A stretch of 52,910 bases of DNA from Blautia hansenii (GTDB lineage: Bacteria; Bacillota; Clostridia; Lachnospirales; Lachnospiraceae): positions 1 to 52,910 of the forward strand of contig NZ_JAAITA010000020.1 of NCBI RefSeq assembly GCF_013304445.1, read 5' to 3'. This document shows, piece after piece, positions 1 through 52,910 of this stretch (positions are counted from its first letter, which is position 1; each line of letters opens with the position of its first letter). A program made the position numbers and the translations under genes. A model generated the notes under the pieces. It was not told the origin of the DNA. It ran no database searches and was given only the letters and a program-made list of their open reading frames with translations.

Positions 1-51
1 TTACCATACATTATCCTCAAAATATATAGTAGAGATTTAATTTATTCTATA

Positions 52-75
52 CTAGTAATCTGATTGCAGGCACAT
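52..75 (-). other. 7-codon mini-ORF behind integrase stop
   Basis: The integrase stop codon TAG (88-90) runs into GGAGGAGG (81-88), a near-perfect ribosome binding site. Five bases further is an ATG at 75, which opens only MCLQSDY before a TAG at 52-54. It may be a leader peptide, the relic of a second recombinase gene in an integrase operon, or chance. The rest of the edge (1-51) shows nothing I can name, and no attachment site can be defined because the other end is not in view. Confidence 0.25.
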
Positions 76-87
76 AACCGCCTCCTC

Positions 88-1206
88 CTATAACAGATGA
101 TCAACTCCATACAGGGATTGGTGCTGGCTGTAAAATGCATCACTTGCTTCCATCAGTTCTTCCTCTGTTATATTCAAATATTTCATAGTTGTTTCAATGT
201 GTCGATGACCAAGTGCCTGACTGATAAGTTCTAGTTTCCACCCTGCCTTTCTCCTGGTATTTGCGAAATAATGTCGCAGCATATGTGGTGTCACTTTAAT
301 TCCGGTCTTTTTTTCAAGACGCTCCATCAAACTCCGTACACCGCTGTCCTGCATTGGTTTCCCTGCATATTTTCCAGACACATTGACCAGAAGATACTCT
401 TGTTGAAAGATCAGGTCCTTATATTCTTCCAGATAAAACTTTAAGATTTCGAATGTCGCATCACTGACTTTTGCCTTTCGGAATTCTGCATTCTTGGCAC
501 GTGCATCATTTTCATTATCTTCTCTAAAATTTACATAGATCAGATGGTTTTCATAATCAATATCTGTTGCATAGCGATTGCCCAAAATTTCTCCGATTCG
601 GAAACCTGTTTCTGCTAATAATAAAAGCAGGACTTGATCGCGGCAATTTGCACATGCCTTTAGTAAAATAACGATCTTGTCCTGCTCTATAGTTCTTCCT
701 ATATGTCCTGTTTCCTTTAAGTATCCGTGAAAACTTCTCCGATTCAATATCTTTCGAATTCCTACAGAATTTCTTACAATGTATTGTGCATCAGATAATA
801 CTTTTAAACTTTGCTCGCAACCTTCCTGCTGTTCAGCAAAATTGTACAATCGAAACACTTCCTTGAGATATGCATTGCAAGTTTCATTGTATGGCTTTTT
901 CGTGTACTCATCTTTGCTATGCATCCCAGCCTTTAACCATATAAGAAAATCTGTAAAATGTTCCTGTTGCTTTTCGTATTTCATATTCCATACATCTTCC
1001 ATCGTTAGTTGATTCTCAGACAGATAGTTTAAGTAATATGAAATCACAAGAGCGCTTCTCTTGATGGTGTTTGGCGAACCTTTCGCCCTCATTTTATGCA
1101 TTAGATATTGGGAAGGAAGAAGAACGATTTCTTGGCTGACTTCTTCCCGTATAAAATAGTATTTCTTAGATTTTTCTGTCTGCATATCCACTATGAAATG
1201 TTCCAT
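88..1206 (-). CDS. Tyrosine recombinase (integrase)
   Basis: Site-specific recombinase of the phage integrase/XerD family, presumably responsible for excision and integration of the element. The 372 residues begin with a SAM-like core-binding half (about 30-150, containing SPNTIKRSALVISYYLNYL). The catalytic half follows and holds the expected residues: Arg203 in ETGFRIGE, His308 and Arg311 in TPHMLRH, His334 in LGHRH and the nucleophile Tyr343 in TMKYLN. The ATG start follows GGAAG-type purines at good spacing. The gene lies at the left edge of the element, transcribed towards the window end, as usual for ICE integrases. Directly behind the stop is a strong ribosome binding site with a 7-codon ORF, so a second gene may once have followed. 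The family assignment is secure; the integration target is not visible. Confidence 0.93.
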   Translation of the reverse strand: MEHFIVDMQTEKSKKYYFIREEVSQEIVLLPSQYLMHKMRAKGSPNTIKRSALVISYYLNYLSENQLTMEDVWNMKYEKQQEHFTDFLIWLKAGMHSKDEYTKKPYNETCNAYLKEVFRLYNFAEQQEGCEQSLKVLSDAQYIVRNSVGIRKILNRRSFHGYLKETGHIGRTIEQDKIVILLKACANCRDQVLLLLLAETGFRIGEILGNRYATDIDYENHLIYVNFREDNENDARAKNAEFRKAKVSDATFEILKFYLEEYKDLIFQQEYLLVNVSGKYAGKPMQDSGVRSLMERLEKKTGIKVTPHMLRHYFANTRRKAGWKLELISQALGHRHIETTMKYLNITEEELMEASDAFYSQHQSLYGVDHLL

Positions 1207-1373
1207 TTCTTCACTTCCTTTCCTCTAACGCTATACACAGTATACCCACTCTATGCTATGAAAGCTATTCACAAATACCAACAATTCCGAAAGGTTTCTC
1301 CTAAAATACTCACTACATTTTTCTCTATTTTCTTTGGAAAACTTAGCACTACCAACAATTTCTCTACAATCTG

Positions 1374-3347
1374 TTACATATAGTATTCGATTCGTTTTCG
1401 GTTCCGAATAAAATTTTCTACATCTGCCATTCTGTCTGTAATCCGACATACTGGAAGTGCATCAATTACCTCTTTGTGGTATTTCCCTCCTCTTCCTGCT
1501 CTGGAATCTAATATAGACACTACACAAGTATCTGTTTCCGTCCGGATTGCTCGTCCAAATCCCTGGCGCAGTTTGATCTGCATATCCGGCACTATGATTT
1601 TCTGAATATATTCCTTTAAAGTCTGATATCGTTCTCTTTCTGCTTCCCTCACAGGATCGGGTACCGCAAATGGCAAACGGACAATAATCAAAGAAGATAC
1701 TACATCTCCTGGAAAGTCCACGCCTTCCCAGCAGGAACCAGCTGCAAAAAGCACACAATTTTTCTGTGCCTTAAATTCACGGATCACTGACTGGGAATCT
1801 TTCCATACCTTCAACAACGGAAATGGGAGATTCCCTCTCAATTCTCTGTATACATTCCCCATCATAGAATAAGAGGTAAACAGTACAAGAGTATGTCCAA
1901 ATGTGGAACATACCAGCTTTCGGATCTGCTCAGACAAGAAACGGATTTCTCCATGATAGCTATCATACACTTTTCTCTTCCGTCTTGGCATGTATAGTAA
2001 ACAATTTTCATCATAATCGAACGGTGAATCAGCCTGATATTCACGTACTCTTCCGACATCTTCGAGTCCGTTCAGTTGCTCTGACCTTTGAAAACTCTCC
2101 CCTGCTTTTAAGGTGCCAGATGTAAGAATGGCTGGAAAGCCACGCTCCCAAATATCTGCCTTTATCAAACTTTCTGTTTTTCGATGAACAGTGCAAAACA
2201 CTGGCAGTCCCTTTGATGTATACTCTAAAAACAATATATTGTTCCGGTCCACATTTAAAAACTGTAACAGGACTTCCCTGCTCTCTTCCAGCCGGTTCTT
2301 TGTCCATCTGGATAAATTCCCGATCAACAGATCTTCCGCCCGCTGCAACCAGCGGATGCTGTTTCTTAATGCCTGTCTGGACTCCCTGTTGAGAACAAAG
2401 CGAAAACGTGCCTGTTCTTCTAACACTCCCTGTGGTCTTGGCAGACTTTCAAAGAGCTGTGAAAATGCTTCCCGAAGTTTTGCCGCAATATGGGTATAAT
2501 GTTCCCCTTCTAAAAGACTGCAGATTTCCATAAAATCTTCCGGTCCGAAAGACTTTCCATACATCTGCCTTGCTGCTTCTGGAAATTTATGTGCTTCATC
2601 AATGATCAGTGCCTGATAATTTCTTAATAAAGGACGGAAATCATTGGCTCTGTGAAGTGTATCTGCCAGTAGATAATTATGATTACAGATCTGGATAAAT
2701 ACTTTTTCATCTGTAGCTTCTTTTAAATATTTTTGATAACGACAGTACGTTCTCATCTCACAAGTTTCCGGGCAGTATTTGGGGACGCATACCATCCTGC
2801 GGTCAAACCCACTCAGATGCTGTACGGAGTCCATGTCATATTGTTCTCTTAATGCATATAAAGCTTCTCTCTGCAGTGGATTTTTTGCTTTTCTTCGTAC
2901 TGCATCCAACCGAAGCTCCAACCGATTGTCACATACAAAATGTTCTTTCCCTTTTCGGATGACTGCTTGGATAGGGGCAGATATGATTCCTTTCTTCAAT
3001 AAAACCTGTGATAAAAAAGGTATATATTCTCTTTGGATGGCTTCCTGCAATGCAATGCTTGAGGTTGAGATCACAATAGGCTGACTCTGACCGCACATAG
3101 AAAAATATCCAGATAACAATTGACTGTATTTTCGAAAAAGAATGCACGCTACCAGGTATGCATAAGTCTTTCCTACCCCTACTGCTGCATCGCATAATGC
3201 AATCTTGTTTCCACACAGGCTGGAAAGCATTTGATGGCAAAGTGTGATCTGTTCTTCCCGAACTTTCATTCCTGCTTGTGGAAGTATTTCTCTGAATATC
3301 TCTTCCACCTCTTCGTGTGCCATTCTCCGATATTCGTTCCGATGCAT
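1374..3347 (-). CDS. DinG/XPD-type ATP-dependent DNA helicase
   Basis: Superfamily 2 helicase of the DinG/XPD group, acting on DNA in the cytoplasm. In 657 residues one sees Walker A DAAVGVGKT (53-61), four cysteines spaced for a 4Fe-4S cluster (C139, C192, C196, C202), the DEAH box at 250-253, the motif SCWEGVDFPGD and motif VI QGFGRAIRTETD near the C terminus. This matches the family well in length and order. The ATG is preceded by GGGTGG. It lies upstream of the integrase on the same strand with about 170 bp between, and may be co-transcribed with it. Such helicases occur in several clostridial ICEs, presumably helping DNA processing or repair; that role is inferred. No truncation or missing motif is seen. 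Confidence 0.9.
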   Translation of the reverse strand: MHRNEYRRMAHEEVEEIFREILPQAGMKVREEQITLCHQMLSSLCGNKIALCDAAVGVGKTYAYLVACILFRKYSQLLSGYFSMCGQSQPIVISTSSIALQEAIQREYIPFLSQVLLKKGIISAPIQAVIRKGKEHFVCDNRLELRLDAVRRKAKNPLQREALYALREQYDMDSVQHLSGFDRRMVCVPKYCPETCEMRTYCRYQKYLKEATDEKVFIQICNHNYLLADTLHRANDFRPLLRNYQALIIDEAHKFPEAARQMYGKSFGPEDFMEICSLLEGEHYTHIAAKLREAFSQLFESLPRPQGVLEEQARFRFVLNRESRQALRNSIRWLQRAEDLLIGNLSRWTKNRLEESREVLLQFLNVDRNNILFLEYTSKGLPVFCTVHRKTESLIKADIWERGFPAILTSGTLKAGESFQRSEQLNGLEDVGRVREYQADSPFDYDENCLLYMPRRKRKVYDSYHGEIRFLSEQIRKLVCSTFGHTLVLFTSYSMMGNVYRELRGNLPFPLLKVWKDSQSVIREFKAQKNCVLFAAGSCWEGVDFPGDVVSSLIIVRLPFAVPDPVREAERERYQTLKEYIQKIIVPDMQIKLRQGFGRAIRTETDTCVVSILDSRAGRGGKYHKEVIDALPVCRITDRMADVENFIRNRKRIEYYM

Positions 3348-3393
3348 CTTTCCACCCTCTTATCTTTATATTTGTGTTAATATCACATCAATA

Positions 3394-3420
3394 CAGCCAG
3401 AGATTTGGTTACTCTGGCTG
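3394..3420. repeat. 9-bp inverted repeat behind helicase start
   Basis: CAGCCAGAG (3394-3402) and CTCTGGCTG (3412-3420) form a perfect stem with a 9-nt loop in the 590-bp gene-free stretch 3348-3940. There is no T-run on either side, so it is not a typical terminator. Confidence 0.45.
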
Positions 3421-3835
3421 CATGTATCTGATATCAACAGCACACTTCGATTGATTTTCTTTTGTTGTTGGATATCGTATTTGTCCTCTCACTTCCCCGA
3501 TATCAAATGGGCACATTATAGCTGGATGTCTGGCAAAACATCCACACAGATATTCCAAACGTCTTACTGATTACAACGTAAGGTTTATCTATCCCTGCAT
3601 TCGGATCTTTTGGTGTATCATTATCATCCACCCGGACTCATGGCGTCACATTCCTGCCTGGATGCTTACAGAATAAAAGGGGCGCTCTTATATAAAACGA
3701 TGATCACTGATGCCGTCCGTTGTAGTGAATAACTGAACCATCCTTTTATATCGTCATGGCGTTTCTTTCTGCTACGCTCCGCCGGATGGGAAAGTTTCTA
3801 TAATGCGGATATCCAATTATCAAGGAACAGAGGAG

Positions 3836-3907
3836 GGGAAGGCACTAAGTACCTTCCCGAAAATGTATAGGAAAAATTCCTACTTAGGAGAGAACTTACC
3901 TCTCCTA
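3836..3907. repeat. Three consecutive perfect inverted repeats
   Basis: Three stem-loops lie head to tail: GGGAAGG/CCTTCCC (3836-3842 and 3852-3858), TAGGAA/TTCCTA (3868-3873 and 3877-3882) and TAGGAGAG/CTCTCCTA (3885-3892 and 3900-3907). They lie just downstream of the sigma-like gene (its stop is at 3941), inside the otherwise empty stretch 3348-3940. No protein is predicted there. A protein-binding region, a terminator cluster or a second transfer/replication origin are possible; nothing in the sequence decides between them. Confidence 0.5.
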
Positions 3908-3940
3908 CTTACTAGCCAACTTCCACAACAAAATATGACG

Positions 3941-4378
3941 CTAAAAAAAATATTTTTTTAATTTTTTTCTCAAGCGTTTCATTCGTGCAGAAACTGTATT
4001 CGCTTTCATTCCAAGCAATTTCCCTATTTCCTCTGTACCATAACCAAACGTTTTTAAAAGAATAATATACAATGTTACTTGATCCAACTTCTGCAGTTCT
4101 TTTCTTAGTTTATTGTCATCTAAAGACTTTATGAAGTCTTGCACGTTAACAGGCTGTTGAATTTCCCACTTTCCGGAAGCATCTTCAGTTCTCTCTATAA
4201 AATCTGTATCAGGCATTTGATGATTTTTGTAGTTACGTTCTTGTTTAAAACAATTCCAGTCATAATCACGAAGTTCTGCAATAACCTCTTCTGAGACGCC
4301 TAGTTCACGTAATTTTTTCTCTTCTTGTTCCTTCCATACTTTCCATTTATATTCTTCTTTTGCTTTGTTATATGCCAT
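3941..4378 (-). CDS. Sigma-70 region 4-like regulator
   Basis: Small helix-turn-helix protein of 145 residues resembling region 4 of sigma-70 factors, of the kind carried by many ICEs as an element-specific regulator. The C-terminal third reads LDQVTLYIILLKTFGYGTEEIGKLLGMKANTVSARMKRLRKKLKKYFF, with the helix-turn-helix EEIGKLLGMKANTVSARMKRL. The N-terminal half is charged, and region 2 is absent, so it is not a full sigma factor. I chose the ATG at 4378 because GGAGG lies 9 bases ahead; the longer reading has no such site. It probably regulates element genes (inference). It ends in a basic, lysine-rich tail. Confidence 0.75.
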   Translation of the reverse strand: MAYNKAKEEYKWKVWKEQEEKKLRELGVSEEVIAELRDYDWNCFKQERNYKNHQMPDTDFIERTEDASGKWEIQQPVNVQDFIKSLDDNKLRKELQKLDQVTLYIILLKTFGYGTEEIGKLLGMKANTVSARMKRLRKKLKKYFF

Positions 4379-4623
4379 ATCATTTTTCCTCCGATTTGAA
4401 TTTTCGAAAATCAAATCGGAAGTGGTGGGCTTCTATTTCTTGGATTACTCCAATAGAAAAAGATGCACTGCAGATTTTCTATCCACAGTAACGTCTTTCT
4501 TTTTTGACAATTATATTTATAAGTATATGAAATATGGTATGAGACACCATATTTAAAACCGCATTTTTTTCTATCTGCTGTTACGCTTTTTTTAACGTTT
4601 TCTTATGACTGAATCTTCTCCTA

Positions 4624-4755
4624 TTGCCTAATATTGCACATCAATCCCTTATTATAAATTATGTGCCTCTATCCCATTTTCTTTTTTAATATTGCTTAAT
4701 ACACCACATCAAATATTGTTCACTACTATTTTCACTTTTCCAATGTTGCATAATA
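4624..4755 (+). repeat. Three direct repeats TTGCNTAATA before XRE gene
   Basis: TTGCCTAATA (4624-4633), TTGCTTAATA (4692-4701) and TTGCATAATA (4746-4755) lie in the same orientation in the 407-bp gap 4379-4785, with the last one 30 bp before the XRE-type gene. They look like operator sites for that regulator or for the divergent sigma-like gene's control. The remainder of the gap is AT-rich and shows no gene. Confidence 0.5.
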
Positions 4756-4785
4756 CACTAGATTTCATGGAGGTGAATAGTACAC

Positions 4786-5112
4786 ATGGCGCAGATTGAT
4801 AGTCGTTTAGGTGATATGATTCGTAGCTACCGTGAAAAACTTGGTTTAACGCAAGAAGAAATGGCTGAAAGACTTCAAGTTAATCTTACACATTATGGAA
4901 ATATTGAGCGTGCCGCATGCAATCCAAGCTTTTCTCTTTTTCTTCGGATTGCCAAAGAATTAAATCTTTCCGTAGATGCTTATCTATATTCTACAAGAGA
5001 TGATACTGCCGCTGAGATTACACGTTTACTCTCAAAATGTTCCAAGCGCGAATGTCAGATTATCTTAGAAAATATCCTTACCCTTCTTAAGAATCGGGAT
5101 GAATGCACGTAA
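4786..5112 (+). CDS. XRE-family helix-turn-helix regulator
   Basis: DNA-binding repressor-like protein of 108 residues. Residues 10-65 (MIRSYREKLGLTQEEMAERLQVNLTHYGNIERAACNPSFSLFLRIAKELNLSVDAYLY) are a clear HTH_XRE domain, with the recognition helix around QVNLTHYGNIER. A short C-terminal tail, RECQIILENILTLLKNR, recalls the dimerisation helix of small clostridial repressors. The ATG at 4786 follows GGAGGTG at 4770-4776. It is transcribed away from the sigma-like gene, so this pair probably forms a regulatory switch of the element. Three TTGCNTAATA repeats lie in its upstream region. A hairpin at 5184-5213 may end its transcript. Confidence 0.88.
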   Translation: MAQIDSRLGDMIRSYREKLGLTQEEMAERLQVNLTHYGNIERAACNPSFSLFLRIAKELNLSVDAYLYSTRDDTAAEITRLLSKCSKRECQIILENILTLLKNRDECT

Positions 5113-5183
5113 ATTGATGTTACAGAGTGATTCTGTTTTTATTCCAAATTTTATCTAGCTTTTTTCTAGTTTTAACATTAGCA

Positions 5184-5213
5184 AAGCGGTCCATGCACAT
5201 GCATGAACCGCTT
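5184..5213. terminator. Imperfect palindrome between convergent genes
   Basis: AAGCGGT (5184-5190) pairs with ACCGCTT (5207-5213), and the inner ATGCA/TGCAT continues the stem after one mismatch. It lies between the stop of the XRE gene and the convergent gene ending at 5216, where a bidirectional terminator is expected, although the T-tract is poor. Confidence 0.45.
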
Positions 5214-5215
5214 GA

Positions 5216-5551
5216 TCATTTCCATTGCTTGATTTTTTCCAACATGTTGGAGGGAACTTTCAATATTCCGCTTCCGGATAGTAAAAGCAGCATATCCACC
5301 ATTCCCTGCAGATAAGCTTGTTGGTTTTCTTCTTCTGCACATTGTTCTGTCAAGCCAACATATTTCTCAATGACACATTTTTGTTCATCTGTCATTTCAC
5401 AAACTGTCTGCTCATAAATCGGCTGATATGAAAATTTTTCTTTCATAGCCTTTTGATACTCTGGTAATTGTAACTGTGAAAGTCTTCCGGTATCCTCACA
5501 TCGAAGTTCCTTTAAAAACTGTGCAGTTTTTTCCCATACTCGCTCATCCAT
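5216..5551 (-). CDS. Hypothetical protein, 111 aa
   Basis: I do not recognise this small, soluble, acidic protein (MDERVWEKTAQFLKELRCEDTG at the N terminus). It appears mostly helical; a central segment EKYVGLTEQCAEEENQQAYLQGMVDMLLLLSGSG resembles the generic amphipathic helix pair seen in several small uncharacterised Clostridia proteins. The ATG is preceded by GGAAGAGGGAAG, a convincing ribosome binding site, and the reading frame is undisturbed. It lies between the two XRE regulators on the opposite strand. No signal peptide, membrane segment or catalytic motif is visible. Confidence 0.65.
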   Translation of the reverse strand: MDERVWEKTAQFLKELRCEDTGRLSQLQLPEYQKAMKEKFSYQPIYEQTVCEMTDEQKCVIEKYVGLTEQCAEEENQQAYLQGMVDMLLLLSGSGILKVPSNMLEKIKQWK

Positions 5552-5681
5552 GCTTCCCTCTTCCTTTCATCGTACCAAATCTTTTTTTCTTTTGTTCTAT
5601 TATTCCTCTATTTCCACTCCGAAACACATAATAATTGCTTTATATTATTCTTCTTTGTATGTTGTATAAAATAATTTTTAA

Positions 5682-5750
5682 AACTTCATCTTTAGAAGTA
5701 TATTACCATTCCATTTCGCTAGAATCAATAATGTAACTTCATCTTTAGAA
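5682..5750 (+). repeat. 16-bp direct repeat upstream of second XRE gene
   Basis: AACTTCATCTTTAGAA occurs at 5682-5697 and identically at 5735-5750, 53 bp apart. Each copy contains a small dyad TTC-N7-GAA. The second copy ends 15 bp before the start codon at 5765. This is the arrangement expected for an autoregulatory operator of the XRE protein. Confidence 0.55.
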
Positions 5751-5764
5751 ACATTGAGGATATT

Positions 5765-6016
5765 ATGAAAATATATTGGAATGGTGAACGCAAAAACGTA
5801 ATAGGATCTCGCGTTAAAGAATTAAGGAAAAAACAGGATATTTCCCAAAAGATTTTGGCAGCACGTCTTTCTCTTTCTGGGATTGATTTTACGGAATTGA
5901 CAATTTTAAGAATTGAAAAAGGGACACGGTTTGTTCCAGATTATGAATTAAGTGTAATTGCTGATTATTTCCATGTAACTTCTGATTATCTGTTAGGCAG
6001 AACAAATAAAGAATAG
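5765..6016 (+). CDS. XRE-family helix-turn-helix regulator
   Basis: Small repressor-like protein of 83 residues made almost entirely of a HTH_XRE domain: RVKELRKKQDISQKILAARLSLSGIDFTELTILRIEKGTRFVPDYELSVIADYFHVTSDYLLGRTNKE. The domain ends with the classic DYLLGR of phage- and ICE-type repressors. The ATG at 5765 follows GAGG with 6-nt spacing. Two identical 16-bp repeats lie upstream and probably form its own operator. The stop codon is embedded in a strong hairpin shared with the convergent winged-helix gene. It probably controls element or cargo genes; the target is unknown. Confidence 0.85.
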   Translation: MKIYWNGERKNVIGSRVKELRKKQDISQKILAARLSLSGIDFTELTILRIEKGTRFVPDYELSVIADYFHVTSDYLLGRTNKE

Positions 6017-6052
6017 GACAGGTACTCCGTATGTAGCGGGACCTGTCCTATT
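6012..6052. terminator. Bidirectional terminator overlapping both stop codons
   Basis: AATAGGACAGGT (6012-6023) and ACCTGTCCTATT (6041-6052) form a perfect 12-bp stem. The TAG of the XRE gene (6014-6016) and the TAG of the convergent winged-helix gene (6048-6050) both lie within the arms. Confidence 0.7.
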
Positions 6053-6401
6053 TCTTCGCAAATTTATACCCTATCCCTCGCACGGTTTGGATAAAAACGG
6101 GATTTCGGGGATCTAGTTCTATTTTCTTTCGTATATGACCTATATGTGCGGTAACATTTCCTTCATCACAGAAATATTCTTTTCCCCATACAGTTTCATA
6201 TATCTGTCGATGAGTAAATACCTGCCCAGGATAACTCGCAAGGAAAAATAGGATATCAAATTCTTTTACTGTTAGATTAATTTTTCTGTTTTTGTGAAAT
6301 GCTATTCTATTATTGTAATCCAAGTACAAATCTGCATGATTTAATATATTTTTTTCTTGTAGAGCAATTTTTTTTGCAATATAATTCATATTACAAAGCA
6401 A
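6048..6401 (-). CDS. Winged-helix output domain without receiver
   Basis: This corresponds to the DNA-binding half of an OmpR/PhoB-type response regulator: HADLYLDYNNRIAFHKNRKINLTVKEFDILFFLASYPGQVFTHRQIYETVWGKEYFCDEGNVTAHIGHIRKKIELDPRNPVFIQTVRGIGYKFAKK, with the trans-activation loop, the recognition helix (NVTAHIGHIRKKI) and the C-terminal hairpin VRGIGYKF. A receiver domain with its phospho-acceptor Asp is absent; upstream codons in the same frame remain open for some 25 codons to a TGA without a good start. The start is uncertain: TTG at 6401, or ATG at 6389. It could be a truncated regulator of a two-component system or a stand-alone regulator. No histidine kinase is in the window. It lies just after the PBP-lipoprotein operon on the same strand. 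Confidence 0.6.
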   Translation of the reverse strand: MLCNMNYIAKKIALQEKNILNHADLYLDYNNRIAFHKNRKINLTVKEFDILFFLASYPGQVFTHRQIYETVWGKEYFCDEGNVTAHIGHIRKKIELDPRNPVFIQTVRGIGYKFAKK

Positions 6402-6507
6402 AATTTCTTTATAATTCCCCTCTTCTTTTATTCGAATAAGAATTTCAACTTCTATAATGCTTCACCTGCCCTTTTAAATTTCAAGCAAACGCTCATAAAT
6501 AAACTTT

Positions 6508-7692
6508 CTATTTTATTTCATCATTTTCTTTATAAATCTTATTCCACTCTCCATAGGTCAAACGGTTTCGGTACCATTTAGAAGTGTCATCTAAGTTCGA
6601 CTTAATAACTTGATTGGATATATAGTGAAAACGGTTATTATCTAACGGCTGAATGACTAATTCACTTGTCATTGCATTATCCTGCATTGTTCTTTCCCAC
6701 ACCGCATTAATTATAAGTTTAATTTTCCCATCATCCATCTTTTCATATGATACTACTTCTGGATACGGTTCATACGTTGATCCATAGTCATATAATCCTC
6801 TTGGTCTGTACAAATACGTTTTTGTTTCTGCATTATAAATGGCATTAGACTCTAATACTTCACTTTCAACTGTTAAAAATGTTTGAATAACTTCCTCAAA
6901 ATCTTGTTTTGGAATATAATATTCTACTCCTTCTTGACTATAATTATATGGAACATATTTTTCATATTTTAAAAGATACATAATCTCATATAGATCATAA
7001 AAATCAAGTTGTGAATAATCACTTTGATTCCAATTCGTTATAAATAACTTATTTCCAGCATAACCTACTGGCATAACATACTTTCTATTCAACTCCCGAC
7101 ATGCTTCATCCAATGGTTCCACACGAAATCCAATTTTCCCATGATATCCATCATATCCCTGTCGATCATATTCTTCTATGAAAAAATACCCATTTTTTGT
7201 ATACTTCCATGATTGTACTTGAAATTCATTAATGTACTCAGCTTCTGGAGCGTCCTGATCCCAAGTCATATTACTACATATGGCATAAATTTCCCCATTT
7301 TGAGAGTTTAAATCATATCTCACAAATCCTCCTGATTCCATAATAGAAAAAATTGTTATACTATCATTAACCTCGTTTTGCACATTCTTGCAAAATTTTT
7401 TCACTAGTTCTCCATTTACCATATCTATTTGATTATTTATGTCAACCGCAATATAGTTTTTTCTGCCTAAATATTCAATAATGTCTTGTTGTAATTTCAA
7501 TGAATTTCTATTGCTTTGATTCCATCTTTCTTTGTATATATGAAAATAATCATCTGCCAAATCTTCGGATTCTACCAGAATTTCTTCAGTTCTTTGAACT
7601 AATTGTACTTGATTTGAATTTTTTTGTATTTTATTACATCCTCCTAGTAGAAAACTAATGACACCAATAATGATCATTAATCTAACTTTCAT
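6508..7692 (-). CDS. Lipoprotein A of a three-member paralogous family
   Basis: Predicted exported lipoprotein of 394 residues. The signal peptide MKVRLMIIIGVISFLLGGC ends in a lipobox, so the protein should be anchored outside the membrane. I do not recognise a named domain, but the protein is clearly related to those at 7749-8945 and 22892-24094: all three share a block ending in NWNQS or NWDES-type sequence (here LFITNWNQSDYSQLDFYDLYEIMYLLKY) followed by a C-terminal block PEVVSYEKMDDGKIKLIINAVW. The start ATG 7692 was chosen over the TTG at 7707 because GGAGAGGAAG lies just ahead. It is the third gene of the MecA-like PBP operon (57 bp after the preceding gene) and so is probably BlaI-controlled. 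Role unknown; a beta-lactam response or PBP accessory function is inferred from context only. Confidence 0.8.
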   Translation of the reverse strand: MKVRLMIIIGVISFLLGGCNKIQKNSNQVQLVQRTEEILVESEDLADDYFHIYKERWNQSNRNSLKLQQDIIEYLGRKNYIAVDINNQIDMVNGELVKKFCKNVQNEVNDSITIFSIMESGGFVRYDLNSQNGEIYAICSNMTWDQDAPEAEYINEFQVQSWKYTKNGYFFIEEYDRQGYDGYHGKIGFRVEPLDEACRELNRKYVMPVGYAGNKLFITNWNQSDYSQLDFYDLYEIMYLLKYEKYVPYNYSQEGVEYYIPKQDFEEVIQTFLTVESEVLESNAIYNAETKTYLYRPRGLYDYGSTYEPYPEVVSYEKMDDGKIKLIINAVWERTMQDNAMTSELVIQPLDNNRFHYISNQVIKSNLDDTSKWYRNRLTYGEWNKIYKENDEIK

Positions 7693-7748
7693 ACTCTTCC
7701 TCTCCAATTACAATATCAGTTATAAAAAAATCTATTTTCTTAATTTAC

Positions 7749-8945
7749 TTAAAAATCTCTTCGCGGTTTATATTCTGGAATTTTATATGCTCCCTCACGT
7801 TCAATACAGTTTCCCAAATATATCCACTTGTCACCTTCTTCTCGGATTGTCACTTCATGTCTGAATGAACAATCTGTTCCTTCTTCCTGAAAAACAGCTT
7901 CTACTGTCAAAGTTAATGATCCATCCTCATTTTCTATACAATTCACTACTTCTGGGAAAGGTTGGAATTGTTGAATTCGATTCCATGGACCAATTGCTTC
8001 CCATGGATATACCCCCTTCACGTCATCGTATTGAGCATATATTTCCAAGGTTTCTATTGAAATATCAAAATAAGTTGTGACCACTTCTTCAAATTCTACT
8101 TTAGGAATGCCTGATGCATATTTTTTTTCATCAATTTTCTCCCCATACTTCATTGTGTATAAAAACTCAAACAAATCATTAAACTCTATATTTTCCAAAC
8201 TGTTTTGATTCCAATCTACGAGGAACAGATTATTGCAAAAGTAACTAACCGGTGTAATACATTTATTTCCTAATTCTCTGCACTGTTCATCAAGTGGCAA
8301 AATTCTATAAAAAACATGCATATCCATTTCTTGATTTCTTGATAATGCCTTCTCCCATATAATCCACCCTTTATCAGTATAGTTCCAATCATATACCTGA
8401 ATTTTTTCTATCTGCACAATATGTGGACTCATATTATCATCAAATGCAGCTGTTGCTGATGTTACATATAAATCTTTGTTTTTAAATTGAAGTTTATTAT
8501 ATATCCAAACACCACTTGTATTAATTACAAAAAATTCAGTTTCAGTATTTTCTCCTGTTTTTGCCAAAGAAAGAGCATCATCAACTTGTTTATAATTCAA
8601 CATATTATAATCATGACTGCCACAGGTAATGGCAACATTCTCTTCTGCAATACTTTCGATCATTGTATGAACTGTCTCTTCTTCAAGAACAATATTTGAC
8701 GCATTACCTTTATCTGCCTGACTGTATATCCTTTTGCATTTTCCAACCATTTTCCTTAAGCGATCACTAATGTCTTTTTCTTCTTTTCTCCCCATTTCAA
8801 TATTTTTTAATTCATAATCATCATTTTCATCCATCACCACATTCTCTTCTTCTGTATTATTAATTATAAGATCATTTTGAGACCCATTTTTTTCACATCC
8901 GGATAATACTAAAGAAACCAAAATAATAGCCAACATTTTCTTCAT
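7749..8945 (-). CDS. Lipoprotein B of a three-member paralogous family
   Basis: Predicted lipoprotein of about 398 residues with the signal MKKMLAIILVSLVLSGC and Cys as the lipid anchor. It aligns by eye with lipoproteins A and C: shared are LPLDEQCRELGNKCITPVSYFCNNLFLVDWNQNS, a middle acidic segment, and FPEVVNCIENEDGSLTLTVEAVF followed by the CSFRHEVTIREEGD block. No catalytic motif is recognisable. Starts at 8957 (GTG) and 8951 are possible, but GTG lies inside the Shine-Dalgarno AAGGTG; ATG 8945 has correct spacing. It is the second gene of the operon behind the MecA-like PBP, with 29 bp between, so both are likely made together when BlaI is released. Function unknown. Confidence 0.8.
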   Translation of the reverse strand: MKKMLAIILVSLVLSGCEKNGSQNDLIINNTEEENVVMDENDDYELKNIEMGRKEEKDISDRLRKMVGKCKRIYSQADKGNASNIVLEEETVHTMIESIAEENVAITCGSHDYNMLNYKQVDDALSLAKTGENTETEFFVINTSGVWIYNKLQFKNKDLYVTSATAAFDDNMSPHIVQIEKIQVYDWNYTDKGWIIWEKALSRNQEMDMHVFYRILPLDEQCRELGNKCITPVSYFCNNLFLVDWNQNSLENIEFNDLFEFLYTMKYGEKIDEKKYASGIPKVEFEEVVTTYFDISIETLEIYAQYDDVKGVYPWEAIGPWNRIQQFQPFPEVVNCIENEDGSLTLTVEAVFQEEGTDCSFRHEVTIREEGDKWIYLGNCIEREGAYKIPEYKPRRDF

Positions 8946-8974
8946 TAACATTTTCACCTTTTTTCATCTCATTC

Positions 8975-11056
8975 CTATCGTAAATATTGATCCAATACTC
9001 TTTTATCTTTTTGAACTACATAACCACTGCCACCAATATTTTTTACATCTTCAACCATACTAATTAGCAATATTGGATTCTCAATATTAGGATCAGTTGT
9101 AAAAACTGCCATCCACCCCAATTCTGTTCCTGTTGCATCTTCTTTTGAAAGCTTTATTTCTGCCGTTCCTGTTTTTCCAGCCAAAGTGTACTCCTCTCTA
9201 TGTAAACCATATCCCGTTGCTGTTGGTTCACTAATAACTTTCTTCATTGTCTCTAAAACAGTATGAATACTTTCTTTTTGAATAACTTCCGGCATCCATA
9301 TATTGGGATTATAATTTGGGTTATATAGTAACGTCGGTTCAATTATATTTCCATCATTACTAAATGCGGAATAAATAGAAGCTAGATGCAATGGATTTAT
9401 TAAGATTTGACCTTGTCCATATCCACTATCTGCCAATTGAATTTCTGACTTTATTCCTTCTGTATTTGAATACTGTGATATTGACATTTTAATATCAAAT
9501 GGTATTTCTTTGTTAAACCCCAATTTTTCTAAAAAGCTAGTTAAATTATTTTCCCCCAGTTTAAGTGCTACTTTTGCAAAATATATATTATCAGAATATA
9601 TCATTGCATTTTCCAGTGTTGCAGGTTCAGTCTCATGTAATGTGGTCACATAATAATCCCCCCATGACGAGTCTTTTTGCCAGCTTAAACCTTCGTTTCC
9701 ATAATCTTCTACAGGATCAAGAATACCTGTGTCTAACCCTATCACTGCAGTAACAGGTTTAAATGTTGATCCGGGACACCATACCTGTCTGAATCGATTG
9801 TACAAAGGTTGCCTTTCATCTTCATTTAAGCTTTTCCATAATTTATCTGACATTCCCATTACAAAATCATTTGAGTTAAAAGAAGGAGTACTGACCAGTG
9901 CCAAAACTTCTCCTGTATATTGGTTCATAGCAACAGAACAACTCTTATCATCCTTAAACTGTTCATACAAGACTTTTTGCAATTCTGCATCAATTGTTAA
10001 TTGAATATCCTCTCCGTTTTGAACCGGTTTATCTACAATAATATCTTTTCTGTTTCCAAATTCATCTTCGATATATATCATGCAACCATTTTGACCTTTT
10101 AATTTATCTTCATATAAACTTTCTATACCACTTCTCCCTATAACACTATTGGAATCATAACCTTTCCCTTTATTCTCTTCCAAATCTTCCGCTGTAACTT
10201 TTTGAATATATCCAACCAAATGTGACGCTGCTTCTTTTAAAGGATAGTCTCTAACTTCGATATCGTTAATCATAACACCTGGAATTGATAGTAATTCCTC
10301 TTGATTTTCCTTTAATTTTACAAGATTTTCATCCGGATTAATTTTCATTAATTCCAATTCACTAACTTTAGGAATTGTTTTTATAGGAACAAATGAATCA
10401 TCTTTTACCCACTCTGCAGACAATTTGTTCTTTATCACATCAATATCCACTTCAAGCAACTCCGCAAGTTTAATTATTGTGTTTTCTTTATCCTGAATTT
10501 TACCCGGCACTAGCCCAACTGATGATGCAACCCCTTTTCCAGCTAACACTTTTCCATTCCGATCTAAAATTTGTCCTCGCTCTGCTTCTACAGTATCTAT
10601 TCGTACTTTATCTGTAGACTCTAATTGCGGAAAAATAATACTATCTTTCCAAACAAGTTTATATTCAAATTTTTCTTTTATAAAGTTTACTTCATTTTGA
10701 AATTTCACTTCACCTGCAAGAGTATTAAATGATGTAAGATATGAAATCTCTTTACCATTGGATTTCTCATTTAAAATTTTAATGCTTAAATCCTTCGTTT
10801 CTAATCCTTCATATATGTTTTTATTTCTCTTTACAAATTCTTCCATAGAAATATTCGATGAATGTTCTTTAGAAATCATTTTATACATTTTTTCATATTC
10901 ATGTTTATTGATATAATTCATATATTCGGTTAGCAATTGTTCAGTAGTGTTCTTATGTGTCTGTTTCGTAATAAAAAAAATCAAGCTCAATACTAAAATT
11001 AAAGAAAATATTATTAATATCAATCTACCTGTCCATTCAAATTTTTTTCTTTTCAT
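8975..11056 (-). CDS. MecA-like class B penicillin-binding protein
   Basis: Transpeptidase that cross-links peptidoglycan outside the membrane. The 693-residue protein has an N-terminal membrane anchor (about 11-30), then an NTF2-like region of the MecA_N type (35-140: LLTEYMNYINKHEYEKMYKMIS), the PBP dimerisation/pedestal domain beginning AERGQILDRNGKVLAGKG (158-175), and a transpeptidase domain with STFK (430-433), SDN (488-490) and KTGT (628-631). The N-terminal extension is the hallmark of low-affinity class B PBPs such as PBP2a, PBP5fm and B. subtilis PbpC. It is divergent from blaI-blaR1 with a TTAC-N4-GTAA operator at its promoter, so beta-lactam-inducible expression is very likely. 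Low affinity for beta-lactams is inferred. The ATG has GGAGAC ahead. Two lipoprotein genes follow in the same operon. Confidence 0.92.
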   Translation of the reverse strand: MKRKKFEWTGRLILIIFSLILVLSLIFFITKQTHKNTTEQLLTEYMNYINKHEYEKMYKMISKEHSSNISMEEFVKRNKNIYEGLETKDLSIKILNEKSNGKEISYLTSFNTLAGEVKFQNEVNFIKEKFEYKLVWKDSIIFPQLESTDKVRIDTVEAERGQILDRNGKVLAGKGVASSVGLVPGKIQDKENTIIKLAELLEVDIDVIKNKLSAEWVKDDSFVPIKTIPKVSELELMKINPDENLVKLKENQEELLSIPGVMINDIEVRDYPLKEAASHLVGYIQKVTAEDLEENKGKGYDSNSVIGRSGIESLYEDKLKGQNGCMIYIEDEFGNRKDIIVDKPVQNGEDIQLTIDAELQKVLYEQFKDDKSCSVAMNQYTGEVLALVSTPSFNSNDFVMGMSDKLWKSLNEDERQPLYNRFRQVWCPGSTFKPVTAVIGLDTGILDPVEDYGNEGLSWQKDSSWGDYYVTTLHETEPATLENAMIYSDNIYFAKVALKLGENNLTSFLEKLGFNKEIPFDIKMSISQYSNTEGIKSEIQLADSGYGQGQILINPLHLASIYSAFSNDGNIIEPTLLYNPNYNPNIWMPEVIQKESIHTVLETMKKVISEPTATGYGLHREEYTLAGKTGTAEIKLSKEDATGTELGWMAVFTTDPNIENPILLISMVEDVKNIGGSGYVVQKDKRVLDQYLR

Positions 11057-11078
11057 AATTGTCTCCTGTTTCCATATC

Positions 11079-11090
11079 TTACGTTTGTAA
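11079..11090. promoter_or_regulatory. BlaI-type operator, MecA-like PBP promoter
   Basis: TTACGTTTGTAA fits TTAC-N4-GTAA, the dyad bound by BlaI/MecI repressors. It overlaps the last two bases of the PBP -10 box on the minus strand, so bound BlaI would block this promoter. Confidence 0.8.
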
Positions 11091-11117
11091 TATATTCTAT
11101 TATCACTTTTTTGTCAA
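11089..11117 (-). promoter_or_regulatory. Promoter of MecA-like PBP operon
   Basis: On the minus strand TTGACA (11112-11117), a 17-bp spacer and TATATT (11089-11094). This is a near-consensus sigma-A promoter directed at the PBP gene, immediately followed by a BlaI-type operator. Confidence 0.75.
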
Positions 11118-11125
11118 TAGCCTTC

Positions 11126-11154
11126 TTGACGTTTCTATTTCAATGCTCTATAAT
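11126..11154 (+). promoter_or_regulatory. Promoter of blaI-blaR1
   Basis: TTGACG (11126-11131), a 17-bp spacer and TATAAT (11149-11154), so nearly consensus. The operator at 11157-11168 covers the expected transcription start. The two divergent promoters lie in a 130-bp gap, so BlaI autoregulates and controls both. Confidence 0.8.
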
Positions 11155-11156
11155 TA

Positions 11157-11168
11157 TTACGAAAGTAA
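11157..11168. promoter_or_regulatory. BlaI-type operator, blaI promoter
   Basis: TTACGAAAGTAA fits TTAC-N4-GTAA and begins 2 bp after the blaI -10 box, covering the start point. It supports autoregulation, as in known bla and mec systems. Confidence 0.8.
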
Positions 11169-11186
11169 GATTAAAGGAGAATAAAC

Positions 11187-11576
11187 ATGGATAAATTACC
11201 ACAAATATCTGAAGCAGAATATGAAATCATGAAAATAATATGGGATGAGTCACCAATAAGCACAAATTCTATTTGTGAAAAAGTTCCATCTATACACAAT
11301 TGGAGTAATAAAACAGTTCATACGTTATTATCTCGTTTAGTGTCAAAACATGTTATTTCTTATGAACAAAAAGGGCGTATGTATTACTATTTTCCCATTA
11401 TCTCTAAAAATAAATATTTATCACAAGAGAACCATAATTTTTTATCTCGCTTTTATGATGGTGAAATGGCTCCGCTATTATCTTCCTTACTATCCAATGC
11501 CCAATTATCTGACAGCGATTTAAAGAATATGTATCATCTTATAGACTCTAAATTGAATGGTGGTGATGAAACCTAA
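11187..11576 (+). CDS. blaI: BlaI/MecI-family repressor
   Basis: Dimeric winged-helix repressor of beta-lactam-inducible genes. All 129 residues match the family in length and layout: N-terminal DNA-binding half LPQISEAEYEIMKIIWDESPISTNSICEKVPSIHNWSNKTVHTLLSRLVSKHVISYEQKGRMYYYFPIIS, with recognition helix NKTVHTLLSRL, and a C-terminal dimerisation helix region in which BlaI is cleaved after induction. AAAGGAGA precedes the ATG. The stop TAA overlaps the blaR1 ATG by one base, so the two are translationally coupled. TTAC-N4-GTAA operators lie at its own promoter and at three others in the cargo region, defining a probable regulon. Confidence 0.93.
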   Translation: MDKLPQISEAEYEIMKIIWDESPISTNSICEKVPSIHNWSNKTVHTLLSRLVSKHVISYEQKGRMYYYFPIISKNKYLSQENHNFLSRFYDGEMAPLLSSLLSNAQLSDSDLKNMYHLIDSKLNGGDET

Positions 11577-13366
11577 TGTTCTCGATTCACTTTTTATTAT
11601 GTAATCTCACTATCAGTATCTTATTGGGGATAATTCTATTACTCAAAAAACTATTAAAAAATTATATTACAACTAATAGTCGGTATTATTTGTGGTACAT
11701 TTTTGTATGTGCGCTTATTATTCCTTTCATACCATTCAAAAATATCGGACCACATCAATTATTAATAAAGTTACAACACTTTTTCCAACAAGATACGGGT
11801 AAAATTGTAAATACTTCTACAAAACAACTTGATGATATAAATTTATCTGTTCAATTAGGTACTTCTGATTTTGCGTCAGCTCAAGATAATTTTAATTTGT
11901 ATGATCTTGATAAATACTTATTTGCAATATGGATAATCGGGTGTTTGTTTACATTAGTATATTTTATATATAATATTGTTAAAATTCATTTAATCCAAAA
12001 AAAAGCTTTTTTGATAACTTCTGAAAACGAACCAGAACTATACCAACAATACATTTCGTGTCATGAAAAATTAAAAATAAGACGACATGTCGCTTTATAC
12101 GCTTCATGTAATATTTCAAGCCCTGTTTCTTACGGTCTTCTATATCCCAAGGTAATTATTCCTCAAGATATGGATATATTACTGTCTGAACAGGATGTAT
12201 ATTATATCTTTTTACATGAATTACAGCATTATAAACACAAGGATGCTGCATTAAATTATATAAGTTGCATTTTACAGATCATATATTGGTTTAACCCATT
12301 CATTTGGTACGGATTTCATATATTACAAAAAGATCGGGAAATTGCATGCGACAACTCAGTAATTAACATCATAGGGAAAAACAACTGTATAGATTATGGC
12401 TATACATTAATAAGATATGCTGAAAAAATGCAACACAATGCTTTTCTCTCTCCACTCTCTCGTTTAGGTGGAGAAAAAAAGGTCATTATAGATAGAATAA
12501 AAGAAATAGCAAATTATCAAAAAATTTCTAAAAAGCATAAGAGAAACAGCATTGTAATCTTAGTGTTCGCTTGTGTTCTAGTATACTGCATTAGTCCCTT
12601 ATTAACTGTCTATGCATCACGAGACTCATCTAATAATTTGACTTCCCAAAATATAGATGACATAGACCTATCTTCTTATTTCAGTAAAACAAGTGGTAGC
12701 TTTGTAATATATGATATGACAAATGATAGATACAAAATTTATAATAAAGATTTAAGCACCAAACGAGTTTCTCCGGATTCCACTTATAAAATTTATAGTG
12801 GTTTATTTGCATTAGAGGAAGGTGTAATCAATTATAATTCTTCTAATCAGCACTGGGACGGAACAAACTATTATTTTGATTCATGGAACAAAGACCAAAC
12901 CCTTACTACAGCTTTACGTAATTCTGTTAATTGGTATTTTCAAAATCTTGATACACAAATAGGATACCAAACACTTTATTCTTATTATAACAAAATTTCA
13001 TATGGGAATTGCGATTTATCAGCTGGTATTGAAGATTATTGGTCCGAATCTTCCTTAAAGATTTCACCGGTAGAACAGGTAATCCTATTATCTGAACTTC
13101 TGGAAAATAAATGGGAGTTTGAGGAAAAAAATATTCAAGCAATAAAAGATGCCTTATTTATTTCTGATACATCCATTGGAAAATTATATGGAAAGACAGG
13201 TACTGGGTCATTGAATGGACAAAATACAAACGGTTGGTTTATTGGCTTTATTGAACACGGTGAAAATACTTATTGTTTTGCTACCAACCTTCAGAATTCC
13301 GAGAATGCCACCGGCAGTGCTGCTTCAGAAATAACTATAGAAATATTAAATTCTTTATTCTCTTAA
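11576..13366 (+). CDS. blaR1: BlaR1/MecR1-type beta-lactam sensor-protease
   Basis: Membrane receptor that binds beta-lactams outside and triggers loss of BlaI inside. In 596 residues: several N-terminal membrane helices (7-27, 38-55, 111-137), a cytoplasmic M56 zinc-protease domain with HELQH (214-218) followed by the conserved DREIACDNSV, another membrane helix (about 324-346), and a class D beta-lactamase-like extracellular sensor with STYK (402-405), SVN (450-452), SYGN (475-478) and KTG (540-542). All expected motifs are present, so it should be functional. It overlaps blaI by one base. The sensor domain resembles the class D enzyme encoded next, including SSLKISP.EQ, indicating that the receptor and the enzyme share an origin. 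Confidence 0.93.
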   Translation: MFSIHFLLCNLTISILLGIILLLKKLLKNYITTNSRYYLWYIFVCALIIPFIPFKNIGPHQLLIKLQHFFQQDTGKIVNTSTKQLDDINLSVQLGTSDFASAQDNFNLYDLDKYLFAIWIIGCLFTLVYFIYNIVKIHLIQKKAFLITSENEPELYQQYISCHEKLKIRRHVALYASCNISSPVSYGLLYPKVIIPQDMDILLSEQDVYYIFLHELQHYKHKDAALNYISCILQIIYWFNPFIWYGFHILQKDREIACDNSVINIIGKNNCIDYGYTLIRYAEKMQHNAFLSPLSRLGGEKKVIIDRIKEIANYQKISKKHKRNSIVILVFACVLVYCISPLLTVYASRDSSNNLTSQNIDDIDLSSYFSKTSGSFVIYDMTNDRYKIYNKDLSTKRVSPDSTYKIYSGLFALEEGVINYNSSNQHWDGTNYYFDSWNKDQTLTTALRNSVNWYFQNLDTQIGYQTLYSYYNKISYGNCDLSAGIEDYWSESSLKISPVEQVILLSELLENKWEFEEKNIQAIKDALFISDTSIGKLYGKTGTGSLNGQNTNGWFIGFIEHGENTYCFATNLQNSENATGSAASEITIEILNSLFS

Positions 13367-13404
13367 AAATGAAAATACTTTATTCCCAAAAGCTAAGGAG
13401 GTTG

Positions 13405-13482
13405 ATGCCTATTAACACTAGTGTTTATCAAGATAATCAAAGCTTAAAAGTATCGGCTTATATAGTTAATGTAGGTTTATGA
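13405..13482 (+). other. 25-codon ORF with strong ribosome binding site
   Basis: Between blaR1 and the beta-lactamase gene, AAGGAGG (13395-13401) precedes ATG 13405, which opens MPINTSVYQDNQSLKVSAYIVNVGL. The spacing of 3 bases is short. A perfect palindrome, AACACTAGTGTT (13414-13425), lies within it. It may be a gene relic or a leader peptide; I cannot tell. Confidence 0.25.
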
Positions 13483-13525
13483 AACATTTATAGAATAACT
13501 AATTTCTAGGATAGGCAGAAATAAT

Positions 13526-14452
13526 ATGAAAAAAAACAAGTCTTTTTATCTATTAATTATTGGAATTTTGGTTGGTATATTTGCATTTTCAGGTTGCACG
13601 AATCATAATAATTCAGACGCTAAGAATATACAACAGGATACAAAAGATCCTACTCCAGAGAAATTTTCTGTAGTAGAATCACAAGAACCCACACTAACTG
13701 AAGTAGATTGGTCTAATTATTTTGAAGGCTTAACCGGGACCGCAATAGTATACGATCCAACAGAAAAAAACTATATGATATATAATAAAGAACTGGCTCT
13801 AACGCAGAGATCTCCATGTTCTACATTTAAAATTATCTCTTCGTTAATCGGTTTAGAAAACGGAATTATTGATCCTGATAATTCTGTGCGTCCTTGGAGC
13901 GGTGAAATATTTTGGAATGAGGACTGGAATAGAGATATCAATTTTTCTGATGCATTTCGTACCTCATGTGTTTGGTATTTTCGTCAGGTCACTGATGACA
14001 TTGGCAAGGTGAAAATGCAGAATGAACTTAATAAACTGAAATATGGAAATTGTGATATTTCTGATTGGGAGGGAAAGTTAAATACTAATAACAACAATAG
14101 AGCCTTAACAGGTTTCTGGATAGAATCGTCTTTGAAAATTTCTCCAAAAGAACAGGTTGAAGTGATGGAACGAATCTTCGGAACTGACTCCACCTACTCA
14201 GAAAGAACACAAAATATTTTAAAACAAGTAATGTTGATATCAGAAGAGAATAATACGGAAATATCTATTTATGGAAAAACAGGAATGGGAAAAGCAGAGG
14301 GTATTGTTGTAGATGCATGGTTCACAGGATTTGCAGAAACACTAGAAGGAAATAAATATTTTTGTGTATATCTCGGACAATCAGATGCAGGCAACACATC
14401 AAGCACTGCCGCAAAGGAAATCGCCATTCAAATTCTTAATGACAATAAATGA
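13526..14452 (+). CDS. Class D (OXA-type) beta-lactamase lipoprotein
   Basis: Serine beta-lactamase expected to hydrolyse penicillins outside the membrane. It has 308 residues with the lipoprotein signal MKKNKSFYLLIIGILVGIFAFSGC (lipid on Cys24) and the class D motifs: STFK (99-102, preceded by SPC), S-x-V as SCV (147-149), YGN (173-175), the Trp of the FWIESSLKIS segment (W198) that supports the carboxylated lysine, and KTG (251-253). All active-site motifs are intact. It lies 160 bp behind blaR1 on the same strand without a terminator between them, so it is probably the third gene of the blaI operon. Similar BlaRI-controlled class D enzymes are known from Clostridioides difficile. A strong terminator follows. 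The substrate range cannot be told from sequence. Confidence 0.9.
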   Translation: MKKNKSFYLLIIGILVGIFAFSGCTNHNNSDAKNIQQDTKDPTPEKFSVVESQEPTLTEVDWSNYFEGLTGTAIVYDPTEKNYMIYNKELALTQRSPCSTFKIISSLIGLENGIIDPDNSVRPWSGEIFWNEDWNRDINFSDAFRTSCVWYFRQVTDDIGKVKMQNELNKLKYGNCDISDWEGKLNTNNNNRALTGFWIESSLKISPKEQVEVMERIFGTDSTYSERTQNILKQVMLISEENNTEISIYGKTGMGKAEGIVVDAWFTGFAETLEGNKYFCVYLGQSDAGNTSSTAAKEIAIQILNDNK

Positions 14453-14470
14453 CAATAAGATACCCTATCA

Positions 14471-14510
14471 AAAATCGCCTCAGACTCTCACAGGCTGGGC
14501 GATTTTTTTA
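14471..14510 (+). terminator. Rho-independent terminator of bla operon
   Basis: AAAATCGCC (14471-14479) pairs with GGCGATTTT (14498-14506), followed by a T-run on the + strand. It ends the blaI-blaR1-beta-lactamase transcript, 19 bases after the stop codon. Confidence 0.85.
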
Positions 14511-14726
14511 TAGTAATCTTTTGCCAAATCATTTTGTTCTTTTACTATGTACTCTAAACCTGATCTTAAATTAGTGACATACATAGTCTGTATTTTACAT
14601 ATTACTTCTACATACAAGCACATTATTATTTGGTCTAATTTACCTTTATATAACATCAAATAAGAGAGTGTATCTCTTTTAACACACTATTAACTATTAA
14701 CAACGTAGCCTTATCAATTCCAATTA

Positions 14727-15569
14727 TTATAAATAAATATGAAATATAGATATTTCTGGAACAACCCCCAACCGACCAGAAACATGTGTAGTTCCGATTC
14801 CTGTATTTACGTATATTTTTGTCTTTGAATTTAATTCATACATTCCGCTGACATAATTTTTAGCGAGGTTTGTAGAAGAGATAGCTTTTTGATTAATAGC
14901 AGGAATAAACGGGATATTAACTTGCCCGCCATGACTATGTCCGCTCAACACTAAATCATAAGGGTATTCTTGAAAAGAGTCTGCTGTATCTGGCTCATGT
15001 ATTAACAGAATATTGTAATTCGAATCATATATCTTTGTAGAATCCGGCATATATACATTTCCCAGCATACTATCATCTAACCCTGTAAATAATATTTTTT
15101 TATCTGAATCAGTAGTCACATACCAATTTTCATTTTTCAGCACAGTAAATCCTGATTGCTGCATAATATTTTCATACTGTCTGGCAGCTCCACCACCGCA
15201 ATCGCGATTCCCCCATATTGCTATTTTATCATATGTTGCATTGATTTTTTGTAGTTCTTTTATGATATGTTCATCATCATGATACTTGGCATAATTGTCA
15301 TACAAGTCCCCTGTAAACACAACAACATCTGGATTTTGCTTATTGATATAGTTTACAACCTTATCCAGGTTCTTATAATTAAAATCCGCTTTTATATGCG
15401 TGTCTGAGAATTGAACAACTTTAATAAAATCAGAAGTTTTTTCGTTTAAATATAATTGATTTGATGCAATACGATACGGTTCGATTTTAAAAGCATAAAA
15501 CACACAACTTCCAATCAAAATAAGAAGTGTGAAGACTGTTCCAAAAAAAATTTTCAAAAATCTTATCAT
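14727..15569 (-). CDS. Membrane-anchored metallophosphoesterase
   Basis: Calcineurin-like phosphoesterase of the YkuE/YaeI type, with an N-terminal membrane helix (about 4-27) and the catalytic domain probably outside. Metal-ligand motifs occur in order: FSDTHI, GDLYDNY, GNRD and GHSHGGQ. The 280 residues match the family. The ATG follows AAGG at good spacing. It sits between the class D beta-lactamase (convergent) and the BNR-type gene, with no operator of the BlaI type in front, so it may not belong to the regulon. Some relatives cleave lipid-linked or nucleotide pyrophosphates; a cell-envelope role here is a guess. The 326 bases upstream (15570-15895) are AT-rich and show no gene or clear signal. 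Confidence 0.85.
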   Translation of the reverse strand: MIRFLKIFFGTVFTLLILIGSCVFYAFKIEPYRIASNQLYLNEKTSDFIKVVQFSDTHIKADFNYKNLDKVVNYINKQNPDVVVFTGDLYDNYAKYHDDEHIIKELQKINATYDKIAIWGNRDCGGGAARQYENIMQQSGFTVLKNENWYVTTDSDKKILFTGLDDSMLGNVYMPDSTKIYDSNYNILLIHEPDTADSFQEYPYDLVLSGHSHGGQVNIPFIPAINQKAISSTNLAKNYVSGMYELNSKTKIYVNTGIGTTHVSGRLGVVPEISIFHIYL

Positions 15570-15895
15570 AAAGATCTATCCTTCCCATAAATTATCTTGC
15601 TCAAAATAAAAGCTGCTTGTGACATTTATGTTACAAAAAATGTGGCATAAAGAAATATATAATCTTTAAACCACAATGTTTTTTAACTTACAATCTTCCA
15701 GTTACTTGCCTTACAAATTGTCAATTTATGCTGGACATCTGTGTGGTTTTGGCCTGATTAGTAACAAACTTTACAATTGCATTAACTATTACAGCCAACC
15801 ATTGCATCTTAAATCTAAAGCTATAGCAAAGAATACTAATGTCTAAAATTACATCCAGGTAACCAACCCCAGATTCTGACATTCCATATGTATAC

Positions 15896-17380
15896 TCACT
15901 CTACACTAATTCCAGCATATGCCCATGTCTCTCCGTTATCCTTTGACTCAAAGCGAATTCCCTGGATTTCCCCAGCTCCTGTTAAAAGCTTTATAGTCAG
16001 GATATCCTCTTTCTTTTTCGGCATCTCACAGTATTTATAATTTTCTATGGTAAAGTTAAGTTCTTTTGCCAAAGGCGGTAGCTCTGTCACAGTCTCCAAA
16101 GGTAGCTGAAGTTCCGTAAAGGTTGTACCTCCATCCCTGGTGACATAAAGGCTGGAATGGGACTGGGAAGCTCCTGTCAGCCCTGCAAACCCGAAATTTT
16201 TATCAAAGAATTCCAACCCCTCTGTTACCCCAAGATTTCCGCCAAAGGGATTCTGGTTTGCCATTTCCCATGTGTCACCGCCATCCGCAGTTTTTTCCAA
16301 CTGGTAAAATCTGCTTCCCGCCGCCGCATCAGCCACCACCAGACGCCATCCTATCTTATCATCTAAAAAGAAATACATACTGCCGTCTGTCTGATCTACT
16401 GTCCAGCTTTCCACATCTTTTACCTCATCCATCTGTTCTTTATCTAACACTTCCTGGCTGATATATTCTGGTTCCATCATATAGCGAACAGGAGTGATAT
16501 CTTTCACAGCTGGCATGTGAAGAGAAACCTCAAATCCCACAATTTCTCCGCCATTGAAAAGTTGTGTAAAATTTTCACTTCCTTGATCAACACCATCTCC
16601 GTCTGCATCACCGGGAAGATAACGCAGCCCGTCCATCACTCCGAAAGACCGGCGCCCATAATATACAAGTTCATAGGTCTCATTTTCCAAAATTGAAGAC
16701 CACATTTTCACCTGATTTTCGCTGTCTGCTTTCTCCAATATCCGGAGCATTGGCTCAAAACGCATATCGGCATTATAATCGGCATTGGCTTCTCCGTTCA
16801 CCCAAACAATAATCTTCTCATTTATCTTTCTGTCATAAGTAATCAGATATGTCTTTTCTGTTCCTTTTTTATTTTTTCCGTAAAGAAAGGTATCTAAGGT
16901 CTGAACTTTCCCAGTCTCATTAAAGGACATCTTAAATCCATTTACCACATAAAGATTTTTCGGCATCTCAAGCTTTTCCTCTAAATCCGTCAGAATTCCT
17001 TCGATACCATCTTCAAAGAAGTTATCGTGGACAAAATCTACTTCCCTTTTCTTCCATAATTCATCAAGCTTCCATGACAAATGCCCGTTGTACGGAATTG
17101 CTGAATAAATGATACGCCCGCCAAAATAGATTGTACCAAGCAACGCAAGAAAAATCTCTATTCGTAAAAGAACTTTATTCTCGAGCTAAGATGTTTGCTG
17201 CATCTTTTTCCTTGCAATCATCCATAGTACAGAACTAAGCAAAATTCCAGACAGACTAATCAGCAAAATCAGCAAATGCCTTCTCAGCCCACCATACTGA
17301 CATACATACCATGCCTGATATAAAAACAGCAGGTAAAAACAAAGACTGGTTTTCCCACATAATTTATAAATATTCTTCAT
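15896..17380 (-). pseudogene. BNR-repeat membrane protein interrupted by amber codon
   Basis: One reading frame of 494 codons broken by a TAG at 17186-17188 (codon 65). The first part (17380-17189) starts with ATG, MKNIYKLCGKTSLCFYLLFLYQAWYVCQYGG, with two membrane helices. The second begins with a third hydrophobic helix (RIEIFLALLGTIYFGG) and continues with a large exported domain containing BNR/Asp-box-like units (TADGGDTW, TRDGGTTF, ESKDNGETW), typical of beta-propeller proteins. Between the TAG and a TTG at 17143 no standard start exists, and that TTG has no good ribosome binding site. The same frame and continuing topology argue for a single gene with a nonsense mutation; two separate genes or readthrough are alternatives. 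Function not known. Confidence 0.65.
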
Positions 17381-17497
17381 ACACCCCTCGATTCTTTCAT
17401 TTTTGTCTCTTCTAACATGATGTGTCAGTCATATTTTGGCAACTTTATCATATTCCAAAGATAACATGTAACTGTAATCATTTGAGATATGTCCATC

Positions 17498-17522
17498 CAT
17501 AAATCCAATAAATGGATTTATG
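17498..17522. repeat. 10-bp inverted repeat behind YcxB-like gene
   Basis: CATAAATCCA (17498-17507) and TGGATTTATG (17513-17522) form a perfect stem with a 5-nt loop, about 50 bases past the stop of the gene ending at 17575. It has no clear T-tract and could be a weak terminator of the second PBP operon. Confidence 0.4.
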
Positions 17523-17574
17523 AATTGGAAAAGGGATTCTTATTTGATCCCTAACATTTATTTCAATCTAATAA

Positions 17575-18108
17575 TTACTCTAAATTGATATTAATGTGAT
17601 TTTTATTTTTTATAAATGTAATAAATTGCTCCTCTGTACCAAAACTAAATTCATCGCCATTAATTACAAGCCCTTTATTACCATATCCTAACCAACAAAG
17701 ATTCTTTTTGATATTACAACAGGTTATATTCTTCCATTCAATAATGGTTCTATCGTACTTTCTTATAATTTCCAGCTTATCGTCATAAAAGTTATAAGTT
17801 ACTTTCTCTTTATACCTTTTATAAGAATAATTTGAATCTAATTTTAAAAATATTTTCTTAGTATAACTTATTGTCCAATAATATAAAAATATAAAAGTTA
17901 TTGCAATAAGCGGAATACTATAGATCCATTTGTCTGATCCAATCAAAGTACAAACTACAATTCCAATAAATACTTCAATGATTATAAAGTGACGACTCAG
18001 ATCAGCCAATTCCCTTTTTCCATTTTTATTTTCATATTTTAAATTTTGATAATAATATTCTATCACCGCCTCATCATACAATGTATGATTTTGTAAAATG
18101 ACATCCAT
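17575..18108 (-). CDS. YcxB-like small membrane protein (2 of 2)
   Basis: Protein of 177 residues with two membrane helices (about 41-57 and 63-83) flanked by a soluble N-terminal segment and a C-terminal domain that begins YNFYDDKLEIIRKYDRTIIEWKNITCCNIKK and ends with a short helix EEQFITFIKNK. This layout is that of the YcxB-like family, whose function is not known. It starts with ATG 18108, one base after the TAA of the upstream paralogue, so the two are coupled. It is the last gene of the predicted D,D-carboxypeptidase/PBP operon. The tandem duplicates have diverged strongly. Confidence 0.7.
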   Translation of the reverse strand: MDVILQNHTLYDEAVIEYYYQNLKYENKNGKRELADLSRHFIIIEVFIGIVVCTLIGSDKWIYSIPLIAITFIFLYYWTISYTKKIFLKLDSNYSYKRYKEKVTYNFYDDKLEIIRKYDRTIIEWKNITCCNIKKNLCWLGYGNKGLVINGDEFSFGTEEQFITFIKNKNHININLE

Positions 18109-18109
18109 T

Positions 18110-18640
18110 TTAATTTCTTCCTTTCCATACTCTACTCCAATCTTCTCCAGCTAATGTGTTTAATTTAATAAATCTTTTAAAGTCTTCTATATCTCCGATA
18201 ACAAAATTTTCTTTTCTTATAAAAATAAGTTGATTAATAACGCGAATCCAGCAATACTCTTTTATGGTGCCAATTTCCATAATTTCGATAAAAGACACTA
18301 TTATTTTCTTACCGCTTTCCGGAACTAAAACATTAATCTCATCTTTTTTTATTGTCATAATTCTTTTTCCAGTTCCATACTGTTTTAAAGCAGTTTCCAT
18401 TTGTATATAAGTCGCTAGTCTCAGATATATATTATTTATCAATATCACAGCACAAACAAATAATATCATCATAGTCATAATCATTTCTCTTCCAATTTTA
18501 CTACATAGACAAAATGAAAATATAATCACTGCTCCACAAAAGAATAATAATATCCTTCTGTACTTTCTATTTTGGGTTTGATAATATAAACAAAAGAGTT
18601 CTTTGTTCCACTCATAATGTATTTGAAATAATATATCCAT
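18110..18640 (-). CDS. YcxB-like small membrane protein (1 of 2)
   Basis: Protein of 176 residues with two adjacent membrane helices (about 28-44 and 53-70), a central KKDEINVLVPESGKKIIVSFIEIMEIGTIKEYCWIRVINQLIFIRKENF stretch and a final helix DIEDFKRFIKLNTLAG. It has the same topology as the next gene and the YcxB-like family. GGAGAAAAAC precedes its ATG. It follows the large PBP by 30 bp, so it belongs to the BlaI-controlled operon by position. It might assist the transpeptidase or respond to envelope stress, but this is only inference from the neighbourhood. Confidence 0.7.
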   Translation of the reverse strand: MDILFQIHYEWNKELFCLYYQTQNRKYRRILLFFCGAVIIFSFCLCSKIGREMIMTMMILFVCAVILINNIYLRLATYIQMETALKQYGTGKRIMTIKKDEINVLVPESGKKIIVSFIEIMEIGTIKEYCWIRVINQLIFIRKENFVIGDIEDFKRFIKLNTLAGEDWSRVWKGRN

Positions 18641-18670
18641 TATGTTTTTCTCCTCAACTTATGCACTAAC

Positions 18671-21424
18671 TTATTCTATACCGAAATAATACTCAAAAAT
18701 ATTTTTTCCGCATTCTACTGCGTTCCCTGCCTCATACCCATTTACAATTCGAACTGCTACTGCTATTTCTGGATCATCAGCAGGTGCATATCCTATAAAT
18801 AGACCATGATCCGGTCTATTCTTAACTTCTTGAGCTGTACCTGATTTTCCTGCAACCGATATTGGAAATCCGTCAAATATCCCCGTGCTTTGAGTATATA
18901 ATTCCATACCTGCATGGACTCCTTCCCAGCTTCTTTTATTGATTTCAATCTGGCTTTCCACTTTCGGGCTTGTTTCTACCCCGTCAATTTTGTCAATTAG
19001 TGACAATTGGAAACTAGTACCTTCGTTTGCAAGTGTTGTTACATACCTTCCCAATTGGACTGTAGAAAAGTTATTTGTTCCTTGTCCGATAGCTGATGGA
19101 ATAGCATAATTATCAGTTATCTTAGGTTTACTTTCGGTTAACTCAATTCCACTTTTTTCATCTAAATCAAACATTTTCGCGTACTCTTGTATATAATTTA
19201 GTGCCTGTTTATCCGAAAATTCATCATTGTCTATCATTCCTAAACGATATGACACTTCACATAAATAATCATTACATGAATTCTTCAATGCGCTATCTAC
19301 ACCATTAACAGCCCCATGCCCTGCATGGTTCCAGCATTTTAAAGGTGGATCTACTTTATCAAACACTCCATCGCATTCAACCATGGTTGACTCATCTATT
19401 ACACCTTCTTCTAATCCCGCAATAATTGTAACAGGTTTAAATGTTGAGCCTGGTGCTGATAACTGTTGTGTTGCACGATTAAATAAGGGTAATGATGCAT
19501 TATTATATATTTTATAATAATATTTGTTATCCATTTGGTTTGCTAAACGATTATTATCATATCCCGGATAAGATACACATGCTAGCACTTTTCCTGTTGC
19601 GGTATCTGTAACAACTGCTGATCCCGAACATGGATCTAACGCTAAATCCGCTGGCGTAATTTCAAGTTTCTGTATTTTTTTAATTAACAAATCAAAAGTG
19701 GTAATTAGCCCTCGATTCCAGTTTTCGTAATCCTCATCTTCAGGATTTAAAAATTGCTGTTCATATAATAGCCTAACGATATCATCTGGCAATATCTCAT
19801 CGTTGAGTACCAAGTATTTATTTATTAACTCATCAAACTGACTATTTTCCTGTAATTCATTTACTATAAAAGAGACCAATGATTCATAGATTTCATCTTT
19901 GTTCAAGTATTCTTCTTCTGACGCAATTATATCTGAATTTATGTTTCCAACACCAATTTGGTCATACAAATAGTCTTTCATTGATAATTCGCCTTTTTCC
20001 CATTTTTCAACTAATTCTTCATTATTGTTCTTGTTATTTATAATGTTCAAATTATCAATGATAAAACTCTGGTATTCTTGATTTTCAATTCCCAATTCAT
20101 TATATTTCGTTGACAATTCTCTTAAATCTTTTTCAATACCTTGAACCACTTCACTTTTCTTTTTCAGAAAAATTTGAAAAAACTTTCTCTCTAATTCCGA
20201 AGCATCCTCTTCTCTTAATTGTTCTAAATCAATAACGCCATTGTTTAAAAGTGCAATATACACATCATATATTGGAATTTTTATTTCAGTAGTATCATCT
20301 ACCCCTTTTTTATCAAAAGTTTTTGTGTTAATCAGATGTTGCACTAATATATCGGCTATCTTCCTTTCTAATGCTTCATATGTTTTTTTCTGTAATTCAA
20401 CATCTATGCTTAAATATACGTCTTTTCCTGCTCTCGGTTGCTGTATTACTCCAAGATCTTGTGTAGTTCTCCCTGTATTATCTACATATACTTCCTTTTT
20501 CCCATCTCTTCCTTGAAGAACTTGATCTAAATATTGCTCCATTCCAGATTTACCCACTATGGAATTAATGGTTAATTTACTATCATCCCTTTCTTTTAAC
20601 TCCTCGGATGATATAGTGCCTGTGTATCCTAATATAGAGGAACACGCTTCTCCTCCTTCATACACTCGTATTGTATCCTGTTTAATATCAACTCCTGAAA
20701 TATCATATTGATTTTCCATAATGGCAGCAACAGTTTCATCTGATACATCTTTTACCACTGTTACTGAAAGATATTTTTGATATGCCTGTAAAGATAATGC
20801 GTAGCGTATATTTAAAATATCAAGTAGATCACTTTTTTCAAACTGTTGCGGTAATCCATAATCTTTTTTTTCTTTATCTGTATACTTCTTCTCTCCTTGC
20901 GCAAAAACACAGAACTTATCTGATAAATAAGAGACTATTTCATCTGCTGTAGAATTTCGTTCCTTAGCTTCCATATCGTCGATGTTCGCTTTTCCATATA
21001 CATCTGCTTTAAATCTTTGAAGCCAAAAATCATCTACAGAAAATTGGAAATTACCGTTTGGATCTATTATAATTTTTAGACTAGTTTCTATGCTATCTCC
21101 TTTACTTTTTATAATACGAATCATCTGATAAATTTTTGAATTCAAATTCAACTGTCGCTCTCGATCTGAATTATAAGTTTCTTGATCTTCGAATGTAACC
21201 GAATTAGCTAACTTATTTGTAGCAAGTGGTTTGCCATTACGATCATAAATATTTCCTCTTGCTCCAGATAGTACAATTTCTCTTTTCGTTTGTAAAATAA
21301 AATTATTTTCGTATTCTTGTCCTTTCACAATCTGTAATTGAAACAACCGTACTATTAAAATCGAGAACATTATAAAAAAAACAATTAATAGGACTAAACT
21401 TCTTGGTATTTTTAATTTCTTCAT
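18671..21424 (-). CDS. PBP2-like class B penicillin-binding protein
   Basis: Elongation-type transpeptidase of 917 residues. N-terminal membrane helix (8-27), pedestal domain with ARGNIYDRNGKPLATN (55-70), then GKSGMEQYLD (291-300), and a catalytic domain with STFK (660-663), SCN (716-718) and KSGT (860-863). Between the pedestal and catalytic core (about 350-590) is a long acidic, helical insertion, as in PBP2 proteins of Lachnospiraceae. The third motif is KSG rather than KTG, which is common in PBP2. It lies behind the D,D-carboxypeptidase gene (91 bp) without a promoter or operator of its own, so it is likely in the operon with the paired BlaI sites. A second, ICE-borne PBP2 would bypass or replace the host enzyme under drug exposure (inference). 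Confidence 0.9.
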   Translation of the reverse strand: MKKLKIPRSLVLLIVFFIMFSILIVRLFQLQIVKGQEYENNFILQTKREIVLSGARGNIYDRNGKPLATNKLANSVTFEDQETYNSDRERQLNLNSKIYQMIRIIKSKGDSIETSLKIIIDPNGNFQFSVDDFWLQRFKADVYGKANIDDMEAKERNSTADEIVSYLSDKFCVFAQGEKKYTDKEKKDYGLPQQFEKSDLLDILNIRYALSLQAYQKYLSVTVVKDVSDETVAAIMENQYDISGVDIKQDTIRVYEGGEACSSILGYTGTISSEELKERDDSKLTINSIVGKSGMEQYLDQVLQGRDGKKEVYVDNTGRTTQDLGVIQQPRAGKDVYLSIDVELQKKTYEALERKIADILVQHLINTKTFDKKGVDDTTEIKIPIYDVYIALLNNGVIDLEQLREEDASELERKFFQIFLKKKSEVVQGIEKDLRELSTKYNELGIENQEYQSFIIDNLNIINNKNNNEELVEKWEKGELSMKDYLYDQIGVGNINSDIIASEEEYLNKDEIYESLVSFIVNELQENSQFDELINKYLVLNDEILPDDIVRLLYEQQFLNPEDEDYENWNRGLITTFDLLIKKIQKLEITPADLALDPCSGSAVVTDTATGKVLACVSYPGYDNNRLANQMDNKYYYKIYNNASLPLFNRATQQLSAPGSTFKPVTIIAGLEEGVIDESTMVECDGVFDKVDPPLKCWNHAGHGAVNGVDSALKNSCNDYLCEVSYRLGMIDNDEFSDKQALNYIQEYAKMFDLDEKSGIELTESKPKITDNYAIPSAIGQGTNNFSTVQLGRYVTTLANEGTSFQLSLIDKIDGVETSPKVESQIEINKRSWEGVHAGMELYTQSTGIFDGFPISVAGKSGTAQEVKNRPDHGLFIGYAPADDPEIAVAVRIVNGYEAGNAVECGKNIFEYYFGIE

Positions 21425-21515
21425 AATTTATTTTCTGAATTTCCAAAGAATAATCTCTGAAGTACTCCTTTTTAATATTTCCTCCCTGCATTTGTATGAT
21501 TATAAATTTAAAAAA

Positions 21516-22493
21516 TCATTGCGATTGTAGTTGATTATATAAATAAAAAGCATCATTTACATGAAATGGTTCTGTATTATGATTTCCTTCTGCATTTACT
21601 GTTATAGCAATATATTTTCGACCATTAACAATCGCTTCTGAGGCTAAACAAAGCCCTGCCTCATCTGTATAACCTGTTTTTCCTCCCACAATTTCACCCT
21701 CATCCAACTCCCATTGATCTCGTAGTTTAAACATACTACTATAAAAAGTAAAACCACTTAAATGCTGGTCTGTCGGCGCAACAAAATAACTTTTTGACTG
21801 AAATATATCATTAAAAGTTTGATTTTTTAATGCATACTGTAAAAGAATTCCTATATCTTTCACTGTAGTATAGTGAGATTCATTATGTAATCCTGTTGCA
21901 TTCATAAAATGTGTATTATTCATTCCTAAATCTTTAGCTTTCTCATTCATTAGTTCTACAAATGCTTGTTCTGAACCAGCAACATACTCCGCTAAAGCAA
22001 TTGAACACTCTCCCCCTGAAGGCAAAATGTTTCCATACAATATGTCAATTATTTTTGCATTTTCACCAGGTAGAAAGCCCGCCATTGACGCATTTTGGGC
22101 ATATAGTTCATCAAATATTTCTGGCTCTAATGTAATAGTTGCTTCCAAATTGTTTATATTTTCAATTGCTAGAATACATGTCATTATTTTCGTTAATGAT
22201 GCTGGAAATATTTTTTCATCCTGTTGAAATTGAAATATAACTTTACTGTCATCGAGACTGATTACAATTCCAGCACTACTATGTAGCTGATCTAAATCCA
22301 GTTTCCGCTGTTGTGTCTGAATAACTAATGGTTTTACTGTTTCTTCAGATTTTTCTTCTATTTTCTCCCTCTCTTGCGGATTGAAAATTTTTAATAAGAC
22401 TAACAAACTGATAAGTATTATAAAAAGCAAACTTTCTATTATCCAAACTATCTTTCTATTTTTCTTTTTTACTTTTTTTCTTCTCTTACTCAT
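21516..22493 (-). CDS. D-alanyl-D-alanine carboxypeptidase (peptidase S11)
   Basis: Low-molecular-weight PBP of the DacA family that trims the terminal D-Ala from peptidoglycan stem peptides. In 325 residues: a lysine-rich N terminus, a membrane helix (about 15-35), then the active-site SLTK in FPASLTKIMT, the second motif in LPSGGECSIALAEYV (SGG instead of the usual SGN) and KTGY in VGGKTGYTDEAGLC. There is no C-terminal amphipathic anchor; it is anchored at the N terminus, and the protein is shorter than DacA. AAGGT precedes the ATG. It is the first gene of the operon with PBP2-like and YcxB-like genes, and two BlaI-type operators lie 140-175 bp upstream. Confidence 0.88.
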   Translation of the reverse strand: MSKRRKKVKKKNRKIVWIIESLLFIILISLLVLLKIFNPQEREKIEEKSEETVKPLVIQTQQRKLDLDQLHSSAGIVISLDDSKVIFQFQQDEKIFPASLTKIMTCILAIENINNLEATITLEPEIFDELYAQNASMAGFLPGENAKIIDILYGNILPSGGECSIALAEYVAGSEQAFVELMNEKAKDLGMNNTHFMNATGLHNESHYTTVKDIGILLQYALKNQTFNDIFQSKSYFVAPTDQHLSGFTFYSSMFKLRDQWELDEGEIVGGKTGYTDEAGLCLASEAIVNGRKYIAITVNAEGNHNTEPFHVNDAFYLYNQLQSQ

Positions 22494-22549
22494 ATATACC
22501 TTAATCTTCTTTCTATAACCTGATAACTAAATATTCGTTTACAAAAACC

Positions 22550-22642
22550 ACGCGTGTAAGACTTATAGCTAATAAATCTTTTTTATTTTTACAGGTGTCA
22601 TATTTAGAAGTATATATATAACACCACGAATCTTACACGCGT
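22550..22642. repeat. Long-range inverted repeat in leader of dac operon
   Basis: ACGCGTGTAAGA (22550-22561) is the exact reverse complement of TCTTACACGCGT (22631-22642). The second arm overlaps the BlaI-type operator. Both arms would be in the roughly 150-nt leader of the carboxypeptidase-PBP transcript, so the left arm could pair with it in RNA, or act as a degenerate third repressor site. Confidence 0.5.
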
Positions 22643-22644
22643 AA
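22633..22644. promoter_or_regulatory. BlaI-type operator 1 of dac-PBP operon
   Basis: TTACACGCGTAA within TCTTACACGCGTAAGA. It lies just downstream of the -10 box of the operon promoter, near the expected start point, 25 bp (centre to centre) from operator 2. Confidence 0.78.
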
Positions 22645-22654
22645 GACATTTATA

Positions 22655-22683
22655 ATATTACATACGTAAGATTGGAATGTCAA
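22655..22683 (-). promoter_or_regulatory. Promoter of dac-PBP operon
   Basis: On the minus strand TTGACA (22678-22683), a 17-bp spacer and TAATAT (22655-22660). One BlaI-type operator lies across the spacer and -10 box, the other behind it. The leader to the first start codon at 22493 is about 150 nt. Confidence 0.7.
22658..22669. promoter_or_regulatory. BlaI-type operator 2 of dac-PBP operon
   Basis: TTACATACGTAA followed by GATT, close to the TTACATATGTAAGATT shape I recall from the B. licheniformis blaP operators. It overlaps the -10 box and spacer of the operon promoter. Confidence 0.8.
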
Positions 22684-22793
22684 TATATTTTTTTCTATTT
22701 CATATTCTACGTGATCATGTTATTTGACCTTTTGCAAATTACCTGCATTGATTTTAATTCATCAAATATACCTTAACTTTAAACGAAACATGT

Positions 22794-22849
22794 CTATAAT
22801 ATTTGAGGGCAGAATCGCAAAAATACGAATCTGCCCTCAAATATTATAG
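22794..22849 (-). terminator. 56-base hairpin behind lipoprotein C
   Basis: The arms 22794-22813 and 22830-22849 are perfectly complementary over 20 bp (core TTTGAGGGCAGA/TCTGCCCTCAAA), and the pairing continues after one mismatch (TCG/CGA). It lies about 40 bases past the stop of lipoprotein C and upstream of the dac promoter. It is probably a terminator, although unusually long and with a weak T-tract. Confidence 0.6.
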
Positions 22850-22891
22850 TGCAATGCTTAGATATATAATTTAACTTGTTGAAATTCTTTT

Positions 22892-24094
22892 TCAATACTC
22901 TTCGTATACTGGAATATCTAATTCAATTTTCTGTACTTTATTAGACAAATATTGACAAGTTCCATCGCCATACGGTTTAATGACAATTTCATTTTTAAAA
23001 GCACAATCAGTATTCCTATCTGGCCATACAGCATCAACATATAGCGTGAGTGTTCCATCACTATTATCCAAATAATCTACTACTTCACCAAAAGGGGATG
23101 TTCCTCGATAAAAAAAGGTTCCACTATCATAGGTATTACTTTCCATATCATATCCACAATGCTTTCGCAATTCTTCTATTGTAACAGGTAAACAAGCTAT
23201 CATAACATTTTCATATATTTCTGCTGAAATTCTCCCTGAATCTTTCTTTAATTGTTCACCTGTATGTACCTGATATAAATCCTCAAACAATCTAGGTAAT
23301 AATATCGTTTCTACATTACTTTCGTCCCAATTTTGAGTAAGAAAATTATAGTTCAAATAGTTAAATACAGAAACATATTGATCAGTTAATATTCGCAATG
23401 TGTCCGATAACGGTTTTACACGATAATATTCTTTTAGTGCTGCATGTGCAACAATATACTCATATGAATAGATTAGATATCCTTTTGATGTGTATTTTAT
23501 TTCAGCAATATTGTTCGCTGTTCCGTTTGATATTTCAGCTTGTTCTCCTTTTTCCCAAGTAAGAGTCATTGTAAAAGTTTGCAACACTTTATTTCGATAT
23601 ATAAAAGTTTCAGAACAAAAAGAACCATCATTATTTACCTCATATATTGTAACATCTGTTTCTCTATCCTCTAAATAATCCAGATAAAATTCTTCCACTT
23701 TTTCATAATTTTCCATATTCATATTTTCAGCCACACATACCAAACCATTTTCGCCAAAACGCTTTTTTATCTTTTTTACTTCCTCTCTTGAAATACTCTG
23801 ATATCCTGTTGTTTGATCAATAATTGGATGATAAATATCCTTACATTGAGTTACTATTTTTAATAATTGATTTCGAAGTTCTTGCTTCTCTTTTTCTGTT
23901 AAAATACATTTCGTTTCTTCTCTAATAAATGGATTTTGGATATTCTGTTCTTCTTTTTCTTCTAACTGTTGATATACTTTCCAATTGTCTTCATTACCTT
24001 TTTTTTCTTGTATCTTTTCTTTGCAACTGGTCAAAGCATATAATATAATCAATATTGTGAGAAGTATAATCATTATCTTCCACTTTTTCTGCAT
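22892..24094 (-). CDS. Lipoprotein C of a three-member paralogous family
   Basis: Predicted lipoprotein of 400 residues with the signal MQKKWKIMIILLTILIILYALTSC. It shares with lipoproteins A and B the middle block (LRILTDQYVSVFNYLNYNFLTQNWDESNVETILLPRLFEDLYQVHTGE) and the C-terminal block FGEVVDYLDNSDGTLTLYVDAVWPDRNTDCAFKNEIVIKPYGDG; the match to B around NTDCAF/GTDCSF is striking. Start ATG 24094 has AAGGAG at correct distance; the longer frame from 24130 would run through the operator. A single BlaI-type operator, TTACATTTGTAA, lies between the promoter and the ribosome binding site, so this gene has its own inducible promoter. Function unknown. It stands alone and ends in a long hairpin. 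Confidence 0.82.
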   Translation of the reverse strand: MQKKWKIMIILLTILIILYALTSCKEKIQEKKGNEDNWKVYQQLEEKEEQNIQNPFIREETKCILTEKEKQELRNQLLKIVTQCKDIYHPIIDQTTGYQSISREEVKKIKKRFGENGLVCVAENMNMENYEKVEEFYLDYLEDRETDVTIYEVNNDGSFCSETFIYRNKVLQTFTMTLTWEKGEQAEISNGTANNIAEIKYTSKGYLIYSYEYIVAHAALKEYYRVKPLSDTLRILTDQYVSVFNYLNYNFLTQNWDESNVETILLPRLFEDLYQVHTGEQLKKDSGRISAEIYENVMIACLPVTIEELRKHCGYDMESNTYDSGTFFYRGTSPFGEVVDYLDNSDGTLTLYVDAVWPDRNTDCAFKNEIVIKPYGDGTCQYLSNKVQKIELDIPVYEEY

Positions 24095-24113
24095 TTTTTC
24101 TTTCTCCTTAATA

Positions 24114-24125
24114 TTACATTTGTAA
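24114..24125. promoter_or_regulatory. BlaI-type operator of lipoprotein C
   Basis: TTACATTTGTAA lies 20 bp upstream of the ATG at 24094 and 12 bp downstream of the -10 box, so it would cover the start of transcription. It links this lipoprotein to the BlaI regulon. Confidence 0.8.
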
Positions 24126-24136
24126 GACAAAATATA

Positions 24137-24165
24137 ATATTATATGTATATAACTATAAAGTCAA
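24137..24165 (-). promoter_or_regulatory. Promoter of lipoprotein C
   Basis: On the minus strand TTGACT (24160-24165), 17-bp spacer, TAATAT (24137-24142), the same -10 hexamer as in the dac promoter. The stretch 24166-24402 upstream is AT-rich and empty. Confidence 0.6.
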
Positions 24166-24402
24166 GATTATTAGTATAAATTCAAAATTTAGATATTCTG
24201 AATACAAAAATTTAAAGTTCTATATATTTTAAGTAAAAATCTATAGTCAATTTATACGCCTTTTAATTTCCCTGTCTACAATTTTTTAATCACTAAATTT
24301 TTCCTTATGACACAAATAATTGCGTAAAGGAAAAGATATCAGTCAAAACAATCTCCATTTAAAGATTTTTAAAAAAAATTTATAAAAACACTACTTTAAC
24401 AA

Positions 24403-24435
24403 CAGACTTGTGAAATATTATACTCCACAAGTCTG
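24403..24435 (-). terminator. Terminator at the end of the transfer operon
   Basis: CAGACTTGTG (24403-24412) and CACAAGTCTG (24426-24435) form a perfect 10-bp stem with TTGTT after it on the minus strand. It lies 64 bases past the stop of the lysozyme/CHAP gene and separates the transfer module from the cargo island. Confidence 0.75.
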
Positions 24436-24498
24436 CCTGTTTCCTTTTATTATGTTTATTAAGTGCCTGTATAAAATAGCACTTCTTATTCTCTTTAT

Positions 24499-26181
24499 TT
24501 AAATAATCCCATATCCAAGAATAGTTGCACTTCCAACAGAATATGAATGTTTCCAAACCCCTCGGACATTATTACCACCAATGTTAGTACCTGTATTTCC
24601 TTCTACTGTATAAATGATTCCACCTTCATATTTTTCCACGATTCCCACATGATCCGATATGCCATCTCCATTCCAATCAAAAAATACCAAGGAACCTGCA
24701 CTCGGAATGCCGCCTGTTTCCTGCCACTTTCCATGACTTTTAAACCAATCAATTCCATTTTCGCACAAAGAAAACTTCGGCATTGCACCAGATTCTATCA
24801 ATCCAGCTTGTTCCCCACACCAACTGACAAAGCAGGCACACCATTCCACATAAGAATCAAATCCATACCATCTCCAGTATTTTTCCCCATTACTACTTCC
24901 AACTTCCTGTTTTGCCACTTGCACAATCTGTCCGTTTCCAAATATTCCGCCAAGGATACCACCTCCAGAATAGTATCTCTGAACATGAGGAACATATTGA
25001 GGATCTCCATATCTTGGCCAACCAAGTTCCGCTGCCTTTTCTTGGCTAAACTGCAATGCATTTTCCAGACTATAACCGCCATGATGTTCTAAAGCCCATC
25101 CAATATAACCATTTCCGTAATTATATCCTTGCCAACTGAGTTGTAGCCTGCTGATATCTAATGGACTTTCACATCCTGCCTGTCTTACACAATCTGCATA
25201 ATATTGTACCCCTACCTGTATGGAATACTCTGGATCTTGAATCGCCCCTGGACTATTTGGATAGCGGGTATTGTACGGACATTCACTTGCCTGCATAGGA
25301 TCTGTTCCACGTCCTCCGGATTCCTGCATCATGATTGCTTGGATTGAAGGTACATATTCCGAAATTCCATACTGTGAAGCATACCTCTGAATGGTAGATG
25401 TATAAGCCAGTACCTCCTGACTTAGTGGCTCCGCACTAGTACTCCCGGAGCTTCCTGCAATTCCACCAATCACCCCCAGAACAATTACCAACAGCACAAC
25501 AATCCAGCCGCCTGCCACCAGAAAGGTTCCTAATGATTTTACTGCGGTAACTCCCGTTTTAACCGCTGTTTTTATTCCAGATACTGTCCGTTTAGCTGCC
25601 TTTGCAGATTGTGTTGCAGCCTTTTTCCCTTGGACAGCTAATTTTTTTCCAGAACGGTAAGCATGTTCTGCCTGTTTCTTTAATTTTGACGCTTCCTTTG
25701 AAGTTTTCGCTGTATGTGCTTGTTTGATACGATTTGCAGAATCTCTCAAAGGGGTCGCATTTTTTACCTCTGCAATGTTCTCTCTCGCTACTCCTGCTGT
25801 TCTTTTGTTTACCGCTTCTTTTGTTTTAATTCGTATATCAGTTTGACGTTCTGTTTGTGAATTTCCTTGAGTTCCACTGTTTCTACTCTGTTCAGCAGTA
25901 CGATCCGCATTTTTACTCCTTCGTTCTTTGATGACTCTCCAGGTCTTCTCTGCCTTTTTTTTTGCCGCTTTTTTACTGCCTTGAGAAACGATGGTTTCCC
26001 CTTTACTGGCCGACCACTTGATTCCTTCTTCCAGCCGGTCAGAAGCATACTGTTCCGGAGACTGTTTGGGAGAAAAATGGGAACCGTCATGCGTAGATAG
26101 CAGGGAACGTTCTGCAGATTTTAAAGTAATATCCTTGATCAATTCTTTGGGAAGCTGTTTGGCATGTTCCCGGACTTTCAA
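24499..26181 (-). CDS. Bifunctional lysozyme-like/CHAP peptidoglycan hydrolase
   Basis: Conjugation-associated cell-wall hydrolase (CwlT/VirB1-type role). The first half is basic and low-complexity (many Lys/Ala/Arg). A membrane helix follows (about 215-240, FLVAGGWIVVLLVIVLGVIGGIAG), then a lysozyme-like domain (SQYGISEYVPSIQAIMMQESGGRGTDPMQAS, with the Glu in QESGG), then a CHAP amidase/endopeptidase domain with the Cys in VEWCACFVSWCGEQAG and the His in GISDHVGIVEKYE. It is the last gene of the transfer operon. An ideal AGGAGG (26222-26227) faces an AAG at 26215-26217 in this frame where homologues should start (next residues ADIKTKEVDRT); the first usable start is TTG 26181, with no ribosome binding site. 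So expression may be impaired, or the codon differs in the true sequence. Confidence 0.87.
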   Translation of the reverse strand: MKVREHAKQLPKELIKDITLKSAERSLLSTHDGSHFSPKQSPEQYASDRLEEGIKWSASKGETIVSQGSKKAAKKKAEKTWRVIKERRSKNADRTAEQSRNSGTQGNSQTERQTDIRIKTKEAVNKRTAGVARENIAEVKNATPLRDSANRIKQAHTAKTSKEASKLKKQAEHAYRSGKKLAVQGKKAATQSAKAAKRTVSGIKTAVKTGVTAVKSLGTFLVAGGWIVVLLVIVLGVIGGIAGSSGSTSAEPLSQEVLAYTSTIQRYASQYGISEYVPSIQAIMMQESGGRGTDPMQASECPYNTRYPNSPGAIQDPEYSIQVGVQYYADCVRQAGCESPLDISRLQLSWQGYNYGNGYIGWALEHHGGYSLENALQFSQEKAAELGWPRYGDPQYVPHVQRYYSGGGILGGIFGNGQIVQVAKQEVGSSNGEKYWRWYGFDSYVEWCACFVSWCGEQAGLIESGAMPKFSLCENGIDWFKSHGKWQETGGIPSAGSLVFFDWNGDGISDHVGIVEKYEGGIIYTVEGNTGTNIGGNNVRGVWKHSYSVGSATILGYGII

Positions 26182-26228
26182 CGTCCGGTCTACCTCTTTT
26201 GTTTTAATATCTGCCTTATTCTCCTCCT

Positions 26229-26573
26229 TTATCGTTCCACCTGTTTTTTCCTATCTAACAGTTTCTGCATATCTTTTTGTGCTTTCTGTACCAGTGGGTG
26301 CTTCTCATAAGCCTCCACAAGTGCAATTAAATCCCGCTCCACCCCATTTCCTTGATATAAAGGATAGTGGATATCACTGTACTCAGGCACATCTGGATCA
26401 TGTAAAATAAATCCAATCCCAACCCCCATACCGGATCTTTTCTGTTCCATTTTCTGGTATATCCGAAAGGCTTCTTTTAATGTGGCGCACTCTGTCACTT
26501 CTCCCATTGTTTCAAATTCCATGCATTCAGCTGTATAAAAAGATATTTTCTTTTCCTGTACATCTTTTATCAC
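26229..26573 (-). CDS. Conserved ICE accessory protein, 114 aa
   Basis: I do not recognise a named family with certainty. The protein is soluble, with FYTAECMEFETMGEVTECATLKEAFRIYQKM, then GMGVGIGFILHDPDVPEYSDIHYPLYQGNGVERDLIALVEAYEKHPLVQKAQKDM. Its mixed strand-helix pattern recalls the small domains attached to large polyvalent proteins of ICEs. It lies between the VirB4 terminator and the CHAP hydrolase; its TAA stop is directly followed by the AGGAGG of the hydrolase. The ATG at 26573 is preceded by weak purines. No membrane segment or catalytic motif is apparent. Confidence 0.65.
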   Translation of the reverse strand: MIKDVQEKKISFYTAECMEFETMGEVTECATLKEAFRIYQKMEQKRSGMGVGIGFILHDPDVPEYSDIHYPLYQGNGVERDLIALVEAYEKHPLVQKAQKDMQKLLDRKKQVER

Positions 26574-26604
26574 ATTTACACACCCTTTCTCTATGAATCA
26601 AAAA

Positions 26605-26630
26605 CCGTTACACAGTCCCCCATGTAACGG
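26605..26630 (-). terminator. Terminator after VirB4
   Basis: CCGTTACA (26605-26612) and TGTAACGG (26623-26630) form the stem; on the minus strand it is followed by TTTTTGATTC. It lies 60 bases beyond the VirB4 stop and could limit readthrough into the last two transfer genes. Confidence 0.75.
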
Positions 26631-26692
26631 CTTTCATATTTTTTGATTCAATTATGACGTACTGTAAAACACATTTGATGAACGAACCTATG

Positions 26693-29041
26693 CTATACAG
26701 CTTTCAAACTTTCTCCTGGTTTTGTTGTCATCAGTTGGTACAACTTTGTATTCCTTGGGAATGTATTTTCAAATGGAACCAGATTTCCAGAACAGCGTAT
26801 CAAACCACTTCCAGCTTTCACATTTGTGATATATCCTAACTGGTTGTCGGAAATGTTCAAAAGTCTTGCCAATTCTTCCCGGTCCGTACTTGCCTGGTTC
26901 AGCATAACTAAAAACTCACTGTTTGCGAGCATAAGTCTTGCCGTATCGGAACGTAGAACCTCATCTACATTCTGGCTCATGGCATTCACGAACCCATTAT
27001 ACTTTCGGATACGCTTCCATAACTTATAAAAAAATTCCGCACTGTATGGATAACGGAATAACAGATAAAACTCATCACAAAAGATCCAGGTCCGTTTTCC
27101 TTTTTTCCAGTTCTGGATCACACGGTTGAAAATGGCATCCAGTGTTACCAGCATGCCAAGGGGCATGAGCTGGGAACCCAGTTCCCGGATATCATAATCC
27201 ATGATACGGTTCTTCGTATCCACATTTGTTTTATGCGCAAACGTGTTCAGACTTCCACTGGTAAATAATTCTGCTGATAAGGCAAGAGCTCTTGCTTCTG
27301 GCTCTTCCTGCAGCATCAGCTGTCGGTATAAGTCCTTTAAAGTCGGCACTTCCTTGGTATAACCGCTGCGGATATAATCACGATAAGTATCAGCTGTACA
27401 GCGGTCAATGATGGATTTATCCTTTGCGCCCAGATTGCCTGCCCCTATCAGCTGTTCAAAAACAGACAACAGAAATTCTGATTTTTCAATTAGTGGATTG
27501 GTATCATCCCCATAGCTGCTGTCCATATCCATAGCATTCAGATGCATTCCAGAAGTTGCTGATACTTTTACAACTTCTCCCCCTAATGCTACTGTCAGGT
27601 TTCCAAATTCGGATTCCGGATCTAGAATTAGGATGTCATCCTCCGTGGCAAGTGCTAATGCAACAATCTCTTCTTTGGCAGAAAAACTTTTTCCGGATCC
27701 ACTGACTCCTAAGCGAAAACTGTTGCCATTCAGCAGTTTCTTCCGGTCCACAACGATCATATTTTTGCTGACCGCATTCTGCCCGTAATAAATCCCGCCT
27801 TCCTGCATAATCTCCTGGGTATGGAAAGGGATCAGCACAGCTGTGGACTCTGTGGTCAGGGTACGCAGAGCGTTGATCTTTCGTGGTCCAAAAGGCAGCG
27901 CCGTATGCAGACCGTCCATTTGCTGCCACCGCAGAGTGGACAGCTGACACAGATTTTTCCTCGCAATGGATTTCAAGGTTTCCGTATCTGAGTTCAACTC
28001 CTTATAACTGTCTGCCATATGCACAATGGTCAACACCCCGAACATCATTCTCTGGTCTCTGGTGGTCAGATCATTTAACATCTCCTTTGTTTCGGTTCTC
28101 TGCAACTCCATCTCATACGGAATGGTTGCAGAAAAGTTATTGTTTTCGTTCTGCCTTCTCTGCCAGTTGGTCACGTTCGTTTCTACACCAAGCAGTTTGT
28201 TTTGTATCTCACGGACTGCTTCATCCGTAGGGACTGGCAGGATATCAATTGACAGCATTAAGTTTCTGCTCAGATCACAGAGCTCCGATACCATGCTGTC
28301 CCGGACGTAAGTTGCATAATCCTGCATATATAAAACACGCCCATATCGCCCATCAATCTTAAAATGATCCTGCAAGAACTCCATAGAATCTGGTGCAAAC
28401 CAGTCTTTAAAATCATGTCCTCTTTTTACAGCTTCCTTAAAATCAAACTCTGCTGTCGCAGAAACGTCTTCTTTAAAGAAATCACGGAAAATCTTCAGAC
28501 GCTCTCCAGCATCCAGTTCTTCCCCAATGGAAGATAACTTCGCCAGATGTGTGGTGATATCCGTTCCAACACGTGCGAAATAGGTCCTTGCCTCATCAAT
28601 GTTCTTCTTATGGACACTGATCGTCAGATAACGTTCCCGAAGAATACTGTTATTGGTATCACTGATCTTGGATAACAACATTTCGTTGTATTCTTTTCGG
28701 TATTCATCCAATTCGTCCTCTTTCATAGGGATCAGAATGGATTGTTCAAATTCTGCCTTATTGATGCGGCGGTTATTAATGGTAAGTTTGGCGGATGCGC
28801 CGGAGTCCAATGCATTTAAAAGCTCGGAATAATCCAGAAACATTTCTGTCTTATCCTCTTTGCTTGCAATGGAATAATTGATATCCGTAAAACGGAACGA
28901 TTTTGAAAACAGCCTGCCGGACTGAAAGATGCCATCCGGCCAGATCCGCTGTATCGGGATTGCCTGCTGTACAGACTTCGGAATCATAAATTTCTCTTTT
29001 TCTAGTTTTAATGTACGATGCAGCGTTTTAATCAACCGCAT
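26693..29041 (-). CDS. VirB4-type conjugation ATPase
   Basis: Energy-supplying ATPase of the type IV secretion apparatus, at the cytoplasmic side of the membrane. The 782 residues show Walker A GVSGSGKS (445-452), Walker B ending in WIFCDEFYLLF, and the QNVDEVLRSDTARLMLANSEFLVMLNQA segment typical of VirB4/TraE. The N-terminal domain is the VirB4 pilus-assembly part. It matches the VirB4 family common in clostridial ICEs of the C. difficile CD1110 type, in length and order. The ATG overlaps the end of the PrgI gene by 14 bases, as in other such ICEs. No defects are seen. Confidence 0.93.
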   Translation of the reverse strand: MRLIKTLHRTLKLEKEKFMIPKSVQQAIPIQRIWPDGIFQSGRLFSKSFRFTDINYSIASKEDKTEMFLDYSELLNALDSGASAKLTINNRRINKAEFEQSILIPMKEDELDEYRKEYNEMLLSKISDTNNSILRERYLTISVHKKNIDEARTYFARVGTDITTHLAKLSSIGEELDAGERLKIFRDFFKEDVSATAEFDFKEAVKRGHDFKDWFAPDSMEFLQDHFKIDGRYGRVLYMQDYATYVRDSMVSELCDLSRNLMLSIDILPVPTDEAVREIQNKLLGVETNVTNWQRRQNENNNFSATIPYEMELQRTETKEMLNDLTTRDQRMMFGVLTIVHMADSYKELNSDTETLKSIARKNLCQLSTLRWQQMDGLHTALPFGPRKINALRTLTTESTAVLIPFHTQEIMQEGGIYYGQNAVSKNMIVVDRKKLLNGNSFRLGVSGSGKSFSAKEEIVALALATEDDILILDPESEFGNLTVALGGEVVKVSATSGMHLNAMDMDSSYGDDTNPLIEKSEFLLSVFEQLIGAGNLGAKDKSIIDRCTADTYRDYIRSGYTKEVPTLKDLYRQLMLQEEPEARALALSAELFTSGSLNTFAHKTNVDTKNRIMDYDIRELGSQLMPLGMLVTLDAIFNRVIQNWKKGKRTWIFCDEFYLLFRYPYSAEFFYKLWKRIRKYNGFVNAMSQNVDEVLRSDTARLMLANSEFLVMLNQASTDREELARLLNISDNQLGYITNVKAGSGLIRCSGNLVPFENTFPRNTKLYQLMTTKPGESLKAV

Positions 29042-29453
29042 CCCCCCTTCCTTTCTTTTTTCTATTTTTGCTTCTCTTTCGTTCTACCAGCTCCGTGCCA
29101 TTTCTGCAGGAACGTGTTCCGATTTCTATTGTCTCTTCCAGACATTTCAGATAGAGATTCTCCGATTGAAACACCAGCTTTTTGGGGCATAAGATCTCTG
29201 ATTTTAACCACACCCATACGAACTTTTCCAGTGTCATCTGGTGATAGCGGAAAAAACCACATCCCGCAAAAGGGGCTGCAGCAAAAACACTCAGCCATCC
29301 GGCAATCTCCGTTCCACAGGTATCTTTTGTCCCTAGATAAACACCTACTGCAGCAGCAATCGCCAATACAGAAAAGAAACACTGCCGCATGCTCAGTCCA
29401 AAGAAAAAGGACTCCTGAAATTCCTGGATCTCTTTGTTCATTTTTACTTCCAT
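29028..29453 (-). CDS. PrgI-family conjugation membrane protein
   Basis: Inner-membrane component of Gram-positive conjugation channels (PrgI/TcpE role). It has 141 residues beginning MEVKMNKEIQEFQESFFFGLSMRQCFFSVLAIAAAVGVYL, a very characteristic PrgI start, followed by two membrane helices (about 26-42 and 50-65) and a basic tail. The ATG at 29453 fits the family; a second ATG at 29441 is also possible and has GGAAG ahead. It overlaps the VirB4 gene, and the fixed order PrgI-VirB4 supports the call. Confidence 0.88.
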   Translation of the reverse strand: MEVKMNKEIQEFQESFFFGLSMRQCFFSVLAIAAAVGVYLGTKDTCGTEIAGWLSVFAAAPFAGCGFFRYHQMTLEKFVWVWLKSEILCPKKLVFQSENLYLKCLEETIEIGTRSCRNGTELVERKRSKNRKKKGRGDAVD

Positions 29454-29533
29454 TTTGTCAATACAAATAACAGAAAATAAGCCAGGGGACGGCCTTTTCT
29501 GTCATAACTCCTTTCCTTTTGTATTCCCACATT

Positions 29534-29962
29534 TTACCGTTCCATTTGATTTCGTTTTTTCTTTTTCGGCACTTGGCTCTGTTCTTCAAGTTCTGGATGA
29601 TCCTTATAAAAACGTTTCATTCCTTCTGGATCTAATTCCTCCAGCCGCTTAAGATCAAATGCCACTTTTGCATAGGTACAGAATCCAGAATGTCCTCGCT
29701 CTGGAAGAATTTTACCCAACTTATGTTTTTGAATAAATTTCAATTTTTCCTTACTCCCAAAGTCCTGGATAAAGGCCTCATGAACATCCGATCTCTCAAA
29801 CGGTAAATTTACCGTCAGATCACTAAAAGATTCCCATACACCATCTTCCTTTGCCAGCATTCCAATATACAGACCTTTTCCTGTATAGTAAGTGCCTATC
29901 TCCAGTTTGATTTCTTCATGTCCCATTTCCCAATCATATCCTAAAATTGGTTGTTCTTTCAT
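29534..29962 (-). CDS. DUF4313-like ICE accessory protein
   Basis: Soluble protein of 142 residues. The segments YYTGKGLYIGMLAKEDGVWESFSDLTVNLP and LPERGHSGFCTYAKVAFDLKRLEELDPEGMKRF fit the DUF4313-type family seen in clostridial and Bacteroides mobile elements; I recall the family from its pattern, so the name is tentative. The start ATG 29962 follows GGCAGGAGT. It lies between the VirB6-like and PrgI genes. The role is unknown. The C-terminal tail is Lys/Arg rich and may bind nucleic acid (inference). Confidence 0.65.
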   Translation of the reverse strand: MKEQPILGYDWEMGHEEIKLEIGTYYTGKGLYIGMLAKEDGVWESFSDLTVNLPFERSDVHEAFIQDFGSKEKLKFIQKHKLGKILPERGHSGFCTYAKVAFDLKRLEELDPEGMKRFYKDHPELEEQSQVPKKKKRNQMER

Positions 29963-29978
29963 ACTCCTGCCTCCTTAC

Positions 29979-30824
29979 TTATAACCCCATGATTTCTTTT
30001 ACAATCCGGTCCGCTGCCTTAATTGCCCCTACCAATACTAATAGGTTAAAGATCAGCTCTGCCACATAATTCCATACAATATTCACCGCAGATAAACTGC
30101 TGTCTGCGATTGCCGGCGGACTGGCAGCAAATACAGAAAAAATAATGCAGGCAAGTGCAATGATTGCTCCTTCCATACAAACCCCTGCATAGGAACGGAC
30201 AAAGTTCTTCCCTATGTTCTGTGTAGGCTCTCCCGCAAAAGTCGCAATGGGAATGGGTGCTATGGCTGTGTACATATACAGCTTGAACATCCTTCCATAC
30301 ACGGTCAAGATCATAATAAATGACAAGACTGTAATAAACAGGCTGCCAAGCAGTGTAACAATCCAAAGAGGAATAGAATCTAATAATCCTACACTTTCAA
30401 TCTTCTCCACCATTTCAGCCGGAAGTTCGATTACATCTGAATCCCCACCAAATCCTGAATTTTGCATGATTGTAGATACCATTCCCTGTATGACAGAAAA
30501 AAGTGCCATCATCAATTCCAGCCCATACCCTACTGCCCCTTTTGCCAGTGCAAATCGAATAAACAATTTCACCGCATGCTCTGGCTTTTTTACGTCCAGA
30601 TAGCTGCTACAGGTTTTCACTACACTGATCGCAAAAAAAAGTACTAAAAGTCCATACCCGATTCCTTTTAGAGCATCATGAATGGTCAGCATCACACTCC
30701 AGATATCTCCGCCTTTAAAGGTTTCCGGGCTTTGCGTTAAAAGCTGCCAGATTTCTGACAGCTTAGAATTCCATGTTTCTAACGCATTGTTTAGATTTTG
30801 AACGATCCAGTTATCACTTTCCAA
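29979..30824 (-). CDS. VirB6/TrbL-like channel membrane protein
   Basis: Polytopic membrane protein of the conjugation channel. From LESDNWIVQNLNNALETWNSKLSEIWQLL the protein continues with at least six hydrophobic segments, e.g. GIGYGLLVLFFAISVVKTC, LMMALFSVIQGMVSTI, LWIVTLLGSLFITVLSFIMILTVYG, AIIALACIIFSVFAAS and ELIFNLLVLVGAIKAADRIV, as in VirB6-like proteins of clostridial ICEs. The proposed start is TTG 30824, with GGAGGTG ahead; the frame extends upstream to 30875 without a better site. It lies behind the Maff2 gene. Confidence is high for topology and context, moderate for the start. Confidence 0.83.
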   Translation of the reverse strand: MESDNWIVQNLNNALETWNSKLSEIWQLLTQSPETFKGGDIWSVMLTIHDALKGIGYGLLVLFFAISVVKTCSSYLDVKKPEHAVKLFIRFALAKGAVGYGLELMMALFSVIQGMVSTIMQNSGFGGDSDVIELPAEMVEKIESVGLLDSIPLWIVTLLGSLFITVLSFIMILTVYGRMFKLYMYTAIAPIPIATFAGEPTQNIGKNFVRSYAGVCMEGAIIALACIIFSVFAASPPAIADSSLSAVNIVWNYVAELIFNLLVLVGAIKAADRIVKEIMGL

Positions 30825-30910
30825 GTAGCATTTCACCTCCCTGTTGTTTCCATTTACAGACAGGGAGAACAGCACAGTGTCTGCTCTCCCGCTGTACTGC
30901 TGATATCAGA

Positions 30911-31285
30911 TTACACCATGATCAAATCCAAAATCTCTTTTGCAAAGGTAATGATGACGCCGCCTGCTAAAGTCAAAAATCCATTTGCCCTCTGGCTTGG
31001 ATCATGCGATTTTAAAGACAAGCCGATCTGCACCACACCAAATCCTAACAAGATCAAGCCAATCGCCCGGATCAAGGAAAAAATAAAATCAGACAAGTTA
31101 TTCACCACTGCTAATGGATCTCCTGCAGCCAGAACAGGGGTTGTACACCACATCATGGCGAATACGATTACTGCATAGCTGACAAAAAATCGTTTTTGTA
31201 CACCACTCATTCGCAAAGGCTTCGTCTTCGGATTCTTTTTCTTAAACAATTTCTGCATCATATGCACGATACACATTCCTCCCAT
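30911..31285 (-). CDS. Maff2-family (VirB2-like) small membrane protein
   Basis: Short protein of up to 124 residues with a hydrophobic export-like segment (FFVSYAVIVFAMMWCTTPVLAAGDP, possibly cleaved after VLA) and two further helices (SDFIFSLIRAIGLILLGFGVVQIGL and TLAGGVIITFAKEILDLIMV). This is the shape of the Maff2 family, thought to be pilin- or VirB2-like channel parts. The start is uncertain: ATG 31285, GTG 31267 and ATG 31261 are in frame, and GGGAGG lies between the first and the others, favouring the later ones. It is followed by the VirB6-like gene and preceded directly by VirD4. Confidence 0.82.
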   Translation of the reverse strand: MGGMCIVHMMQKLFKKKNPKTKPLRMSGVQKRFFVSYAVIVFAMMWCTTPVLAAGDPLAVVNNLSDFIFSLIRAIGLILLGFGVVQIGLSLKSHDPSQRANGFLTLAGGVIITFAKEILDLIMV

Positions 31286-33055
31286 CTAAAAAGGCTGCTC
31301 TTTGCCGAGGATGTCCTCTTCACAGAGCAGCTCATAATCATCTAAGCGTTCAATATCAATATTCAAATCATCATGTGACCTCGGAGCTTTCGCATAGTCA
31401 TACGGAGGCGCACCGCCATCCTCTGTCCATTTCACATTTGGATGTTTCTTTAAATTATATTTGTCATCCAGCATGGGACGTTCCCCTCGGACAAACAGGA
31501 TTGCTTTCCGGTTATCCAGTAAGCGGATCTCATCCGGTGTAAAGAGTTCCCGCCCTGTCTGCTGATAGTTCGTAGAATAACTTCCGTTTCGTCCTTTTGT
31601 CTGTCCATAAGTATTCGTATCTAAAGTTTCTTTTCCCAACAGTTCCGAAATATATTTATGTCCCTCTTTTTCGTTGCCTCCCAGATATAAAAATTCATCG
31701 CAATTACCTACCAAGCTTTCCCATGAGTCCTTAAACAGGGCTTTCATTTGCGCCATATTCTGGATGATGATACTGCAGGAAATTGCGCGTGACCGCATGG
31801 TAGCAAGGATCTTATCAAAATCATCCGGCAAGGCTACATTCGGCCACTCATCCATGATACAGTGGACGGGTACCGGCAATCTCCCTCCATATTTTCGGTC
31901 TGCTACATAATACAGTGTCTGGAACAGATTGCTATAAATCATACCTACCAGATAGTTCAAAGAAGTATCGGCATCGGGGATACAGCAGAACAACGCCACT
32001 TTCTTTTCTCCGATACTTGCCAGATCCAGCTCATCCGTACAGGTTAAGTTTGCAATCTCTTTCAGATTAAATGCAGCCAACCGGACACCAACAGAAATCA
32101 AGATAGACTTTGCTGTTTTTCCCGCTGCCTGCTTGTAAATCTGATACTGTTTCACCGCAATGCTGTCCGGCTTTCTCATTTCTAACCTTTCAAACAAAAT
32201 GTCCAGAGGTGACTGATATTCCTCATCTTCTTCCTTAACCTGGGCACTACCTAACATCTCCATGATCATAGGGAAATTCTGCTCTTCCGGCGGTGCTTCA
32301 TGTAACAGGTACAGCATCAGAGCCTGCAACAGCGCTGTTTCGCTCTTCTCCCAAAATGGATCCGATGCCTGTGAACCTTTTGGTGTTGTATTGCGGATCA
32401 GGTTGTTGATAAGTTTTAACACATCTTTGTCATCATGGACATAACAAAATGGATTATAACAAAAGGATGTATCCGGGTTGATCAGATCAAACACCCGTAC
32501 CTCATATCCCATCCGTTCCAGCAGTCCTCCAGTCTTCCGGAGTAGCTCTCCTTTCGGATCCGTTACTACAATGGAACAGCCACCGCCTTTTTTCGACTCA
32601 GCCTGAGAGCATTGAAGAATATTAGGAACTGCATAGGTACGACTTTTTCCGGCTCCTGAGCCACCCGCCACCAAGACATTTAAGTTTCTCTGGTGCTTAT
32701 AGACTTCCTGGCTCATGCGAAAGTTTTGTGTCAAAAGAAGATTATGGGTATACTCCTTGTCTGCATATCTCTTACAAATCTGATGGACGTCTCCCCAACG
32801 GGCGGAACCGTGTTCCACACCTCTTCTATAATTTTTCTGCTGAGAATAATAGATACAGATACCTGTGATATAGGCAAATGATAGAATCAAGATACACTTT
32901 CCCGTATATACGGTGTAGTGCAAAGAAAAAGGCTGGCGAAGAATCTGACTCAGCCTGTCTAAAATTTCAAATATATTTTCCCCTGGTTGAATCGCACAGG
33001 CAAGGGAAGCCCCCATCCACCAGACAATCGGAAGAAAAATCCCCCAGACAATCAA
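31286..33055 (-). CDS. VirD4/TraG-type coupling protein
   Basis: Type IV coupling ATPase that delivers the relaxase-DNA complex to the channel. It has 589 residues with two N-terminal membrane helices (about 2-22 and 50-71), Walker A GGSGAGKS (131-138), VVTDPKGELLRKTGGLLERMGYEVRVFDL, and Walker B CIMDEWPNVALPDDF, all typical of TraG/VirD4. The predicted start TTG 33055 has no clear ribosome binding site; upstream codons in frame (TFRKAD) reach to the AGAGG of the preceding gene without an NTG, so the true start is unclear. It lies between DUF4314 and Maff2. Confidence 0.92.
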   Translation of the reverse strand: MIVWGIFLPIVWWMGASLACAIQPGENIFEILDRLSQILRQPFSLHYTVYTGKCILILSFAYITGICIYYSQQKNYRRGVEHGSARWGDVHQICKRYADKEYTHNLLLTQNFRMSQEVYKHQRNLNVLVAGGSGAGKSRTYAVPNILQCSQAESKKGGGCSIVVTDPKGELLRKTGGLLERMGYEVRVFDLINPDTSFCYNPFCYVHDDKDVLKLINNLIRNTTPKGSQASDPFWEKSETALLQALMLYLLHEAPPEEQNFPMIMEMLGSAQVKEEDEEYQSPLDILFERLEMRKPDSIAVKQYQIYKQAAGKTAKSILISVGVRLAAFNLKEIANLTCTDELDLASIGEKKVALFCCIPDADTSLNYLVGMIYSNLFQTLYYVADRKYGGRLPVPVHCIMDEWPNVALPDDFDKILATMRSRAISCSIIIQNMAQMKALFKDSWESLVGNCDEFLYLGGNEKEGHKYISELLGKETLDTNTYGQTKGRNGSYSTNYQQTGRELFTPDEIRLLDNRKAILFVRGERPMLDDKYNLKKHPNVKWTEDGGAPPYDYAKAPRSHDDLNIDIERLDDYELLCEEDILGKEQPF

Positions 33056-33072
33056 GTCTGCTTTTCTAAATG

Positions 33073-33336
33073 TTACCTCTGCATGTCATGCTCCTTTCTC
33101 TTATGCGGCTCTCCTATTTTATGGAACGAATCCACTTCTGGCAAAACCGCAAGGGAACTACCATTCTCCCAGTTCACATGGATCTGTCCGGCATCATCTA
33201 CGTAACATACTTTTCCTTTTAATCCAGAGGGCATATTCCTTTCACCCTCCATCTCATCTAAGCAAATCTGCGTTCCTTCTGGATACATCTTTCGTATGCG
33301 TTCTACCTGTTTTCGATCTAATATCTGAATGATCAC
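33073..33336 (-). CDS. DUF4314 protein
   Basis: Small conserved protein of ICEs, about 87 residues. The sequence VERIRKMYPEGTQICLDEMEGERNMPSGLKGKVCYVDDAGQIHVNWENGSSLAVLPEVDSFHKI is a clear DUF4314 pattern (an SH3-like fold is likely). The function is unknown. Start choice is open: GTG 33336 lies directly on the GGAGG (33338-33342), whereas ATC 33333 and ATT 33330 have better spacing but are non-standard; a GTG at 33351 lies before the site. Its 5' end overlaps the stop of the preceding gene. Confidence 0.8.
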   Translation of the reverse strand: MIIQILDRKQVERIRKMYPEGTQICLDEMEGERNMPSGLKGKVCYVDDAGQIHVNWENGSSLAVLPEVDSFHKIGEPHKRKEHDMQR

Positions 33337-33344
33337 CCCTCCTT

Positions 33345-33647
33345 TTACCACGGGAAGTGCTTGGTCCTATGGGGTTTCATAACCTCCATGATAGCTGCTT
33401 CCACACCATCAGTATATTTTCCTTCCTCTAAACGCTGATTGCGGAGATCATTTAAGGCATGGCGAAGAACCCTCTGTTCATCAGAAGTGATTTCCATCCT
33501 CTTTTCTTTCAGATCAAAATCCCAGAGTTTTAAACCCATTTGTCTTGCCTCTTCTGATTCAGGTCCTTTTTTCCGGTAAAGACTCAGCAATGCATCTGAC
33601 ATCATATTTCTTCTGGTTTCTTTCATTTCGATATAATATTTTGTCAT
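33345..33647 (-). CDS. Hypothetical ICE protein, 100 aa
   Basis: Charged, helical, soluble protein (MTKYYIEMKETRRNMMSDALLSLYRKKGPESEEARQMGLKLWDFDLKEKRMEITSDEQRVLRHALNDLRNQRLEEGKYTDGVEAAIMEVMK). I do not recognise a named family. The start ATG 33647 was chosen because AGGTG lies 6 bases ahead; the GTG at 33656 is part of that site. It lies between the ArdC-like gene and DUF4314 in the transfer operon, so an accessory role in transfer is possible. No membrane or catalytic features are visible. Confidence 0.65.
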   Translation of the reverse strand: MTKYYIEMKETRRNMMSDALLSLYRKKGPESEEARQMGLKLWDFDLKEKRMEITSDEQRVLRHALNDLRNQRLEEGKYTDGVEAAIMEVMKPHRTKHFPW

Positions 33648-33727
33648 ATATGACACCTGCCTTTCTTACACCAACCATATCACACACGTTCCGCAATAGC
33701 TATCACAAATCCAACTTTTACTGTGCT

Positions 33728-34684
33728 TTATCGCTCTGGTTCATTTTTACTCTTTTTCCCTTTGTCCGGAGATTTTTTCTCGCTTTCTCCTACTGTAAAG
33801 GTATCCTCTGTCACAAACTGCTGTTCCGGCTCCCGCAAATTCCGTTCGATATGACCACGGATTCCATAAGCTGCTGTCCGGACATCATTTAAGAATAGCC
33901 TTAACTCCTGTGGATCTTTCTGACCATGCTCCTGAATTCCTGCCACTTTCTCAAGATCAAAACCGGAGACATCCACACCATATCTTTTTCCTAATATGTA
34001 TGTGGCACAAAATGCCTGTGCATTAACTCTATTTCTGGCATAGTTTCCATCATGCTGGTCTAGTGCTGCACAGGCAAGTTCTCGGTTAATAGCATGAAAA
34101 GTAGTAATCTCTGACATTCCGTTTCGTATGTAAATCGTCCTTTGATTTGGAATATATTGTGCCTGAATCTTATCCGGAAGATTATCCGCAATCTGCAGAC
34201 GGATATTCTGATTTTTCAACACTGCTTCCAATAATGTGTGGATATCTCTCTGAGGACGTTCCTCTAACGGCCTTCCTTTGGTCTGCGTAATATCATAGCC
34301 CTTGCTGATCGCATAACCGGAACGCATTTCTCCATCCTTCTCATACTTTGTATCAATAATATAAGTATAACCATGTACTCCTGTTCTCAAGGAACGTCTG
34401 TCATGCTTCCACTCATCAAAAGATTTTACCAGCTTTACTTCGGGATTCTGGGAATATAAAAGCAAAAGGTTCGGAACCTTTGGCATATTATACTGCCCTG
34501 TCATAAAATCCAGAAACTTCTGCAAGGACGCTCCATCCTTGAACACCGACTGTGCCTGTCCATCGATCTGCATCCACGTTTCTTCCCGCTCCTGTTTCTT
34601 TAAAGCTGCATACTCTTCTTTCGATAACTTTTGCTCCGAGTTCTGATCCTCCACAGGATTCTGAATCATACCTGTTAAATCCAT
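33728..34684 (-). CDS. ArdC-like protein with degenerate metal motif
   Basis: Protein of 318 residues resembling antirestriction ArdC. The N-terminal part has the ssDNA-binding pattern (SLQKFLDFMTGQYNMPKVPNLLLLYSQNPEVKLVKSFDEWKHDRRSLRTGVHGYTYI). The second part follows the metallopeptidase layout (YIPNQRTIYIRNGMSEITTFHAINRELACAALD, then QAFCATYILGKRYGVDVSGFDLEKVA). In the place of the expected HExxH is a degenerate AINREL, so the protease activity is probably lost. The family binds ssDNA and can protect entering DNA from restriction. It is preceded by PcfB and the ATG has GGGAGG ahead. The tail is Lys/Glu rich. Confidence 0.75.
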   Translation of the reverse strand: MDLTGMIQNPVEDQNSEQKLSKEEYAALKKQEREETWMQIDGQAQSVFKDGASLQKFLDFMTGQYNMPKVPNLLLLYSQNPEVKLVKSFDEWKHDRRSLRTGVHGYTYIIDTKYEKDGEMRSGYAISKGYDITQTKGRPLEERPQRDIHTLLEAVLKNQNIRLQIADNLPDKIQAQYIPNQRTIYIRNGMSEITTFHAINRELACAALDQHDGNYARNRVNAQAFCATYILGKRYGVDVSGFDLEKVAGIQEHGQKDPQELRLFLNDVRTAAYGIRGHIERNLREPEQQFVTEDTFTVGESEKKSPDKGKKSKNEPER

Positions 34685-34690
34685 ATAGCA

Positions 34691-35485
34691 TTACCTCCCT
34701 TTTCCCTTTTTCTTGTATTTTCGCCCTTTCGTCTTTTGACGCTGTCTGCTTTGTTTCTGCCGATTCTTCTGTGCCTGCTCTTTTTTTATCTCTTTGATCT
34801 CTGCACGCACAGAGGGCTTTGCTCCATGTTCCCTATTTTTCTGACCGGAAGAAAAATCTCTGCTGGGCGAGGAAGTCCCGGACGGAAGCTTTTCTTCCTT
34901 CCCCTGCGTAAAATTTCCTTCTTCAAAGAACAAATCCCCAAAATCAAACTTCTGATCCGATTCATCAATTTCAAATTCAATGGTTCCTTCCGGCATAGAT
35001 ACTGTTTGGACTTTCTTTTCCTGTCCTTCTTTAGTGGTTCTTTCCAGTTCCATTCCCTTTGTTTCTTCTTTCTTGGGATCGCTTGTATCAAATTCCACTT
35101 TCCCGGATTCTGCTTTTACATAGTCAATATCCATGCGATCCAATACCCGGTTCATTTTGGCAGCGTCTTCTGCAAATACCATAATCTCGTTATTGATTGG
35201 TTTCTTTTTATCCTTAATGACGACATATAAAAGACCTCTTGCTTTTGCTTCTCTGGCAAATTCTTTCATACGGTCATCCGGCACGGTAAAAAATTTGGTC
35301 GGCCTTCGTTCTTTGATCATACGTACCATCTGTGTCTTTCCATAAGTCTTTTTCTGGTCTTTTAACACTGCTACGATGAAAACTGCCAGATTTTTTGCGA
35401 TACTCCCGGAAATCCGAAGCGTATGTTCCATCCCTTCCATCGAATAACGAACAATCTGATCTGCCGCATCACCACCGTAATTCAT
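34691..35485 (-). CDS. PcfB/DUF3801 relaxosome accessory protein
   Basis: Protein of 264 residues. The first 130 match the PcfB/DUF3801 family: AADQIVRYSMEGMEHTLRISGSIAKNLAVFIVAVLKDQKKTYGKTQMVRMIKERRPTKFFTVPDDRMKEFAREAKARGLLYVVIKDKKKPINNEIMVFAEDAAKMNRVLDRM. The rest is low-complexity, acidic and then very basic (Lys/Arg/Gln rich end). In enterococcal pCF10, PcfB works with relaxase and coupling protein. ATG 35485 has GGAGG at 8 bases. It is directly behind the relaxase gene and in front of the ArdC-like gene, in agreement with this role. Confidence 0.88.
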   Translation of the reverse strand: MNYGGDAADQIVRYSMEGMEHTLRISGSIAKNLAVFIVAVLKDQKKTYGKTQMVRMIKERRPTKFFTVPDDRMKEFAREAKARGLLYVVIKDKKKPINNEIMVFAEDAAKMNRVLDRMDIDYVKAESGKVEFDTSDPKKEETKGMELERTTKEGQEKKVQTVSMPEGTIEFEIDESDQKFDFGDLFFEEGNFTQGKEEKLPSGTSSPSRDFSSGQKNREHGAKPSVRAEIKEIKKEQAQKNRQKQSRQRQKTKGRKYKKKGKGR

Positions 35486-35506
35486 ACCGCTCACCTCCTC
35501 GATTTT

Positions 35507-36802
35507 TTACTTCACATAGGATTCCTTTATCTGCTCCTTCTTTCGTTGCATATTTTTCTCTGCCTGTTCCATCCTCTCCTTTGCCCGTTTCATCCGCTGC
35601 TCCATTTCTACGGAATACTGCTCAATCCGCAGCGACATCCGGATATCCTTGCGGATCTGTTTCATCTCTTCTGTAATCTTTCCAATCCGTTCACATCCGG
35701 GCTGGCTGCGATACAGTTGCCCGCGTTCCAATAGCAACTGTGCCATTTTTTCTTCCAGCGGGTGCCGGAATTCCTGCAGCTGTTCTAGGGTGGAAATGTC
35801 CTGTTTCTGAAGAAATTCTATCTGCGCAATCCGCTGATCCAGCCTGCGGATATCTTCCCGCACTTCATAAGGGATGCGCTTGGGTTTCTTTTGAAAAACA
35901 CCCATCTGATACAAATAGGAATAATACAATGCCTGTAGTCCGGTCCGTTTCTTTCTTTGTTTTGACCATTGCAGATATACTTTTTCTGTCTCCCGAATCT
36001 TTGGTCTTAAGATCCACTCCCGGATTTCCATTTCTCCATATCCTTTTCCCAAAGATCGTAAGCGTACATATCGTTCCATTCCAGGAGCCTTTAGAGCAAG
36101 ATATTTCCTATCTGTCCGCCATACATAACCTCTTGTTTCCATTTCTTTTACAAACTGAGTCCAGCTGTAGCTTGCTTTCACTGTCTCACGAATATCCGAA
36201 CGGATGGCTGTCCGCCAGGTTGGTTTTCCCTCTTTCTCCGCTTTCCATTGTACATAATGTATCCCTTTTTTCTGATTTGTCTGGATTACGGACAACCCAT
36301 ATTTTCGGCAAAGTTCATCGGAAATCTTTCGAACCTCCATATAATAACTTTGTTCATTGCTATGATACTTATGCCCATCTTCCATAGACACGGAATTCCA
36401 GACCAGATGGTTATGGAAATGACTGGTATTTAAGTGAGTGGTGATAACCACTTCAAACTGTCCTCTCAGCAGACGCTCTGCCAGTTCCACTCCTATCAAA
36501 TGTGCCAGTTCCGGACTAACCTCTCCCTCTGCGAAACTTTGTACCAGATGGAATCCCTGCACCTTGTCTGTTTTATGAAATCTTTTTTTCGTAGCAACCA
36601 TATCCTGATATGCCTGATCTATGGTACAGCCAATGGCATCTTCAAAAAACACTTGCTCCGTTTTATCCCGGTTCAATGCATAATCGATTGCTTCTTCCAG
36701 AGAACCGGCCGTATTCCCTTTCTTTTGAGTCTTTTCTTTATCCCGGATATAGTCTACAGAACGGTCCAGGCGGTGAACGGGAATAATACTTGTATATGCA
36801 AT
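35507..36802 (-). CDS. Relaxase/mobilisation nuclease, 5' end out of frame
   Basis: Nicks and leads the transfer strand at oriT. The frame encodes AYTSIIPVHRLDRSVDYIRDKEKTQ..SLEEAIDYALNRDKTEQVF, then the metal-binding motif HLNTSHFHNHLVWNS of MOBP-type relaxases, followed by a long coiled-coil-like basic C terminus. The in-frame NTG at 36676 (TTG) would cut off the N terminus including the probable catalytic Tyr of AIDYALN. Upstream, the mobC stop overlaps an ATG (TGATG, 36809), the usual coupled start, but it is in another frame and stops after 23 codons. Dropping TTATTGC (36798-36804) would join ATG-GCA-TAT-ACA to the frame. So either a 7-bp insertion has disabled the gene, or the ATT at 36802 is used. 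Confidence 0.82.
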   Translation of the reverse strand: MAYTSIIPVHRLDRSVDYIRDKEKTQKKGNTAGSLEEAIDYALNRDKTEQVFFEDAIGCTIDQAYQDMVATKKRFHKTDKVQGFHLVQSFAEGEVSPELAHLIGVELAERLLRGQFEVVITTHLNTSHFHNHLVWNSVSMEDGHKYHSNEQSYYMEVRKISDELCRKYGLSVIQTNQKKGIHYVQWKAEKEGKPTWRTAIRSDIRETVKASYSWTQFVKEMETRGYVWRTDRKYLALKAPGMERYVRLRSLGKGYGEMEIREWILRPKIRETEKVYLQWSKQRKKRTGLQALYYSYLYQMGVFQKKPKRIPYEVREDIRRLDQRIAQIEFLQKQDISTLEQLQEFRHPLEEKMAQLLLERGQLYRSQPGCERIGKITEEMKQIRKDIRMSLRIEQYSVEMEQRMKRAKERMEQAEKNMQRKKEQIKESYVK

Positions 36803-36808
36803 AAGCCA

Positions 36809-37117
36809 TCACCACATTTCCCTTACTTCTTCCCAGACTTTTCTGGATATCCTCAGCATTTCGTTGACACTCTCCTGACTGGCAGTTCCTGTTGCATTGG
36901 CAACGTGTGCCAGCTGATTCGCATTATTACACAATCCTGCAACTTTCCGCAGCAAATCTGCATGATGGGTACAAGGCTTTGCACGCACTTCCGCCCCTAA
37001 GATCAAGGTACGGAGATATTCTTCCCTGTTTAGCCCACTGACTGCAACCTGTGTCTCCAGATGTTTCATTTCTTTTGTATTCAGCCTTATAGGAATCACA
37101 TGATTGCGTTTCCTCAT
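36809..37117 (-). CDS. MobC-family relaxosome protein
   Basis: Small DNA-binding helper of the relaxase (MobC family), 102 residues. The N-terminal half is ribbon-helix-helix-like (HVIPIRLNTKEMKHLETQVAVSGLNREEYLRTLILGAEVRAKP), followed by the MobC signature LLRKVAGLCNNANQLAHVANATG and a helical tail. It probably binds near oriT and aids nicking. The ATG 37117 overlaps the stop of the DUF3789 gene by four bases (37114-37117), and its own TGA overlaps an ATG. The oriT candidate lies about 170 bp upstream. Confidence 0.9.
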   Translation of the reverse strand: MRKRNHVIPIRLNTKEMKHLETQVAVSGLNREEYLRTLILGAEVRAKPCTHHADLLRKVAGLCNNANQLAHVANATGTASQESVNEMLRISRKVWEEVREMW

Positions 37118-37266
37118 TCAAACACCTTCCCCTCTAATGCTGATGTTTCTTTCTTCTTTTCAATATGTTCCATATCCTCATCTGCTTGTTTTCCTATCAC
37201 CGTAAGGCACACAATTCCAACTCCACACATACCGCCAAACATTGCACCTATGATAAAATTCCACAT
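37114..37266 (-). CDS. DUF3789-type small membrane protein
   Basis: Fifty residues: MWNFIIGAMFGGMCGVGIVCLTVIGKQADEDMEHIEKKKETSALEGKVFE. There is one membrane helix (3-24) rich in glycine, with a short charged cytoplasmic tail. It fits the DUF3789 family commonly found between oriT and mobC in clostridial ICEs. Start ATG 37266 has GAGGAGA at good distance; the open frame continuing upstream to 37392 is not coding because it runs through the oriT-like repeats. The function is unknown. Confidence 0.78.
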   Translation of the reverse strand: MWNFIIGAMFGGMCGVGIVCLTVIGKQADEDMEHIEKKKETSALEGKVFE

Positions 37267-37299
37267 ATTTGATCTCCTCTCATGCTCTGTCACGGGGGA

Positions 37300-37366
37300 T
37301 TGGGGTTCTCCCCAAAGGGCGTTTGGATATCCAAACGCTATGCTTGCAAAACAAGTCGCACCGCAA
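37300..37366 (-). other. Candidate origin of transfer (oriT)
   Basis: A gap between the DUF4406-like gene and mobC/relaxase holds closely packed inverted repeats: TTGGGG/CCCCAA (37300-37305 and 37310-37315), a perfect 20-bp palindrome at 37319-37338 (GCGTTTGGAT with its mirror), then GCTTGCAAAACAAGTCGCAC (37342-37361), which contains direct ACTTG-type repeats on the minus strand. The place, just upstream of mobC and relaxase, and the structure are those of an oriT. The nick position is not determined. Confidence 0.6.
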
Positions 37367-37392
37367 GTCTGTCTCCTTCCCCCCTCTGTCAT

Positions 37393-37716
37393 TTACTTGG
37401 TTTCTTTGATCTGAATCAGTCCCTCTAAAGTCGTACAGATGATATGCAGTCGATCCGCAGTACTGATCTCTGTATTCATGTTTTCTGTCACTTCATTTCC
37501 GCAGACTACTACCATACGGCATCGTTTTAAAAGAAGCATGGACATCTGAGCCAGTCCCTGCTGATCTTCCGCATTGCTCTCATCCAGAAATGGCACAAAT
37601 CCAAATCTGGGACAGATGGGGATATAACCCAGTTCATAAATCTTCCTGCAGTATTTCTGCACCTTTACTCTGCTGTCCTCTTCAGAGCAGCTCACATACG
37701 CAAACGCTCGATCCAT
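37393..37716 (-). CDS. DUF4406/DUF7768-like nucleotide-binding fold protein
   Basis: Soluble protein of 107 residues (MDRAFAYVSCSEEDSRVKVQKYCRKIYELGYIPICPRFGFVPFLDESNAEDQQGLAQMSMLLLKRCRMVVVCGNEVTENMNTEISTADRLHI). The pattern resembles the nucleoside 2-deoxyribosyltransferase-like DUF4406 group: a strand with YVSCS, a helix, the ICPRF segment and MVVVCGNE-T. Whether it has an enzymatic activity is unknown. GGAG precedes the ATG. It is placed between the N-MTase gene and the oriT region, as in related ICEs. Confidence 0.7.
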   Translation of the reverse strand: MDRAFAYVSCSEEDSRVKVQKYCRKIYELGYIPICPRFGFVPFLDESNAEDQQGLAQMSMLLLKRCRMVVVCGNEVTENMNTEISTADRLHIICTTLEGLIQIKETK

Positions 37717-37735
37717 ATCTCATCTCCTTTCGGCA

Positions 37736-37753
37736 GGCATCCTTATGGATGCC
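37736..37753. repeat. Short hairpin between DUF4406 and methyltransferase genes
   Basis: GGCATCC (37736-37742) and GGATGCC (37747-37753) form a 7-bp stem with a TTAT loop in the 68-bp gap. It has no T-tract on the minus strand. It may modulate mRNA stability. Confidence 0.35.
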
Positions 37754-37784
37754 CTAAGTTTCTATCACGAAAAAAACGGACATC

Positions 37785-38582
37785 CTATTGGACATCCACT
37801 TCTTCTTTCAATGCTTCTCTCACTCTTTCCGTTCCCAATTGGAAATACGCATCTGTCACTTCAATCCCCACTGCCTGGTATCCCTGCTGGGCAGCCGCAA
37901 GAATCGTAGTACCTGCTCCGGCAAAAGGATCTAAGATTCTTCCGCCTGGCTCGCATATCTGCACCACGTCCTTCATCAACTGCAGCGGTTTCTCTGTCAC
38001 ATGCACCCGGTTCTGGGGATTCCCATATCGGAACACACCTGGAAGACAGGAAACCGGACGGCTGATCGGCATAGGTCCGTTACTTCCCCATATGATAAAC
38101 TCTGTCTGCTGACGGAACCTTCCCTTCTGTGGCCGGCTGTTTGTCTTATCCCAGACCGCTGTTCCTCTCCAGATCCACCCCGCCCATTGAAGAGCATCCG
38201 TCATCGATGGATACTGTCTCCAATCAATAAAAAGGCATATCGGAGCACCACTTTTACATGCTTTTCTCACATCATACAGCCACTCTGCCATCCAATGGGT
38301 CCAGGAACGCTGATCTTTCTGGTCGCCGTCAAAATCTGGCAGGGCTTTTTCCGGTGACATGCTGCTGTATTTCTGATTGGTTGTCCGGTTCCTTTCATTC
38401 TGCTTTGTACCGCCCGATGCGTAGGGCGGATCTGTGATCACTGCATCAAAAGTTCCCGGTTGAAACGCTTTTACTAATTTCAGTGTATCTCCGTGTAAGA
38501 TCCTCCAGTTGTCTCCTCCTTCAGACTCCACAGGATACATTCCATCTTTCAATATTTCCCCTAACTGCAGGGTATGTTCCAT
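37785..38582 (-). CDS. DNA N4/N6 adenine/cytosine methyltransferase
   Basis: S-adenosylmethionine-dependent DNA methyltransferase of about 265 residues (beta class). It has DPPY (around 54-57, in AVITDPPYASGG) and the SAM-binding FAGAGTT (in ILDPFAGAGTTILAAAQQGYQAVGIEV) near the C terminus, with the target region in the middle. It probably protects the element's DNA from host restriction; no cognate endonuclease is near. The start ATG 38582 fits AAAGG at 9 bases; ATGs at 38591 and 38588 are also in frame. It lies in the transfer operon between DUF5688 and DUF4406-like genes. Confidence 0.9.
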   Translation of the reverse strand: MEHTLQLGEILKDGMYPVESEGGDNWRILHGDTLKLVKAFQPGTFDAVITDPPYASGGTKQNERNRTTNQKYSSMSPEKALPDFDGDQKDQRSWTHWMAEWLYDVRKACKSGAPICLFIDWRQYPSMTDALQWAGWIWRGTAVWDKTNSRPQKGRFRQQTEFIIWGSNGPMPISRPVSCLPGVFRYGNPQNRVHVTEKPLQLMKDVVQICEPGGRILDPFAGAGTTILAAAQQGYQAVGIEVTDAYFQLGTERVREALKEEVDVQ

Positions 38583-38637
38583 AGGCATCATCCTTTCTCT
38601 TCAACGAATTAACCGCTTTTTCGAGTTTACTTTTCTC

Positions 38638-39522
38638 TTATCGCTCCCGATTTTTTTTCTTTTCATCGAGACAACGTTTCAATTTTTTATCTCTTCCACT
38701 GTACTCATAGACATGATCACTTAACATCTGCTGGATACCCATTTCACGGTTCCTTTGTTTCAACGCCTCTCTAAGATATCTTATCGGCGCATTCTCGGTT
38801 TTTCCTACAATCAAAACTTCATGGATATTAGCTGGGATCACATAAAAATCCATACCTGCCATTTTCCTTAATTGTTCTAACATTCCCGGATATGTGATGG
38901 TAGTCGCTCCATTTCTCCCTTCTCTGTTTGAAAGGATAAAGTAAGGGAATCTACCATTCGTATCTACTGGCATCACCACAGGAGGATTTATTTTTATCGT
39001 ATTTTCCATCGCCTGCTTCATCATGGTGCTTTGACTCACGCCACAAACTTCCAATACATCCCTTCCCAGTCTTACCATAACTAACTGGTTCTTCTGTTCC
39101 AATCTAAGGTACAGAACCAATGCCCCCATAGGCTGCTTTTCAAAAATTCCATGAGATAAATGTTCTCCGTTGAACTCAGAACGTTCCAGTTCTACCACCA
39201 GCAGATCTTTTATGCAATCATAATCTCTGAAATCAATTCCTTGCGTACCATCTATCTCTGGGATCATCATAAATGCAGTATTTACTGTATCTTGTATAGT
39301 TTCTATAACTTCTTCTATACTTTTTTTGTTCTGTGAAAAATCCTGATACATCTCCTCCATAGAGATACCTGGTACAACTTCCTTGTCAGACTTATTGATG
39401 ATCAACATCTCGCCAAGCCCGTACTCTGTTTGATCCACAATAGTGATTACATAACCTTCTTCTTGTGGCAGAATCCTTTTTGCCTGTTCCATGATCTGTT
39501 GTTTAAATACAGCATATTCCAT
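38638..39522 (-). CDS. DUF5688 family protein
   Basis: Soluble protein of 294 residues in the transfer module. I recognise the DUF5688 pattern: MEYAVFKQQIMEQAKRIL at the start, EEMYQDFSQNKKSIEEVIETI, a middle with FEKQPMGALVLYLRLEQKNQLVMVRL, and a C-terminal PGMLEQLRKMAGMDFYVIPANIHEVLIV. These proteins are widespread in Lachnospiraceae ICEs, with no known function. It starts at ATG 39522 with AAAGG ahead. The gene lies between a toprim-linked block and the N-MTase. Confidence 0.8.
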   Translation of the reverse strand: MEYAVFKQQIMEQAKRILPQEEGYVITIVDQTEYGLGEMLIINKSDKEVVPGISMEEMYQDFSQNKKSIEEVIETIQDTVNTAFMMIPEIDGTQGIDFRDYDCIKDLLVVELERSEFNGEHLSHGIFEKQPMGALVLYLRLEQKNQLVMVRLGRDVLEVCGVSQSTMMKQAMENTIKINPPVVMPVDTNGRFPYFILSNREGRNGATTITYPGMLEQLRKMAGMDFYVIPANIHEVLIVGKTENAPIRYLREALKQRNREMGIQQMLSDHVYEYSGRDKKLKRCLDEKKKNRER

Positions 39523-39526
39523 AGGT

Positions 39527-40255
39527 TTACCTTTCCCTTTCTGTTTTCTTTTTTCCTTGTTTCTCCGGCTTTGGTTGATCCATGTCCCTGCTCAGTTCCG
39601 TTTCCACGTATTCGCTGATGATCGCAAGTGCCTGCTCATAACTTTGGGAAGACGTGACTCTGTCAAACATCTCTTTTGCGGCTTCTGGCTGTCCATTCTG
39701 TTTTAAAAGCCTGCTGGCATCACCTAAAATAGAAAAAACATTTCCATCATGTCCAAGCAGTTTTAACTTTGGTTTTACTGCACATTCCGGTTTTATCTGC
39801 TCCGGAATCTTGTGCAGGATATCCATCCGGAAATAGTCACTATTCCAGAAATGAACATTTAAAACACCATCTTCTACCGGAATATCCTGTTGTTCAAATC
39901 CTTCTCCCCAGCCATCGGAATATTGCCCAGTCAGATAAGTTTCCAGTCGATTCATTTCCCATCGATCTAAGGGCGCTTGGATGGTAACTTCCGCACATCC
40001 CATAAGTTCTCCAGCCTTTAAGACAACCGACAACTCCAGATTTGTAACTTTTTCTTTGACGGAATCCTTTTCATCGTAATATTCCATCAGATCTTCTCCT
40101 ACATGATCCGCTCTCTCCTGCATCTTCTGTAGAATGTCTGCTCCATATACTGCCAGTGCACGGCCATCCATCACGTCATCCGGGTACATCCGGTCACTCT
40201 CGTTTTCATAAAATTCTGCCTGTAATGGTGATAATAAATATAGTTTTCGTTCCAT
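39527..40255 (-). CDS. Conserved ICE protein, 242 aa
   Basis: I do not recognise the family. The protein is soluble and acidic: MERKLYLLSPLQAEFYENESDRMYPDDVMDGRALAVYGADILQKMQERA at the start, DGWGEGFEQQDIPVEDGVLNVHFWNSDYFRMDILHKIPE in the middle, ending in DMDQPKPEKQGKKKTERER. The central segment may be an accessory domain seen in large ICE proteins. Start ATG 40255 has AGGAG at 6 bases; the long frame to 40300 lies within the toprim gene. It is four bases from the DUF5688 start, so they are coupled. Confidence 0.7.
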   Translation of the reverse strand: MERKLYLLSPLQAEFYENESDRMYPDDVMDGRALAVYGADILQKMQERADHVGEDLMEYYDEKDSVKEKVTNLELSVVLKAGELMGCAEVTIQAPLDRWEMNRLETYLTGQYSDGWGEGFEQQDIPVEDGVLNVHFWNSDYFRMDILHKIPEQIKPECAVKPKLKLLGHDGNVFSILGDASRLLKQNGQPEAAKEMFDRVTSSQSYEQALAIISEYVETELSRDMDQPKPEKQGKKKTERER

Positions 40256-40263
40256 AGAGACTC

Positions 40264-41229
40264 CTACCTTTCCATTCGATTTTTTTCTTTCTTTTCCCAT
40301 GCTTCCTTTGACAGGTCTGCATAGTCTGCCCCTTCACGCTCCGGTAAGTTTATCAAAATCTCATATCTATCCCGATATGTTCTTTTCATAGTTTCACACG
40401 CATATCTGCCCGGTCCGTCATTATTGGTACAGATTTCAATCTGCGTAACCTCCGGATGGTTCTCCAGAAAATGTTCCAATGCCAGTGGCGGTTTTTCCTC
40501 TTTTTTTCGCCTGCCATCTTTTGGAGCATAAATCCCCCCAACGGACAAGCGATATTTATCTGTACGATTTCCCTCCAGCGTCATGTGTGCTAAGGTTTCG
40601 ATTGCCGCTTCATATACCGCCACTCTGCAACACTTCCCACTTGGTGGAACACAAAAACTATATGCTTTATCACTTCCTGACTGTTCCATCTTAAAGGGTT
40701 TCCCCCGGTCATAGATTCCCCGCAGGAAAGCATACCGGGCTTGTCCTTTTTCATCCCTGCCAACAAAAACAACATTATGATATGGCAGGCTTTCATAGAG
40801 AATCCCTTGGTTCACACAGTACACAAAAGTTTCCCTGCTGATTCCCCTGTGTTTCAGATAATTCCAGATACGGTTCACATCCTTCGCACGTTCTGGAAGA
40901 GCAAATGGCTTCTTTGCCATTTCACGTTCCTGTATGTTAGGCGGTATATAAGATGGGTTCTGCTCCAGCAAAAAACCAACTGCATCCAGAAAAGACATCC
41001 CATTCACATGAACCAGGAAATTCAATGCACTGATTCCTCCGATATCCCTGGATTTCCAATGCCACTGGCTGGTGATCTCATTGATCTTGAAGCTGTCATG
41101 ATCGGTCAGCTCATATTCATGTCGAAGCCCTCTGCATGGTTTCAGCCGCTGTGGTTCATATCGTTTTAAGTATTCAATCGCTGTCATTTCCCTAGCCTTT
41201 TCCAAATCTTCTTTTTCATACCACGGCAT
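40264..41229 (-). CDS. DUF3991/toprim primase-like protein
   Basis: Protein of 321 residues with an N-terminal primase zinc-finger-like part without Cys ligands (AREMTAIEYLKRYEPQRLKPCRGLRHEYELTDHDSFKINEITSQWHWKSRDIGGISALNFLVHVNGMSFLDAVGFLL), then a DUF3991-like region (LPERAKDVNRIWNYLKHRGISRETFVYCVNQGILYES) and a toprim region (VAVYEAAIETLAHM..., EICTNNDGPGRYACETMK). This set is found in ICEs and may serve priming of the transferred strand, although missing Cys residues speak against zinc binding. The ATG overlaps the metK stop (TAATG). Confidence 0.82.
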   Translation of the reverse strand: MPWYEKEDLEKAREMTAIEYLKRYEPQRLKPCRGLRHEYELTDHDSFKINEITSQWHWKSRDIGGISALNFLVHVNGMSFLDAVGFLLEQNPSYIPPNIQEREMAKKPFALPERAKDVNRIWNYLKHRGISRETFVYCVNQGILYESLPYHNVVFVGRDEKGQARYAFLRGIYDRGKPFKMEQSGSDKAYSFCVPPSGKCCRVAVYEAAIETLAHMTLEGNRTDKYRLSVGGIYAPKDGRRKKEEKPPLALEHFLENHPEVTQIEICTNNDGPGRYACETMKRTYRDRYEILINLPEREGADYADLSKEAWEKKEKNRMER

Positions 41230-42386
41230 TACAATAGTGCTGACCGTAGTGCTTCTACCTTATCGGTACGTTCCCACGGAAACTCCTTTCTTCCAAAATG
41301 TCCAAACACCGCTGTTTGGCTATAGATTGGACGTTGCAGCTTGAAATGGTCTATGATCTGTTTTGGCGTCAAACCAAACACCAGCGGAATGGCTGCAGCC
41401 AGACAGTCATCCGCACACACAGTTCCAGTACCAAAAGTATCTACCTGCACCATCACAGGTTCTGCCACACCAATTGCATAAGCAAGCGAAACCAAACACT
41501 TTTCAGCCAATCCGGCAGCCACCATGTTTTTGGCAATATACCTTGCCATATATGCCCCTGAACGATCCACCTTTGTTGCGTCTTTTCCAGAAAAGGCACC
41601 GCCTCCATGTGGCGCTATGCTACCATAACAGTCCACCATTAATTTCCTTCCTGTCAGCCCCGTATCTGCATCCAGACCGCCCACCACAAATTTCCCTGAC
41701 GGATTGATCAAAATCCTGGTATCCTCATCTGGTGGAAGCAGCCGCAGTGCCAGGCGTAACACTTTCTGCCGAATCTCCCGTTCCAGATCTTTTTGGGACT
41801 TTTCTTCAGCATGCTGGCAGGACACAATGACCGTATCCAAACGGACAGGTTTCCCATCTTCATATTCCACGGTTATCTGTGCTTTCCCATCTGGCAGTAA
41901 TCCCCGGATATATTCACTGATCCTGCAAGCCGACAATTCCCGGACAATCCGATGTGCCAGTACCACGGGAAGTGGCAGAAATTGTTTCGTTTCACTGCAT
42001 GCATACCCCGTCATGACTCCCTGATCTCCGGCTCCCATTTTCCATTCTTCGCCAGCTACATGCTGCTTTCTGGATTCCATGGAGTTTTGAACCCCCTGTG
42101 CGATATCCGGGCTTTGCTGATGGATCAAGGCATCAAAGAGGATTTCTCCTGCCTGGTATCCGACTTTTTCTACTACATCTTCAGCAACCGCCAAAACATC
42201 CGGCTCATACTTACTTGTAATTTCCCCGGCCAGAAGTACCGTTCCCTTTGTTGCAAATACCTCACAGGCTACTCTTGCTTCTGGATCCCCTTTCAAACAC
42301 TCATCCAGGATACTATCTGCAATCAGATCACAGAGTTTATCCGGATGCCCTTCTGTTACAGATTCCGCTGTATAAAATCGTTTCAT
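41229..42386 (-). CDS. metK: S-adenosylmethionine synthetase
   Basis: Makes S-adenosylmethionine from methionine and ATP in the cytoplasm. All 385 residues fit MetK: FYTAESVTEGHPDKLCDLIADSILD near the N terminus, GAGDQGVMTGYACSET (118-133), and GGGAFSGKDATKVDRSGAYMARYIAKNMVAAGLA in the C-terminal half. It is part of the transfer operon and overlaps the toprim gene by one base, so it was not simply captured from a chromosome. Two DNA methyltransferase genes of the same operon consume SAM, so a supply role is a reasonable inference. GGAG precedes the ATG, and a terminator-like hairpin stands just upstream. Confidence 0.93.
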   Translation of the reverse strand: MKRFYTAESVTEGHPDKLCDLIADSILDECLKGDPEARVACEVFATKGTVLLAGEITSKYEPDVLAVAEDVVEKVGYQAGEILFDALIHQQSPDIAQGVQNSMESRKQHVAGEEWKMGAGDQGVMTGYACSETKQFLPLPVVLAHRIVRELSACRISEYIRGLLPDGKAQITVEYEDGKPVRLDTVIVSCQHAEEKSQKDLEREIRQKVLRLALRLLPPDEDTRILINPSGKFVVGGLDADTGLTGRKLMVDCYGSIAPHGGGAFSGKDATKVDRSGAYMARYIAKNMVAAGLAEKCLVSLAYAIGVAEPVMVQVDTFGTGTVCADDCLAAAIPLVFGLTPKQIIDHFKLQRPIYSQTAVFGHFGRKEFPWERTDKVEALRSALL

Positions 42387-42410
42387 ATCTTTTTTCTCCT
42401 TTCAGACAAA

Positions 42411-42448
42411 AACAGCAGGAACACGATACTTACCGCATTCCTGCTGTT
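42411..42448 (-). terminator. Terminator/attenuator upstream of metK
   Basis: AACAGCAGGAA (42411-42421) and TTCCTGCTGTT (42438-42448) form a perfect 11-bp stem. On the minus strand it ends in TTTTTG, 25 bases before the metK start, so part of the operon transcript should stop here and metK may need readthrough or its own promoter. On the + strand it is also followed by a T-rich stretch. Confidence 0.65.
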
Positions 42449-42488
42449 TATTTTTCTCTTTTTTACCCTGCCTTTTTACAGGCTGGAT

Positions 42489-42725
42489 TTATGCTGTTTG
42501 TTTTTTCCGTTCTACTTTTATGACACGGATAAATTTCCCCATCAAAGGGAAATAAGTCACCAGAAAAACGAGAAGTGACCCCAGAAACGGAATCTTCCTT
42601 TTCTCCTTTGGAACACTCAACCCAATCATGACTCCGATGGCACATAAGCAGAACTTAACGAGTGCCAGATCCTTCCACGTACAGTTCTTAATATATGCGT
42701 CAGCATAAGAAAATAGAGACTTCAC
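42489..42725 (-). CDS. Small two-helix membrane protein
   Basis: A 78-residue protein starting MKSLFSYADAYIKNCTWKDLALVKFCLCAIGVMIGLSVPKEKRKIPFLGSLLVFLVTYFPLMGKFIRVIKVERK, with two membrane helices (about 19-37 and 47-64). Similar small proteins of Lachnospiraceae are sometimes labelled permease of phosphate ABC transporter, without proof. I prefer GTG 42725, since GGGGG lies 7 bases upstream; ATG 42731 overlaps that site. It stands alone between the adhesin and metK. The neighbouring stretch 42726-43042 contains no gene. Confidence 0.6.
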   Translation of the reverse strand: MKSLFSYADAYIKNCTWKDLALVKFCLCAIGVMIGLSVPKEKRKIPFLGSLLVFLVTYFPLMGKFIRVIKVERKKQTA

Positions 42726-42995
42726 GAACATTCCCCCTTGCATTTTCACACAGAATTTCCTAGTTAATTTCATTATATTCCGTCTGCCTCGCCAGTACAA
42801 GAATTCCCATCTTTAAATCTCTTTTTTCTACCCTACATCAGGAGGATCCTGGCGCTTTCCTGCATGTAAGAACAGACTACACACAGGAAGGCTCGTCAAC
42901 ACCCTGTTGCAATTCTCCTTGTTTTGAACACTTCCAGCTGGAAGAGAGGATGAGAGATCATGGATTTCGAACACTTCTCGGACACCTTTCTTTTC

Positions 42996-43022
42996 CAGCC
43001 GGTTTTCCTATTTTCCCGGCTG
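42996..43022 (+). terminator. Hairpin downstream of adhesin stop
   Basis: CAGCCGG (42996-43002) and CCGGCTG (43016-43022) form a 7-bp GC-rich stem, followed by TTTTG on the + strand only. It lies 20 bases past the adhesin stop and is a probable terminator, although the T-tract is on the wrong strand for the adhesin. Confidence 0.5.
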
Positions 43023-43042
43023 TTTTGAAATACCACTATTAT

Positions 43043-46000
43043 TTAGTTTTCTTCTTTTTCATCTGTTTCCTGCTTTTTCTTGCGATAAACAAAGCATCCA
43101 ATCAGTATTCCTGTACAAACCGCACAAATACCAAGAAGCAGCATTGGTGATACCGTATCATCCCCTGTTTTTGGAGCATCTGTTGGGATTCTCTGATTGG
43201 TCACATCCAGCTCCACTAAAATCTCTCCATCCTTTTCCCCTTCTAAATCAAAGGTAACCGGATGTGGCCTGGAATCCAGCTGGTATCCCTCTGGAGCCTT
43301 TGTTTCCACAACTTCATACTGGAACAGTTCTTTGATTCCTTTCTCGTTATAACTTCCGATCAGCAGTTCTTCACTTTCTGCCTGCCCGTTCTGGTCTGTC
43401 TTAAGAACTCCGGCCACTTCATTGGTCGTTTTATTCCGGATTTCAAATTCTGCACCTGCAAGGGCATCTCCGCTTTGAAGGTCTGTTTTCCTTAAGAAGA
43501 TTTTTCCATAGACAAATTCATTTTTCATGGATACCTTCTGTACTTCACCCGTATCCTCTAAAGTAAACTTCACATCCTCCGCCAGCGTGTATCCAGAAAT
43601 TGTCTGGGTTTCACGGAGCGTCAGTTCTTCTCCCACTGGCAGATATTCAATCGGATGTTCTGTTCCATCGGAAATCCATTCATCCAGCACTTCTTCTTTG
43701 CTGTTTAATACCTGAAGTTTCACACCTACAAGCTCGGTATCTCCAGTAATATCCGTTTTGCTGATATCCACTTTTGAAAAATCATCCTTCATTTCCACTT
43801 TTGTGATCGTTCCATCTTCTTTAACCTCAAAAGACACATCCTCTGCACTTACATATCCATCCTCTAACGGTGGAAGTTCTTCATGAAGGATATAGTTTCC
43901 CGCCGGAAGTGCATATTCCAGATGTTCTTCCTTGGTTGTGATCCATTCACGGACAACGGTTCCTTCTTCATCCAGAATCTGCAGTTTTGCACCTTCTACC
44001 GGTTCACCGGTTACAATATCTGTCTTTGTAAAATAGCTTTCTGTCGGCTGGTTCTCTACTTCCTTTTCCAGAAGGATAGCCGGAAGATTCTGGTCTTCAT
44101 ACGTTGCATCAATTTCCCAGATTTCATCATTTGGCAGATATCCCGGCAGATGCTGGTCTTCTTTTACATAATAATGTCCATGCCACAGGTCACTTTCAAA
44201 GGTAAGTCTGCCTTCCTGATCTGTCGCTTTTGTTTCAAGCAGCGTATCTTTTTCCACCACAACCTTGCCCTGCGTATTTTTGATATCTTCCCCGGCATAC
44301 AAACCAAACACCACACCCTCCAGTGCTTCTTTGGTTACGGAATTTTTCTTCTCCACAGAAATTTGGATTTTCTGCCGCTCATTCTTATAAGTAACACCTT
44401 CATAAACAACGGATACTGTGTCATCTTCTGCAGAAAGTGTGAACTCCTTCTGTTCAGGATTTAAGACAAAATGGTCACCAGCTGTCGTTTCTTTTAAATA
44501 ATAACTTCCTAATGGCAACTCTCCTATTTCCGCTTTCCCATCTTCATCTGTAGTCAGCGTTGCCACAAGTGCATCTTTTTCATAACGGATGATGCGGTTT
44601 CCATTCTCATCTACAGCTCCGTCTGGCGTATAGATGGTTTCTTTCGCATGAAGTTCAAAAACAGCTCCTTCCACACCGGATTCCTCATAGATAAACTTCT
44701 TTTCCAGTCCAGATTCAACTGAAACTTCCCCCATAACCATATCTTTCAATGTTACAAAGAATTTTTTTGCTTTTTCCAGCAGGTTCTCATCTTTGACTGT
44801 TTTTAGCTGTTCTCCTACTTTTTGCAAAGTAAGATGACCTGTCTGCACCTCATTATACTGTACGACTTCCACAATATAAGCGCCTGTATCCGGATCGATC
44901 TGATGAGGCGTGTCAGAATTAATCACAATTTCAATAGCCTTTGTTTGTTCTTCCTCATACCCTTGTCTCACATATCCATCCGGTGCCTGGATTTCTTCAA
45001 TCCGATAATGCCCTGCCTTTAATTCTTCTGGCAGGATCAGATATCCGTCTGCATTAGTGGAAAACTCAGAGATTTTCTCTTTCTCTGGATAATATACCAT
45101 TTGTTCCACATATGCTTTTTTCTCAAAATCCCAAATCTTATAAGTTGCAGAATTATTTAATACATTATGGTCTGTTTCCGCATCTTTCTTTATGATCTTC
45201 AGCATGAATTCAAATGGGCGGTCATCAAAGACTCTCCATTCCTGCGGATCTCTGCTGTCTTCGTTTACAGTTACCAAAAACGGATGGACTTGTTTCAGAT
45301 TTTCCGGTGTTTTGGTCTCTGCAACCACATACTGTCCATATGGAAGTTCCACGCTCTTGGCATATCCTTTTTTATCTGTTACAAGGACAGGTACTTCTAT
45401 TTCTTTCCCATCCTCATATGTGACTGCCACTTCTTCGTCTGTAAAATCATAACCAATAAAATCTTCCGGGGTAAATTCAGAACCATTTCCCGGTTTTAAG
45501 GTACCGTCTTTTACTTTGGAGAGATTGCTGACCAGATATATGGTAAATTCTGCTCCCTCCACTAAATCTGTCTCCGTCTGATCTCCATCCTCTGAAATCT
45601 TAATGATCTGAAACGCCTGTTTCTTAACTTTTTCCTTGACAGTCAGCGCCTTTACTACAATCGGTTTTTCCTGTCCTTCATAAATAAGCGTTGCATCATA
45701 TTCCGTTTCGTCCAGAAGGTATCCTTCTGGTGCAGCGATTTCTTTCACATACATTGCTCCAAGGTATACATTCTCAAATACGATTTCTCCGCTCTTTCCA
45801 AAGGTTTTTTCCTGAATCAGGCTTCCTGCTTTGTATAAAACTCCAGTTCCATCTGGTTTCTGGATATCTTCTTTCGCATACAGCCCGTAAACAGCACCGT
45901 CCAGTTTTGCATCTCCCTGCGGAAGGAAATCTCCCGTATCCACGTCCTGTTTCTTCACCGTGATCTTGCCTTTTACCGAGGTATTTACTGCTTCTACCTC

Positions 46001-47635
46001 TACACTTGATCCAGCGGACACATGAACCGGATATACAGTCTTATTGATTGCATATCCATTAGGCGCTGTGATCTCTTTTACATAAACAGTTTCTAATGCT
46101 GCATCAAAATAGTCACTGTAACTGATACCGTCTTCACCTGTCATAGCAATGGTCAACAGCTGGTCCGTACAGGTACTGTTTTTATAAACGCCATAGACTG
46201 CACCATCTAACGGGTTCCCTGTCTCCGCATCCTTTTTCAGAATCTTAACTCTGGCAAGATTTAGCCACTGGATATCAAAAGATACCGGAGCTGCTTTTTC
46301 AGAGATAAATGCTCCGATATCCTGATTGTTTCCTCCGGTGGAAGTTAAAACCAATGTTTTCCAGCTCTCACGGACAGAACCATAAAGCTGCCCGCTTTCC
46401 CATTTCCCAGTTACCGTAAGAGGTGCCTGCAGATAGAACGTATCTCCCCCATAAACTTCCAGATTTCCGCCGCTTACATTTGTTCCTTTTGACTTGTTAT
46501 ATCCGGTTACACCCTGTGGAACAGGAATGGTAATCTTATTCCGATGGTCACCGTTCAATGTAATATCTGGTGTTTTCTGGATATCACCTTCTCTTACTGC
46601 AGTCACATTTGCATTGGAAAAAGACAGCTCACCTTTTGGCGGCTCTTCCATGCCAAATAAGTGATTGATATAAGCAATCACACCTGCATTGACCAGGTTT
46701 TCATACGGGCATCCTGTAAATGCCAGATCCCCACAATAGGCATAAGATGCTGCAAGATGGGTATAAACATACTTTTCGTCATCACTTTTCCCAGACAGGT
46801 AACTGCCTGTGATATCTCCGGCTCCGCCATACCCATAATAAAGAACTTTCTGAAGATTCTTATTACTTTCCAGAATATCCGCAACATAGTCACCAGTAGG
46901 CGGTGATGCACGGTGGGATTCCAGACAGTACGCCAGTTTTCCATTCACCGTAAATAAACAGGTCAGATAATTACCTAAATAATCCGGATAGTAAATGGTC
47001 CGTCCTTTATTCAGATGGACTGTTTCACTTTTTCCCATACCATCTGCAGCAGAAAGCATCATCACATTTCCCTCTTCAATATCTCTTTCCAGCTCTGCAA
47101 GGACATCCGGGGTATCTTCCGGCTGGGAACTGGTAATCTCTACAGGAAGAGGCTGCTCCGAATCTTCCTCAGAAGACGTATCTTCCTTCTGTTTCTCCCC
47201 GCCATTGGATTCCGAGTGTGCCAGCCCTTCCGTATCGGTCAATGTGATGGTCCGTCCAATCATATATGGCTCACTTCCATCTTTTGGGGTAACCAGATAC
47301 TGTGCGTAATAAACACCTGGGTTTTCCGGCTGGAAAGAGCCTCCATCCTGATCTTTGATTTCAGACAGCAGTACACTCTCCCGCTCCGGGTCATAAGAAA
47401 TCCCTTCCATAGAAGTTTCTACCCGGAACTCTTTATCTGAGACATCTTTTACAATATCTTCTGCTCTTACCTTCTCTTCCGTCTGTTCCTCAAATACCTG
47501 CGTTTCCGTTTCTACTTTTGTCTCCGGCTGTTCCGCCGCAGCATAAACGGATGAAGAAATCATCGAACTCATTCCCATACTAAAAGCCATGACAAATGCC
47601 ATGGCTCTGGTTTTCCATTTTCCTTTCATAATCAT
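43043..47635 (-). CDS. Thioester/SpaA-type cell-wall-anchored adhesin
   Basis: Surface protein of about 1,530 residues. It has a signal peptide (KGKWKTRAMAFVMAFSMGMSSMISSSVYA), an N-terminal thioester domain (candidate Cys in KLAYCLESH and Gln in NNQDIGAF), and then some ten SpaA/Cna-B-like modules, each of the pattern K-K-D-x-E-T-G ... L-x-G-A-x-[FY]-x-[LV], likely cross-linked by isopeptide bonds. It ends in APKTGDD, a hydrophobic helix and RKKKQ, a variant LPxTG sortase signal. It probably forms a covalent fibre or adhesin for mating-pair contact. No sortase is in the window, so a host enzyme is needed. The start ATG 47635 follows AAAGGAG. Confidence 0.9.
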   Translation of the reverse strand: MIMKGKWKTRAMAFVMAFSMGMSSMISSSVYAAAEQPETKVETETQVFEEQTEEKVRAEDIVKDVSDKEFRVETSMEGISYDPERESVLLSEIKDQDGGSFQPENPGVYYAQYLVTPKDGSEPYMIGRTITLTDTEGLAHSESNGGEKQKEDTSSEEDSEQPLPVEITSSQPEDTPDVLAELERDIEEGNVMMLSAADGMGKSETVHLNKGRTIYYPDYLGNYLTCLFTVNGKLAYCLESHRASPPTGDYVADILESNKNLQKVLYYGYGGAGDITGSYLSGKSDDEKYVYTHLAASYAYCGDLAFTGCPYENLVNAGVIAYINHLFGMEEPPKGELSFSNANVTAVREGDIQKTPDITLNGDHRNKITIPVPQGVTGYNKSKGTNVSGGNLEVYGGDTFYLQAPLTVTGKWESGQLYGSVRESWKTLVLTSTGGNNQDIGAFISEKAAPVSFDIQWLNLARVKILKKDAETGNPLDGAVYGVYKNSTCTDQLLTIAMTGEDGISYSDYFDAALETVYVKEITAPNGYAINKTVYPVHVSAGSSVEVEAVNTSVKGKITVKKQDVDTGDFLPQGDAKLDGAVYGLYAKEDIQKPDGTGVLYKAGSLIQEKTFGKSGEIVFENVYLGAMYVKEIAAPEGYLLDETEYDATLIYEGQEKPIVVKALTVKEKVKKQAFQIIKISEDGDQTETDLVEGAEFTIYLVSNLSKVKDGTLKPGNGSEFTPEDFIGYDFTDEEVAVTYEDGKEIEVPVLVTDKKGYAKSVELPYGQYVVAETKTPENLKQVHPFLVTVNEDSRDPQEWRVFDDRPFEFMLKIIKKDAETDHNVLNNSATYKIWDFEKKAYVEQMVYYPEKEKISEFSTNADGYLILPEELKAGHYRIEEIQAPDGYVRQGYEEEQTKAIEIVINSDTPHQIDPDTGAYIVEVVQYNEVQTGHLTLQKVGEQLKTVKDENLLEKAKKFFVTLKDMVMGEVSVESGLEKKFIYEESGVEGAVFELHAKETIYTPDGAVDENGNRIIRYEKDALVATLTTDEDGKAEIGELPLGSYYLKETTAGDHFVLNPEQKEFTLSAEDDTVSVVYEGVTYKNERQKIQISVEKKNSVTKEALEGVVFGLYAGEDIKNTQGKVVVEKDTLLETKATDQEGRLTFESDLWHGHYYVKEDQHLPGYLPNDEIWEIDATYEDQNLPAILLEKEVENQPTESYFTKTDIVTGEPVEGAKLQILDEEGTVVREWITTKEEHLEYALPAGNYILHEELPPLEDGYVSAEDVSFEVKEDGTITKVEMKDDFSKVDISKTDITGDTELVGVKLQVLNSKEEVLDEWISDGTEHPIEYLPVGEELTLRETQTISGYTLAEDVKFTLEDTGEVQKVSMKNEFVYGKIFLRKTDLQSGDALAGAEFEIRNKTTNEVAGVLKTDQNGQAESEELLIGSYNEKGIKELFQYEVVETKAPEGYQLDSRPHPVTFDLEGEKDGEILVELDVTNQRIPTDAPKTGDDTVSPMLLLGICAVCTGILIGCFVYRKKKQETDEKEEN

Positions 47636-47651
47636 TCTTTCTCCTTTATCC

Positions 47652-48143
47652 TTATCGTCCCACTTCTCGACCATGAGACTCTTTTTTCTTCTCTTGCTTC
47701 TTCATTTCTTTTCTGGTCGCATGGACAGCTTTTTGAATCTCATTTTCCGATAATCCATTCTGCCTGCATCCTTCCAGAATCCCTTCCAGATATAATTTGC
47801 CCGGAAGTGCCGGTTGGCTCTGGTAGGGTTCATTCATAATATATACAGCTGCATAAAGTTCCTGCCCATCTTCACACTGCACAAGAATATCCTGTTTTCC
47901 ATACAGATATGGATATCCTTCATAGTAATCCAGGCTTTTTTCGCATTTTTCTGTAATACTCCATAACACACCCGATACCTGTTCCCCTTGCTCCGGCAGG
48001 ATACTGGCTACTCCATTTCCCCTGCTATTCCCCCGGAATGCCAAGCGGTAATCTTTCACCATTACATTTCCTATTACTTCTGCATCCGGGCATCGAAATT
48101 CCATTTGATCCAGATTCATGTTACTTCCATACGCAAAATACAA
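47652..48143 (-). CDS. Gamma-glutamylcyclotransferase-like (AIG2) protein
   Basis: AIG2/GGCT-fold protein of about 163 residues: YFAYGSNMNLDQMEFRCPDAEVIGNVMVKDYRLAFRG, then SGVLWSITEKCEKSLDYYEGYPYLYGKQ, containing the glycine-rich YGSN loop and the catalytic Glu in YYEGYP. Such enzymes cleave gamma-glutamyl amides to oxoproline and free amine. The partner amidoligase gene is directly upstream, a pairing known from comparative genomics of amidoligases. The start is odd: AAGGAGGG faces ATC (48153-48155) six bases away, where an ATG is expected (I-K-E-R-L-Y-F); the next choice is TTG 48143. Confidence 0.85.
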   Translation of the reverse strand: MYFAYGSNMNLDQMEFRCPDAEVIGNVMVKDYRLAFRGNSRGNGVASILPEQGEQVSGVLWSITEKCEKSLDYYEGYPYLYGKQDILVQCEDGQELYAAVYIMNEPYQSQPALPGKLYLEGILEGCRQNGLSENEIQKAVHATRKEMKKQEKKKESHGREVGR

Positions 48144-48168
48144 ACGTTCTTTGATAACTTTCCCTCCT

Positions 48169-49122
48169 TTATCGCTCTTCCTGCTTTCTCTTCAGACATT
48201 CATAGGTGTTCTTGTCATATCTCCATGCTTTGTCCCCTTCCAGATGATCCAATAAGTGTTTCCGCACATTCTTATATTCTGGTCCGATCAGGCCAAGCCG
48301 AAGAAGAAAGGTCCGAAAAGTAAAACAGGGGTTTTCAGAAATCTCCGTCTTTCTCATATGGGTACATTTCTGATTGATAGCTTGAGCAGAAATTGCTAAA
48401 GCAAGGGTGATATTTGCACGTACTTTTCCTGCATGGAGGGTACTGTTAAAACACCGCCATTCCACCGTTCCCTTATCAAACACAGCATGCAGGTTCAGCG
48501 CATAGTACCTGGTATCATCATAGTGACTATGCGATCTTCCTCCCATTCTTCTTTCCTCATACCACAGCTGACGAAATTTATCCATGGACATATTCCCGGA
48601 AGGCATTTTCCGGATATCTTCCAGCACATTTTCACGGACTTTTTTACACCATTGTTCCACCCGGCTGGGATTTACCTGCAGTGCTTTAAATAAAATATCT
48701 TCTTTGGAATACATGATCGTGAGCGCATTCTTTAAGCTTCGTGGTGTATGATTGGAGGCATCCACATGAACATGCATTCCACAGGAGGAATTGACTTTTC
48801 CCCCATGGCTTCTTAAACAGCGCACAACCTGTTGCAGTTTTTCCATTTCGCCATATTCCAGTTTCGGACTGACCATTTCTGTGCTGTACTCACTATCTGC
48901 ATAAACATAACGGTTTCCATTTCTTCGCTGTGTATGGATGCTCCCATCGTAGGTAAACTTCCACTCTTTTCCTTCCAGATCTCTGACTCCCCAAGTACTG
49001 TAATAGGTTCCAATATAATATGGCTGTGTTCCAAACAATTCTCCTACTGCGTTTGCTGCCTCTTCTCTGGTAATCCCCGTCATTTCTATTTCGGTTCCAA
49101 AGTATTGTTCTTTCAAATCCAT
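48169..49122 (-). CDS. Amidoligase-type enzyme
   Basis: Putative amidoligase (ATP-dependent, glutamine-synthetase-like fold) of 317 residues. Visible: FGTEIEMTGITREEA at the N terminus (the EIE metal motif), GGKVNSSCGMHVHVDAS in the middle (H-V-H motif), and NLHAVFDKGTVEWRCFNSTL towards the end. The family may add gamma-glutamyl groups to amines or peptides. The adjacent GGCT would undo this, suggesting a reversible modification cycle; its target is unknown (possibly envelope or protein tags). ATG 49122 follows AAGGTGG. The gene is in the transfer operon. Confidence 0.83.
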   Translation of the reverse strand: MDLKEQYFGTEIEMTGITREEAANAVGELFGTQPYYIGTYYSTWGVRDLEGKEWKFTYDGSIHTQRRNGNRYVYADSEYSTEMVSPKLEYGEMEKLQQVVRCLRSHGGKVNSSCGMHVHVDASNHTPRSLKNALTIMYSKEDILFKALQVNPSRVEQWCKKVRENVLEDIRKMPSGNMSMDKFRQLWYEERRMGGRSHSHYDDTRYYALNLHAVFDKGTVEWRCFNSTLHAGKVRANITLALAISAQAINQKCTHMRKTEISENPCFTFRTFLLRLGLIGPEYKNVRKHLLDHLEGDKAWRYDKNTYECLKRKQEER

Positions 49123-49134
49123 CCTGACACCACC

Positions 49135-50412
49135 TTACTGCAGAATATGGATACCGGAATGTACCTGAAACAAGCGTCTTCCTATGGCTTCGATCACATT
49201 AACGGTTACCCCGTTTCCTGCCTGCTTATATGCCTGTGCATCAGAATTAAGTTCCAAAATCTTGTCGATCTGTTCCTCATAATATCCCTGTAATCTCAGG
49301 CATTCCCGTGGTGTCAGTCTCCGGATTCTTCCTTCATAACACACCCCATGCCGGTCCTGTGCAGTTAAAGTGAACATTTCTTCCTCTGGTGCTTTCATCC
49401 TACGTCCCTGTTGACGGATATTTTTCCTTTCGGGTGTCAAAACAGCTCTTGGTCCCTCTTCTTCCAATGCTCCGGAGCGTTCCCCTAGATGTTTGTCACT
49501 AAGGCTATTCTGCCTTGTTGTGATACAGCGTGCCACTTCGGTTACACGCAGTCTGGAATCCAGATCTACAAAATGCACGGTTCCCTGGGTACTGCCCGTT
49601 GTCAGCGTATGGGCAACCTGATGCCCCACTCTTCCCCGTCGGGTATTCATCCCGGCATATCCCAGATCAATGCTGTCGCCTTCATATGCCATCTTATAAC
49701 CTTTTTTGGTATTTTCCTTAATGGGTACTCCAACATCATAAAGCCCTGTTTTTCCTCCCATCCCTCCTGCAGTGGAAGTGATAGTACAGCTTAATCCGTC
49801 TTTGGAATAAACTCTGCTCCCTTGGCAGCCTGGGACGATTTGAACAAGAGCCTTCTTGTTTGCTCCGGTGAAAGGTAATATTTTTCCGGCACATCTTTCA
49901 TCAAGATATCCGATAAGATACACTCTTTTTCTGGACTGAGGGACTCCGAAATCCTTGCTGTTAAGCACTTGCCATTCCACATGATACCCCAGTTCATAAA
50001 GCGTATATAAGATGGTGTTAAACGTCGCGCCTTTGTTATGCGATAACAATCCGGGTACATTTTCAAGTAAAAGATACGGAGGTCGTCTTGCTTTAACCAG
50101 TCTGGCAATTTCAAAGAATAAAGTTCCTCTGGCATCTTCAAAACCTTGTCTTTTTCCAGCAACTGAAAAAGCCTGGCACGGAAATCCTCCGCACAAGAGA
50201 TCAAACTCTGGTAGTTCTTCTGGTCGTATTTTTTTTGCGTCATTACAAAACCACTCTCCTTCTGTGTTAAAAATTGCTCGATAACTTCGGTCTGCATACT
50301 TATCGATTTCGCAATGTCCAACACAGGAAAAACCACCAGCCCTGTTGAGCCCTTCCCGAAATCCCCCTATACCGCTGAACATATCAAAAAATCGAATATT
50401 TTTTCTGACCAC
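49135..50412 (-). CDS. DNA (cytosine-5)-methyltransferase
   Basis: C5 methyltransferase of about 425 residues. Motif I is FFDMFSGIGGFREG; catalytic PCQAFS with Cys around residue 80, ENVPGLLS, and the SAM-binding QAGNGVTVNVIEAIGRR at the end are intact. It probably shields the ICE from restriction after transfer; no partner nuclease is seen. The start is unclear: a group II intron ends directly upstream (near 50421), and GTG 50412 touches GGGAG; TTG 50421 spans the intron border. The intron may therefore have replaced its native leader. Confidence 0.88.
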   Translation of the reverse strand: MVRKNIRFFDMFSGIGGFREGLNRAGGFSCVGHCEIDKYADRSYRAIFNTEGEWFCNDAKKIRPEELPEFDLLCGGFPCQAFSVAGKRQGFEDARGTLFFEIARLVKARRPPYLLLENVPGLLSHNKGATFNTILYTLYELGYHVEWQVLNSKDFGVPQSRKRVYLIGYLDERCAGKILPFTGANKKALVQIVPGCQGSRVYSKDGLSCTITSTAGGMGGKTGLYDVGVPIKENTKKGYKMAYEGDSIDLGYAGMNTRRGRVGHQVAHTLTTGSTQGTVHFVDLDSRLRVTEVARCITTRQNSLSDKHLGERSGALEEEGPRAVLTPERKNIRQQGRRMKAPEEEMFTLTAQDRHGVCYEGRIRRLTPRECLRLQGYYEEQIDKILELNSDAQAYKQAGNGVTVNVIEAIGRRLFQVHSGIHILQ

Positions 50413-50421
50413 TCCCTTCAA

Positions 50422-52332
50422 TCGAGTAGAAGGCTAACCATTAGTTGATTAGCCGACCTCTCACACCACCGTGCGTACCGTTCGGTACACGGCGGTTCTT
50501 TAGTTTTCGTAGACTACTAGATAATAGTCAAGCATGGATGTATATCCTAACTTGGCTATTATTTTATTCGAAAAGATTTGGTTCAAGACTTTCGCCATTC
50601 TCCAATAGCCTTTTCTACTGTTGGCTAATTCCTTGGCTTTCCAATCCTCTAATCCTAGTGCTTTCAGCATTCGGCACTTTGTTTTGATTTTCTTCCACTG
50701 TTTCCAATAGACCGCTCTGATTCTGCGTCTTGCCCATTCGTCCGTTTTCTGGAGAAGTTTCTTCATGTCTGCAAGTCTAAAATATTCTACCCATCCTCGC
50801 ACATACTCTTGATACTTCTTTTCTCGCACTTCATTGCTTATCCCTTTGTTCCTGTCAGTAAGTTCTCTGATTCTATTCTTCATCTTTGCTACTGACTTCG
50901 GGTGTACTCTAAATCTGCATTTACCTTTATGTCTATAAAAGCTATATCCGAGGTATTTGACTGTGCTGATATGAGCCACCTCTGTTTTCTTCCGATTTAC
51001 TTTAAGAAATAGTTTCTTTTCAATAAATGGAATGATGTTCTTCAAGGTTCTTTCTGCGCTTTTTCTGCTCTTGCAGAAAATCATACAATCGTCTGCGTAT
51101 CGGACAAATCTATGTCCTCTATTCTCCAGTTCCTTATCCAACTCATTTAGCATTACATTACTAAGCAATGGGCTAAGCGGACCGCCTTGTGGCATTCCAA
51201 CCTCTGTACGTTCAAACATTCCTTTTGCGATTACTCCCGCATTCAGATATTTGTGTATCAAGGATATAACTCTGCCATCTTTGATGGTTCTTGACAATAC
51301 TTCTATCAGCTTATTCTGGCATACTGTGTCGAAGAACTTTTCCAAGTCCATATCTACCACATATACATAGCCATCATTTACGTTCTTTTGGCATTGTCTG
51401 AGAGCATCGTGTGCTCCTCGCTTTGGTCTGAAACCGAAACTATTTTCTGAGAATTGCTCCTCATAGATTGGCGATAATTCCTGTGCTATTGCCTGTTGAA
51501 TAACTCTATCAACAACAGTAGGAACTCCTAACTTTCGAAATTCGCCTTTTGTTTCCTTGGGTATTTCTACCCTTCGAACTGGGTTAGGCTTATACTTTCC
51601 TTCCCTTATCTCTTGGATTAAGGAATCTTGGTTTTCTCTAAGGAAGGGCAGAAGTTCATCCACCTGCATACCATCGATTCCACCTTTTCCTTTGTTTTTC
51701 TTGACTTGTTTATAGGCATTGTTTAGATTGCCTTTTCGCAAAATCAAATCCAAAAGATTGTTCGTCCAATAGTCTGTGATGACACCGCTCTTTTCAGCAA
51801 TCTTAGAGTAGTCGAACACTTCTGCATACTCTTTCTGTTCCGCAGATACCATTTGCAGATAGTCTTCCATATGAAGTTGTCTGTTCTTAAATCTACTTTC
51901 AGTTACATTCATTGCTTGTGTCTCCTAAAGTTCAGCCCTTCGCCAGTGTTTGCAACCACTGGTTTACTATGGCTTCTGCTGACTTCTCACCATTCGTTGT
52001 TACTGACGGATTTCATACTCTGTTTTCATCCGCTGACGAGACCTCCCTTGGTACCACACGTTTCTTTCTCTCCATATATCTGCCACATTTACTACTGTTA
52101 ATTCCGAGTAGTTATTGGACTTTAGTTTGTCGTGCAACCTTATCCTTAACTGTAGCCTGATGTGATTTCTGTTCGTCAGACCAGAGATTTGCCTCCACCT
52201 TCCTTCAGATTCCCCTCACGTTAATCATAGTAACTCTATGAATAGGACACCCTTGGTCTTGGCTATATCCTTCCCACTACTAGGGTGGATTAGGGACTTT
52301 CACCCATTAGAAACGTGCGCCGCAAGGCGCAC
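50422..52332 (-). mobile_element. Group II intron (class C-like)
   Basis: A retroelement of about 1.9 kb, spliced by its own RNA fold. The 5' end reads GTGCGCC with its mirror (52315-52332), then AATGGGTGAAAGTCCC. The 3' end has domain V (50466-50495: GTACC-GAAC-GGTAC with a 2-nt GC bulge and a CCGCCGT/ACGGTGG base) and domain VI (50432-50454, GGCTAATCAAC...GGTTAGCC). It lies 4 bases behind the T-tract of a terminator, a target typical for class C introns. 51913-52314 holds ribozyme domains only. Boundaries are good to a few bases. Confidence 0.85.
50500..51912 (-). CDS. Group II intron reverse transcriptase/maturase
   Basis: Intron-encoded protein of 470 residues that helps splicing and copies the intron into DNA. 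Reverse transcriptase blocks follow in order: GGIDGMQVDELLPFL, RKLGVPTVVDRVIQQA, FSENSFGFRPKRGAHDALRQC, MDLEKFFDTV, VGMPQGGPLSPLLSNVMLNELD, and the active site FVRYADDCMIF, then the maturase domain X (EVREKKYQEYVRGWVEYFRLADM). No HNH endonuclease domain is seen, consistent with class C. The RT is intact, so the intron may be active. Confidence 0.93.
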   Translation of the reverse strand: MNVTESRFKNRQLHMEDYLQMVSAEQKEYAEVFDYSKIAEKSGVITDYWTNNLLDLILRKGNLNNAYKQVKKNKGKGGIDGMQVDELLPFLRENQDSLIQEIREGKYKPNPVRRVEIPKETKGEFRKLGVPTVVDRVIQQAIAQELSPIYEEQFSENSFGFRPKRGAHDALRQCQKNVNDGYVYVVDMDLEKFFDTVCQNKLIEVLSRTIKDGRVISLIHKYLNAGVIAKGMFERTEVGMPQGGPLSPLLSNVMLNELDKELENRGHRFVRYADDCMIFCKSRKSAERTLKNIIPFIEKKLFLKVNRKKTEVAHISTVKYLGYSFYRHKGKCRFRVHPKSVAKMKNRIRELTDRNKGISNEVREKKYQEYVRGWVEYFRLADMKKLLQKTDEWARRRIRAVYWKQWKKIKTKCRMLKALGLEDWKAKELANSRKGYWRMAKVLNQIFSNKIIAKLGYTSMLDYYLVVYEN

Positions 52333-52336
52333 ACGA

Positions 52337-52366
52337 AAAAAAGTACGGGCATACCCGCACTTTTTA
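52337..52366 (-). terminator. Terminator at intron insertion point
   Basis: On the minus strand AAAAAGTGCGGG-TATG-CCCGTACTTTTTTT: a stem with one mismatch and a strong T-tract. It follows the stop of the ribbon-helix-helix-like gene by 15-20 bases. The intron begins 4 bases after the T-run. Confidence 0.85.
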
Positions 52367-52380
52367 TACAGTTTCCTTAT

Positions 52381-52794
52381 TTATTCTGTTTCTTCCTCTG
52401 ATTCTGCCTCTTGCAGACGCTCTTCATTCTCTAATTCCAATTCTTCAGGCTGTGTTACATGAAGTTCCGGTTCATCCTCATCTTGTTTTTCCAGTTCATC
52501 CGCTGCATCCAGTGCCTGGGTGATAATTTCGATCAGATAGTCTTTCTGAGTGAAACGCCCGCGTCTTTGGCGTTTCTCCTTTTCTACTCTCTCTTTTAAG
52601 CGGTTGAATAATTCCTCGGATACTTGTACTGCCAATGTTTTTGCTTCCATCTTTTCCACTCCTTTTTTCATAAAATGCTCTTCGATAACCTTTTGTAAAA
52701 ACTGAGGAATTGTCATTTCTGTTCCTTCCAGTTCTTCCCTGACCTTTTCATGTAATTCTACTGGTATCTTGCCACAGATGTTTTTGGTTTCCAT
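52381..52794 (-). CDS. Ribbon-helix-helix-like DNA-binding protein
   Basis: Protein of 137 residues. The N-terminal part METKNICGKIPVELHEKVREELEGTEMTIPQFLQKVIEEHF and the next part TLAVQVSEELFNRLKERVEKEKRQRRGRFTQKDYLIEIITQAL both look like a strand plus two helices, as in RHH repressors, suggesting two such halves. The C-terminal tail is strongly acidic. It is the first gene in view of the transfer operon and could be a transcription or relaxosome regulator (inference). AAAGGAG precedes its ATG 52794. A terminator follows. Confidence 0.65.
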   Translation of the reverse strand: METKNICGKIPVELHEKVREELEGTEMTIPQFLQKVIEEHFMKKGVEKMEAKTLAVQVSEELFNRLKERVEKEKRQRRGRFTQKDYLIEIITQALDAADELEKQDEDEPELHVTQPEELELENEERLQEAESEEETE

Positions 52795-52862
52795 AGAAGT
52801 CTTTCTCCTTTCTTTTTGTTACAACCAACATACTCCAAAGGTCATCACAAAGCTAAGTCAGC

Positions 52863-52908
52863 AACCACCAGTTCAACTGGTGGTTTGATATTAGCCCTCA
52901 AAAGGGCT
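52863..52908. mobile_element. Probable IS200/IS605-type end at window edge
   Basis: AACCACCAG (52863-52871) and CTGGTGGTT (52877-52885) form a hairpin with a 5-nt TTCAA loop, followed by AGCCCT/AGGGCT (52893-52898 and 52903-52908). Subterminal hairpins of this kind mark IS200/IS605 elements; I recall a very similar one in Firmicutes. The element itself, if present, lies outside the window. Confidence 0.4.
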
Positions 52909-52910
52909 TT

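What the first reader, a model, noticed from the sequence alone, without database searches (positions are those of the whole stretch)
6508..24125. ICE-borne BlaI regulon with PBPs, D,D-carboxypeptidase and lipoproteins
Five copies of TTAC-N4-GTAA (11079, 11157, 22633, 22658, 24114) lie in or next to four promoters: blaI, MecA-like PBP, dac-PBP2 and lipoprotein C. Together they place at least ten genes under one beta-lactam sensor: enzyme, two transpeptidases, a carboxypeptidase, two YcxB-like and three related lipoproteins. Known bla/mec systems control one or two genes. This looks like a complete, mobile, inducible cell-wall remodelling programme.
Basis: partly seen in the sequence, partly recalled or inferred. 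Interest (0 to 1): 0.92.

Follow-up and report, generated by a model that had tools for sequence, protein, structure and literature searches.

The report
Mobile beta-lactam-inducible cell-wall gene set
A conjugative element in a clostridial bacterium appears to place a beta-lactamase, two spare wall-building enzymes, a wall-trimming enzyme and companion lipoproteins under one penicillin-sensing switch of the MRSA type, a larger version of a known resistance circuit.

Summary
The five TTAC-N4-GTAA sites are at the stated places; the window has 6 matches against 0.65 expected. A motif model built only from 25 blaI promoters of other genomes ranks exactly these five first in the window. All four promoters are TTGAC-N17-TAnnnT with the operator on, or within 11 bases of, the -10 box. 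The same operator precedes MecA-like PBPs, DUF6070 lipoproteins and blaI in many genomes of the family, and is absent from 18 of 21 more distant PBP relatives. The dac-PBP2 operon has the least precedent: two other genomes have a second PBP2 behind the operator, one beside blaI-blaR1, and one has a dac behind it. Integrase, relaxase, VirD4 and VirB4 are present. Best reading: a BlaI/BlaR1 (bla/mec-type) regulon of about 11 genes that supplies spare beta-lactam targets when BlaR1 is acylated. Induction, binding and low affinity are inferred, not shown. "Known systems control one or two genes" is too strong, and one "YcxB" gene is unsupported. New variant of a known kind.

The parts
11187..11576 (+). 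BlaI repressor (129 aa)
   Evidence: PF03965 E 1.7e-31; solved relatives are BlaI and MecI
11576..13366 (+). BlaR1 sensor/signal transducer (M56 HELQH + class-D-like sensor STYK, SVN, KTG)
   Evidence: NF000326 625.9 bits, cut-off 400; motifs; BlaR1 chain 8exs E 4.8e-73
13526..14452 (+). CDD-like class D beta-lactamase lipoprotein (STFK, SCV, YGN, KTG); probably co-transcribed with blaI-blaR1
   Evidence: NF033866 blaCDD 251.6 bits, cut-off 600; best solved relative 7kep E 5.1e-68 over residues 1-304; no terminator-like site on + strand in the 159 bp gap
8975..11056 (-). MecA/PBP5-like class B PBP (MecA_N + dimer + transpeptidase)
   Evidence: PF05223, PF03717, PF00905; below the PBP4(5) and MecA equivalog cut-offs
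7749..8957 (-). DUF6070 lipoprotein B
   Evidence: PF19546 E 7.6e-92; 17 bp after the PBP gene
6508..7707 (-). DUF6070 lipoprotein A
   Evidence: PF19546 E 1.1e-114; model mean pLDDT 91.1
6048..6401 (-). wHTH (Trans_reg_C) protein without receiver, possible fourth gene of the PBP operon
   Evidence: PF00486 E 3.3e-26; 106 bp after lipoprotein A; relatives lie 122-158 bases from blaI in 5 of 27 blaI loci
21516..22493 (-). D,D-carboxypeptidase (Peptidase_S11), first gene of the dac operon
   Evidence: PF00768 E 2.1e-46
18671..21424 (-). MrdA-like PBP2 (917 aa), distinct from the other full-length PBP2 of the genome at C24 (45%)
   Evidence: PF03717 and PF00905; TIGR03423 380.8 bits, cut-off 455; tree
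   Evidence: no Pfam match above a cut-off and none to YcxB
17575..18108 (-). possible YcxB-like membrane protein
   Evidence: PF14317 E 0.005, 17.0 bits, cut-off 23.3
22892..24097 (-). DUF6070 lipoprotein C (ATG at 24097)
   Evidence: PF19546 E 3.7e-65
11079..11090 (.). BlaI operator at the MecA-like PBP promoter
11157..11168 (.). BlaI operator at the blaI promoter
22633..22644 (.). BlaI operator, dac leader (downstream of -10)
22658..22669 (.). BlaI operator overlapping spacer and -10 of the dac promoter
24114..24125 (.). BlaI operator at the lipoprotein C promoter
22589..22600 (.). weaker operator-like site in the dac leader (score 15.5)
22548..22559 (.). weak operator-like site in the dac leader (score 7.3, within chance)
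11126..11154 (+). blaI promoter TTGACG-17-TATAAT
11089..11117 (-). PBP promoter TTGACA-17-TATATT
22655..22683 (-). dac promoter TTGACA-17-TAATAT
24137..24165 (-). lipoprotein C promoter TTGACT-17-TAATAT
88..1206 (-). tyrosine integrase of the element
   Evidence: PF00589
35510..36676 (-). MobA/VirD2-type relaxase
   Evidence: PF03432 E 1e-37
31286..33055 (-). VirD4-like coupling protein, CD1115 family
   Evidence: NF045973 523.6 bits, cut-off 250
26693..29041 (-). VirB4-like ATPase, CD1110 family
   Evidence: NF045971 1008.2 bits, cut-off 325
24499..26181 (-). lysozyme-like + CHAP transfer hydrolase
   Evidence: PF13702, PF05257

Best explanation
The element carries a BlaI/BlaR1 regulon of the bla/mec type. 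BlaI dimers sit on TATTAC-N4-GTAAGA-type operators at four sigma-A-type promoters and repress: blaI-blaR1-(class D enzyme); MecA-like PBP-DUF6070-DUF6070; dac-PBP2-two membrane-protein-like ORFs; and a third DUF6070 lipoprotein. A beta-lactam acylates the BlaR1 sensor, the M56 protease is activated, BlaI is inactivated, and all four units switch on. The cell then has an enzyme that destroys the drug and spare versions of drug targets: a PBP2a/PBP5-type transpeptidase, an elongation-type PBP2 and a D,D-carboxypeptidase. The DUF6070 lipoproteins most likely serve the MecA-like PBP as dedicated outer-surface partners. Shown by sequence: sites, promoter-like motifs, gene families, conservation of the site, conjugation genes. 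Inferred: binding, induction, co-transcription beyond the first genes, hydrolysis, low drug affinity of the PBPs, DUF6070 function.
For: Sites: 6 against 0.65 expected. Model trained on 25 blaI sites of other genomes (25 of 26 foreign blaI genes have one) ranks the five sites 1 to 5: 24.5, 21.9, 21.4, 17.4, 17.3; null maximum for the whole window: mean 8.0, 99% 16.2, highest 21.8 of 300; in AT-rich intergenic null sequence 99.9% 16.3, highest 16.6 of 2000. Promoters: four TTGAC-N17-TAnnnT at the operators. Elsewhere: 89 of 108 strict sites in foreign loci lie within -60 to +250 of a blaI, MecA-like PBP or DUF6070 start. MecA-like PBP: operator in 25 of 29 relatives of 53% identity or more (window included) and in 3 of 21 below; those 3 are the ones with DUF6070 in the fetched stretch. 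DUF6070 loci 35 of 58 against 19 of 827 control ORFs. PBP2: G022 has blaI-blaR1-operator-PBP2 and G040 a second PBP2 with two operators; the PBP2 copies L193 (own C24) and L194 (G040 C57) have none. dac: G064 has an operator 36 bases upstream of a dac beside PBP-blaR1-blaI. Sensor and repressor.
Against: No expression or binding data. The S. aureus BlaI cleavage pair Asn101-Phe102 (PMC9834060 passages) aligns with Ser-Leu here, so the cleavage step is not assured. The dac relatives nearest in sequence have no site within 250 bases upstream (0 of 19 loci), so the dac arrangement has one precedent only (28% identical dac). The individual dac sites (17.4, 17.3) are above the 99% null but below its maximum. 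23 of 58 DUF6070 loci show no site by the automatic test. The promoter scan as a whole finds hardly more promoter-like sites than shuffles (126 against 105.4). The genome has a second BlaI-family repressor (C2:95550) that could use the sites, and one site elsewhere (C11) whose 16-base core scores like the window's (18.0).
Confidence: 0.83

Rival explanations
1. An ordinary bla/mec divergon (blaI-blaR1-enzyme and MecA-like PBP); the dac and lipoprotein C sites are chance or relics and these genes are not controlled by BlaI.
For: The blaI and PBP sites have many direct precedents, the dac site one; the two dac sites score lowest of the five; no site before 19 related dac genes.
Against: Both genes have the site at a TTGAC-N17-TAnnnT promoter; DUF6070 and PBP2 genes carry the operator in other genomes; the strict motif is at background level in genomes without such clusters (38 sites against 43 for the control in 15 genomes chosen as lacking DUF6070).
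Confidence: 0.07
2. The sites are real but are used mainly by another repressor of the BlaI/CopY family, such as the chromosomal paralogue at C2:95550, so the signal need not be a beta-lactam.
For: A second BlaI-family gene exists; CopY-type operators share TACANNTGTA, and the 10-base core is said to be insufficient for binding (PMC7253601 passages).
Against: The element's own blaI carries the same site and 25 of 26 foreign blaI genes do; sites cluster with blaI-blaR1; the only full-length BlaR1 match at E 1e-20 in the genome is on the element.
Confidence: 0.05
3. BlaI here responds mainly to a peptidoglycan fragment, as proposed for B. licheniformis, and the dac-PBP2 arm is a wall-homeostasis loop (Dac changes the stem peptides that feed the signal) rather than a set of spare targets.
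For: PMC3305447 (abstract) reports a dipeptide that binds BlaI/MecI; the S. aureus cleavage residues are not conserved here; the operon codes for a stem-trimming enzyme.
Against: A full BlaR1 with HELQH is next to blaI; PMC9834060 (abstract and passages) reports direct BlaI cleavage by BlaR1 without other components. Nothing here tests the ligand.
Confidence: 0.05

Closest known systems
mecA-mecR1-mecI / blaZ-blaR1-blaI of staphylococci (and mecD island of Macrococcus)
   Same: BlaI/MecI repressor, BlaR1/MecR1 sensor-protease, inducible MecA-type PBP on a mobile element, operator of the same type: the five sites have 1, 3, 3, 1 and 1 mismatches to the 18-position mec/bla divergon consensus quoted in PMC5341023 (passages; count)
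   Different: Four promoters; adds dac, an MrdA-like PBP2 and three DUF6070 lipoproteins, and a class D enzyme (blaZ being class A is recalled); carried by an element with relaxase and type IV secretion genes
C. difficile blaCDD (class D) system
   Same: Closest class D enzyme family; a BlaI/BlaR-controlled CDD operon is recalled from the literature, not read here
   Different: The window enzyme is far below the CDD cut-off (251.6 of 600 bits); no PBP or dac arm is recalled for CDD
Enterococcus PBP5/PBP4 low-affinity PBPs
   Same: MecA_N-type class B PBP; best NCBIfam score is PBP4(5) (593.5 of 700 bits)
   Different: BlaI control and DUF6070 neighbours are not recalled for them; not tested here
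M. tuberculosis BlaI regulon
   Same: BlaI controls several genes, including cell division and ATP synthesis genes (PMC12565901 passages)
   Different: Here the targets are a compact set of wall enzymes on a mobile element; that the mycobacterial targets are scattered is recalled
Tn1549/CTn-type ICEs (CD1110/CD1115 transfer families)
   Same: VirB4 and VirD4 families, relaxase, lysozyme/CHAP protein, integrase
   Different: Cargo is the BlaI regulon; comparison with Tn1549 itself is recalled, not run

Membership tests
BlaI/BlaR1 (bla/mec) regulatory system | BlaI/MecI-type repressor next to a BlaR1/MecR1 sensor-protease | tested here: met
   PF03965; NF000326 625.9 bits over cut-off 400; HELQH, STYK, KTG
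BlaI/BlaR1 (bla/mec) regulatory system | TTAC(A)-N2-(T)GTAA operator on the promoters of blaI and targets | tested here: met
BlaI/BlaR1 (bla/mec) regulatory system | Asn-Phe cleavage site of BlaI as in S. aureus | tested here: inconclusive
   Ser-Leu at the aligned place; cleavage in distant BlaI proteins may use other residues
BlaI/BlaR1 (bla/mec) regulatory system | Induction by beta-lactams and binding of BlaI to the operators | not testable with these tools
   needs an experiment
PBP2a/MecA equivalog | Score above the curated cut-off NF000237 (750 bits) | tested here: not met
   458.4 bits; MecA_N, dimer and transpeptidase domains present, so it is a MecA-like relative, not MecA
CDD class D beta-lactamase | Score above the curated cut-off NF033866 (600 bits) | tested here: not met
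   251.6 bits; STFK, YGN and KTG present; 7kep is the closest solved relative (that it is a CDD enzyme is recalled)
MrdA (PBP2) equivalog | Score above TIGR03423 cut-off (455 bits) | tested here: not met
   380.8 bits in three stretches; 51% identical to an operator-linked PBP2 of G040 and 45% to the own C24 copy
DUF6070 (PF19546) | Score above gathering cut-off 27 bits | tested here: met
   383.5, 308.5 and 220.7 bits
YcxB-like (PF14317) | Score above gathering cut-off 23.3 bits | tested here: not met
   17.0 bits for 17575-18108, no match for 18110-18640
Integrative and conjugative element | Integrase, relaxase, coupling protein and VirB4 on one element | tested here: met
   all on one contig
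Integrative and conjugative element | Attachment sites or circular form; transfer | not tested
   the window is the whole contig (52910 bases), both ends are contig ends

The most novel reading that the evidence does not exclude
The element carries a switchable spare set for wall elongation: on beta-lactam contact it replaces not one but several drug targets at once (a MecA-like PBP, the elongation PBP2, and a carboxypeptidase), with DUF6070 lipoproteins as a new class of dedicated partners of low-affinity PBPs used across Lachnospiraceae. The paired dac and PBP2 echo the host's own locus, where a PBP2 and a dac-like gene lie in one neighbourhood (gene order read by eye from the ORFs).
Probability: 0.35. 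Interest if true: 0.8.

Novelty: new variant of a known kind. Interest (0 to 1): 0.62.

Why it matters
MRSA-type inducible resistance is usually seen as one enzyme plus one spare transpeptidase (recalled). If this regulon works as its sequence says, clostridia of this family hold a mobile version that exchanges several wall enzymes together, and the DUF6070 lipoproteins (54 of 299 family genomes; no paper in the held library names them) become a testable new component of low-affinity PBP function. It also gives an operator model for finding such regulons in commensals.

Tried and rejected
Chance sites: rejected. The sixth exact match (25539) is rejected as an operator: inside an ORF and not among the 25 best scores or the 12. 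Own-genome sites outside the element: of nine, eight score 11.1 or less on the 16-base core; C11:108309 scores 18.0 on the core, more than site 11157 (15.9), but 0.0 with flanks, and its gene context was not worked out, so it stays open. Regulon beyond the cluster: in 21 cluster genomes the strict motif gives 95 sites against 48 for the reversed control, and in 15 others 38 against 43 (summed by hand from its table); the surplus fits the cluster sites. G022 and G040, in the second group, do carry a PBP2 operator each; G362, in the first, has no strict site.

Same cargo site in other elements: weaker than I first thought. In G228 the module lies about 4 kb after a CHAP-type ORF with VirB4 (58%) upstream. 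In G264 and G175 it lies about 130 bases after two short pieces of a CHAP-type ORF, but no VirB4 relative was found in the 15 kb fetched before that stretch, so these two look like remnants.

Caveats on counts: the model was trained on many of the sites that one search then scores; (blaI sites only) is the cleaner test but its training sites were picked with the same core pattern. The operon walk is crude: L103, L153 and L165 count as misses although the PBP of the cluster has a site. The group labels in the tree hold the G040 protein twice and carry a long-branch warning. The family is called Lachnospiraceae because G252, 'same family', has a contig of the same length (505957) as the Robinsoniella record of L006; the genus of the window was not determined.

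Full report
Observation. The window holds 6 exact matches against 0.65 expected, and none of 100 shuffles reached 6. The sixth is inside the lysozyme/CHAP ORF. In the whole genome (3.28 Mb, 75 contigs; the window is contig C12, complete) the 16-base form TNTTACNNNNGTAANA occurs 14 times, 5 of them in this 13 kb, against 8 for the reversed control. Of the other nine, eight have weak cores and one (C11) a good core with poor flanks.

Gene content. Pfam and NCBIfam give BlaI, a BlaR1 over its cut-off, a class D enzyme nearest to the CDD family but far below its cut-off, a MecA_N-type PBP below the cut-offs of both MecA and enterococcal PBP4(5), a Peptidase_S11 carboxypeptidase, an MrdA-like PBP2, and three DUF6070 proteins with lipobox-like cysteines (read). 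Of the two 'YcxB-like' ORFs one has a weak match and one none. Catalytic motifs are in place: STFK in both PBPs and the class D protein, KTG in the MecA-like PBP and the class D protein and KSG in PBP2, SLTK and KTG in Dac, and HELQH, STYK, SVN in BlaR1. The class D protein has SCV where the sensor has SVN; that this separates enzyme from sensor is recalled knowledge.

Promoters. At the operators lie four promoters TTGAC-N17-TAnnnT. In the dac promoter the operator 22658 covers the spacer and -10, and 22633 lies just downstream; in the PBP promoter the operator overlaps the -10, in the blaI promoter it follows 2 bases after it, and in the lipoprotein C promoter 11 bases after it. This is the layout of a repressor-controlled promoter. 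Operons: gaps are PBP-LpB 17, LpB-LpA 41, dac-PBP2 91, PBP2-next 30, next 1, blaR1-enzyme 159 bases, with no terminator-like site on the coding strand inside these units (the scan found 4 such sites in all, fewer than in shuffles). So four genes have their own operator and seven more are inferred members, 11 in all.

Independent test of the motif. In other genomes 25 of 26 blaI genes with enough upstream DNA carry a site. A model from those 25 sites ranks the window's five sites first to fifth (24.5 to 17.3); the sixth is 22589 (15.5), also in the dac leader. The null maximum for a sequence as long as the window is 8.0 on average, 16.2 at 99% and 21.8 at most in 300 trials, so the two dac sites are significant as a pair on one promoter rather than overwhelming singly. 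A broader model (110 foreign sites) gives 23.5 to 19.2 for the five and 13.2 for the next; its null maximum was 6.3 on average and 17.5 at most in 200 trials.

Conservation across relatives. Of strict sites in foreign loci 89 of 108 lie near the start of blaI, a MecA-like PBP or DUF6070. For 50 distinct MecA-like PBPs the best upstream score is two-peaked: 22.6 or more, or -8.0 or less. At 53% identity or more 25 of 29 (the window included) have it; of the four without, L004 and L169 have sites before a co-oriented upstream gene, and for L005 and L017 I found none. Below 53% 3 of 21 have it, and these three are the ones with DUF6070 in the fetched stretch. The other MecA-like copy of the own genome, at C73, has none (L128). 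DUF6070 occurs in 54 of 299 genomes of the family; 35 of 58 fetched DUF6070 loci have a site at the gene or operon head by an automatic test, against 19 of 827 control ORFs.

The dac-PBP2 operon. This is the least expected part. Of 145 relatives 107 have a PBP2 match at E 1e-60; G000, G040 and G022 have two full-length copies, and G002, G004, G015 and G084 show two partial matches that look like pieces of one gene. In G022 the second PBP2 directly follows blaI-blaR1 and an operator scoring 29.1; in G040 it has two operators (25.3, 20.8) but no BlaR1 was found in that 92% complete genome. The other copies L193 (own C24) and L194 (G040) have none. In a tree of 24 rows the element's PBP2 groups with that of G040 (99/97), apart from the other copies (98/96), with a long-branch warning and the place of G022 unsure. 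A dac behind an operator was found once more, in G064, beside PBP-blaR1-blaI; 19 closer dac relatives had none within 250 bases upstream. The neighbourhood of the own C24 PBP2 also holds a dac-like gene (39% to the element's), so the element pairs the same two activities as the host locus.

Mobility. Integrase, relaxase, VirD4, VirB4, a weak TrbL/VirB6 match (below cut-off) and a lysozyme/CHAP protein are present. In G228 a PBP-DUF6070-blaR1-blaI module also lies downstream of VirB4 and CHAP-type genes; in G264 and G175 it lies next to pieces of a CHAP-type ORF without a VirB4 relative nearby. Borders and transfer were not tested.

Mechanism. Most likely BlaR1 acylation leads to loss of BlaI and joint expression of the four units, giving drug hydrolysis plus spare targets. 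The sequence layout is shown; the chemistry is inferred from S. aureus (PMC9834060, abstract and passages) with the caution that the cleavage residues differ, and from B. licheniformis a peptidoglycan-fragment route is possible (PMC3305447, abstract and outline). DUF6070 as PBP partner rests on gene neighbourhood alone; the fold searches did not decide it.

Known and new. It works like, and by repressor, sensor and operator belongs to, the bla/mec type. New are the number and kind of targets and the carrier. In the held library I found no description: DUF6070 has no hit; listings only were seen for the searches on BlaI regulon and ICE terms (20 of 35 listed), C. difficile BlaI (12 of 47), Lachnospiraceae/BlaR1/PBP (12 of 34), Clostridium/BlaI/PBP (6 of 6) and carboxypeptidase/PBP2/BlaI (8 of 11), and no listed title was on this. 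The library lacks most subscription papers, so this is weak evidence of absence.

Noticed in passing
15896-17143 and the stretch before it: BNR/Asp-box gene split by an in-frame stop; uninterrupted relatives (56-57% identical, up to 503 aa, one cut by its contig end) follow DUF6070 genes in L003, L100 and L158, so it once belonged to the module.
   Followed up: partly
6048-6401: wHTH DNA-binding protein without a receiver domain; relatives lie 122-158 bases from blaI in 5 of 27 blaI loci, with operators in between. A second regulator of the module?
   Followed up: partly
L124 (G008): A MecA-like PBP with a strong operator (28.9) has no blaI in the fetched 20 kb; the genome's two BlaR1 genes lie more than 0.8 Mb away, so the regulon may work in trans.
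   Followed up: partly
G000:C11:108309 (L130:10312): A chromosomal site with a good 16-base core (18.0) but poor flanks (0.0); gene context not worked out.
   Followed up: partly
L151, L153, L156, L157: A small unknown protein (143-146 aa) starts 17 bases after an operator in L153, L156 and L157; L151 has a site in a similar place. No Pfam match above cut-off for the L156 copy.
   Followed up: no
43043-49122: 1543 aa LPXTG pilin-like protein, a GGACT protein (47655-48143) and an amidoligase (48172-49122) on the element.
   Followed up: no
41229-42386: The element carries a methionine adenosyltransferase (metK) on the same contig as two DNA methylase genes, perhaps to feed SAM to them.
   Followed up: no
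50500-51912: Group II intron reverse transcriptase/maturase near the right end of the contig.
   Followed up: no
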